In this document: piece by piece, positions 1 to 45,969 of the stretch | How positions within the stretch are numbered: position 1 is the stretch's first letter | Layout: every line of letters begins with the position of its first letter | From: Candidatus Omnitrophota bacterium | GTDB taxonomy: Bacteria > Omnitrophota > Gorgyraeia > Gygaellales > Profunditerraquicolaceae | DNA: 45,969 nucleotides | Reading direction: 5' to 3' | Assembly (NCBI GenBank): GCA_030693145.1 | Contig: JAUYBI010000074.1 | Span: 1 to 45,969 of the forward strand | Position numbers and translations under genes: made by a program | Notes under the pieces: generated by a model | The model's input: only the letters and a program-made list of their open reading frames with translations | Databases searched by the model: none | Told to the model about the DNA's origin: nothing

Positions 1-1
1 C

Positions 2-124
2 GATTGGATGACCACGCGGGATATTGCTTTCGTGGCCCGAAAATACAAGTCTGCTTCTGCGGGTAAAAATTCCCGCGGCAAAGGGTGCATAAGTTTGTTA
101 ACCGGGAGGGTACAATCATATTAA
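2..124 (+). CDS. C-terminal end of an unidentified protein, truncated by the window edge
   Basis: Open frame from the window start (DWMTTRDIAFVARKYKSASAGKNSRGKGCISLLTGRVQSY*) ending TAA at 122-124; no family recognised. Confidence 0.3.
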   Translation, partial: DWMTTRDIAFVARKYKSASAGKNSRGKGCISLLTGRVQSY

Positions 125-322
125 GAAAGAGCAACAAAAAGCTGGCTATTTAATGCTAATACCGCTGAAATTCCGCAAGGCCTGTTTACACAGAGGCCAC
201 TCATTTTGCTTAATAAGTCCAATACAGCTAAGTATCTATATCTATTCTTATTCGTTATGATAAAATAATATTTAGTAGTCCTCGTGAAGTAATAATAATT
301 TAAAATTGGCCAGGGAGGGATT

Positions 323-931
323 ATGAAAAGAAAGCTTTTTGTGTTTGTATTGTTGCTATTATTGATAGTGGATATAATGGGTTATGTAAATAAGGTAAAT
401 ATGAAGCCTCAAACAGCAGGAGAATGGCGTACATATATTCGGTATCGCCGGGATGAAGTTTTGCGCGACCTGTATAAAGCAGAGCCTCGGGCAAGATGGG
501 AGATCTTACGCGCAAAAGGATATGCAGTATTTACGAGTTTGAATGTAAACCTTCTTTTAGCCAGTGTTACAGGCGGAAGAGGGGTGGTCCACGAAAACGG
601 AATCTTTGGCAAGGAAACATTCATGCGTATGGCTCAGGGCGGTGTAGGTTTTGGTTTGGGAGTGAAGGATTTCCGCACAGTATTTATTTTTGATGATTGG
701 GCGGTGCTTGATAAGTTTTTAAATAGCGGTTGGCAGTTTGGTGCTGAAGCAGATGCTGCCGCTAAAGGCGGCGGAGCAGGAGCAGCGGTAAGCGGAGCGG
801 TAGCGGTTGCGCCCGGATTACGCGTGTATCAGCTTACCGAGAATGGGCTGGCGTTGCAAGCGACGGTGCACGGCACAAAGTTTTGGCGCGATGCCTATGT
901 TAATGGCGACAAAGGCGTTCAGGAAAATTAA
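323..931 (+). CDS. SYLF/Ysc84-domain lipid-binding protein, exported
   Basis: ORF with N-terminal hydrophobic segment; GGRGVV...GQGGVGFGLGVKDFRTVFIFDDW...FGAEADAAA pattern typical of SYLF/Ysc84 domains. Confidence 0.75.
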   Translation: MKRKLFVFVLLLLLIVDIMGYVNKVNMKPQTAGEWRTYIRYRRDEVLRDLYKAEPRARWEILRAKGYAVFTSLNVNLLLASVTGGRGVVHENGIFGKETFMRMAQGGVGFGLGVKDFRTVFIFDDWAVLDKFLNSGWQFGAEADAAAKGGGAGAAVSGAVAVAPGLRVYQLTENGLALQATVHGTKFWRDAYVNGDKGVQEN

Positions 932-968
932 GCCGTCATATTGTCGCGTGGAGAAGGGAGGGTATTGA

Positions 969-1928
969 ATGCAAAAGAAAATCAAGATTGTTATTCTAAT
1001 AATTGTTGCTATCTTTGGATTTTGCTTGGTTAGAGATTTTCTTGTCAAATCGCTTATAGGCAGCGTCGCAAGCAATGTTACTGGAGCCCCTACGCATATT
1101 GGCGGATTATCATTAAGTATTATCAAGCAGTCAGTCAGAATATCCGGCTTTAAGATGTATAACCCGAGGGGATTTTCTAGGGATATTCTAGTTGATATCC
1201 CTAAGATTGGCGTTACCTGTGATATGGGGGCATTGCTGAAGGGGAAGATTCACTTGAAACAGCTTGATATTGATTTAAAAGAATTAGGGCTTACAAAGAA
1301 CAAGGAAGGCAAGCTCAATGTTGATTCTCTGAAAATTATTGAAGATCAGAAGAATAAAAAGAAAAATGATGGTCAAAAACCAGCCAAAGAGATAGCTATT
1401 CAAATAGATGCGGTTAATTTGCATATGGGGCGAGTGGTGAATAAGGATTATAGCGTTAAGGAACTTCCGGTAATCAAAGTATACGATATCAATCTTAAAA
1501 AAACATATAAAAATATTACTAGTGTTCAGCAGCTTGCTGTTTTAATTATGGCGGAGCCTTTAAAAGCAGCGGGTATCCAGGGGGCGATAATTTATGGGGT
1601 GATGATGCTTACTAGTGTTGCGGCTTTACCGGTTGCTGCGGTATTTACTTTTGCCGGTAAAGATTATGCAGAAGCCGATTTTGATGCTTCCTGGGATTTA
1701 GCCTACGATATCGGTCTAAAACAACTGCAGAAAGCAGGTAAGATAAAGACACAAAACAAACAAAATGGAGTTATTGATGCCAATGTAAACGGTGCCGGTG
1801 TGACGCTTAAGCTTAAAAAGGTCACCAATAATAAAACGCATATTGTGGTTTCAGCGCGTAAATTCGGATTACCGCAACCAGAAATTAGCGCTGGAGTCTT
1901 GTATCGGATTTCTGATGAACTTAAGTAA
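969..1928 (+). CDS. AsmA-like envelope protein
   Basis: Single N-terminal TM followed by a TGAPTHIGGLSLSI...SGFKMYNPRGFS pattern as in AsmA/DUF748-like proteins. Confidence 0.6.
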   Translation: MQKKIKIVILIIVAIFGFCLVRDFLVKSLIGSVASNVTGAPTHIGGLSLSIIKQSVRISGFKMYNPRGFSRDILVDIPKIGVTCDMGALLKGKIHLKQLDIDLKELGLTKNKEGKLNVDSLKIIEDQKNKKKNDGQKPAKEIAIQIDAVNLHMGRVVNKDYSVKELPVIKVYDINLKKTYKNITSVQQLAVLIMAEPLKAAGIQGAIIYGVMMLTSVAALPVAAVFTFAGKDYAEADFDASWDLAYDIGLKQLQKAGKIKTQNKQNGVIDANVNGAGVTLKLKKVTNNKTHIVVSARKFGLPQPEISAGVLYRISDELK

Positions 1929-2215
1929 ACAGGTGCCTTCAGCTTCCCGGTAATTAAAGTAGATAAAGTAGATAGGATAAACGCGATGAAAATGCTGGGT
2001 CTTCAAACAACTATTTCTGCGGTAGTTAGCGGCACGCTTAACTCTGTTGACCATCAGAAAATATCATACCATCATTTTAAGAATGGCTGCCTTACGTTGA
2101 AGGCGCGGTAAAAGATATATTACCGGTAGTATTACATATACCCGGTTGTCCTCCGAATCCTTTGCAGATTATATCCTCCTTGAATGCTTTCTTGCAGCGT
2201 ATATAATGACACTAT

Positions 2216-2332
2216 AATAAACCCTGCGGACTTTTATCAATTACAATAGGGTGGGTTTAAACCTTGACTAACAATAGTAGGGTGGGTTTAAACCCACCCT
2301 ACTATTGTTAGTCAGTAAGGTTTGTTACACCA
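2216..2332. repeat. GTTTAAAC palindromic element, locus R1 (half unit plus a perfect 48-bp palindrome)
   Basis: gactaacaatagtagggtgggtttaaacccaccctactattgttagtc at 2266-2313 is a perfect palindrome; preceded by ataataaaccctgcggacttttatcaattacaatagggtgggtttaaacc. Confidence 0.95.
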
Positions 2333-2411
2333 CTGGAGATTTTATATTTGAAAAAAATATTTTATAGAGATATAATTAAGTAATCAAAAATCATAAAAAA
2401 GGGAGGAATAA

Positions 2412-3404
2412 ATGATTACAGATCTTACCGCCATTAACGAAAAAGTCCAGAAAGAAAGTTTATTCCTGCAAGCGCTTACAGCTGAAATAGGGAAAGTTAT
2501 TGTTGGCCAGAAGTATTTGATTGAGAGATTGCTTGTAGGGTTGCTGGCCAATGGCCATATCCTGGTGGAAGGGGTGCCGGGATTAGCCAAGACTCTCTCT
2601 ATTAAAACGCTGGCTGCCAGTATAAATACTAAATTCCAAAGGATCCAGTTTACCCCGGATCTTTTACCCGCGGATCTCATCGGAACCTTGATCTACAATC
2701 TCAAGGAGGGAATATTTTCTACTAAAAAAGGGCCAATCTTCGCTAATATTATCTTAGCGGATGAAATAAACCGCGCGCCGGCAAAGGTCCAAAGCGCCCT
2801 GTTGGAAGCGATGCAGGAAAGGCAGGTGACCATTGGTGAAAATACTTTTAAACTGGATGATCCTTTTTTAGTCATGGCTACTCAGAATCCCATCGAGCAA
2901 GAGGGCACCTACCCGCTTCCTGAGGCGCAGATTGACCGGTTTATGCTTAAAATTAATATTACTTATCCGAATTTAGAAGAAGAGCATCAGATCCTAAAAC
3001 GGATGAGCTTTACGGATAAGAAAAATGAAGTAAAAGCCGTCCTGGGGCCGGCGGATATTATCCGGGCGCGCAGCGTGGTGGATGAAGTGTATATGGATGA
3101 AAAAATAGAAAAGTATATTTTGGATATTGTATTTGCCACCAGGGATCCTAAAAAATATAAACTCGATGAGCTTTCAAGTTTAATTCAGTACGGCGCCAGC
3201 CCCCGGGCAACCATTAATTTGACTCTGGCTTCCAAGGCCTACGCTTTTATTCAGGGCCGGGGCTATGTGACTCCTCAGGATGTAAAATCAATTGGCCCGG
3301 ATGTTTTAAGGCACAGGATTATTGTGAGTTATGAAGCAGAAGCCGAGGAGAAGACAGCTGATGATATAATCAAAAAGATTTTTAGCGAAGTGAATGTTCC
3401 TTAA
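2412..3404 (+). CDS. MoxR-family AAA+ ATPase
   Basis: GVPGLAKT Walker A, LADEINRAPAKVQSALLEAMQE Walker B; RBS agggagg upstream. Confidence 0.95.
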   Translation: MITDLTAINEKVQKESLFLQALTAEIGKVIVGQKYLIERLLVGLLANGHILVEGVPGLAKTLSIKTLAASINTKFQRIQFTPDLLPADLIGTLIYNLKEGIFSTKKGPIFANIILADEINRAPAKVQSALLEAMQERQVTIGENTFKLDDPFLVMATQNPIEQEGTYPLPEAQIDRFMLKINITYPNLEEEHQILKRMSFTDKKNEVKAVLGPADIIRARSVVDEVYMDEKIEKYILDIVFATRDPKKYKLDELSSLIQYGASPRATINLTLASKAYAFIQGRGYVTPQDVKSIGPDVLRHRIIVSYEAEAEEKTADDIIKKIFSEVNVP

Positions 3405-3419
3405 CCATCTTTTAAGCTG

Positions 3420-4298
3420 ATGCTGCCTAAAGAAATATTACAGGAAATACGGCGGATCCAAATTACTACTTCCCGCATGGTCACGGATGTATTTGCCGGC
3501 CAGTACCAGAGTGTATTTAAAGGCAAGGGTATGGAATTTTATGAGGTGCGGGAGTATTCTCCGGGAGATGAGATCCGTTCTATTGATTGGAATGTTACCG
3601 CGCGCACCGGCCATCTCTTTGTAAAGAAGTTTGTGGAAGAACGCGAGCTGACCGTGATGCTCTTGTTAGATATGTCTGCCTCTTCCTATTTTGGAACAAA
3701 AGGGCAGTTAAAAATGCAGCTGGCGGCAAAGCTCTGCTCTCTTTTGGCGTTTTCCGCGATTAAAAATAATGATAAAGTGGGCTTTATCGCTTTTACGGAC
3801 AGGATAGAAAAGTTTATCCCTCCGAGAAAAGGCATCCGCCATGTCTTGCGCGTTATCCGTGAAGCGCTCTATTTTAAACCTCAAGGCACAGGTACGGATA
3901 TTAGCGTGGCTTTAGAATACCTTAATCGCGTAACCACCCGTAAGGCCGTTACTTTTGTGATCTCAGATTTTTTCTCGCCGGATTTTAAGAAAATGCTGGC
4001 CGTGGCCAATAAACGCCATGATATTGTCGCCGTAACCATTACTGACCCCCGGGAGCTGGAGTTTCCCGATATGGGGTTGGTAAAATTATTTGATCCGGAG
4101 AAAAAGCGAGATTTTATTTTAGATACATCAGACAAAATGCTGCGCCAGGAATACGCGCGGAAAAATCAGCAAAGGATCAGGGAAAGAGAATCGCTTTTTT
4201 GTTCTTTGCGTGTCGATACCATCGATGTGCGTACGGATATACCCTACGCGCAAAGCTTATTGAAATTCTTTAAATCCCGCGAGAGGAGAAGGCGTTAA
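3420..4298 (+). CDS. DUF58 domain protein
   Basis: GxGxEFYEVREYSPGDEIRSIDWNVTARTGHLFVKKFVEERE motif; follows MoxR. Confidence 0.93.
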   Translation: MLPKEILQEIRRIQITTSRMVTDVFAGQYQSVFKGKGMEFYEVREYSPGDEIRSIDWNVTARTGHLFVKKFVEERELTVMLLLDMSASSYFGTKGQLKMQLAAKLCSLLAFSAIKNNDKVGFIAFTDRIEKFIPPRKGIRHVLRVIREALYFKPQGTGTDISVALEYLNRVTTRKAVTFVISDFFSPDFKKMLAVANKRHDIVAVTITDPRELEFPDMGLVKLFDPEKKRDFILDTSDKMLRQEYARKNQQRIRERESLFCSLRVDTIDVRTDIPYAQSLLKFFKSRERRRR

Positions 4299-4807
4299 TG
4301 CATGAAGCACTGCGTGATATTAAAGGCCCGTTAAGTTTAAGCGGCCGCTTGAATATCTTTTTGTTGTTGTTGATTTTAGTTCTTTTAGCTATTGCGGTAT
4401 TTTATTTTAAATTTTTATCCGGAAGAAAGAAAACTCCCGTAATTGTTCTTCAAAAATCAGCCGATGAACTCGCCTATGAACAGTTGGAAAAACTCAAAGC
4501 CAAAGATCTCATCCGGCAAGGTAAGATCAAAGAATATTACAGTGAAGTCTCGGATATTATCCGGCATTATCTGGAAAATAGATTTTTACTAAAAGCTCCG
4601 GAGATGACCACAGAAGAATTCTTATTCTATGTTCGCGATTACAGCCAATTGCTCAGCGGACACAAAACTTTATTAAAGGAATTCCTTCTGGCATGTGACC
4701 TGGTTAAATTCGCAAAATATCTTCCGCCAATTGAAGAGATGAACGCGATTTTCGTATCCGCTAAGAAATTGGTAGATGAGACAAAAGAGGAAATACCTGC
4801 AAAGTGA
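4298..4807 (+). CDS. Membrane protein of the MoxR/Bat operon (DUF4381-like)
   Basis: One TM then an IKEYYSEVSDIIRHYLENRFLLKAPEMTTEEFL pattern; overlaps neighbours. Confidence 0.7.
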   Translation: MHEALRDIKGPLSLSGRLNIFLLLLILVLLAIAVFYFKFLSGRKKTPVIVLQKSADELAYEQLEKLKAKDLIRQGKIKEYYSEVSDIIRHYLENRFLLKAPEMTTEEFLFYVRDYSQLLSGHKTLLKEFLLACDLVKFAKYLPPIEEMNAIFVSAKKLVDETKEEIPAK

Positions 4808-5799
4808 TTTTTCATAGCCCGTTATTTCTATTTTTATTGCCGCTTGCTGTTCTCATAATTATTTATGCCCGCCAGCAAAATCTATCCAGCGGGTTTAAAT
4901 TTTCCTCGGAGGAGCTTATCCGGGATTTAAAGCCAACTTTTAAAGTGCTCTTGAGCCAAAAAATTATTTATCTGCGGTTAATGGCAGCGGCATTGATCAT
5001 TCTGGCTTTAGCCCGTTTGCAATCGCCAATAGCAGATTCCAAGATTACCACTGAAGGCGTGGATATTGTTTTAGCCCTGGATTCATCGACAAGTATGTTG
5101 GCTGAAGATTTTAAAATAAACGGCAAAAGAGAAAGCAGGGTCGAAGTAATCAAGGAGGCAGCAAGAAATTTTATTAAAGGAAGAAAAAATGACCGTATGG
5201 CTATTGTTACTTTTGCTGCCCGGGCTTATACGGTTTGTCCGCTTACTTTAGATTATAATTGGCTGGTTACTAATTTACAGAGGGTAAGATCGGGGATGTT
5301 AGAAGACGGAACGGCGGTTGGTTCAGGGATTGCTGCTTCTTTAAACCGTTTAAAAAATAGTAAGGCTAAAAGTAAGGTAATTATCCTGCTTACTGACGGA
5401 CGCAATAATCTGGGAACAATTTCTCCTTTAACCGCAGCGGAAGCGGCAAAAGCCCTAAAAGTCAAAATCTATACCATCGGCGCAGGGGGCAAGGGCCCGG
5501 TGCCTTATCCGGCGCGAGATTTTTTTGGCAATAAGGCTTATCAGCAAATAGAGGTAGATTTGGATGAGGATACTTTAACTAAAATCGCTGCGATTACCGG
5601 AGCTAAATTTTATCGGGCAACAGATACCGAAAGTTTACGCGAAATTTACGGCGAAATCGACAAGCTGGAGAAGACGCCGATGCAAGAGAAGGGGTATTTG
5701 CAATACCATGAATTATTTCCGTTATTTCTTATTCCGGGGATAGGGTTATTGATTTTAGAAATATTTTTATCGAATACGGTTTTAAGAAAGGTGCCTTAG
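4804..5799 (+). CDS. batA: BatA-like VWA domain membrane protein (GTG start)
   Basis: DIVLALDSSTSMLAEDF MIDAS motif, N- and C-terminal TMs. Confidence 0.88.
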   Translation: MIFHSPLFLFLLPLAVLIIIYARQQNLSSGFKFSSEELIRDLKPTFKVLLSQKIIYLRLMAAALIILALARLQSPIADSKITTEGVDIVLALDSSTSMLAEDFKINGKRESRVEVIKEAARNFIKGRKNDRMAIVTFAARAYTVCPLTLDYNWLVTNLQRVRSGMLEDGTAVGSGIAASLNRLKNSKAKSKVIILLTDGRNNLGTISPLTAAEAAKALKVKIYTIGAGGKGPVPYPARDFFGNKAYQQIEVDLDEDTLTKIAAITGAKFYRATDTESLREIYGEIDKLEKTPMQEKGYLQYHELFPLFLIPGIGLLILEIFLSNTVLRKVP

Positions 5800-6798
5800 A
5801 TGCGGTTTGCGCAACCTTATTTTACGCTGTTTATTTTTGTTATCCTGGGCTTAATCTTGTTTTATCTCTGGGCTTTTAGGATGCGTAAAAGGACTCAAGG
5901 CAAATTTGCGCAAAAAGGTTTGTTGGTTGAGCTGTTGGCGCAAGTTGATCCCGGCAGGCAAAGAATAAAAGCAATTTTAATGATCTTAGGATTAACGTTC
6001 TGTTTTTTTGCTTTACTGCGTCCGCAACGGGGATTTAAATGGCAGGAGGTAAAGCGTAAAGGCCTGGATATAATCATCGCGTTGGATACTTCAAAAAGTA
6101 TGTTGGCCAGTGATATAAAGCCCAGCCGCCTGGAGCGGGCTAAGCTAGCCATCGGCGATTTTACGCAGAATCTTAAAGAGGATAGGGTTGGCTTGATTGC
6201 TTTTGCCGGAAGCGCGTTTTTAAGCTGTCCTTTGACTATTGATTACGGCGGATTTTTGTTGTCCTTGGAAAATGTAGATGTTCATACTATTCCCAGAGGA
6301 GGAACTTCTATTTCCAGCGCGATAAAAGAAGCAATGCGCAGCTATCCTGCCGGAGAGTCGAAATTTAAAGTATTAATTATTATCACGGATGGCGAGGATC
6401 ATGATGGTGATGCGCTTGGGCTTGCCCAGGAAGCTAAAAAAGAAGGTATAATTATTTGTTGTATCGGCATCGGCACTAAGGAAGGAGAATTGGTTTTCCT
6501 GAAGCAGGAGGATGGTAGAAAGGAATTTTTGAAAGATAATGCAGGTAATGCCGTTAAATCCAGTTTGAATGAGGATCTTCTGCAAAAAATCTCCCTGGCC
6601 ACCGGGGGCACGTATATTCGTTCCACCAATACTAATTTTGGCTTGGATCTGCTTTATCAGGGAAGATTATCAAAAATGGAAAAACGTGTATTTGAGGGTA
6701 AAATGAACAAGCTTTATGAGGAAAAGTTTCAGCTCCCGTTACTGTTGGGATTAATCTTAATTTTGTTAGAAATAATAATTAGCGATAGAAAAAAATGA
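5800..6798 (+). CDS. batB: BatB-like VWA domain membrane protein
   Basis: DIIIALDTSKSMLASDIKPSRLERAK, VWA fold plus TMs; adjacent to batA. Confidence 0.88.
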   Translation: MRFAQPYFTLFIFVILGLILFYLWAFRMRKRTQGKFAQKGLLVELLAQVDPGRQRIKAILMILGLTFCFFALLRPQRGFKWQEVKRKGLDIIIALDTSKSMLASDIKPSRLERAKLAIGDFTQNLKEDRVGLIAFAGSAFLSCPLTIDYGGFLLSLENVDVHTIPRGGTSISSAIKEAMRSYPAGESKFKVLIIITDGEDHDGDALGLAQEAKKEGIIICCIGIGTKEGELVFLKQEDGRKEFLKDNAGNAVKSSLNEDLLQKISLATGGTYIRSTNTNFGLDLLYQGRLSKMEKRVFEGKMNKLYEEKFQLPLLLGLILILLEIIISDRKK

Positions 6799-6808
6799 CA
6801 TTATATTA

Positions 6809-6886
6809 AACTCTGCTGACTTTCAATAGGGTGGGTTTAAACCCACCCTACTATTGAAAGTCAGTAAGGTTTGTTACGCTGTCAAA
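6809..6886. repeat. GTTTAAAC palindromic element, locus R2 (inside the bat operon)
   Basis: ctgactttcaatagggtgggtttaaacccaccctactattgaaagtcag; left arm lacks 3 nt relative to the right arm. Confidence 0.93.
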
Positions 6887-6895
6887 AAAATACAG

Positions 6896-7687
6896 ATGAT
6901 GAAAAAAATAATTTTTAGCGGTATAATTATAACCTGTATCTGGCAGGCTCAAGCATCGGCTGCCTCTGTCGCCGGGGCGGTAGAAAAAGGAAACCGGCTC
7001 TATTATGACCAGAAATACCAAGATGCTTCCAAATATTACGATCAGGCGCTTGCTCAACAGCCGGATTCAGCGATTATAAACTTTAACGCCGGCGCAGCCC
7101 AATATAAAACTAAAGAGTACCAAAAAGCAAATAGTTCTTTCGAGCAATCTTTAATCACTGAAGATCGGGGATTGGAAGCCAAGGCAAATTATAATCTGGG
7201 AAATTCCAAATATATGCTAGGATTATCAAAAGAGAACACGGAACTTTCTATAGCCGTGCAGTTATTGGAGGGGGCGCTTAATAATTACACGAGGGCGCAG
7301 GAATTAGCTCTTAAAGATGAAGATGTAAAAGTAAACTATAAGATTGTCCAAGAAAAACTTAAAGAAATTAAAGAAAAATTAAAGCAGCAGCCGCAAGAGA
7401 ACCGGGAACAGAAAACAGAGGACGGAAAACAGGATCAAGAAAAGAAAAAGGCTGACCAACAGCAAGGCCAGGATCAGCAAGGCCAGGATAGGCAGCCTCA
7501 GCAGTCCGGGCAAGAAGGCCAAGAAAAGCCCGGGCAATCTGCTTCAGCTCAGCCGCCAGAGCCAAAAGAAATGTCTAAAGAAGAAGCAAATATGCTGCTG
7601 GAAGGCTACCGGCAGGAAGAAAATACTACCGGCATGCTTAAGGATGACAGAAAAGGCACAGAAGAGAAGGTCTTAAAGGATTGGTAA
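6896..7687 (+). CDS. batC: TPR protein, BatC-like
   Basis: Signal peptide MMKKIIFSGIIITCIWQAQASA, TPR repeats, Q/E/K-rich tail. The track start (TTG at 6854) lies in repeat R2; ATG 6896 or 6899 is preferred. Confidence 0.82.
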   Translation: MMKKIIFSGIIITCIWQAQASAASVAGAVEKGNRLYYDQKYQDASKYYDQALAQQPDSAIINFNAGAAQYKTKEYQKANSSFEQSLITEDRGLEAKANYNLGNSKYMLGLSKENTELSIAVQLLEGALNNYTRAQELALKDEDVKVNYKIVQEKLKEIKEKLKQQPQENREQKTEDGKQDQEKKKADQQQGQDQQGQDRQPQQSGQEGQEKPGQSASAQPPEPKEMSKEEANMLLEGYRQEENTTGMLKDDRKGTEEKVLKDW

Positions 7688-9507
7688 TGAAAATATTTAG
7701 AATAGCGAAAATTTTTATCGCTTTAACTTTTTTACTGTATACGCATGTTTTGGCTAAAGATATTAATTTTGAGGCCACGGTAAATAGCAATAAAGCCGGT
7801 TTAGGGCAGTCGCTGGAGCTGAACTTAACCTTTGACGGCTCACAAAACGTGCCTGTTCCGGAAATATCGGCTATCGAAGGATTTCAGGTGCGTTATTTAG
7901 GCCCCTCTACCAGAATGTCAATTATCAACGGACAGGCATCTAGCTCGGTTACTTATGTTTATACGCTTTTGCCGGCTAAGGTAGGGGTATTTAAGATCGG
8001 GCCTTTTAGATTTGAGCATAATGGTAATACCTATAATTCCAATACGATTAATATTGAAGTTTTAGAAGAAGCAGCGCAGGCGCAAAACCCATCTTCTCAG
8101 GAAGGGCTTTCTCAGGCCAAGGATCTGCAGGAGAGGATATTCTTAAAGCTGCAGTTGGAAAAGGATAAAGTTTATCTTAATGAAGTAATTCCCATTACGA
8201 TTAAATTGTTGGTTAATAAATTAGGGGTTAGGGATATTCAATTTCCGCGATTTAATCATGATGGTTTTTCGGTGGGTGAATTTGGGACGCCCCGACAATA
8301 TCAGGAAGTTATCGGCGGGATAAATTACGAGGTTATTGAATTTAAGAGTACTATTTTTGGATTAAAGCCCGGGGAATTCCGTCTTGGCCCGGCTACTATG
8401 CAGTGTAATCTTATTACTAGAAAACAGGCCAATCGTCAAAGGCCTGCTGCTTTTGACGATTTCTTTAACTCCGATGTTTTTGATAACTTTTTTGGCGGAT
8501 ACCAAGCTTATCCGCTGAATTTAAAATCAGTGGATATCCCGGTAATAGTTTTATCTTTGCCTACGGAAAATAAGCCTGAAGGTTTTTCAGGCGCATTAGG
8601 GGTTTTTGATCTTCAAGCATCGGTAAGCCCAGTGGAAGTAAAAGTTGGGGATCCGCTTACCTTAAAAGCAGTGGTTACCGGCCAGGGTAATTTTAATACC
8701 GTAAACTTACCAGCCGGCAGCCTGGGTGATGATTTTAAAGTTTATGAACCTCAGATTAAGCAGGATAAAGATGCTAAAACATTTGATCAGGTGTTTATTC
8801 CTTTGAATACTTCCGTAAAAGAAATACCGGCAATGAGCTTTAATTTCTTTAATCCGCAAGCCGGAGTTTATGCGACAATTACCAGGGGGCCGTTTCCGAT
8901 CAAGGTAATTAAGCCGGATAAAGCTGAGGAGTTTAAGATAACCGAAAGCAAACAGCCCGCTCCTGCCTTGACTAAAGAGGAGAAATTAGGAAGGGATATA
9001 ATTTATATCAAAGATAATCCCGGCCAATTAAGAAAAAAAGGAGAGTATCTTTATAAGCATAAAATATTTTTGTGGTTACAGGTTATTCCTTTGTTATTTT
9101 ATCTGTTGATGGTAACTTGGCATGCGCGCAAGAGAAAACTTGCCACAGATGTAAAATACGCCAGGCAGCTTTTAGCTCCCCGGAGGGCAAAAGCAGGTAT
9201 CGCCAGGGCAAGAGGGCTTCTGGAGAAAGGCAGTGCCGGAGAATTCTATGATGCTCTGTTTGGGGTACTTCAGGAATACTTGGGCAATAAGTTCCATTTA
9301 CCTTCAAAAGGCATAACCATAAGCATTATCGATGAACAGCTTAAGCATAAAAGCATCCCCGAAGAGATTTTGGTTAATTTAAGGAATATTTTTTCTGAAT
9401 GTGATATCGTCCGCTACGCGGCTTCGCAGTTAACTAAAGAAAATATGCAGAATTCTCTAAAGAGATTAGAAGAGATAATTGACTATTTACAGAGAAATAG
9501 AGTATGA
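7681..9507 (+). CDS. batD: BatD oxygen-tolerance-type protein
   Basis: Signal peptide, beta-rich repeats (FEATVNSNKAGLGQSLELNLTFDGSQ), C-terminal TM; operon context. Confidence 0.85.
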   Translation: MVMKIFRIAKIFIALTFLLYTHVLAKDINFEATVNSNKAGLGQSLELNLTFDGSQNVPVPEISAIEGFQVRYLGPSTRMSIINGQASSSVTYVYTLLPAKVGVFKIGPFRFEHNGNTYNSNTINIEVLEEAAQAQNPSSQEGLSQAKDLQERIFLKLQLEKDKVYLNEVIPITIKLLVNKLGVRDIQFPRFNHDGFSVGEFGTPRQYQEVIGGINYEVIEFKSTIFGLKPGEFRLGPATMQCNLITRKQANRQRPAAFDDFFNSDVFDNFFGGYQAYPLNLKSVDIPVIVLSLPTENKPEGFSGALGVFDLQASVSPVEVKVGDPLTLKAVVTGQGNFNTVNLPAGSLGDDFKVYEPQIKQDKDAKTFDQVFIPLNTSVKEIPAMSFNFFNPQAGVYATITRGPFPIKVIKPDKAEEFKITESKQPAPALTKEEKLGRDIIYIKDNPGQLRKKGEYLYKHKIFLWLQVIPLLFYLLMVTWHARKRKLATDVKYARQLLAPRRAKAGIARARGLLEKGSAGEFYDALFGVLQEYLGNKFHLPSKGITISIIDEQLKHKSIPEEILVNLRNIFSECDIVRYAASQLTKENMQNSLKRLEEIIDYLQRNRV

Positions 9508-10301
9508 ATAAGCCAAGGTTAGTAAAATTCTTCGCAGGTTGCTTAGTTTGTTTAGTTATGGTTTTTAACCTGGGTAGTTCTTTTGCGCAAGAAGTAAAGG
9601 CAGCGCAAGGCAATCGGCTTTTTTATCAGGGTAACGTTGATTATAAAGAAGCTAAATTTGAGGCGGCAATTGATAATTACCTAAAGGTTCTTAATTTAGG
9701 CCTAGAAAGCGGCAACCTCTATTATAATTTAGGGAATAGTTATTTTAAAAAAGGGAAGTTAGGCAGGGCTATGCTCAACTATGAGAGAGCATTAATGCTT
9801 ATCCCTAATGATAGCGATTTAAAATCCAATCACGAGTATGTTTTATCCTTATTGAATCTAGGCCAGCAGTCTTTTGAAAATTGGCTGGGAAAAGCTGCGA
9901 ATAAATTATTCGCAGGTTTATCCGTTAATTTTTTAACCGTTCTTTTAGCGTTTATCTATATCCTGGCGCTTCTGGTTTTGACGAGCAGCTTGATCTTTGC
10001 CCAAGTCAAGAGAAGTATTAATTTTTTATTTTTAATTTTACCGGCAGTATTTATTATCTCGGCCATTTCATTAAACAGTAAAATAGTTTATCTGAGTAAG
10101 GGGGCGGTAGTGGTAAGTAAAGAGGCGCTTGTTAAATTTGAACCACGGGAAGAGGCAACAACCTATTTTAAGCTTAACGAAGGCAGTAAAGTCGCAGTGC
10201 TTGATAAAACTGAAAACTGGTGCAAGATAAAACGTCCTGACGGAAAAATTGGTTGGATGGGTAAGGATAAGCTAGGGTTAATTCTGGATTTAACAGAGTG
10301 A
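9504..10301 (+). CDS. batE: TPR plus SH3-like protein, BatE-like
   Basis: TPR motif NLYYNLGNSYFKKGKLGRAMLNYERALMLIPND and C-terminal SH3b-like KLNEGSKVAVLDKTENWCKIKRPDGKIGWMGKD; ATGA overlap with batD. Confidence 0.8.
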   Translation: MNKPRLVKFFAGCLVCLVMVFNLGSSFAQEVKAAQGNRLFYQGNVDYKEAKFEAAIDNYLKVLNLGLESGNLYYNLGNSYFKKGKLGRAMLNYERALMLIPNDSDLKSNHEYVLSLLNLGQQSFENWLGKAANKLFAGLSVNFLTVLLAFIYILALLVLTSSLIFAQVKRSINFLFLILPAVFIISAISLNSKIVYLSKGAVVVSKEALVKFEPREEATTYFKLNEGSKVAVLDKTENWCKIKRPDGKIGWMGKDKLGLILDLTE

Positions 10302-10319
10302 TGAATATTCAAAAAGCCT

Positions 10320-11066
10320 ATGGATAATTCTATTCTTTCCGATGTATCTTTAGCCATACGTCATTATGGGATGATTGAGCCCGGCGATAAGATTCTCGCC
10401 GCGGTTTCCGGCGGGAAAGACAGCTTAACCATGCTGAACATCCTTAATACGTTAAGCCATAAAAAGGCAAGCCGTTTTGAATTAGTCGCCGCTCATATCC
10501 GCACCGACTTTCATTGTTCCAGTTGTATGCATCGGGAAGTGCTCACTGAGATTTTTGCAGGGATGGGAATTACTTGTTTTTTCCGGGAGATCAAAGTTTT
10601 AGATAACCAACGGCAGGCCAATTGTTTTTGGTGTTCCTGGAATCGCCGGAAAGCGCTTTTTATTTTAGCCGGCCAGTTAGGTATAAATAAAATTGCTTTT
10701 GGGCACCATAAGGATGATATCATAGAGACATCTTTGTTGAATTTATTTTTTCAAGGAGAGATATCTGCGATGTGCCCGCGGCAGGAATTATTCGGTGGAA
10801 AAATTGTTATTATTCGCCCCCTTTGTTTTGTGGAGGAAGACAAGATAAGATTGTTTGCCCAAGAGCGCAATTTCCCTTCAAAATTATGCCGGTGTCCTTT
10901 TGGGGCAGTTTCAAAAAGAAAATTGATTAAGGGGATGATTGGCGATCTTTCATCCGGCCCATCCGGCCGCCAGGTAAGGGATAATCTATTCAAAAGTTTT
11001 TGCCGGATAAACGGAGATGCTAACCTCAAGCAGGATTTAAAGGAACAAGCGGGTATTTGTATTTAG
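10320..11066 (+). CDS. PP-loop ATPase, TtcA-like tRNA thiolation enzyme
   Basis: SGGKDSLTM PP-loop, CFWCSWNRRKALF CxxC, GHHKDDIIETSLLNLFFQG. Confidence 0.85.
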   Translation: MDNSILSDVSLAIRHYGMIEPGDKILAAVSGGKDSLTMLNILNTLSHKKASRFELVAAHIRTDFHCSSCMHREVLTEIFAGMGITCFFREIKVLDNQRQANCFWCSWNRRKALFILAGQLGINKIAFGHHKDDIIETSLLNLFFQGEISAMCPRQELFGGKIVIIRPLCFVEEDKIRLFAQERNFPSKLCRCPFGAVSKRKLIKGMIGDLSSGPSGRQVRDNLFKSFCRINGDANLKQDLKEQAGICI

Positions 11067-11077
11067 GGGGAGATTTT

Positions 11078-11278
11078 ATGAAGGTGCGCATTAATGGTGA
11101 AGATCTTGATTTTTCATCTTTGGTTTCTATTGCCGAATTTATTATTCAGCGTAAGATACGGCCGGAAACAGTGGTGGTGGAACATAATGGCGTGATCCTT
11201 GACCGGGATAAATGGGAGTCAACCATGCTTAAGGAAAATGATGCGTTGGAAGTTCTATCTTTTTTTGGCGGAGGTTGA
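11078..11278 (+). CDS. thiS: Sulfur carrier protein ThiS
   Basis: Small ubiquitin-like ORF ending FFGGG; upstream of thiG; ATG at 11078 with gggggag RBS. Confidence 0.93.
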
Positions 11279-11280
11279 TT

Positions 11281-12048
11281 ATGGATGATACATTAATTAT
11301 TTCCGGGCATAAGATCGATAATCGTTTTTTTCTGGGCACAGGCAAATTTGCGTCATACAAGTTAATGCAAGAGGCGATTATTTCTTCCGGTGCCCGCGTT
11401 GTTACTGTGGCTTTACGCCGCGTTGATACGCAGTCTGCGCATGATAATATATTGAAGTATATTCCTAAGGAATGTATTATTATGGCGAACACCTCCGGTG
11501 CGCGTAATGCCGATGAGGCGATACGCATTGCCCGCATTGCCCGGGCCGCAGGATGCGGAGACTGGATTAAAATAGAGGTAATCCCTGATAACAAATACCT
11601 TCTTCCTGATAATGCCCAGACTATCCGGGCTACGGAGGTTCTGGCAAAAGAGGGATTTATAATTATGCCCTATATAAACCCTGATCTTGCGGATGCGCGG
11701 CGTCTAAGTGATGCGGGTGCCGCTTCGATTATGCCTTTGGGCGCGCCCATTGGTACGAATAAAGGCATATGCACGCGTGAATTGATCAAGATTTTGATAC
11801 AGGAAATCAGTTTGCCGATTATAGTAGACGCTGGTATTGGCCGTCCTTCACATGCCGCAGAAGCAATGGAATTGGGCGCTTCAGCAGTGCTGGTAAATAC
11901 CGCTGTGGCCACCGCAGAAGATCCTGTATTGATTGCGCGGGCATTTTCTCTGGCGGTTAAAGCCGGAAGGATGGCGTATCACGCCGGCGTTGTTTTACCT
12001 AAGGATCAAGCTGAGGCGTCTTCTCCGCTTACCGGGTTTCTCCGTTAA
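11281..12048 (+). CDS. thiG: Thiazole synthase ThiG
   Basis: [17 protein letters not shown]...[34 protein letters not shown]. Confidence 0.96.
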
Positions 12049-12049
12049 T

Positions 12050-13159
12050 ATGAAAGGTTCATTCTTTGATGAGTTGAGGCGGTTTGACCGCTTTGATTTT
12101 TCTTCTTTCCTGGAAAACGTACGCCGGCAAGATATCGAACGCGCGCTGCTGAAAGATTCTCTCGGCGAGCTGGATTTTCTTACCTTGCTTTCGCACAACG
12201 CGCTGGAATATCTTGAGCCGTTGGCGCAGAAAGCTCAGGAGTACACCTTAGCAAATTTTGGCAAGGTGATCTTATTGTATACCCCGCTTTATATTTCTAA
12301 TTACTGCGATAATGACTGTCTGTATTGTGGTTTCCAGCATTCAAACGCAATTCAGAGAAGAAAGCTTTCGGTAAGCGAAGTAGAGCGCGAGGCGCAAGAG
12401 ATAGCCAAGAGCGGCATTCGGCATGTGCTTCTTTTGACCGGAGAATCCAAAGAGATGTCTCCGGTTTCCTATATCCAGGAATGTATTCAGGCGGTGAGCC
12501 GGTATTTTTCCTCCGTGGGTATGGAGATATACCCGTTGACAGAAGAGGAGTATGTTGGACTCAACGCAGCCGGTGCGGATGGCCTTACGCTTTATCAAGA
12601 AACCTATGATCGGGGTTTGTACAGCAGGTTGCATTCCCGGGGCCCCAAGAGCGATTATCGTTTTCGTCTTGATGCTCCGCAGCGTGCCGCCGCAGCGCGC
12701 ATGCGCCAGGTGAATGTCGGAGCGTTGTTGGGTTTGGGAGAATTTCAAAAAGATGTATTCTTGGCGGGATTACACGGCCGCTGGCTGCAGAATAATTATC
12801 CTGAAATAGAATTGGGAGTTTCGTTTCCGCGGCTGCAGCCGCACGCAGGCGGTTTTATCTGCGCGCATCCATTAACTGACCGGGAGCTGGTTCAGTCGCT
12901 GATTGCCATGCGGTTATTTCTGCCGCGCGCGGGGATAGCGATTTCTACCCGGGAAAACAGCGCGTTGCGTAAAAACCTCATCGGCCTGGGGGTTACGCGT
13001 ATGTCCGCGGGGTCGCGTACGCAGGTGGGAGGGTATGCGCTTGATGCCACCAAAGAAGGGCAGTTTGAGATCGCGGATACAAGCAGTGTGGACCAAGTCA
13101 AAGAAATGATCGCGCAGAAGGGATATCAGCCGGTGTTTAAAGATTGGCAGGCATGGTGA
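12050..13159 (+). CDS. thiH: 2-iminoacetate synthase ThiH (radical SAM)
   Basis: YISNYCDNDCLYCGF radical SAM motif, LGLGEFQKD; ATG at 12050 immediately after the thiG stop. Confidence 0.95.
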   Translation: MKGSFFDELRRFDRFDFSSFLENVRRQDIERALLKDSLGELDFLTLLSHNALEYLEPLAQKAQEYTLANFGKVILLYTPLYISNYCDNDCLYCGFQHSNAIQRRKLSVSEVEREAQEIAKSGIRHVLLLTGESKEMSPVSYIQECIQAVSRYFSSVGMEIYPLTEEEYVGLNAAGADGLTLYQETYDRGLYSRLHSRGPKSDYRFRLDAPQRAAAARMRQVNVGALLGLGEFQKDVFLAGLHGRWLQNNYPEIELGVSFPRLQPHAGGFICAHPLTDRELVQSLIAMRLFLPRAGIAISTRENSALRKNLIGLGVTRMSAGSRTQVGGYALDATKEGQFEIADTSSVDQVKEMIAQKGYQPVFKDWQAW

Positions 13160-13806
13160 TTACCGCAATAAAGCGCAGGAAATTGGCGTATCCATTATAT
13201 GCGATTACCGCCCAAGAGTATTCACTTGGGCGCAGCAATATTGAGGTGGCCAGGGATATGCTTGCCGGCGGGGTAAAGATCCTTCAGTATCGCCAAAAGG
13301 AAAAGTCCGGCCGGGAAAAATATCTGGAGTGTGCAGAAATCCGCAAGATGACAAAAATTGCCGCGGCTACGTTTATCGTCAATGATGATGTGGATATCGC
13401 GCTTGCAGTTAAAGCCGACGGAGTGCATCTGGGGCAGAACGATATGCCGATAGAAGTGGCGCGGGAATTGGTTAAGGAAGCGATGATTATCGGGCTGTCT
13501 ACGCATTCTCCCCGGCAGGCGCTGGATGCCATTACGCGCGGCGCGGATTATATTGCCATCGGCCCGATTTTTCCCACACAAACCAAAAAGGATGTCTGCC
13601 CGGCGGTGGGTTTAGAGTATTTGGATTATGCGGTTAAGAATGTGACGATACCTTGCGTGGCGATCGGAGGGATTAAACTGCATAACCTGCAGGAAGTTTT
13701 GGCGCATGGAGCTTCCTGCGTGGCGATGGTCACGGAAATAGTTAGCGCTCCGGATATCCGCGCGAGAATCAAAAAAATCCTCTCCCGATGTAGACAGTCT
13801 ACGTAA
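13153..13806 (+). CDS. thiE: Thiamine phosphate synthase ThiE
   Basis: GGVKILQYRQKEKSG, GVHLGQNDMP, IGPIFPTQTKKD, GGI; last codons and stop lie in a repeat (see findings). Confidence 0.94.
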   Translation: MVITAIKRRKLAYPLYAITAQEYSLGRSNIEVARDMLAGGVKILQYRQKEKSGREKYLECAEIRKMTKIAAATFIVNDDVDIALAVKADGVHLGQNDMPIEVARELVKEAMIIGLSTHSPRQALDAITRGADYIAIGPIFPTQTKKDVCPAVGLEYLDYAVKNVTIPCVAIGGIKLHNLQEVLAHGASCVAMVTEIVSAPDIRARIKKILSRCRQST

Positions 13807-13908
13807 GTCTCTGATGATAAATGAGTTATGAAACAAATATGAGTAAGAGCGGGAAAAATATTTCTTTTATAACTGATTGTGTTGCACGATGTTGCATAGA
13901 CTGTCTAC
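13790..13908. repeat. Hairpin-forming MITE-like element, family 2, copy A
   Basis: Terminal inverted repeats gtagacagtctacgtaa ... ttgcatagactgtctac; inner arms agttatgaaacaaatat / atatttcttttataact. Confidence 0.8.
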
Positions 13909-13923
13909 TGTGTTAATTATTAA

Positions 13924-13990
13924 CACCAGTAGGGTGGGTTTAAACCCACCCTACTGGTGAAGGCCTGGTGAAGGCCTGGTGAAGGCCCGT
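13924..13990. repeat. GTTTAAAC palindromic element, locus R3, plus 11-bp tandem
   Basis: caccagtagggtgggtttaaacccaccctactggtg, perfect 36-bp palindrome (13924-13959), followed by three tggtgaaggcc units. Confidence 0.95.
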
Positions 13991-14002
13991 CAACTTTTTT
14001 TA

Positions 14003-14030
14003 TTGACACCATTATGCGTTATGTTAAACT
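14003..14030 (+). promoter_or_regulatory. Putative sigma70-type promoter for the permease/ACR3 cluster
   Basis: TTGACA at 14003-14008 followed by a weak -10 (tgttaaact) about 16 nt downstream. Confidence 0.45.
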
Positions 14031-14117
14031 TTTTATGGACATACGTTTATAAGAAGGCATGAATGCAAAAGGTAATTAGGATCCAGGGGGTTATTGTAAG
14101 ATTACCAGGAGGAGAAG

Positions 14118-14267
14118 ATGAAAGATCTAACCGGCCAGGAGAAGGTAAAGAGAGGTTTCTTTGCCAGGATGATTGAGAAGTTGGATAAGAAAATGGAAGA
14201 AAAGGCAAGGGAAGGTAAGTGTTGTGGCGGCAGCGATAAGAAAGAAAGGAAGTCATGCTGCAGCTAA
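14118..14267 (+). CDS. 49-aa Cys-rich small protein
   Basis: Not in the ORF track; atg at 14118 after aggaggag [52 protein letters not shown], overlaps the next gene. Confidence 0.65.
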
Positions 14268-15214
14268 TGGTTGATTGGTTAGTTTATTCTGTTCTTAAAT
14301 TGGATCCGCAAATAAAGTGGGCTCAGGCTCTGAATTTCTTTATTTACGATTCTTTAAAGATTTTATTGCTCTTGTTTATTCTGATTTTTGTTATTGGCGT
14401 GGTGCGGACATTCCTGCCTCAAAAAAAGATAGGGCAATGGATGGGCAAAAGAGGCGTAGTCGGGAATTTTTATGCGGCGCTTTTTGGGGCGGTTACGCCT
14501 TTTTGTTCTTGTTCGTCAATCCCGATATTTTTTGGTTTCCTGGAAGCGGGTATACCCTTGGGAGTGACATTTTCTTTTCTGATTACCTCTCCTTTAATCA
14601 ATGAATATCTTGTGATTTTGATGCTGGGCTTTTTTGGATGGAAGATAACCGTGCTTTATGTAGCCAGCGGAATGGCTATCGGGATTGTATCCGGTTTAAT
14701 TTTAGGAAGGATGAATTTGGATAAATATCTTGTAATGGATATTGCCGAAAAAATAAAAGGCAACAATGAGGAAAAAGTGTATACGCAGTTTGCCCAGCGC
14801 CTGCAATTTGGCTGGAGTGAATCCATCTCCATTACCAGAAAAATTCTGGTGTGGGTGCTCATTGGTGTGGGGGTAGGGGCGGTTATCCATAACTATGTCC
14901 CGCAAGGCATGGTTGAAGGAATTATCAGTAAGACCGGAATTTTTTCAGTGCCTATAGCGGTAATTATAGGCGTTCCGATGTATGGAAGTTGCGCCGCCAT
15001 TGTGCCGATTGCCGTCGCTTTGTTTCAAAAGGGTTTTCCTTTGGGCACCGCGTTATCCTTTATGATGGCCGTTGCGGCATTAAGCCTGCCTGAGGCGATT
15101 ATGTTAAGAAGGGCAATGCATTTAAAATTAATTGCTATATTCTTTATGGTAACTACGGTAGCGATTATTTTTACGGGTTATTTGTTTAATTTTTTGCAAA
15201 GGATTTTACTTTAG
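14255..15214 (+). CDS. UPF0718/DUF318 permease (ArsP-like)
   Basis: [40 protein letters not shown] and [15 protein letters not shown] motifs. Confidence 0.92.
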
Positions 15215-15261
15215 AGGGAGATCGAAATTATCTTATCCAGAGGAATGATGCGAGGGGGGGT

Positions 15262-16488
15262 ATGCGCCAAGAAAGAAGTTTAAATTTTTTTGAGAAGTAT
15301 CTAACGCTATGGGTTTTTATCTGCATTGCCTTAGGTGTAATCATTGGCAAGATTGCCCCGGGCGCGGCGAAATTTCTTGACGGCCTTTCGATTTATGCCA
15401 GCGGCGCTCCGGTTGTTTCCATCCCCATAGCCATTTGCCTATTTTTTATGATGTATCCCATAATGGTAAAGATTGATTTTGCAGAAGTTATAAAAGCCGG
15501 CAAGTCGCCTAAACCCGTGGGTTTGACATTATTTGTTAACTGGGCAATAAAACCTTTTACCATGTACGCCATCGCTTTTTTGTTCCTGGGGATTTTGTTT
15601 AAAGGATTAATTGGAACAGAGGCGGTAGATTTTGTTAAACTTCCTCCCGGAGCTGACTGGTTACTGGGTTCTATACACGGCGCAGGAACGGTGGTGATGC
15701 ATGAAGGTTTAAAAATGTTTCAAGTGCCGCTCTGGCGCAGTTATTTTGCCGGGTGTATTCTGCTGGGTATTGCTCCCTGCACAGCGATGGTTTTGGTGTG
15801 GGGATTTTTGGCTAAAGGTAATGATGGCCATACCCTGGTTATGGTGGCCATTAATTCGCTGACCATGCTTTTGCTTTACGGAGTTTTAGGGGGGTTTCTT
15901 TTGGGGGTTGGGAGAATGCCGGTTCCCTGGCAGGCGTTATTATTATCCATCGTTATCTATGTGGCATTGCCTCTGGTGGCAGGCTACTTTTCGCGGAAGT
16001 GGATTGTAGCGTTTAAAGGCATAGAATGGTTTAATCAGAAGTTCCTGCGGGTATTGTCGCCCGTTTCCATTATTGCGCTTTTATTTACTCTGGTACTTTT
16101 GTTTTCATTTAAAGGAGAAATTATTCTTGCCCAGCCGTTAACGATTTTATGGATAGCCATCCCGCTTTTTATTCAAACCTGTTTAATTTTCGCCATCACC
16201 TATTGGCTGGCAAAGAAATTAAAGTTAAACTACGAGGATGCGGCTCCATCGGCAATGGTTGGAGCAAGTAATCATTTTGAAGTTGCTATTGCTACAGCGA
16301 CTATGCTTTTTGGGATTTCATCAGGAGCGGCGTTGGCTACGGTTGTCGGCGTTCTAATTGAAGTGCCGGTTATGTTGATGCTGGTAAAATTTTGCTTACG
16401 AACTCAGAATTGGTTTACGCGCGAAAACGTTGAGAAAAACAAAAATACAGATACTTTCCGGAGCAATCGGGAGAGTGTGCCTGGTTAA
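15262..16488 (+). CDS. arsB: ACR3-family arsenite efflux transporter
   Basis: [39 protein letters not shown] motifs; about 10 TMs. Confidence 0.88.
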
Positions 16489-16502
16489 GATAGGAGGTTA
16501 AG

Positions 16503-16880
16503 ATGTTCAGTAAATTATCAGTATTGTTTATGGCGTGTTTTATAATCGCGGGTTTTTACGGATGCGCTTCGATTCCGGGCGCAATTACTGAGCCCAAAGA
16601 GTTAAAACTAAAATGGAATATTTCCTATATTCAGGGTTTAGTGATGGTTAAGGAGGCGTTAAAGACAGAGCAGATACAATTTGGAAAAGCGGTTATCGGC
16701 AAGCATGCGGCAGAATTAAAAGGAAATTTCGCTGATGGTAGAACCGTTCAGATTGTAATTTCTAAGATTAGCAATACTGAATCTAGCGTTACAGCGCGTG
16801 TGGCTAACAGCCTAACCGCTAAAGAAGACGGCAAAAAGATTCTTGAGGCTATTGCGCAATATTCTAAAAGGGGTAAATAA
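16503..16880 (+). CDS. DUF3568-like lipoprotein
   Basis: Lipobox FYGC, about 125 aa, ISKISNTESSVTARVANSLTAKEDGKKILEAI. Confidence 0.6.
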   Translation: MFSKLSVLFMACFIIAGFYGCASIPGAITEPKELKLKWNISYIQGLVMVKEALKTEQIQFGKAVIGKHAAELKGNFADGRTVQIVISKISNTESSVTARVANSLTAKEDGKKILEAIAQYSKRGK

Positions 16881-16918
16881 CAGCCCTGGATCTTGATTCG
16901 GTTTTTACCCGTAAGAGA

Positions 16919-17065
16919 TTATAATAAATCCTGCCGGCTTTTATCAATTACAGTAGGGTGGGTTTAAACCCACCCTACTATTGTTAATAAGCTGTGTAGG
17001 GAGGTTCCTGCCGGCTTTTATTAATTACAGTAGGGGAGGTTTAAACCTCCCCTACTGTTGAAAGT
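16919..17065. repeat. GTTTAAAC palindromic elements, locus R4 (one GGGTGGG class, one GGGGAGG class)
   Basis: cagtagggtgggtttaaacccaccctacta (16951-16980) and cagtaggggaggtttaaacctcccctactg (17028-17057). Confidence 0.95.
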
Positions 17066-17125
17066 CAGGTTCGTAATTAATTAACGCAGGTTCGTAATTA
17101 ATTAACGCAGGCCAATAATTAATTA

Positions 17126-17154
17126 TTGCCTGTGGGCATATATGAGAGTATAAT
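17126..17154 (+). promoter_or_regulatory. Putative sigma70-type promoter for the PhnD-like/HK/RR cluster
   Basis: TTGCCT (17126-17131), 17-nt spacer, TATAAT (17149-17154). Confidence 0.6.
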
Positions 17155-17252
17155 CATAACGTAAAACTTACAAAGGAGTTTTTTTGGAGGGGAAAGGTGT
17201 AAGCATCAGTAAGCCAATAGAGAGTATTCTTTTTAGATGATTTTTATGTCGG

Positions 17253-17288
17253 CCCAAGAGGCGCGGAAATGCCAAACTTGGGTTTTTT
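17253..17288 (+). terminator. Intrinsic-terminator-like hairpin in the leader of the PhnD-like gene
   Basis: CCCAAG...CTTGGG followed by TTTTTT, between promoter and start codon. Confidence 0.55.
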
Positions 17289-17319
17289 ATTGGATGAAGA
17301 GAAACCTGCAGGAGGAGGC

Positions 17320-18258
17320 ATGAAGAGAATATTAAGCGGAGTCATTATCACGGCAGCCGCCGTAATGGGCGTAGTTTTATTCATTTATTCTACCGGAGAA
17401 AAGGCAAAAAAAGTAGATTTCTCCAAAGTAGAATCAGTTGAAACTTATACGCATAATAAAGAGGTTATCCGTATTGCTGTCTCCGCCATGATTTCTCCGC
17501 AGGAAACCATCTCTGTTTATAAAAAAATATTAGATTATATTGGGCAAAAGCTAGGGAAACCTGTTGAGCTTATCCAAAGAAAGACATATGCTGAGGTGAA
17601 TGATTTGATAGAAAAAGGCGAAGTTGATACGGCATTTGTCTGCGTAGGCCCTTACGTTCAAGGAAGAAAAAAGTTTGGCATGGAAATCCTCGTTGCGCCG
17701 GAGGTGCGCGGAGAATCGGTATATTATGCTTATATAATCGTGCGCAAGGATAGTCCCCTGCAGGACCTTGCGGAACTCAAAGATAAAAGTTTTGCCTTTA
17801 CCGACCCCCTTTCACTTACCGGTTGTTTTGTGATCAAATATGCATTAGCAAAAATGGGCCAAACCCCGGAATCTTTTTTTAAAAGCCGCATATTTACCAA
17901 AGGCCACGATAACTCCATACAGGCAATTGCCGAAGGGGTAGTTGATGGGGCAGCGGTGGACCACCTTGTTTGGGAATATCTTCATGCCACAAACCCCCAA
18001 TTTACTGCGCAGACCAAGATTATCAAAAAAATAGGGCCATTTGGCATGCCGCCTTTTGTCTGCCGCCCCGGCTATAATCCCGTGATGAAAGAAAAAATAA
18101 AACAGGTTTTACTGGATATGCATAAGGACCAAGAGGGTAAGAATATATTAAGTAAGTTATTCATTGATAGGTTCATTACCGTAGATGACAGTTCATACGA
18201 TTCTGTAAGGCAGATGGAAGATTGGCTGGAGAGTAGTGGAGCGGCAAAGGACAAATAG
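17320..18258 (+). CDS. PhnD-like periplasmic phosphate/phosphonate-type binding protein
   Basis: IRIAVSAMISPQETISVYKKILDYIGQKLGKPVELIQRKTYAEVNDLIEKGEVDTAFVC; ATG 17320 preferred (the 17269 start lies in the hairpin arm). Confidence 0.85.
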   Translation: MKRILSGVIITAAAVMGVVLFIYSTGEKAKKVDFSKVESVETYTHNKEVIRIAVSAMISPQETISVYKKILDYIGQKLGKPVELIQRKTYAEVNDLIEKGEVDTAFVCVGPYVQGRKKFGMEILVAPEVRGESVYYAYIIVRKDSPLQDLAELKDKSFAFTDPLSLTGCFVIKYALAKMGQTPESFFKSRIFTKGHDNSIQAIAEGVVDGAAVDHLVWEYLHATNPQFTAQTKIIKKIGPFGMPPFVCRPGYNPVMKEKIKQVLLDMHKDQEGKNILSKLFIDRFITVDDSSYDSVRQMEDWLESSGAAKDK

Positions 18259-18267
18259 GATAAGCTT

Positions 18268-19908
18268 ATGAAAGAATCTTCGAGACAGAAAAAAGGCGCG
18301 TTACGAGACAAGATTTTATTTCCGTTTATTATTACTGACCTGCTGATTGTTCTGCTGAGCGTTGCTATTATTATTCCCGTCATCTCCGGCGTTTTAAAAA
18401 ATACGCTTAAACAAAAGGGCCTGTACATAGCAGAAAGCGTGGCTCTTCATAGCCTGGAATATGTTTTAACCGAAAATCAGCTTGAGCTAATCAAGGTACT
18501 CAGAGAAGAGCAGGAGCTGCATAAAGAAATTAGCTATTTGCTTATTACGGATTTAAAAGGCAAGGTAATCTGTCATTCATTCAAAGGAGGGTTACCTATG
18601 GGATTAGAGAAAGCTAATTCCTTAGGCTCTCATCAGAAGAACAATATTATACTTTTAGATACGGGAAAATATTTTGTCTACGATATTGCTGTACCGCTAA
18701 CGGTACAAGGAGTATTGCTGGGCAGCCTGAGAGTGGGGGTATTTAATGAGAGTATCCCCAGGATTTTGTCGAAGATTATCTTTATGCTGATAGCGTTGAT
18801 TAGTTTGGCTATTTTTATTAAGATTCTGGCGAGTTATTGGTTTACTCTGGCGGCTATGGAACCGGTTAAAAAACTTCAGCGCGCTACAGAAGCAATGATG
18901 TGTGGTGATTTAAGTGTGCGGGTCCGGATAAACAGTAAAGATGAACTGGAAGAGCTTGGCAATGCTTTTAACGCGACATTAGAAAAGCTAGAGCAGATTT
19001 TAGTTTCCAAAGATGAATTATCGCGGGAGGTTGTCGAACGGAAGCGTGCTGAGAATGCAGCGCTGGCGGTGAATGCAAAATTAGAGCAGAATGTCGAGGA
19101 ATTGGCGGAGGCTTATGCTAAGCTCAAAGAATCTCAGAAGGAGCTGCTTCAGTCCGCGAAATTCGGAGCGATCGGCCAGTTAGCCAGCAGCGTAGCCCAT
19201 GAAGTAAGGAATCCTTTAGCGATAATCATGCAGTCAATCGAGTATCTGGATTGCAAAGTTGCTCCCGAGGACAAAGAGATAATTCAGATGGCCAAGCATA
19301 ATATTCAGCGGGCCGACACGATTGTGGCTACGCTTCTTGATTTTGCCAAGGAAAAAGGATTAAATGTGGTGCCCGTGGATATTAATTCTATAATCGAGGA
19401 TTCCCTGATTTTAACGCATTACAGCAACCGGGAAGGTAAGATAGGTATTGTTAAAGAGTTAGGTAAAGATCTGCCCCAGGTTTTAGTGGATAGGCAAAAG
19501 ATGAAGCAGGTATTGGTGAATGTGAATTTAAACGCTCTTCAGGCGATGCCTAATGGCGGAACTTTATTCCTGCGTACTTATCTGGCCGAATTTAAGCGGC
19601 TGCAGGCAGGAGGGGAAAATAAAAACGGTGATCAGCCTTTACCGGTGAAAAAGGCGGTAATTATCGAGATAGAGGATGAAGGTGCCGGTATCTCAGAGGA
19701 GAACCTGAAAAATGTCTTCCGGCCGTTTTTCACGACCAAAGAAGAAACGATGGGGGTTGGGTTGGGCCTTTCGGTGGCTAAGAATATTGTTGCTATGCAC
19801 AATGGGCTGATAGAAATAAAAAGCCGGCTTAACCAGGGGACTAAGGTGATCATCACTCTTACAGTAAAGGAGGCGCCTAATGGCAAAGAAGAAGATATTG
19901 ATTGTTGA
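18268..19908 (+). CDS. Membrane sensor histidine kinase with HAMP
   Basis: Two TMs, HAMP, SSVAHEVRNPLAIIMQS H-box, NLNALQAMPNGG N-box, DEGAGISEENLKNVFRPFFTTKEETMGVGLGLSVAKNI. Confidence 0.95.
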   Translation: MKESSRQKKGALRDKILFPFIITDLLIVLLSVAIIIPVISGVLKNTLKQKGLYIAESVALHSLEYVLTENQLELIKVLREEQELHKEISYLLITDLKGKVICHSFKGGLPMGLEKANSLGSHQKNNIILLDTGKYFVYDIAVPLTVQGVLLGSLRVGVFNESIPRILSKIIFMLIALISLAIFIKILASYWFTLAAMEPVKKLQRATEAMMCGDLSVRVRINSKDELEELGNAFNATLEKLEQILVSKDELSREVVERKRAENAALAVNAKLEQNVEELAEAYAKLKESQKELLQSAKFGAIGQLASSVAHEVRNPLAIIMQSIEYLDCKVAPEDKEIIQMAKHNIQRADTIVATLLDFAKEKGLNVVPVDINSIIEDSLILTHYSNREGKIGIVKELGKDLPQVLVDRQKMKQVLVNVNLNALQAMPNGGTLFLRTYLAEFKRLQAGGENKNGDQPLPVKKAVIIEIEDEGAGISEENLKNVFRPFFTTKEETMGVGLGLSVAKNIVAMHNGLIEIKSRLNQGTKVIITLTVKEAPNGKEEDIDC

Positions 19909-20266
19909 TGATGAATTGGATTTTTTGAAGATAGTAAAGTTAAATTTAGAGCAGACTGAAAAATTTGAGGTGTTAACCTTATCCAGCGCTCATGAGCTGA
20001 TTTCGCATCTGCATAGTTTCAAGCCGGATCTAATCTTGTTGGATATGGTGATGCCCGGAATAGGAGGCATAGAAGTATGTGATATGTTAAATGATGATTT
20101 ACTCGGGAAAACCCTGCCGGTTATCGTTCTCTCTGCGCTGGATAAGGTTGAGGATAAGCTCCTGGCTTATAAGAAGGGCATTGTGGGTTATTTAACTAAG
20201 CCCATAGAAAAGGATGCGCTGATCGCGAAAATAGAAAGTGTCTTGGAATCCAGGTTTAAGCGATAG
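19880..20266 (+). CDS. Single-domain response regulator receiver
   Basis: ILIVDDELDF, PDLILLDMVMPGIGG, PVIVLSA, LTKPIEKD; 29-bp overlap with HK. Confidence 0.95.
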   Translation: MAKKKILIVDDELDFLKIVKLNLEQTEKFEVLTLSSAHELISHLHSFKPDLILLDMVMPGIGGIEVCDMLNDDLLGKTLPVIVLSALDKVEDKLLAYKKGIVGYLTKPIEKDALIAKIESVLESRFKR

Positions 20267-20387
20267 ATCTACTTTTTAAATAGATTATTCTTGTTACGAT
20301 TGGTAGTTTATATAATTAAGCCAGTATTTTTAAAACATTTTATCGATTTAAATAAAGGACAATATTATTTTAAGCTAAGGAGGGTTT

Positions 20388-21314
20388 ATGTATAATGACC
20401 AGATAAAAAAATTAATCGAGAATGTAGAAAAAGTAATCGTGGGTAAAACTGAAGTAGTGAAGCTTTTGATCGTAGGTATTCTAACTAATGGGCACATTCT
20501 GATTGATGATGTCCCTGGTGTGGGCAAGACCATGCTTTCTTTGGCTTTAGCTAAGTCCATTAGCGCGGATTTTAAAAGGATTCAGTTTACCCCGGATCTG
20601 CTTCCTTCTGATGTCACCGGTGGTTTTATCTATAGCCCTAAGACTGGAGAGTTTGATTTTAAGAAGGGCCCGGTTTTTACTAATATTCTTCTGGCTGATG
20701 AGATTAACCGAACCACTCCCCGTACGCAGTCCGCGCTCCTGGAGTGTATGCAGGAGCGTTCTGTCTCTATTGACTGTAAAACTTTTATTCTGCCGCGGCC
20801 TTTTATGGTGGTCGGTACGCAAAATCCCATCGAGTATCAGGGGACATATCCCTTGCCGGAGGCGCAGCTGGATAGGTTTCTGATGAAGATAAATGTTGGT
20901 TATTTATCTCTAGAAGAGGAAAAGAAGGTGACTCTTGGGCAGAAACTGCAACATCCAATTGAAGACCTGCAGCCAGTTTTAGGAGTGGAAGATGTTTTGG
21001 GATTGCAGGAGAAAATCAAAAAGGTGGAAATTTCTCCGATCGTTCTTAATTATATTGTTAGTTTGGTTTCCGCTACCCGCAAGAAAGATGAGATCAGGTT
21101 AGGTGCCAGCCCTCGCGCTTCGATTGCCCTAATGAAAGCAAGCTGTGCCTGGGCTTTTATTGAGGGCCGGGATTACGTTATTCCGGAAGATGTGATAAAG
21201 CTTGTGTATTGGGTACTTGGCCATAGAATATTACTGCATCCTAAGGCCTTGGTTGCTGAGAAGACAGCCGCATCTCTGATTACGGAATTAGTGCATAAGA
21301 TTCCTGTCTCCTAA
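20388..21314 (+). CDS. MoxR-family AAA+ ATPase (second copy)
   Basis: DDVPGVGKTMLSLALAKS, LADEINRTTPRTQSALLECMQERSVSID. Confidence 0.95.
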   Translation: MYNDQIKKLIENVEKVIVGKTEVVKLLIVGILTNGHILIDDVPGVGKTMLSLALAKSISADFKRIQFTPDLLPSDVTGGFIYSPKTGEFDFKKGPVFTNILLADEINRTTPRTQSALLECMQERSVSIDCKTFILPRPFMVVGTQNPIEYQGTYPLPEAQLDRFLMKINVGYLSLEEEKKVTLGQKLQHPIEDLQPVLGVEDVLGLQEKIKKVEISPIVLNYIVSLVSATRKKDEIRLGASPRASIALMKASCAWAFIEGRDYVIPEDVIKLVYWVLGHRILLHPKALVAEKTAASLITELVHKIPVS

Positions 21315-21317
21315 AAT

Positions 21318-22547
21318 ATGTTGAAAACTTTTCGCTTGAAATGGTTTGCTCTAGGATTTTTCTTTATTTCTAGCCTGCTGATCGGATTAAAGACGACCCG
21401 GGAATTTTACTTTTTCTTTGCCTATTTTTTGCTCTGCGCGGTAGTGGTTAGTTTGAGCTGGCTGCTTTTGACCTACTTTACGGCGCACCTGCAGCTATCC
21501 AGAAAAATGATTAGCCGGGTTACTGAGAGCGATAGGTTAGAAGTAGCCGCCCAGATTCGCAACGTTAGTTTTTTCCCGGTTTTTAATTTTGTTTTAGAGG
21601 ATAATTTTTTTGGTACGCAACCTAATCAAGAAAAGAAAAGTTTTTTTATAAGTTACTTGGGTTTAAAATCTTCCTGTGAAATTAAGTATGATTATCTCTG
21701 TTTTAAGAGAGGTGAATATAAAATGGGGCCTTTTATAGTTTATTTTTTTGACCCCCTGAACCTTTTTTTCTTTAAACGTATCTATCCTGTTTATTCCGGG
21801 GTAGTGGTTTATCCTCAAATATTTAAAATTGAGAAGTTTCCTGCTTTAACCCGCAGTATTTTACCCTGGTTTGGGATTGAGACGGCGCGTTCCAGCGGAG
21901 ATAATGATGAATTTTATGGCGTGCGGGAGTATAAGGATGGTGAGTCAGTTAAGAAGATCCACTGGCTCTCCAGCGCCCGTAAGAATAAGTTGATTGTAAA
22001 ACAATTCCAGCTGCAGAGTTTTTTTGGGACGACGATTATTTTTAATTTGGAGAAAGCCAAAAACCTGGGTGAAGGTAAAGAATCCGTAGCCGAATATATT
22101 ATTAAGATTGCCGCCAGTGTGGCGCATTACCTTACCGAAAGAGGGGTTTCCATAGAGCTCCTGGCGCATATCGGGGAAATAGTATATATGCCATTTAATA
22201 AGGGGCAGGAGCACCTGGAGAATATATTCAGAGTATTAGCAGCAGCTCAGGCAGAAAGCAGGATTAGTTTCAGGGAAGCCTTTGAGGAGTTTGCCCGCTA
22301 TATTCCTAATGATTCCAGCTTAGTGGCGGTGATGTCCGATCAGGACTATACCGACCTGCCCCGCATAGTATCTTTAAATAGCCGGGGGGTTTCCTTGATT
22401 CCCTTGATTGTGGTCGCGGATACTTTTCTACCGGTTTCCGATAAGGAAAAGGTCATTCGCCAGGCAAAAATTAGGGTTTCGAATTTAGTTAATATGCACG
22501 CGAAGTTTTTTTCACAAGGGGATAATTTATCAGAGGTATTTATTTAG
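21318..22547 (+). CDS. DUF58 domain membrane protein (second copy)
   Basis: N-terminal two-TM hairpin, FYGVREYKDGESVKKIHWLSSARKNKLIVKQFQ. Confidence 0.92.
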   Translation: MLKTFRLKWFALGFFFISSLLIGLKTTREFYFFFAYFLLCAVVVSLSWLLLTYFTAHLQLSRKMISRVTESDRLEVAAQIRNVSFFPVFNFVLEDNFFGTQPNQEKKSFFISYLGLKSSCEIKYDYLCFKRGEYKMGPFIVYFFDPLNLFFFKRIYPVYSGVVVYPQIFKIEKFPALTRSILPWFGIETARSSGDNDEFYGVREYKDGESVKKIHWLSSARKNKLIVKQFQLQSFFGTTIIFNLEKAKNLGEGKESVAEYIIKIAASVAHYLTERGVSIELLAHIGEIVYMPFNKGQEHLENIFRVLAAAQAESRISFREAFEEFARYIPNDSSLVAVMSDQDYTDLPRIVSLNSRGVSLIPLIVVADTFLPVSDKEKVIRQAKIRVSNLVNMHAKFFSQGDNLSEVFI

Positions 22548-22548
22548 G

Positions 22549-25257
22549 ATGACACAGAAAGACAGATATCTATTTGTACAGCTCGGACTGACCTTTTCGC
22601 TTTTAATTACGGCGGTTTTCTTATTAAAGCCCGCGGTCTTTTGGCAATACCAGCTGTTTTTGATCGCCGGTTCGGCAGTCGGTTTTGCCTTTGGTTGGTA
22701 TAACCGACAAGGAGCATTTGAAGGCATAAGATATTTTACTGATGCGGCCATTTTAATTATTATTACTTGGATGGGTTATCGAATATTTAAATCGACTTTT
22801 TTATATAAAGAAGTTATTGCCATACTTATTCAAGGCGTCATTATTTTGGAGATTATCTTTAGTTTCAATTTTTGCGCGAAGGGAAAGATAATTTATATCC
22901 AGCTCTTAAGCCTCATTATTTTTATGGCCTCCGCGGTTTTTGCCGCTGCTTATAGCATGTTTTTGGCGATAGTTTACTTATTGATTTGGCTGGCGATACT
23001 GCGGTTTAAGTTTGCAGGATTTTTGCAACCGTTCAGAGAAAAAGGCATGCCCCGTTTTTATTCTTTGGTTACATCACTGGTTTGTTTCCTGGTGGTTTTG
23101 CTTTTGGCGTGGTTTATCTCTGCTAATGTTTTTTTGGGTAAAATTAAGAAGGGGATGGTTCTTTTAGATGAAGGCCTGCAAGATATGGAATCAGGAGTCG
23201 GCAAAGAATCTAATGAGGCGGATAAGTTTTATAGTTTACAGGAAGATTTACAAAATAAAATATCGGGCTTATCTTTAAAATTGGATTCTTATGAAAAGAG
23301 GCGTCAGCTTATCTATTTGCTTTCGGAGTTAGTAAAAGACACGCTTAAGACGATAGAATTAGATAAGGCAGAGATTGGTTTAATCGATATCCTAAAGCGT
23401 CAAGGCGCCGGCTTAGAAGGTACTGCGCAGGCAATGACAATGACTAAGATGTACCTGGATAAAAAGAATTCCCGGAATCTGGAGAAGAGCAAAGAAGAGG
23501 TTATGGATAAGCTCAGGAAACATCCCTTAGGCATCTTTGATAAGATTAAAATTACTAGTTTGACGAATAAGGTTCAGCAGGCTAACTCCTATCAGCAACT
23601 GCAAGAAAATAGCCGGGCACTCCAAAGTGCGATTCAGAATGCACCATTAAGCCGGGATGTTCAGAAAGATCTTAACGTGCTTACGCGCAACCTTTCTAAT
23701 TTAAAGGCTTTTGAGCTCTACCGCCGTAAGATTCAGGATTTAGAGCAAAGGTCTTCATCGCTTGGTGAGGGAGTTGAAAAAAAGATCGCGGATGTTGTTT
23801 CAGATATTAAACATACGCAAGGCCTGGATGATTTTAAGCAGACCGCTAAAAAAATTCGTCAACTAAAAAATGATTCGCGCCTCGGTGAGCAGAAATCTGG
23901 AAAAGATGTTATTAAAAGCCTGGAAGAAGTATCGCGCATGAAATTAGATTTATTGTTTACGGAGAAATCAGAAGAGGTAAGAAAAGATGCTTCCCGGAAG
24001 CAGGATTTAGGCTCTTTGGCGGAAGAGTTTGACCGGAAAATGGACGGGGCTGGAAGTGCCATGAGTCATCAGGAATTCATTGAAGAGCTTTCGGGGCTTA
24101 GCCAACAGAACAAGGATAATAATTTAGGCCTGTCCGGAGGGTTAGGCGAGATACTGGATTTAAAAACAGAATCTTTTAAGCAGGCAAAGAAAGATAAATT
24201 AGATGATCTGGTAGGTAAAGATTTTTACTCTGAGGTAAAAAAAGAGATACTTGAGGCAATAGAACAAATGGAAGAAAAAGAAAGCGCTCGGGATTTAGAG
24301 AGCCAACAAAAGGAGCTGGCCAGCAAGATTAGAGAGTTAGAAAGAAAGGGTAGTATTTCGCCAGAGAGTGCCGCCAAAATGCTTAAAGCCGCCGCAGATT
24401 TTAAAGATTTGCTGCAAGCCAGGCTTAAGGCTAAGGCAGAGTTAGAAAAGGAGGAGGTTTCGGAAAAAGGTTCCCATAAACCTGATTACCTAGAGCAGTT
24501 ACAGCAGGCCATTGGAGATTCTTCCTTGAGCGGCCGGGAAAAGGAGGCGCTTAAGGCTTTATTAGAGCAGCTGTTTAAAATGCAGAGCTTATCTCAATTA
24601 GAGGATGTCAAGGAGGCTTTGAAGAATAAGCTTTCTCTTTTAGGGCTGCAAGGGGCATCTGCCGCAAAACTAAGAGAAATAAATAAAATAAATGAAAAGA
24701 TTAAGCAGGCAGCCCAAATTAAACAGCAGCTTCTGGCGAGCAAGGCTTTGGCGGATATTTTAGAAAAAATAGAAAGATTAAGCCAACAAGATGCAGCTAA
24801 AGCCCGGGCTTTAGAAGAAAAATTAGAGCAGATGCGCAAGAGTAATTCTCCTGAGGAAGTGGAAAAGATAATTTTAGATTTAAAGGATGTTTTAGATAGT
24901 GAAAGCGCGCAAGTTGATAGCAACAGTATGGTTGAGCCAGAAAGTAAGCAGCAATGGAAAGTCTATATTTTATCTTCTTCGTTAATCGTTTCTCAGGGAA
25001 TAACTGTGCCCTTGAGAGTGATTGCCGTGGATAAAAATGGATATATTAAGGAATTAACCAGCGATGTGGAATGGTTTTCAACCCAGCAGCAGGTAGCTCG
25101 GGTAGATGATTTGAATTTCCTGCATTCTTTAGCTAAGGGTAAAGCCCAGATAAAGGCCGTCTACAAAGGGGCAGCGAGTAAAGATGCAGAGGTTAATGTG
25201 GTAGAGGATATAGACGCCCAAGCCGTGCAGGCGATTAAGCAGGAGCTCCTGCGATAG
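22549..25257 (+). CDS. Multi-TM plus long coiled-coil plus C-terminal Ig-like (BIG2-type) protein
   Basis: About 6 TMs in the first ~210 aa, ~600 aa of charged heptad-like helix, then SSSLIVSQGITVPLRVIAVDKNGYIKELTSDVEWFSTQQQVARVDDLNFLHSLAKGKAQIKAVYKG. Confidence 0.75.
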   Translation: MTQKDRYLFVQLGLTFSLLITAVFLLKPAVFWQYQLFLIAGSAVGFAFGWYNRQGAFEGIRYFTDAAILIIITWMGYRIFKSTFLYKEVIAILIQGVIILEIIFSFNFCAKGKIIYIQLLSLIIFMASAVFAAAYSMFLAIVYLLIWLAILRFKFAGFLQPFREKGMPRFYSLVTSLVCFLVVLLLAWFISANVFLGKIKKGMVLLDEGLQDMESGVGKESNEADKFYSLQEDLQNKISGLSLKLDSYEKRRQLIYLLSELVKDTLKTIELDKAEIGLIDILKRQGAGLEGTAQAMTMTKMYLDKKNSRNLEKSKEEVMDKLRKHPLGIFDKIKITSLTNKVQQANSYQQLQENSRALQSAIQNAPLSRDVQKDLNVLTRNLSNLKAFELYRRKIQDLEQRSSSLGEGVEKKIADVVSDIKHTQGLDDFKQTAKKIRQLKNDSRLGEQKSGKDVIKSLEEVSRMKLDLLFTEKSEEVRKDASRKQDLGSLAEEFDRKMDGAGSAMSHQEFIEELSGLSQQNKDNNLGLSGGLGEILDLKTESFKQAKKDKLDDLVGKDFYSEVKKEILEAIEQMEEKESARDLESQQKELASKIRELERKGSISPESAAKMLKAAADFKDLLQARLKAKAELEKEEVSEKGSHKPDYLEQLQQAIGDSSLSGREKEALKALLEQLFKMQSLSQLEDVKEALKNKLSLLGLQGASAAKLREINKINEKIKQAAQIKQQLLASKALADILEKIERLSQQDAAKARALEEKLEQMRKSNSPEEVEKIILDLKDVLDSESAQVDSNSMVEPESKQQWKVYILSSSLIVSQGITVPLRVIAVDKNGYIKELTSDVEWFSTQQQVARVDDLNFLHSLAKGKAQIKAVYKGAASKDAEVNVVEDIDAQAVQAIKQELLR

Positions 25258-25261
25258 ACTG

Positions 25262-27469
25262 ATGAAAAAGATAAAACCCGTAATTGTCTTATTAGCGGCA
25301 ATAATATTTTTATACCCGGCGCCAGTATCGGCAATCGCGCAATATCAGGAGATTAATACTAGCCAAGGGAAGGTTATTGTCGGTTTGGATAGAGAAAAAG
25401 CGTATCAGATGTTTGGTGCTCCTGCCTCTAAGGGTGGTGGTCTCTGGTATTATGCTGGGCCTCCAGCGTTTTTTGTTAATTTTTCTGAAAATCACCCCGA
25501 CATACTGCTCTATCCTAATTCCTGCCAGGCCACCGTGGATATTCCTTTAGAGTTTAAAGCCTTCTTGAGCCTGCCGGATTCAGCAATAACGGATATTACC
25601 AAAGAAGTGCAATTAGTATTTGATTGGCCAGAGTGTGCCAGAGTTGTGGATACGGGAGTGATTATTCCTAAGAAAGCAGGGAAATATTCGGCATTAGCGG
25701 TATACAAGGATGTTCTCAGTAACCCTCTTCATCTACAGATTAAGGAGGCCAGAGGGATTGAACAAAAAGAGAAGGAGAAGTTGTTAAGCATAGATCTCCT
25801 GCCTTATCAGCCAACTGTCCCTCTTGAAGGCATAATTAATTTTGTGGCTTTAGGAACATTTTTTGACTACGATTTAAATGAATATTCGGTAAGAGACCTA
25901 AGCCAGGAGGCAGTCTGGTTTATGCGCCAGCGGCCGAATTTGACTTGGAATAAGGAAGATAGTTACCGGCTGTATTTTCTGAAGAAGGGGCAGGTAGAGG
26001 TTTTGTCTAAATACAAAGAAACAGAAAGTTTTCTTCAGCGCGTAGAAATTAAGGACAAAGTAGATCCTGGAGTAAAAAGATTAAAACATATTCTTGTTTT
26101 GCCCGAGATGATGATTGTGTTACTTAACAGCAATCTGAACATGAGAGCTTTTGGCACTTATTACGATAACAGCGTAGTAGAATTAACCCAGGATGTAAAG
26201 TGGAAAATAAATGATCCGGAAATATTAGAGTCGAATAAAAACGGATATTTTTATGCTAAAGCTGAAGGGATTACGGAAGTAATTGCAACTAAAGATGGTG
26301 TGGAAGGCTTGTTGATCAAGGTAGCGGTGGTAAATAAAAGTGCTCATTTTATCAATGCCGGTTTAAGCGTTAATTCCAGTAAAGAAAATGCTCTTAATCG
26401 CAATACGCTGGAGGCAATCAAAGCTGATGTCGAGCAACTGAAGAAAGACTTTTTGGTAAAGAAAAAAGAACTCCGGAACATCCAGATTACACCTAAGTCA
26501 TTGGAGATAAGTTTAGGGGAAGAGGGTAAACTTTTGGCTACTGGATTCTATAATGATGGCAGCTCAAGCGATTTGACTATTCTGGGAAACTGGGGTATTT
26601 TAAATAAAGATATAGCTATTGTATCAGGTGGAAATGTCGCTTCTGTCTCTGCGGGCCAGACTAGCGCGTATGTTGAATTTCAAGGGGTACGTAGTGAATA
26701 CGCCAAAGTGGTGGTGGGAGGGGCAAGATTGGTCTCGCTTTTATTGACCCCACAGAGCCTAAGGATTCCCAGGAATGGGAAAGCTAATCTTAAGGTGCAG
26801 GGGAATTATTATGATCATTCACAGCGGGACCTCACGGGGCAAGTTAATTGGGGCATAGAAGGGCTGCAGGTTGTGAAAATAGAAAACGGAGTTCTCCGCC
26901 CCCTAAGGTTTGGCCAGTCCAAGGTCTACGCGGAATATTCCCGCCTAAAGAGTAATACTTCTAGTATTGATGTGATTTTAACTTTGGGCTGGCTGCTTTG
27001 GTTATTAGCAAAAATTATTCTTGTCTTGTTACTAGGCATTTTTTTCGCAATCTTCATATTATATTTATTTGCGCAGAATAAAAGAAGGCAACTACGATTA
27101 TTACGGGATAAGCCGCGCGAGTTTATCCTGGGCCTGCATGAGAACGCCATTCGATTAATTACTATTTTTGGCCTGCGCTATGATGCCTATACTTTTCCGC
27201 TCTTTTATGCTGAACTTGCCAAACAGAAGTTCTTGCTCAAGGATAATGTTTTTTTAAATTTTTCTATTAAGTTCGAAGAAGCTAAATATAGCCAGCATGT
27301 TTTGCAGAATAGCGACGTGGTAGCGGCGGTAGATGATTACAATAATTTTTTTGATAAATTATGTAAAAGCCAAAGCCGCCTGCGTTTCTACTCTAGATAT
27401 TGCCTAGCTTTGATACATCGCCGGCCGATTTTTATTTTTTCGCCGCTAGAAGTCAGCGCGCAAAAATGA
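25262..27469 (+). CDS. Exported multi-Ig-like (BIG2-type) protein with C-terminal TM and cytoplasmic DUF4129-like tail
   Basis: Signal peptide; repeated ITPKSLEISLGEEGKLLATGFYNDGSSSDLT...VNWGI units; TM; KFEEAKYSQHVLQNSDVVAAVDDYNNFFDKL tail. Confidence 0.7.
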   Translation: MKKIKPVIVLLAAIIFLYPAPVSAIAQYQEINTSQGKVIVGLDREKAYQMFGAPASKGGGLWYYAGPPAFFVNFSENHPDILLYPNSCQATVDIPLEFKAFLSLPDSAITDITKEVQLVFDWPECARVVDTGVIIPKKAGKYSALAVYKDVLSNPLHLQIKEARGIEQKEKEKLLSIDLLPYQPTVPLEGIINFVALGTFFDYDLNEYSVRDLSQEAVWFMRQRPNLTWNKEDSYRLYFLKKGQVEVLSKYKETESFLQRVEIKDKVDPGVKRLKHILVLPEMMIVLLNSNLNMRAFGTYYDNSVVELTQDVKWKINDPEILESNKNGYFYAKAEGITEVIATKDGVEGLLIKVAVVNKSAHFINAGLSVNSSKENALNRNTLEAIKADVEQLKKDFLVKKKELRNIQITPKSLEISLGEEGKLLATGFYNDGSSSDLTILGNWGILNKDIAIVSGGNVASVSAGQTSAYVEFQGVRSEYAKVVVGGARLVSLLLTPQSLRIPRNGKANLKVQGNYYDHSQRDLTGQVNWGIEGLQVVKIENGVLRPLRFGQSKVYAEYSRLKSNTSSIDVILTLGWLLWLLAKIILVLLLGIFFAIFILYLFAQNKRRQLRLLRDKPREFILGLHENAIRLITIFGLRYDAYTFPLFYAELAKQKFLLKDNVFLNFSIKFEEAKYSQHVLQNSDVVAAVDDYNNFFDKLCKSQSRLRFYSRYCLALIHRRPIFIFSPLEVSAQK

Positions 27470-27495
27470 ATAATTAATTGCTAAAATCAAGATAA

Positions 27496-29055
27496 ATGAT
27501 AATAAGACAAGAGGAAATTAATAATTTAAAATATTCTGAAAAAGAAATTCAGGGATGTATTAACCTGCTTAAGGATTTAGTTGCCGATACCGAGCAGTTG
27601 GTTTTTTTAACCAGAGAGCAGAGAATTGAGTTGATTACGGTTACCGGGCAACTCTCCCGGCCGGACCGGAATGAAATAAGAAAACGTAAAAAAGACTGCC
27701 AGCGCGTTAAAAAACAAAAAATTGATCATTATCAGCGGGTTATTCGGGCCTCTACCGGTATCCGCAGTGCCCGTCAGGCAGCGGTATTTTCTGCGCCCCG
27801 GCAGATTACCGGTACAGAAGTTAATTTAGGGCTCAAGCAGCCCGAATTGATCACTCCCCGGGCTTGTTATATCTGTAAGAGTGAATTTAAGCGGTTGCAT
27901 TTTTTTTACGATGCTTTGTGCCCGCGTTGCGCGGATTTTAATTATCAAAAACGATTTCAAACCACTTCACTTGACGGCCAGATTGCTTTGATTACCGGTT
28001 CCCGTTTAAAGATCGGTTACCAGGCGGCGTTGATGCTGCTGCGCGCGGGGGCCCAGGTTATTGCCACTACGCGTTTTCCGGTAGATTCTGCTTTACGCTA
28101 TTCTAGCGAACCTGATTTTGCAAACTGGAGCCAGCGGTTACATATTTATGGGTTAGATTTGCGTCATACGCCGAGTGTGGAAATTTTCTGTAATTTTGTT
28201 AGTCAGAAGTATAAGCGTTTGGATATATTGATTAATAATGCGGCTCAGACAGTGAGGCGGCCGCCGGGATTCTACGCGCATTTGATGGAAAATGAAAATA
28301 TAAAATTCCAGGATTTGACGGAGGCAACGCGCCTGTTATTGGGATCTTTCCAGGAGTGCAAGAAAAAACTCCTGGCTATTTCCAGTAATCATTCGGGGGC
28401 CGATTTAGCGCTTCCGATCGCCTGGAACCAAAAAGCCCCGGGAGTGGGCCTTTTCGCGTCGGCAAAACTCTCTCAGGTTCCTTATGCCTATGACCATACT
28501 TTGCCGGCAGATAATGTTTTTCCCCAGGGCAAATTGGATGCGGATTCTCAACAGGTAGATTTGCGTCAAACCAACAGCTGGCGGCTTTGCCTGGGCCAAA
28601 TACCCACCGCGGAGATGATTGAGATCCAGCTGGTGAATGCGATTGCGCCTTTTGTGCTCTGCAATAAATTATCTGCCATGATGAAACGTCAAAACACCGG
28701 GCAAAAGCACATTGTGAATGTATCGGCGATGGAAGGGAAGTTTGCCCGTTATATTAAAACTGAACGCCATCCGCATACCAATATGGCTAAAGCGGCTTTG
28801 AACATGTTAACCCATACTAGCGCCAGCGATCTGGCTAAAAGCGGAATTTTTATGAATTCTGTGGATACCGGATGGGTGACGGACGAAGATCCGGCTGCTC
28901 TTTCTATGCGTAAACAAGCCAGGCACGATTTTCAGCCCCCTTTAGACATTATAGACGGGGCAGCCAGGGTGTGCGATCCGTTTTTTGACGGGATCATTAC
29001 CGGCAAGCATTGGTGCGGCAAGTTTCTAAAAGATTATTTTCCGGTTGCCTGGTAA
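27496..29055 (+). CDS. SDR-family oxidoreductase with N-terminal helical region and CxxC pairs
   Basis: CYICKSEF...[60 protein letters not shown]. Confidence 0.8.
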
Positions 29056-29097
29056 ATCTGTTTCGGAGTTATTAAAAAAAGAGTAAAATCTAAGACA

Positions 29098-29208
29098 TTA
29101 TAATAAACCCTGTGGACTTTTATCAATTACAGTAGGGTGGGTTTAAACCCACCCTACTATTGTTAATAAGCCGTAGGGGAGGTTTAAACCTCCCCTACTA
29201 TTGAAAGT
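29098..29208. repeat. GTTTAAAC palindromic elements, locus R5 (both arm classes)
   Basis: cagtagggtgggtttaaacccaccctacta (29130-29159) and gtaggggaggtttaaacctcccctac (29173-29198). Confidence 0.95.
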
Positions 29209-29396
29209 CAACTGTTTATCCGCAAAAACCTTTAAAATAGGACATTCTTATTTGCTAACGCACTGATCTAAAATATCCTTGATATAATCGGATATTGTGT
29301 ATATAATCATAAGTCATTATTAGTCTTTATTTATTAAATATAAGAAGCGAATCTTTCCGTATCTTTTAGATCAATTTGTTATAAGAAGGAAAATTA

Positions 29397-30479
29397 ATGA
29401 ATACTGAATTTAAAGATTTATACATAGGTGATTTGAAGATCCAGCTGCCGATTATTCAGGGTGGTATGGGTGTGCGCGTATCAAATTCATCTTTGGTTTC
29501 TGCGGTATCCAATGAAGGGGCCTTAGGTGTGATTGCGGCCGTGGGCTTGGGAGAGGAAGTCGAAATTAAGGAACTGAGTTATCCGGAACGTTCTCGTGTA
29601 TCTTTTACGCAGAGTATCCGGCAGACCCGCCAGAAAACTAAAAATCCATTCGGCGTGAATATTATGTGTGTTTTGACTAACTATGAGGATCTGGTTAATG
29701 TCGCGCAGAATGAATCCGTAGATGTGATTATTTCCGGAGCGGGATTACCACTGAGGCTGCCGGTTTTAATTAAAAATACCAAAACTAAATTAATCCCGAT
29801 AGTTTCATCAGCGCGGGCAGCCAGTATTATTTGCAGCACTTGGCAAAGAAGATACAAGCGCCTTCCGGATGCTTTGATTGTGGAAGGGCCTTTGGCCGGA
29901 GGGCATTTAGGGTATAGCCTTGCCGAGCTTGAGGATAAAGAAAACTTTTCTTTAGAGAATATTCTGGCGAAAGTTGTAAGCGTTGCGCAGGGGTTTCGAA
30001 ATGGCTCAACCAAAATTCCGGTGATTGCCGCCGGCGGTATTTTTGACGGTAAAGATATTGCTAAATTTATACGCTTAGGCGCAAGCGGCGTGCAAATGGG
30101 CACGCGCTTTGTTTGTACGCATGAATGCGATGTTGCCCAGGAATATAAAGAAGCGTATCTGGCGGCTAAGCAGGAGGATATTGTCGTTATTCAGAGTCCG
30201 GTCGGGCTGCCGGGCAGAGTTATCCGTAATGAGTTTGTTAAGCGCATAATGCAGGGCGCGCGTATTGATTTTGATTGCCAGTATCGTTGTTTGTATACCT
30301 GTGATCCGAAGAAGGTAAACTATTGTATTGCCAAAGCGCTGCTGAATGCCTCTCGGGGGCAGATGGAAAAAGGTTTTGCGATGTGCGGAAGCAGTGCCTA
30401 TCGCATCCAAAAAATAATTTCGGTAAAAGAATTAATTTCTGAGTTGGTGGCCCAAGCGCGAGCTAGTTTACGTACTTGA
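29397..30479 (+). CDS. Nitronate monooxygenase / 2-nitropropane dioxygenase family
   Basis: PIIQGGMGVRVSNSSLVSAVSNEGALGVIAAVGLG; VIVEGPLAGGHLG; IAAGGIFDGKDIAKFIRLGASGVQMGTRFV. Confidence 0.93.
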   Translation: MNTEFKDLYIGDLKIQLPIIQGGMGVRVSNSSLVSAVSNEGALGVIAAVGLGEEVEIKELSYPERSRVSFTQSIRQTRQKTKNPFGVNIMCVLTNYEDLVNVAQNESVDVIISGAGLPLRLPVLIKNTKTKLIPIVSSARAASIICSTWQRRYKRLPDALIVEGPLAGGHLGYSLAELEDKENFSLENILAKVVSVAQGFRNGSTKIPVIAAGGIFDGKDIAKFIRLGASGVQMGTRFVCTHECDVAQEYKEAYLAAKQEDIVVIQSPVGLPGRVIRNEFVKRIMQGARIDFDCQYRCLYTCDPKKVNYCIAKALLNASRGQMEKGFAMCGSSAYRIQKIISVKELISELVAQARASLRT

Positions 30480-30949
30480 AGTTTAAATTTAAAAAAATCC
30501 TCGTTAAGCTTATCCGGCAGAATAACAGCCCGCGGGAGATTGCCTTAGGCGCCGGGATCGGGGCTTTTATATCTGTGCTTCCGGTTTACGGCCTGCATAC
30601 CGTTTTAGTGGTCCTGGCGGCAATTATCGTGAGGCCGGCGAATAAAATAGCTATTTTTCTAGGCACTAATCTTTCCCTTCCTCCGACCATCCCTTTTATC
30701 ACCTGGGCCGCTTACGAGATTGGCAGGTTCATCTTAAAAAAAGGCCTGCCGCTTTTAGGTTGGGGATTTTTTAAAAATTTGACTTTTCAGAAAATAACCA
30801 GTTTTTATCAGCCTTTATTTTTAGGTAGTTTGATCCTGGGCGTTGTTTGCGCCATAGTCGTTTATGGCCTTACTTTTTTTGTAGTTAAGAAGGTAAAAGA
30901 GAGAAAGAATTATGCCCGGGGAAGTAAAAATAAGGAAATTCGAAGTTAA
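30476..30949 (+). CDS. DUF2062 membrane protein (TTG start)
   Basis: SPREIALGAGIGAFISVLPVYGLHTVLV...NLSLPPTIPFITWAAYEIGRF; overlaps upstream stop. Confidence 0.85.
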   Translation: MKFKFKKILVKLIRQNNSPREIALGAGIGAFISVLPVYGLHTVLVVLAAIIVRPANKIAIFLGTNLSLPPTIPFITWAAYEIGRFILKKGLPLLGWGFFKNLTFQKITSFYQPLFLGSLILGVVCAIVVYGLTFFVVKKVKERKNYARGSKNKEIRS

Positions 30950-31559
30950 AGATAGAGCCGCGGTCAGGCAAATCGCCTATGATACCGCGTTAATGGGGAA
31001 GCCTGCCGGATTATTTTTTCAAGGCCAGGAAACGATCAGTGACGCCTTCAGCCTGTATTTTACGGATTATGAACCAGGTTCCTGTTTTGTGGCAGAAATT
31101 AACGATTCCATTGTAGGTTATCTTAGCGGTGCAAAAAAGAAGATTGCGGCCGAAGCAATATTTAACGGCCGGATTGCCCTGCCCTTATTGCTTAAGGCTT
31201 TAAAAAGCGGGATTTTTTTAAGCATAAAAAACATCCGTTTTATTTCTAGCTGCCTAATTGATCTGTTTAAGAATGGGATGCATACTCCGGATTTTAAGCA
31301 AGCCTATCCGGCTACTTTTCACCTGAATATTAAAGACGGTTTCCGGGGGCGAAAGATCGGCGTCCGGTTAATTCATGCCTATTTAGATTATCTTAAAATA
31401 GAAAAGATCCCCGGAGTGCATTTAGCCACCATGTCTGAGCAGGCGGCTAATTTCTTTTTATCTTTGGGGTTTCAGCAATTATATAAAGGAAAACGCTCTT
31501 ACTTCAGGCATATTTTGCATCGGGATGTCCCGCTTTATATTTTTGGTAAACGATTATAG
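30912..31559 (+). CDS. GNAT-family N-acetyltransferase
   Basis: FHLNIKDGFRGRKIGVRLIHAYLDYLK acetyl-CoA binding motif. Confidence 0.82.
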   Translation: MPGEVKIRKFEVKDRAAVRQIAYDTALMGKPAGLFFQGQETISDAFSLYFTDYEPGSCFVAEINDSIVGYLSGAKKKIAAEAIFNGRIALPLLLKALKSGIFLSIKNIRFISSCLIDLFKNGMHTPDFKQAYPATFHLNIKDGFRGRKIGVRLIHAYLDYLKIEKIPGVHLATMSEQAANFFLSLGFQQLYKGKRSYFRHILHRDVPLYIFGKRL

Positions 31560-31613
31560 AAAATAAAAGGGACCGTTTCTATTTTTAAAATAAAAGGGAC
31601 CGTTTCTATTTTT
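31560..31613. repeat. Two tandem 27-bp units aaaataaaagggaccgtttctattttt
   Basis: Two identical consecutive copies (31560-31586, 31587-31613) directly after the GNAT stop codon. Confidence 0.95.
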
Positions 31614-31615
31614 TA

Positions 31616-31665
31616 TTAACAATAGTAGGGTGGGTTTAAACCCACCCTACTGTAATTGATCAGAG
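31616..31665. repeat. GTTTAAAC palindromic element, locus R6
   Basis: agtagggtgggtttaaacccaccctact at 31624-31651. Confidence 0.95.
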
Positions 31666-31678
31666 TTTATTTTAAATC

Positions 31679-32809
31679 ATGAAAGTTTTAACGCAATTTG
31701 AAAGAAAGCCTCTTTTATTTGCCGATCCGGAATTTATCATTTCTTGTACGGATCCGGCTTTATTTAAATCCAGTTTTGAGGAGATGGAGGCGGCGCTTAG
31801 CCAGGGCTACTATTTAGCCGGGTTTTTATCTTATGAAGCAGGATATTATTTTGAAGAAAAATTATATCAGGATAAGCAGTATGATTTTCCGCTTATTTAT
31901 TTAGGCGCGTATAAGAATGCCCGGAAGGATAGGTTTACTCAAACCTCCCCGGGCTATCGCCTGGAAAACCTGCGCTTAAATATTACTCTAGAACAATATT
32001 CTTTAAATATAAATACAATTCGTGATTATATTGCCAAAGGGGATGTCTATCAGATTACTTATTGCCTCAAGCTGCTTTTTGATTTTTACGGCGAGCCGCT
32101 AGCTCTGTATTCTCAGCTTTTAAAGGAGCAGCCAGTGCCGTATCCGGCCTATATTCAAACCGATGAATTCCAGATTCTTTCTTTGTCTCCGGAGTTATTT
32201 ATTAAGAAAAATTCTACGCATCTGGTAACTAAGCCGATGAAAGGCACCTGGCCGCGGGGAGAGAGTGTATTTTCGGATCTCATCGCGCCGCTGCGCCTTA
32301 AGTATGACCGTAAGAACAGGGCGGAAAATGTAATGATTGCCGATCTTTTAAGAAATGATTTAGGAAGGCTGGGAGCCAATATTAAGGCGCCCACGCTTTT
32401 TGAAGTAGCCAGATATAAAACTCTTTGCCAGATGACTTCTACTGTCACGGCTAAGGTTAAGGAGGATATTTCGATTTATAAGCTTTTTTCCGCGGTTTTC
32501 CCTTCCGGATCGGTTACCGGAGCTCCGAAGATCCGCGCCATGGGAATTATTAATCAGCTGGAGAAAGAGCAGCGTAAGATTTACACTGGAGCGATCGGCT
32601 TCATTACTCCGGATAAAGATATGTTTTTTAATATTCCGATTCGCACGCTTTTAATTAAAGGCTTGCCTGACCGGCAGGCAGGAAAGCCTGCAGAGATGGG
32701 GATTGGCGGGGGGATAGTTTGGGATTCGACTCCAGCCGGCGAGTGGAATGAGGGGTTGCTTAAGGCTAAGTTTCTTACAGATCTTGCAAAGATGCCTTTT
32801 AAGCTCTAA
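31679..32809 (+). CDS. pabB: Aminodeoxychorismate synthase component I
   Basis: GDVYQITYCLKLLF, TKPMKGTWPRG, VMIADLLRNDLGR, FPSGSVTGAPKIRAM, GIGGGIVWDSTPAGEWNE. Confidence 0.94.
   Translation: MKVLTQFERKPLLFADPEFIISCTDPALFKSSFEEMEAALSQGYYLAGFLSYEAGYYFEEKLYQDKQYDFPLIYLGAYKNARKDRFTQTSPGYRLENLRLNITLEQYSLNINTIRDYIAKGDVYQITYCLKLLFDFYGEPLALYSQLLKEQPVPYPAYIQTDEFQILSLSPELFIKKNSTHLVTKPMKGTWPRGESVFSDLIAPLRLKYDRKNRAENVMIADLLRNDLGRLGANIKAPTLFEVARYKTLCQMTSTVTAKVKEDISIYKLFSAVFPSGSVTGAPKIRAMGIINQLEKEQRKIYTGAIGFITPDKDMFFNIPIRTLLIKGLPDRQAGKPAEMGIGGGIVWDSTPAGEWNEGLLKAKFLTDLAKMPFKL
32663..32688. repeat. Short palindromic element in frame inside pabB
   Basis: ttgcctgaccggcaggcaggaaagcc encodes LPDRQAGK(A); similar to the 33086-33107 copy. 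Confidence 0.6.
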
Positions 32810-32951
32810 GGACTTTTATCAATTACAGTAGGGTGGGTTTAAACCCTGATTAACAATAGTAGGGTGGGTTTAAACCTTGATTAACAATAGTAGGGTGGGT
32901 TTAAACCCACCCTACTATTGAAAGCCAACAAGGTTTGTTACACTGTCCTGA
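32810..32951. repeat. GTTTAAAC palindromic element, locus R7 (two half units plus a perfect 36-bp palindrome)
   Basis: Half units ...acagtagggtgggtttaaaccctgattaacaatagtagggtgggtttaaaccttgatt, then caatagtagggtgggtttaaacccaccctactattg (32885-32920). Confidence 0.95.
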
Positions 32952-32983
32952 ACTGAAAAAGATTTTAAAAAGATTTTAATTGT

Positions 32984-33011
32984 TTGACAAACCGGATTAA
33001 AGGAGTATAAT
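32984..33011 (+). promoter_or_regulatory. Strong sigma70-type promoter upstream of the zinc-finger/helicase pair
   Basis: TTGACA (32984-32989), 16-nt spacer, TATAAT (33006-33011). Confidence 0.75.
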
Positions 33012-33033
33012 GTTTTAAAGATTAGAGATTTTT

Positions 33034-33074
33034 AAGCCGCCAAGGAAATACAACTAACCTTTGTGGCTTTTTTT
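33034..33074 (+). terminator. Early intrinsic-terminator-like hairpin (putative attenuator)
   Basis: aagccgccaagg ... cctttgtggctt followed by a T run, about 20 nt after the predicted start site. Confidence 0.6.
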
Positions 33075-33085
33075 ATGGTTTTTTA

Positions 33086-33107
33086 GCCTGCTTGATCGGC
33101 AGGCAGG
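33086..33107. repeat. Short palindrome gcctgcttgatcggcaggcagg
   Basis: GCCTGC-TTGATCG-GCAGGC stem-loop, similar to the pabB copy. Confidence 0.6.
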
Positions 33108-33110
33108 GAG

Positions 33111-33269
33111 GTGGCTATCAAAAAAGTAAAAACTTCACTTAAGGGCAGGAAATGCAAATTTTCGCATTGTAAACATGTTTTAAGTATTTATAACCATGAG
33201 TTATATTGCCATGTCCATCTTGGTTTATTGGCTTATGATGATAAATCTAAGGCGATGAAAGCAGCATGA
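33111..33269 (+). CDS. 52-aa small zinc-finger-like protein (GTG start)
   Basis: Not in the ORF track; MAIKKVKTSLKGRKCKFSHCKHVLSIYNHELYCHVHLGLLAYDDKSKAMKAA*; C-x4-C...C-x-H; stop overlaps helicase ATG (ATGA). Confidence 0.6.
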   Translation: MAIKKVKTSLKGRKCKFSHCKHVLSIYNHELYCHVHLGLLAYDDKSKAMKAA

Positions 33270-34558
33270 CGAATAAACCGGTAATCACAAATAATATTGC
33301 TCCGGTAACGCAGAATTTTTATGGCTTGGGTATTGCTCCCAAGATCCTGGATATTCTAGAGCGGATGAAGTTTAAGGTTCCTACGCCTATTCAGCTAAAG
33401 GCGATTCCTCTGGCTTTGGAAGGAAAGGATATCGTGGGGATTGCGCAGACCGGAACCGGTAAAACGCATTCCTTTGCTATTCCCATGGTTCAGCGCCTGG
33501 TGCAGAAAAAAGGTATCGGGTTAGTCCTGGCTCCTACACGAGAATTGGCGATTCAGATTGATGAAGCTTTTCAGGAAATCGCGCGTGCTTTTGGCATGCG
33601 CACTGCCTGTTTGATTGGCGGGGCGCCGATGCCGCCTCAGGTGCAGGCTTTGCGCCGGGATCCCCAAATTGTGATTGCCACACCCGGAAGATTGATTGAT
33701 CATATGTCACAGTGGAACTTTCTGCCGGATAGCGTCGTTATGCTTGTTCTGGATGAAGCGGACCGTATGTTGGATATGGGGTTTGCTCCGCAAATCGATA
33801 AAATTTTACGTTTCCTGCCTCGCGATAGACAAACCATGCTTTTCTCGGCGACTATGCCTAAAGAGATCATGAATATCGCCACTAAGTATATGAAATTACC
33901 TTTGAGCGTGGAGATTGCTCCTTCCGGTACTACCGTGGAGAAGGTGACTCAGGAATTGTTTATTGTTAAGAAAGAAGCTAAAACGCAGTTACTTAAAAAA
34001 CTTCTGGGCCAATACCACGGCTCAGTATTATTATTTTCACGCACTAAGCATAATGCCAAAAAAATTGTCCGCTCAATCAGGGATATGGGGCATTCCGCTT
34101 CCGAAATACATTCTAACCGTTCTCTTGCCCAGCGCCGGGATGCCTTAGAAGGTTTTAAGGCCGGCAAATATCGGGTGCTGGTAGCTACGGATATTGCTTC
34201 CCGCGGTATTGACGTAACCGGAATTGAGCTGGTGCTTAATTATGATTTGCCTGAAGATGCGGAAAATTATGTGCACCGTATCGGCCGCACTGCCCGCGCC
34301 GTGCATAAGGGGCATGCGATTTCTTTTGCTACTCCGGATCAGGGCCATGATGTGCGGGATATTGAAAAACTTATTAAAGCCACTTTGCCGGTTTCAAAAC
34401 ACGCGGAGCTTACTCTGGATAAATTCGGTGAAGCTAGCCATCAATCTGGCCGGTCTCCGGCTCGTCAATCCAGTCATGGGCATTCTAGGCCTGGGCAATC
34501 TAGTCATGGCCAGGCTAAAAAACCTTTTAAATACCCCAAACCCAAGTTTTATCGCTAG
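33266..34558 (+). CDS. DEAD-box RNA helicase
   Basis: AQTGTGKT, PTRELAIQ, LDEADRMLDMGF, SATMP, HRIGRTAR; Gln/Ser/His-rich C-terminus. Confidence 0.96.
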   Translation: MTNKPVITNNIAPVTQNFYGLGIAPKILDILERMKFKVPTPIQLKAIPLALEGKDIVGIAQTGTGKTHSFAIPMVQRLVQKKGIGLVLAPTRELAIQIDEAFQEIARAFGMRTACLIGGAPMPPQVQALRRDPQIVIATPGRLIDHMSQWNFLPDSVVMLVLDEADRMLDMGFAPQIDKILRFLPRDRQTMLFSATMPKEIMNIATKYMKLPLSVEIAPSGTTVEKVTQELFIVKKEAKTQLLKKLLGQYHGSVLLFSRTKHNAKKIVRSIRDMGHSASEIHSNRSLAQRRDALEGFKAGKYRVLVATDIASRGIDVTGIELVLNYDLPEDAENYVHRIGRTARAVHKGHAISFATPDQGHDVRDIEKLIKATLPVSKHAELTLDKFGEASHQSGRSPARQSSHGHSRPGQSSHGQAKKPFKYPKPKFYR

Positions 34559-34577
34559 TAAATATAAAGACCCCCTC

Positions 34578-34790
34578 TACTACAATAGTAGGGTGGGTTT
34601 AAACCCACCCTACTATTGTAGTATGGTTTAAACCCACCCTACTATTGTAGTATGGTTTAAACCCACCCTACTATTGTAGGGGTTTAAATCCACGTTACTA
34701 TTGTAGGGGTTTAAATCCACGTTACTATTGTAGGGGTTTAAATCCACGTTACTATTGTAGGGGTTTAAACCCACCCTACTGAAAGTCAGC
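34578..34790. repeat. GTTTAAAC palindromic element, locus R8, with a tandem array of half units
   Basis: 46-bp perfect palindrome 34578-34623, then 29- and 27-bp half units including three ggggtttaaatccacgttactattgta units at 34679-34759. Confidence 0.95.
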
Positions 34791-34860
34791 AGAGTTTAAT
34801 ATAATGGTTTTTTAAAGTTATCCCTTGTTTTTTTATCCTTCCGTTTTATAATAATTAGCA

Positions 34861-36072
34861 ATGAATAATCAGAAAAAATCCGCATTTAAACTAATTTTAC
34901 TTTTTGGGTTAGTCAGCCTTTTCGGAGATATGGTTTATGAAGGGGCGCGCTCCGTCAATGGACCGTATCTTAAAACGCTCGGCGCTAATGCGGCAATCGT
35001 GGGCCTGGTTGCCGGTTTGGCCGAATTCTTAGGCTATGCCGTGCGTTTGGCTGCGGGATATTTTGCGGATAAGACTAAGGCTTATTGGCTGTTTACTTTT
35101 TTAGGTTACGGATTACTGGTCAGCGTGCCTCTGCTTGCGCTTACCGGTATCTGGCAGGTGGCGGTTGTTTTCATTATTATAGAAAGATTAGGCAAGGCTT
35201 TACGCAGCCCGGCTAAAGATACCATTCTTTCACAGGCCACTAAACAAGTAGGCACGGGAATTGGTTTCGCCATCGCCGAAGTGCTGGATCAGATCGGCGC
35301 GATTAGTGGGCCGCTAATCTTTTCTATACTTTTTGTGGTTATCGGTAAAGGGGATAGGTCTCTGGCGGATTATCAGCACGGATACGCTTTGCTTTGGATT
35401 CCTTTGGTTTTAGTTTTGGTTTGTATTTTCTTTGCGCATCGGGCTGTTCCTCATCCTGAAGTTTTAGAAACTTCGGCAGCTAAGCCTTTGGAATCAGATA
35501 AATTAAGCAAAGTTTTTTGGATCTATACGGCTTTTACTTTTGTGACTACTTTGGGTTTTGCTAATTTTGCCTTAATCGGTTTTCATTTTAAAGCCAGGCA
35601 TGTGTTGACGGACGCGCAGATTCCTTTGTTTTACGCTTTAGCCATGGGGGTGGATGCGGCAGCGGCCCTGGCGATTGGTAAAACTTATGATATTTTTAAG
35701 GCTAAGCGCGGTAATGAGAAGGCGGGTTTAATTACCTTAATTGCCATTCCTGTTTTTTCATTATTAATACCGGGGTTAGTTTTTTCTACAAAATTTTCAT
35801 GGGTGCTGGCCGGGGTAATTATCTGGGGTATTGTGATGGGTTGTCATGAAACCGTGATGAAGTCGGCGATTGCGGACCTGACTCCCTTAAAGAAACGGGG
35901 GACAGGTTATGGAATATTTAATGCGGCTTATGGCCTGGCGATTTTTATTGGCAGTGCGATCACGGGGTTGCTTTATGAATACTCTATATCTACCGTTATA
36001 ATTATGAGCGTGGTTATCGAAATAGCGGCGATCCCGGTATTTTTTATCATGCGTAAGGAGGCTTTAAAATAA
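34861..36072 (+). CDS. MFS transporter
   Basis: 12-TM pattern, FGDMVYEGARSVNGPYLKTLGA, ERLGKALRSPAKDTILS. Confidence 0.88.
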   Translation: MNNQKKSAFKLILLFGLVSLFGDMVYEGARSVNGPYLKTLGANAAIVGLVAGLAEFLGYAVRLAAGYFADKTKAYWLFTFLGYGLLVSVPLLALTGIWQVAVVFIIIERLGKALRSPAKDTILSQATKQVGTGIGFAIAEVLDQIGAISGPLIFSILFVVIGKGDRSLADYQHGYALLWIPLVLVLVCIFFAHRAVPHPEVLETSAAKPLESDKLSKVFWIYTAFTFVTTLGFANFALIGFHFKARHVLTDAQIPLFYALAMGVDAAAALAIGKTYDIFKAKRGNEKAGLITLIAIPVFSLLIPGLVFSTKFSWVLAGVIIWGIVMGCHETVMKSAIADLTPLKKRGTGYGIFNAAYGLAIFIGSAITGLLYEYSISTVIIMSVVIEIAAIPVFFIMRKEALK

Positions 36073-36073
36073 T

Positions 36074-36745
36074 ATGCATATACCTGATGGATATTTAGGG
36101 CCGGCGACCTGTGGAGTTTTTTACGCGGTTATGTTGCCGATTTGGACAGCCGCTGCAAAAATTGTTAAGCGAACCTTAAATGCAAAACAAGTTCCGATGC
36201 TGGCTATTGGCGCGGCGTTTAGTTTTGTGATTATGATGTTGAATATTCCTATTCCCGGAGGAACAACCGGTCATGCCGTAGGTGCTGTTTTAGTGGCGAT
36301 ACTGTTAGGCCCTTGGGCAGCTTGTATTGCCATTACCGTGGCGCTGGTAATTCAGGCGTTATTATTTGGCGATGGAGGGATCACTGCTATCGGAGCCAAC
36401 TGTTTTAATATGGCATTTGTAATGCCGTTTACCGGCTATTATATTTATAAAGCGATAAGTTATAAAGCTCCTGTAGGCTCAAAAAGAAGAGTGGTTGCCG
36501 CCGGAATTGCCGGATATGTAGCGCTGAATATTGCCGCCGGGTTAACTGGCCTGGAATTTGGATTGCAGCCGTTACTGCATCATACCGCAACTGGCCAGGC
36601 GTTGTATTGTCCTTATGGATTAAAGGTGGCGGTGCCGGTGATGCTGGGTGAGCATCTTTTAATATTTGGATGGGTGGAAGCAATTGTTACGGCATTGGTA
36701 ATAAAATATTTACAAAAAAATTCTCCGGAGCTATTAATCGGGTAG
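36074..36745 (+). CDS. cbiM: Energy-coupling factor Co/Ni transporter S component CbiM
   Basis: MHIPDGYL N-terminus, GGTTGHAVGAVLVAILLGPWAACI, GDGGITAIGANCFNMAFV. Confidence 0.95.
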   Translation: MHIPDGYLGPATCGVFYAVMLPIWTAAAKIVKRTLNAKQVPMLAIGAAFSFVIMMLNIPIPGGTTGHAVGAVLVAILLGPWAACIAITVALVIQALLFGDGGITAIGANCFNMAFVMPFTGYYIYKAISYKAPVGSKRRVVAAGIAGYVALNIAAGLTGLEFGLQPLLHHTATGQALYCPYGLKVAVPVMLGEHLLIFGWVEAIVTALVIKYLQKNSPELLIG

Positions 36746-36753
36746 TATCAATT

Positions 36754-36785
36754 ACCGTAGGGGAGGTTTAAACCTCCCCTACGGT
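36754..36785. repeat. GTTTAAAC palindromic element, locus R9 (GGGGAGG class)
   Basis: accgtaggggaggtttaaacctcccctacggt, perfect 32-bp palindrome. Confidence 0.95.
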
Positions 36786-36797
36786 TGAAGGTGAATA

Positions 36798-37127
36798 ATG
36801 AAACTCATTAATAAACTTTGGTTAGGGTTAGGTATTTTAATTATTCTTTCTCCGTTGGGCCTAATATTGCCCGAGCATTTTAAGGCGGGTTCAGCCTGGG
36901 GAGAATGGGGAGTAGGCGAGATTCAGAAGCTAGCCGGTTATATTCCCAAAGGCCTGGATAAATTTTCCCATCTTTGGAGCGCGCCGCTTCCCGATTACGC
37001 ATTTAGGGGAGGGGAAGGAGAATCTGTTCTAGTTTTAAGCCTTTCTTATATTCTGTCCGCGGTTATCGGGGTATTTATTTGTATTGGTGTTGTATTCATA
37101 TTGGGTAAATTTTTAAGCAAAAAATAA
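36798..37127 (+). CDS. PDGLE-domain (CbiN-like) ECF transporter accessory protein
   Basis: SPLGLIL...GSAWGEWGVGEIQKLAGYIPKGLDKFSHLWSAPLPDYAF, C-terminal TM. Confidence 0.85.
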   Translation: MKLINKLWLGLGILIILSPLGLILPEHFKAGSAWGEWGVGEIQKLAGYIPKGLDKFSHLWSAPLPDYAFRGGEGESVLVLSLSYILSAVIGVFICIGVVFILGKFLSKK

Positions 37128-37136
37128 TAATAGTGA

Positions 37137-37350
37137 CTTTTATTAATTATCAATTACAGTAGGGTGGGTTTAAACCCTTTTATTAATTAACAATAGTAGG
37201 GTGGGTTTAAACCCACCCTACTATTGTTAATAAGCTATGTAGGGGAGGTAAACCCACCCTACTATTGTTAATAAGCTATGTAGGGGAGGTAAACCCACCC
37301 TACTATTGTTAATAAGCTATGTAGGGGAGGTTTAAACCTCCCCTGCTGTT
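37137..37350. repeat. GTTTAAAC palindromic element, locus R10, with a 41-bp tandem array
   Basis: taagctatgtaggggaggtaaacccaccctactattgttaa recurs at 37231, 37272 and 37313 (41-bp period); palindromes of both classes at the ends. Confidence 0.95.
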
Positions 37351-37391
37351 GAAAATCTTGTCAATTTTTTTAAGTAAAAATTTAAATTTGT

Positions 37392-37399
37392 GCTATAAT
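37392..37399 (+). promoter_or_regulatory. Extended -10 promoter candidate upstream of gcvT
   Basis: tgcTATAAT about 40 nt before gcvT; no good -35 seen. Confidence 0.4.
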
Positions 37400-37437
37400 T
37401 CTTAAAATTATCTAAATCATTTAATAAAGAATATACC

Positions 37438-38511
37438 ATGTTAAAAACCCCGCTTTATGAAACTCATCTTGCGCTTGGCGCAAAAATGGCTCCTTTTGGC
37501 GGATGGATGATGCCCATTCAATATCAAGGGATATTGGCGGAGCATGCGCATACCCGGAGGAGTGTTTCCGTGTTTGATATTTGCCATATGGGTGAATTTA
37601 TGCTCCAAGCCGATCCGGCCTTAAGCGGTTTTGACCGCCTGGTTACTCAGAATATAACCGCGATGCTTCCGGGTACCTGTCGTTATGGTTTTATGCTTAA
37701 TGAGCAGGCAGGAATACTGGATGATCTTATTGTTTATCGGATAAATAAGGCCAGTTGGATGATCGTAGTTAATGCTGTCACAACTCCCGGCGACTTGGCG
37801 CATTTAAAAGAAAATCTTTTTGCGGGATACTCTTTGGAAGACGTGTCTAGTAAGATGGCCAAGCTTGATGTGCAGGGGCCGCAGTCTCAGGAGGTATTAA
37901 AAAATATTTTCGGCCAGAAATTAGAAGAGCTTAACTATTATACTTTTTCGGAATTTAAAATTTTTGATCATCAAAGTTGCATCGTTAGCCGGACCGGCTA
38001 TACCGGGGAATTGGGTTATGAGATTTACATTGCCGATGATTATGTCGGCAGGCTTTGGGAGCTTTTGCTTAAAGATACACGAGTAAAACCGGCAGGCTTA
38101 GGCTGCCGGGATACCTTACGTTTAGAAATGAGTTATCCTCTTTATGGCCAGGATTTGGATACGCTGCATACGCCATTAGCCGCGGGCCTGATGAAATTCG
38201 TTGATTTATCCAAGGATTTTATCGGCCGGGAGGCTTTGGCCAGAGAGCAAGAGAATTGTCCCAAGGAGCATTTGATTTATTTCCAGGCAGATTCCCGGCG
38301 GGCACCGCGCCATGGTTTTGCGATATTGGATAAAGGCCGGAAAATTGGTACGGTAACCAGCGGTTCTTTTTCTCCCAGCCTGGGTGTGGGTATCGGGATG
38401 GGGTATGTGGCGGGTAATTATGATATTGGTGCGCAGCTTGTAGTTAAGCAAGAGGCTGCGGAAATTCCGGTTGCAGTTGTTAAGAGGGTTTTCTTGAATA
38501 AAAAGTTATGA
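37438..38511 (+). CDS. gcvT: Glycine cleavage system aminomethyltransferase T
   Basis: MLKTPLYETHLALGAKMAPFGGWMMPIQY, SRTGYTGELGYEIY, GLGCRDTLRLE. Confidence 0.96.
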   Translation: MLKTPLYETHLALGAKMAPFGGWMMPIQYQGILAEHAHTRRSVSVFDICHMGEFMLQADPALSGFDRLVTQNITAMLPGTCRYGFMLNEQAGILDDLIVYRINKASWMIVVNAVTTPGDLAHLKENLFAGYSLEDVSSKMAKLDVQGPQSQEVLKNIFGQKLEELNYYTFSEFKIFDHQSCIVSRTGYTGELGYEIYIADDYVGRLWELLLKDTRVKPAGLGCRDTLRLEMSYPLYGQDLDTLHTPLAAGLMKFVDLSKDFIGREALAREQENCPKEHLIYFQADSRRAPRHGFAILDKGRKIGTVTSGSFSPSLGVGIGMGYVAGNYDIGAQLVVKQEAAEIPVAVVKRVFLNKKL

Positions 38512-38527
38512 AATAAAGGGAGTCTTA

Positions 38528-38917
38528 ATGAATATACCAAAGAATCTTTTTTACACCAAGGATCATGAGTGGGCGAGGATTGAAGGCAAGGTTGCTTATA
38601 TCGGGATCACGGATTACGCCGCGCATTCTTTAGGAGATATTACTTTTGTCCAGCTGCCTAAAATAGGTGAACTGCTCAAGCAGTCAGCTTATTGCGCGAC
38701 AGTAGAATCGGTTAAAGCCGCCTCGGATGTATATGTTCCTTTATCGGGGAAGGTTTTGTCGGTAAATACACAGTTGGCCACTAATCCGGAGTTGATTAAT
38801 CAGTCTGCGTATGAGCAAGGTTATTTTTTCTCAATGGAATTTTCTGATGCAGCAGAAAAAGCCAAGCTGATGGACTCGGCTAGTTACCAGCAGTATGTAG
38901 AAGGGCTTTCTAAATGA
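38528..38917 (+). CDS. gcvH: Glycine cleavage system H protein
   Basis: YTKDHEWARIEGKVAYIGITDYAA, ATVESVKAASD lipoylation site. Confidence 0.97.
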   Translation: MNIPKNLFYTKDHEWARIEGKVAYIGITDYAAHSLGDITFVQLPKIGELLKQSAYCATVESVKAASDVYVPLSGKVLSVNTQLATNPELINQSAYEQGYFFSMEFSDAAEKAKLMDSASYQQYVEGLSK

Positions 38918-40245
38918 GTTATATTCCGCACACAGCAGAGGACATTCAACAGATGCTCTCTGTAATTGGAGTCAAGAGTATTGATGAACTTTTTAAAGAT
39001 ATACCCCTGGGTTTAAGGCCAAAATCTTTTAACCTGCCCGCGTCAAAATCAGAGTTCCAGGTAACGCAAACTTTACATAAACTCGCGGCCAAGAATGCCA
39101 CCGGCCTGGTTAATTTCGTGGGAGCCGGTTTCTATGACCATTTTATTCCTGCCGCCGTGGATGCGCTGGTTAGCCGTTCGGAATTTTATACCGCTTATAC
39201 GCCGTATCAGCCGGAGTGCGCGCAAGGCTGGTTGCAGGCAATCTATGAATATCAAAGTATTATCTGTGAGTTGACCGGGTTGGATGTTTCCAATGCTTCT
39301 TTATATGATGGCGGTACTGCTCTCTTTGAAGCGATGATGATGGCCTTGCGGCATACGGGACGGAATAAAATTATTCTGGATAGCGGAGTCAATTTGATTT
39401 ACCGCACCATGCTCTATACTTATACTTTAAATCTGGCAATCGAATTCGTGGAGATTCCGGTTGTGCATGGGCAGAGCTGCCGGGAAGAATTATTTAAGTA
39501 TTTGGATGATCAGACGGCCGCGGTAATCTTTCAGAACCCTAATTTTTTTGGCGCGGTTGATGACTACAGCGATATGGTTGAGCAGGTGCATAAGTTTGGC
39601 GCCCTGGCGATTGAGGTAGCGTATCCGGTATCTTTAGGTATGTTAAAAACCCCGCAAGAGATGGGATTTGACATTGCGATAGGGGAGGGGCAGAGTTTAG
39701 GGATCCCGCTTTCTTTTGGCGGGCCGTATCTGGGATTTATGGCGGCAAGAAGCCAGTTAGTGCGCCAGATGCCCGGCAGGATTGTGGGCTCGACGGTGGA
39801 TAGCGATGGCAGGAGAGGTTTCGTTTTGACCTTACAGACACGCGAACAGCATATCCGCCGGGAAAAAGCAACCTCTAATATCTGTTCAAACGAAGCGCTC
39901 TGCGCTTTACGCGCCGTTGTGTTTATTTCTCTTTTAGGCAGAGAGGGTTTTAAAGAATTAGCCGAGCATAACTATCAGAAGGCGGAGTTTGCCAAAGAAA
40001 CATTATCCAGGATCAATGGTGTGCAGGTAAAACGTTCTTCCCCTACTTTTAATGAATTTACGGTTCTTCTGCCGCGCCACGCGGATGAAGTAGTGCGTCG
40101 GATGATTGATAAAGGTTTTGCTTGCGGTTTCCCGTTGGGCAGGTTTTATCAAGGCCTGGATAACTATTTATTAATCGCGGTTACGGAAAAAAGAACCAAG
40201 GAAGAGATTTGCCGGCTCGCGGATAGCCTGGAGGCAGTTTTATGA
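38914..40245 (+). CDS. gcvPA: Glycine dehydrogenase (decarboxylating) subunit 1
   Basis: YIPHTAEDIQQML, FVGAGFYDHFIPAAVDAL, YTPYQPECAQGWLQAIYEYQ. Confidence 0.96.
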   Translation: MSYIPHTAEDIQQMLSVIGVKSIDELFKDIPLGLRPKSFNLPASKSEFQVTQTLHKLAAKNATGLVNFVGAGFYDHFIPAAVDALVSRSEFYTAYTPYQPECAQGWLQAIYEYQSIICELTGLDVSNASLYDGGTALFEAMMMALRHTGRNKIILDSGVNLIYRTMLYTYTLNLAIEFVEIPVVHGQSCREELFKYLDDQTAAVIFQNPNFFGAVDDYSDMVEQVHKFGALAIEVAYPVSLGMLKTPQEMGFDIAIGEGQSLGIPLSFGGPYLGFMAARSQLVRQMPGRIVGSTVDSDGRRGFVLTLQTREQHIRREKATSNICSNEALCALRAVVFISLLGREGFKELAEHNYQKAEFAKETLSRINGVQVKRSSPTFNEFTVLLPRHADEVVRRMIDKGFACGFPLGRFYQGLDNYLLIAVTEKRTKEEICRLADSLEAVL

Positions 40246-40301
40246 ACCCATTCGACAAGCTCAGGGTTCATCCCGAGCGACTGGAAGGAGTCGAGGGATG
40301 A
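40246..40301. repeat. Palindromic repeat inserted between gcvPA and gcvPB
   Basis: acccattcgacaagctcagggttcatcccgagcgactggaaggagtcgagggatga, with tcatccc...gggatga arms. Confidence 0.65.
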
Positions 40302-41746
40302 GATTAATATTTGAAAAACATAAAGAGGGCCGCCGCGGATTTTCTTATGGCGCAAGTGATGTTGCCGGGGCTAAACCTTTAGCGGGAAAATTTTGCCGCG
40401 CAACTGAGGCGCGCCTGCCTTGTTTAAGTGAATTAGATGTGGTGCGCCACTTTACAAATCTTTCGCGCCTTAATTTTTCCGTGGATACAAATTTTTATCC
40501 GTTGGGTTCATGTACGATGAAGTATAATCCCAAATTTACTGAACGCATTGCTGCTTTTGAGGGGTTTTCGCAGCTGCACCCTTTATTACCGCAACTTTCC
40601 GGCGGAGGGATGCTGGCGCAAGGGGCATTGGAAGTTTTATATGAGTCGGAAAAATTGTTCGCCGAAATTACCGGGATGAGCGCCTTTACTCTGCAGCCTT
40701 TGGCCGGAGCGCACGGGGAGTTGACCGGAGTAATGTTGATTGCCGCCTATCATCAGCATCAAGGTTTGCGGCGTAAATATATTATTGTTGCGGATTCATC
40801 GCATGGTACCAACCCGGCAAGCGCGGCGATTGCCGGCTATGAGGTTAAAGTTATTCCTACCGGCGCGGATGGTTATCTGGATTTAGTCCAGTACAAAAAA
40901 CATTTGAATAATGAAGTGGCGGCAGTGATGTTGACTTGTCCGGATACCCTGGGGATTTTTAATCCGCGGATCAAGGAGATTGCGGATATGGCCCATAGCG
41001 TGGGGGCGCTCTTGTATTATGACGGAGCTAATCTTAACGCGATGCTGGGTAAATGCCGGCCCGGAGATATCGGTTTTGACTTGGTGCATATAAATTTACA
41101 TAAGACTTTTGCTACTCCGCATGGGGGAGGAGGCCCGGGAGCAGGCCCGGTGGGGGTCAGCCAAAGATTAGTTGAGTTTTTACCCATTTCCCGGGTCATC
41201 CGGCGCCTTGATGCAACCTTTGCGTTGGATTATAATTATCCTAAATCTATCGGTTACATCGCGCCTTTTTACGGAAACTTTGGAGTAATCCTTAAAGCTT
41301 ACGCGTATATCCTGGCTCTGGGTAAAGAGGGCCTGATTAAGGCGGCGGAAATTGCGGTGCTCAATGCCAATTATTGTCAGGCCAGGCTTAAAGAGTATTA
41401 TGATTTGCCTTTTGACAAAAGATGTATGCACGAATGCGTTTTTTCCGCGTCCCGCCAGGCAAAAAACGGGGTACACGCGTTGGATATCGCTAAATATTTG
41501 ATTGATCAGGGGTATCATCCGCCGACAATATATTTTCCGCTGATTGTCCAGGAAGCGTTGATGATTGAACCGACAGAAACAGAATCAAAAGAGGCCCTGG
41601 ATGCTTTTATTGACACGATGATTCAGATCGCTGAGTTGGCAAAAAATAATCCTTCCGCGGTTACTCAGTCGCCTCTGAATATGCCGATAAAACGCCTGGA
41701 TGAGGTCAGGGCAGCGCGCCAGCCGGATCTCCGCTGGAAACCGTAA
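40298..41746 (+). CDS. gcvPB: Glycine dehydrogenase (decarboxylating) subunit 2
   Basis: FYPLGSCTMKYNPKFTE, SSHGTNPASAAIAGYEV, INLHKTFATPHGGGGPGAGPVGV. Confidence 0.96.
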   Translation: MRLIFEKHKEGRRGFSYGASDVAGAKPLAGKFCRATEARLPCLSELDVVRHFTNLSRLNFSVDTNFYPLGSCTMKYNPKFTERIAAFEGFSQLHPLLPQLSGGGMLAQGALEVLYESEKLFAEITGMSAFTLQPLAGAHGELTGVMLIAAYHQHQGLRRKYIIVADSSHGTNPASAAIAGYEVKVIPTGADGYLDLVQYKKHLNNEVAAVMLTCPDTLGIFNPRIKEIADMAHSVGALLYYDGANLNAMLGKCRPGDIGFDLVHINLHKTFATPHGGGGPGAGPVGVSQRLVEFLPISRVIRRLDATFALDYNYPKSIGYIAPFYGNFGVILKAYAYILALGKEGLIKAAEIAVLNANYCQARLKEYYDLPFDKRCMHECVFSASRQAKNGVHALDIAKYLIDQGYHPPTIYFPLIVQEALMIEPTETESKEALDAFIDTMIQIAELAKNNPSAVTQSPLNMPIKRLDEVRAARQPDLRWKP

Positions 41747-41761
41747 ACGAAAAAAAATCAA

Positions 41762-42472
41762 ATGAAATCATTCCGGCTTATCCGCTCAGGCGCTTCTTGT
41801 GCCGCTGGCAATATGGCGCTGGATGCAGAAATCTTTAAGGGTTATCTGGAAGATGGTGTCGGTGTATTACGCCTGTACCGTTGGCAGGCGCCTGCTTTTA
41901 CCTATGGATTTTCGCAAGAGCCCAAAAATCAGCTTGATCTGACTGCTTGCGCAGCTGATGGAGTGGGGGTGGTAAAAAGAATTACCGGCGGAGGAACTCT
42001 TTTTCATGATGACGAAATAACTTATAGCTTTGTTTGCAGTAAAACTGATGTGGGAGAGCCGGAAGGAGTGTTTGTTGATTACCGCAATCTCTGCGCTTTT
42101 CTGATGCGTTTTTATGAATCTTTGGGCCTGGCTCCGGCTTTTGCTTTGGAGGCAGCGGGTTTTAAAGATCGCTGCGCGTCGCATGCACTTTGCAGCGCGG
42201 CATATGAAAAATACGATATTGTGATTAACGGCAGGAAAATCGGAGGGAATGCGCAGAAAAGGAATAGGCAGGTTATCTTTCAACATGGTTCTATTCCTTG
42301 TAGAATAAATTGGGATTTTGCGCGCAAGTATATTTATTCTTTACCCAAGGATATTTCTACATACGTAACCACCCTTAGCGATGAGTTAAAAGTAGTTTCT
42401 GAAAAAGATATTTTAGAGCAAAAACTCATAGATGCCTTCGCCCATACATTTAAGGTCAATCTAGACATGTAG
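41762..42472 (+). CDS. Lipoate-protein ligase/octanoyltransferase (LplA/LipM family)
   Basis: GNMALDAEI, VVKRITGGGTLFHDDEITYS, KIGGNAQKRNRQVIFQHGSI; followed by lipA. Confidence 0.88.
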   Translation: MKSFRLIRSGASCAAGNMALDAEIFKGYLEDGVGVLRLYRWQAPAFTYGFSQEPKNQLDLTACAADGVGVVKRITGGGTLFHDDEITYSFVCSKTDVGEPEGVFVDYRNLCAFLMRFYESLGLAPAFALEAAGFKDRCASHALCSAAYEKYDIVINGRKIGGNAQKRNRQVIFQHGSIPCRINWDFARKYIYSLPKDISTYVTTLSDELKVVSEKDILEQKLIDAFAHTFKVNLDM

Positions 42473-42607
42473 ACAGTGTACGTAACCGTATAGATTACAA
42501 TTGGTTGCCAAAGAAATATTACTGTTTTTCTACTTGTCTTTGGGTAAATACTAAAAATATTTCTTACATAACTAACTGATGAATATAGTGTTACGTACAC
42601 TGTCTAC
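42469..42607. repeat. Hairpin-forming MITE-like element, family 2, copy B
   Basis: TIR gtagacagtgtacgtaac ... gttacgtacactgtctac, a perfect 18-bp inverted repeat; inner arms ggttgccaaagaaatatt / aatatttcttacataact. Confidence 0.85.
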
Positions 42608-42614
42608 AAAGACC

Positions 42615-43463
42615 ATGAAACCAGCGTGGTTGAATAAGAAGATTAGTCTTAAAGATTGCGCGGTGATGAAACAGGCTCTGCGTAATCTAGGCGTAGAAAC
42701 TGTTTGCGAGCAGGCGATGTGCCCGAATATCGGGGAATGTTTTTCGCGTAAGACAGCGACATTTTTAATTTTGGGCCGTATTTGTACTCGCGGCTGCAGC
42801 TTTTGTAATATTCAGAAGGCAAGGCCTTTACCGGTAGATTTAAATGAACCATCCAGAGTCGCGCAGGCAGCAGCGCAGCTGGGTTTAAAACATGTTGTGA
42901 TTACCAGCGTTACCCGGGATGACCTTACCGACGGAGGGGCAGAAATTTTTGCCCGGACAGTCATGTTGATTAGAAAAAAATTACCGCAAGTTAAAATAGA
43001 AACTTTGATTCCGGATTTCGGGTTTTCTGTAGATGCTTTAAAAATTGTGGTTAAGGCCAAACCTGATATTATTGCGCACAACCTGGAAACGGTTCCGTCG
43101 CTTTATAAAGTCGTGCGTCAAGGCGCGGATTATGCAGGTTCAGTTGGCCTGTTGCGTGCGCTAAAAGAAATTGCTCCGCAGCTGAAGACAAAATCCGGCC
43201 TGATGCTGGGGTTAGGGGAAAAAGTAGATGAGGTCTTAGCAGTAATGCAGGATTTACGTTCCGTGAAATGCGATTTATTGAGTATCGGCCAGTACCTGGC
43301 GCCAAGCAAACAGCATTATCCGGTCAAAGATTATATTTCTTTAGAGCAATTTGACTGTTATAAAGAAAAAGGAAGAGATTTGGGATTCTTGCATATTGAA
43401 AGCGCGCCTTATGTGCGTAGTTCATATTTAGCCGCTGAATATTTATCTTTAAAAGATAACTGA
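42615..43463 (+). CDS. lipA: Lipoyl synthase
   Basis: CEQAMCPNIGECF, TFLILGRICTRGCSFCNI; ATG 42615 preferred over track start 42579, which lies in the repeat. Confidence 0.95.
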   Translation: MKPAWLNKKISLKDCAVMKQALRNLGVETVCEQAMCPNIGECFSRKTATFLILGRICTRGCSFCNIQKARPLPVDLNEPSRVAQAAAQLGLKHVVITSVTRDDLTDGGAEIFARTVMLIRKKLPQVKIETLIPDFGFSVDALKIVVKAKPDIIAHNLETVPSLYKVVRQGADYAGSVGLLRALKEIAPQLKTKSGLMLGLGEKVDEVLAVMQDLRSVKCDLLSIGQYLAPSKQHYPVKDYISLEQFDCYKEKGRDLGFLHIESAPYVRSSYLAAEYLSLKDN

Positions 43464-43465
43464 CT

Positions 43466-43800
43466 CTTTACAGCAGGGGAGGTTTAAACCTCCCCTACAG
43501 TTTATTAATTACAGTAGGGTGGGTTTAAACCTCCCCTACAGTTTATTAACAATAGTAGGGTGGGTTTAAACATCTCCTACAGTTTATTAACAATAGTAGG
43601 GTGGGTTTAAACATCCCCTGCAGTTTATTAATTACAGTCTGCCGGCTATACAGCTTTTTAACAATAGTAGGGTGGGTTTAAACCCACCCTACTATTGTTA
43701 AAATTAATAAAAGGGTTTAAATCCACCCTACTGTAATTAATAAAAGGGTTTAAATCCACCCTACTGTAATTAATAAAAGTCAGCAGGCTTTATTATAAGA
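43466..43800. repeat. GTTTAAAC palindromic element cluster, locus R11 (hybrid and degenerate units)
   Basis: Units such as agtagggtgggtttaaacctcccctacag (mixed arms), a full palindrome near 43660-43702, ending aaaagtcagcaggctttattata. Confidence 0.95.
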
Positions 43801-43821
43801 TTTAAAAAAGGAGAATTAGTA

Positions 43822-44541
43822 ATGTCTAAAGTTATGATGAAGGTTAAATTATTAGAGATGAGCCAGAATGCAATCACCCTTATTTATGCCGCTTGCCGGC
43901 AATGTTATTCTGAAAAATTTGCCGGTGATGTTTTTTTAGATGAAGCGATAACGCTCCAAAAACAGGAAGCTTTTGTAAAGAGCATTGTGGCTTCCGGCCA
44001 TCAAAGTCCATTGGAGCACGTTAAGTTTACTTTTGCTATTGAAGGAGTTTCCCGTGCTCTTACGCATCAATTGGTGCGTCACCGTCTGGCTTCTTATTCC
44101 ATGCAAAGTCAGCGGTATGTCAAAGAAAAAGATTTTGATTATATTCTTCCGCCGGAGATTGAGCGTAATCCGGAAGCAAAAAAAGAATTTGAAAAGTTAA
44201 TGGCAGTAATTCAGCAAAGTTACACTAAATTACTTACGCTTTTGGGGCAGGATAATCTTAGCGGTGAGTCGGCAAATCAGGATGCGCGTTTTGTGCTTCC
44301 GCAGGCGGCGGAGACTAAAATTGTGGTTACTATGAATTGCCGGGAGTTATTACATTTCTTTGAGCATCGCTGTTGTTTAAGGGCACAGTGGGAGATTCGC
44401 CAGCTGGCGAATAAGATGCTGGCGATTTGCGTCGAAAAATTGCCGGCAGTTTTTGCGGATGCGGGAGCTAAATGTGATGCGTTGGGGTATTGTCCGGAAG
44501 GGGAAAAATTCTGCTGCGGTAAATATCCCTTCAAAAAGTAA
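43822..44541 (+). CDS. thyX: FAD-dependent thymidylate synthase ThyX
   Basis: SPLEHVKFTFAIEGVSRALTHQLVRHRLASYSMQSQRYV motif. Confidence 0.97.
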   Translation: MSKVMMKVKLLEMSQNAITLIYAACRQCYSEKFAGDVFLDEAITLQKQEAFVKSIVASGHQSPLEHVKFTFAIEGVSRALTHQLVRHRLASYSMQSQRYVKEKDFDYILPPEIERNPEAKKEFEKLMAVIQQSYTKLLTLLGQDNLSGESANQDARFVLPQAAETKIVVTMNCRELLHFFEHRCCLRAQWEIRQLANKMLAICVEKLPAVFADAGAKCDALGYCPEGEKFCCGKYPFKK

Positions 44542-44553
44542 TAAATCTTGTTG

Positions 44554-44593
44554 ATTTCCAGTAGGGGAGGTTTAAACCTCCCCTACTGGAAAT
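44554..44593. repeat. GTTTAAAC palindromic element, locus R12 (GGGGAGG class)
   Basis: atttccagtaggggaggtttaaacctcccctactggaaat, perfect 40-bp palindrome. Confidence 0.95.
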
Positions 44594-44619
44594 AGAGTGC
44601 ATTGCAATGTCTAAAAAAA

Positions 44620-45444
44620 ATGAAAAGTAATAATTTTATCGAGCGTTCGATTGTAGGCGGCTTAACCTTTTTTAAGGATTCAATTTTTGCCGAAGAAGCT
44701 GCCCAGAGAGGCGGATTTTTGCAGTCACTGGACCCGCGGGTTAAAATAATCAGTTTTCTTTTATTCATCCTCCAGGCGCTATTTACCGGCAGTATTCCGG
44801 CCCTGCTCTTTCTTTACGCGCTCTGTTTATTTTTGGTATTAATTTCCAGGATAGAATTGGGATTTTTTCTGAAGCGGACCTGGGTTTTTATTCCGCTATT
44901 TTCTCTGGGTATTGCTTTTCCGGCGATATTTGGGCCCGGAGAGCCGCTGTTTAGCTGGCAGGTTCTGGGAGCTAAATTTTCGATTACGCATCAGGGGCTG
45001 GGGGGGGCTATGGTTTTTGTTATCCGCGTAATTACCTGCGTGTCGTTTGTCGTTCTTTTAAATATAACTACCAGGCATTTTGTCCTGCTTAAGGTTTTAA
45101 GGATTTTTAAGATCCCCGCGATTTTTATCATGATTTTGGGGATGTGCTACCGTTATATTTATCTTTTTGCGGGGATAATTCAGAATACGTATTTAGCGAT
45201 TAAAAGCCGCGTGGGCCGGGGAGTGCAATATCAGCAAGGCCAGGGTATTGTGGCCTGGAATATTGCTTCTTTATGGGGCCGTTCCGTGGGGTTGAATGAA
45301 GAGGTGTATAAAGCGATGCTTTCGCGGGGATATCAGGGGGAGGCTTTAGCCTGGAATGATTTTAAGATTAGGGTAAGAGATTGGCTGTGGCTATCCGCGG
45401 TAATTTTATTATTAATTATAGTAGGGCACTGCTGTCCAAATTAG
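44620..45444 (+). CDS. cbiQ: ECF transporter T component CbiQ
   Basis: SLDPRVKIISFLLFILQALFTG, MLSRGYQGEALAWNDF; several TMs. Confidence 0.9.
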   Translation: MKSNNFIERSIVGGLTFFKDSIFAEEAAQRGGFLQSLDPRVKIISFLLFILQALFTGSIPALLFLYALCLFLVLISRIELGFFLKRTWVFIPLFSLGIAFPAIFGPGEPLFSWQVLGAKFSITHQGLGGAMVFVIRVITCVSFVVLLNITTRHFVLLKVLRIFKIPAIFIMILGMCYRYIYLFAGIIQNTYLAIKSRVGRGVQYQQGQGIVAWNIASLWGRSVGLNEEVYKAMLSRGYQGEALAWNDFKIRVRDWLWLSAVILLLIIVGHCCPN

Positions 45445-45969
45445 CAAAAACTGAACTTTAGTTGTAAAATCTCTGGCGGCGCTTCGCTCTTTTCATGAAA
45501 CGGCGCATTAAGCCAATCCCAGAGGTTTCTTCTTGAAAATAGATTTGTTGGTAGTATTGAGCAAAGCGTATAAAGCGACCAAGCGAACTTAGATTTGAAT
45601 TTCAAATAGCTTAATAGCAGATAAGTAATTAACGCCACCCATAATTGGGACAGCAAGGCGTTCTTAGATGTACCTACAAAGCTTTTGACCTTGAGCTGCT
45701 GCTTGATGCATTTAAAAAATAGTTCTATCTGCCAACGCTCTTTGTAAATCTGGGCTATGGTTCTAGCTGACCAGGTAAAATTATTGGTAAGGATTACGAT
45801 TATCTTGCTGGTTTCAGGATCCTTAGAGCGGATACGGCGCAGCCTGTAAGGGAATTTCTGTTTTGAATAAAATCCCTTAAGCTGAATAATTTGGTCGGAA
45901 TAAATATTTTTGTGGCGGCTGACATCATTGCGTACGGCAACCTGATAATACGCGTTCTTTTTTATTCTG
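45441..45969 (-). mobile_element. IS4-family transposase, C-terminal part (5' end beyond window)
   Basis: Reverse strand reads ...NNFTWSARTIAQIYKERWQIELFFKCIKQQLKVKSFVGTSKNALLSQLWVALITYLLLSYLKF...NLFSRRNLWDWLNAPF..., a YREK-type signature; frame stays open to the window end. Confidence 0.9.

Follow-up and report, generated by a model that had tools for sequence, protein, structure and literature searches.

Palindromes with GTAG and CTAC feet in an Omnitrophota genome are probably double-foot REP elements dispersed by a REP-associated tyrosine transposase

Introduction

A stretch of 45,969 nucleotides from a Candidatus Omnitrophota bacterium (contig JAUYBI010000074.1, assembly GCA_030693145.1; the whole stretch is called the window here) carries closely similar palindromes in one gap between genes after another. 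The question raised by this locus is what kind of element these palindromes are and what has spread them. A first-pass annotation made from the sequence had proposed a non-autonomous, REP-like palindromic family, possibly domesticated as a bidirectional 3′-end processing or cruciform element. Correia or NEMIS elements are defined by Correia terminal repeats and a TA target duplication. For TnpA_REP subclass 2.4, repeats have been described as double-foot REPs, whose opposite ends carry GT[AG]G and C[TC]AC, and spacer deletion was suggested as the origin of such repeats (Corneloup et al. 2018, PMC6006769).

Material and methods

The assembly that holds the window (G000) comprises 1.806 Mb in 75 contigs and is 94% complete. 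Y1 transposases (PF01797) were searched for in 58 genomes of relatives of the window. A profile, A1, was built from the proteins encoded at L114, L121 and L057, the latter two being 74–77% identical to the first. G000 was compared with its close relative G006, to which it is 92–94% identical over two main syntenic contigs.

Results

Palindromes in the window

The window contains 24 copies of the GGTTTAAACC core, where shuffled sequence predicts 0.06, and 26 copies of GTTTAAAC, with 1.2 expected. Matches to a 28-mer consensus with at most three mismatches numbered 19 (0 expected). The copies cluster into 12 loci, about one per 3.8 kb (table 1), in agreement with the 12 intergenic loci and the spacing of about 4 kb that had been read from the sequence. 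The perfect, loopless form described for many copies was also recovered, full sites having perfect arms of 11–25 nt and hence palindromes of 22–50 bp, and at least five loci are tandem arrays, the repeated unit measuring 27 to 41 nt. All called genes lie on the + strand and every palindrome lies between genes, so that no coding sequence is interrupted in the window, as had been stated. Rfam RNA families gave no match in the window.

Table 1. Palindrome loci of the window and their state in G006.
Locus	Position	Arrangement	G006
1	2245..2310	half copy and full palindrome (arm 25 nt), 31-nt tandem	extra 31-nt unit absent
2	6797..6883	palindrome 6825-6852 within outer arms of about 27 bp, GACA...TGTC	present
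2, flanks	6797..6883	possible 8-bp direct repeat AAAAAAAT	
3	13928..13955	one palindrome, perfect over 36 bp including flanks	absent
4	16952..17056	palindrome pair, TGGG and GAGG stems	absent
5	29131..29199	palindrome pair, 41 nt apart	absent
6	31624..31651	one palindrome adjoining GGGACCGTTTCTATTTTT repeats	palindrome absent
7	32827..32916	three-copy array, unit 31 nt	absent
8	34587..34781	array of 29- and 27-nt units, part degenerate	single copy
9	36756..36783	one palindrome, GAGG stem	entire locus 9-10 stretch absent
10	37158..37347	full and half copies arrayed in units of 37 and 41 nt	
11	43472..43775	full, hybrid and degenerate copies arrayed with a unit of 41 nt	core found
11, right outer arm	about 43771-43798		
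12	44560..44587	one palindrome (arm 20 nt), GAGG stem	

Abundance and distribution

Confinement to this contig, which the first-pass annotation had named as a finding against a family and for which it had called for a genome-wide search, proved false. The window's genome holds 126 exact copies of the strict 28-mer, 166 of GTAGGGNN..NNCCCTAC and 203 of GTAG-N5-GTTTAAAC-N5-CTAC, the reversed control pattern giving 0. The palindrome is present in 55 of 384 Omnitrophota genomes, at 1–203 copies each; the carriers belong to many families both inside and outside the window's class, and most members of its own genus are without it. Among the matches listed from 84,980 species genomes, at least 80 loci were named, all from Candidatus Omnitrophota. 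The patchy distribution is more readily understood for a mobile element than for a conserved function. A link to viruses was considered and dropped, the GTAGGG..CCCTAC pattern having no match in viral contigs.

Anatomy of the palindrome

The family can be written as (TTATCCACA-N2-3-)GTAG-N5-GTTTAAAC-N5'-CTAC(-N2-3-TGTGGATAA). GTAG stands at the foot of the hairpin, as in REPs, in 203 copies of the window's genome; the GTAG and CTAC feet at the two ends are complementary to each other, in place of the unpaired tag at one end only by which REPs are recognized. Between the feet and the TTAA centre, most free stem positions show at least two base-pair types, with GGGAG, GGTGG, GGCAG, CTGAC, GTGAC, CGGAG, GTCAG, GCCAG and CCGGG among the stems seen. 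Despite this variety, perfect palindromes make up 211 of the 230 unique sites, in a set whose part from other genomes is skewed to GGG..CCC stems, a requirement of the first scan; 24 perfect stems lie outside the window's genome. Folded as single-stranded DNA, three units gave −12.4 to −23.7 kcal/mol.

Of 292 arms from genomes other than the window's, 46 (at L114, L121, L036, L045 and other loci) carry exact TTATCCACA, in each case 2 or 3 nt away from the foot; this sequence agrees with the DnaA-box consensus that PMC6006769 gives. The consensus at the corresponding position in the window's genome is TTATTAACAACA, which may be a decayed form of TTATCCACA. Some copies in that genome are enclosed by outer arms of about 27 bp (GACATTATAATAAAC.../...GTTTGTTACACTGTC). 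As a separate observation, GGGGACGGTTCTATTTTT-type inverted repeats resembling TIRYT ends were seen at L031, L042, L065, L070, L076 and L086 and in the window at about 31560–31615, and a GTAG palindrome often sits between their two halves.

Gene context

Context was scored with simple gene calls in 413 kb of the window's genome, a density-biased sample picked around known copies, in which 74 of 76 classifiable sites were intergenic and two lay in genes. The intergenic sites comprised 70 codirectional, 4 divergent and 0 convergent ones. At least five T stood in the next 8 nt at 12 of the 70 codirectional sites, which agrees with the earlier remark that most copies lack a T tract, and TTTT followed a single site; the hairpin and T tract of an intrinsic terminator are not the general arrangement. 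Codirectional sites were nearer to the upstream stop than to the next start in 48 of 70 cases, no more than the geometry of the gaps gives (p = 0.17). With few T tracts and no stop-proximal excess, termination or 3′-processing was rejected as a general function, and the avoidance of genes is read as selection against harmful insertions.

A transposase between palindromes in relatives

PF01797 Y1 transposases were present in 49 of the 58 relatives' genomes, and two of the genes fetched, from G032 and G013, directly adjoin palindromes. The order at L114 is palindrome-CTTGTGGATAACT-ATG...TAA-GTTATCCACAGA-palindrome, and the same plan recurs at L121 and L057. The bracketed gene encodes an HUH/Y1 protein of about 163 aa that scored 119.2 and 126.8 bits against NCBIfam NF047646 (REP-associated tyrosine transposase, RAYT), above the cut-off of 80, and 27.6 and 36.4 bits against NF033573 (IS200/IS605 transposase), below the cut-off of 55; among solved structures, E. 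coli TnpA_REP (4er8) is its best relative. The motifs in alignment A1 are EHLH or DHLH, IWQ and Y[IV]HNNP. As read from the alignment, only W94 and Q95 of the E. coli guide-binding residues are kept, E100 being replaced by D and H101 by E, and R104 not being kept. A Y1/REP transposase with matching ends, which had been put forward as a thing to look for, does occur in relatives.

The A1 profile matched in 18 of 384 genomes at E ≤ 1e-30. Strong intact matches have a GTAG..CTAC palindrome no more than about 160 bp away, on one side or on both, and the broken copies L183 and L184 are flanked as well; no flanking palindromes were found at the weaker matches L182, L185 and L186 or at the other Y1 genes examined. 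In a tree, 15 flanked genes fall on one side of one branch and 40 other, unflanked Y1 genes on the other, L176 being scored as flanked by eye since its palindrome has a mismatch; none of 500 shuffles was as low for this grouping, and the branch has moderate support (73/54). Intact genes of the clade, aligned over about 160 aa, contain no repeat insertions within tnpA. G021 and G013 belong to one genus, yet G021 groups with other families (100/99), and this conflict between tree and host taxonomy suggests that the clade RAYT was transferred horizontally between hosts.

A syntenic Y1 gene of 243 aa (L110, L112, L113, L116), outside the flanked clade, was first taken as the partner because palindromes lie about 1–1.5 kb away, and was rejected because it also occurs in the palindrome-free genus members L120, L124 and L125. 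Y1 genes of about this length are found across the genus (the loci just named and L115), and the sizes of their neighbours agree in several cases, suggesting that this transposase has been domesticated.

RAYT and repeats occur together. The N5 palindrome was found in 15 of 18 RAYT-bearing genomes and in 40 of 366 others (p = 2e-11, a value that overstates independence because the genomes are related), and with a wider TTAA-centred pattern 17 of the 18 were positive. Dispersed copies share the stem of the copies flanking the gene: GGCCAG in G082, GGTCAG in G369, CGGAG in G032 and CGCACC in G312.

Repeats in flux in the window's genome

The window's genome yielded no cognate RAYT, its best Y1 gene scoring 71.5 bits against 190–348 bits for intact clade members, and none was found at E ≤ 1e-30 in G006 (70 copies) or G020 (35 copies). 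The palindromes of this branch thus appear to be orphaned, although repeats are known to break assemblies; the family, with roughly 200 copies in the window's genome, was apparently active in the past, its transposase having since been lost or being absent from the assembly. A c-di-GMP-I riboswitch (56.9 bits; L108:726-804, − strand) was also noted upstream of a Y1 transposase gene on contig C28 of this genome.

By alignment reading, 20 sites of G000 have matching flanks in G006, and the palindrome is shared at 11 and absent from G006 at 9; an absence could be a deletion in G006 or an insertion in G000. Two of the shared loci, 2255 and 34588, hold more tandem units in G000 than in G006. One orthologous site differs between the two genomes on both arms together, and another has unpaired changes in G000. 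A small gene (36798-37127) lies between two palindrome loci, and a stretch of about 640 bp there (36756-37347) is missing from G006, being either deleted in G006 or gained in G000.

An in-frame copy of about ten codons lies in rfbB (RRGGLNLPYG in G006 and G020; L206:13073-13107, L112:8937-8968, L116:733-764). It is common to G000, G006 and G020 and missing in G004; the insertion is clear, and the ends of the element are not fixable to the base. Neither rfbB nor the G000–G006 comparison gave a clean empty site from which the limits of the mobile unit could be read to the base, and close matches to the outer arms always included a core, which an empty site would have lacked. A target duplication was not established: a matching repeat was found at one of seven two-armed copies, where the 8-bp repeat is probably due to chance.

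Discussion

The palindromes are, with high probability, a double-foot REP family dispersed by a RAYT. They would be the non-autonomous product of this HUH/Y1 enzyme of about 163 aa. By analogy with the biochemistry of TnpA_REP, either strand of the palindrome, when single, would fold into a hairpin that has GTAG at the foot, and the RAYT would bind foot and hairpin, cut and rejoin them and seed copies elsewhere. Copies would survive mainly between genes, and arrays may grow and shrink at half-sites by recombination or slippage. The evidence for a double-foot REP family is that the RAYT lies between palindromes at L114, L121 and L057 and in most of the 18-genome set, and that the flanked genes group together and co-occur with dispersed copies of matching stems. 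Further support comes from the NCBIfam score of the protein and its relation to TnpA_REP 4er8, from the pairing kept across varied stems, from the patchy distribution and from the differences in site occupancy and array length between G000 and G006. Counting against it are the lack of a cognate RAYT in the window's genome, G006 and G020, the partial loss of the guide-binding residues, the perfect stems, the moderate clade support, and the lack of a clean empty site or an established target duplication. The part of the first-pass annotation that proposed a non-autonomous REP-like family stands, given the Y1/REP partner in relatives; its domesticated, bidirectional 3′-end processing or cruciform element does not.

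A variant in which dispersal is coupled to replication is unlikely: the DnaA boxes (TTATCCACA) 2–3 nt outside the feet would tie dispersal to DnaA binding or to the single-stranded DNA of replication, the RAYT would read the foot and a perfect hairpin, not the stem sequence, and one lineage would have kept and multiplied about 200 copies after loss of the transposase. We regard as improbable that the palindromes are punctuation in RNA or DNA kept by selection, such as bidirectional terminators, stabilizers of mRNA 3′ ends, cruciforms or protein-binding sites. Nearly all sites are intergenic, the hairpins are strong, most codirectional sites are closer to the upstream stop than to the next start, and pairing is perfect though stems vary, one orthologous site having changed on both arms; but T tracts are few, the position within gaps does not differ from random, another orthologous copy decays without compensation, and the palindromes are missing from most of the genus and, at about half of the compared sites, from a close relative. 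The lack of convergent sites among those classified, with some divergent ones, speaks against punctuation too and, with the T tracts and stop distances, against the 3′-end processing first proposed. Effects on neighbouring mRNAs at the RNA level are possible but secondary.

We give very little credence to a larger MITE as the moving unit in the window's genome, with terminal repeats of about 27 bp (GACA...TGTC), an unknown DDE-type transposase and the GTAG palindrome as its centre. The outer arms GACATTATAATAAACYCTGCTGACTTT / AAAGTCAACAAGGTTTGTTACACTGTC do recur in both orientations, close matches to them always enclose palindromes, and the copy at locus 2 has a possible 8-bp target duplication; at the thresholds used, however, both arms occur at only 7 of 89 loci in that genome and neither at 64, the other six two-armed copies lack a matching duplication, and outside the genus the palindromes lack outer arms and adjoin RAYT genes.

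Taken as a double-foot REP family, the palindromes resemble the repeats of TnpA_REP subclass 2.4 (PMC6006769) in having GTAG and CTAC at opposite ends, a long hairpin, copies flanking tnpA, WQ and YIxNNP motifs in the protein and repeats that can sit in-frame within genes. They differ in that the HuH motif is [ED]HLH here and NH[IFV]H in the subclass, that subclass 2.4 has repeat insertions within tnpA and the intact RAYT genes here do not, that TTATCCACA stands beside many palindromes, and that the host phylum, Omnitrophota, is unmentioned in PMC6006769. Given the differences in HuH motif and in insertions within the gene, the RAYT was not filed in subclass 2.4. With the GTAG REPs and REPtrons (Di Nocera et al. 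2013, PMC3733652; Nunvar et al. 2010, PMC2817692) the family shares a GTAG tag, an extragenic, abundant and clustered distribution, adjoining RAYT genes and complementary stem changes; classical members have a loop and one unpaired tag, whereas the present palindromes carry a tag at each end and the two pair with one another. REPINs (Bertels and Rainey 2011, PMC3116915) are likewise symmetric hairpin units with outward GTAG on both strands, a single RAYT per genome and tandem clusters, but consist of two REPs and a spacer, whereas a single loopless palindrome is seen here, as if the spacer were deleted. TIRYT elements have GGGGWSAS inverted repeats (PMC3733652), and the GGGGACGGTTCTATTTTT-like repeats in the same genomes are a separate family, between the halves of which several GTAG palindromes lie. 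Strengthening the stem of an E. coli REP was reported to abolish cleavage (PMC3733652), whereas the palindromes here are perfect.

The first-pass annotation had counted a prior description against its proposal. Such a description exists for the kind, GTAG or double-foot REPs, and the literature search found no published description of this palindrome family, or of REPs, in Omnitrophota. As far as that search shows, RAYT/REP biology is thereby extended to an uncultivated phylum. The transposases and their matching palindromes form a natural series in which stems vary and complementarity is kept, so that it becomes testable whether RAYTs read the stem sequence or only the GTAG foot and the shape of the hairpin, as does the persistence of REP families after their RAYT has been lost.
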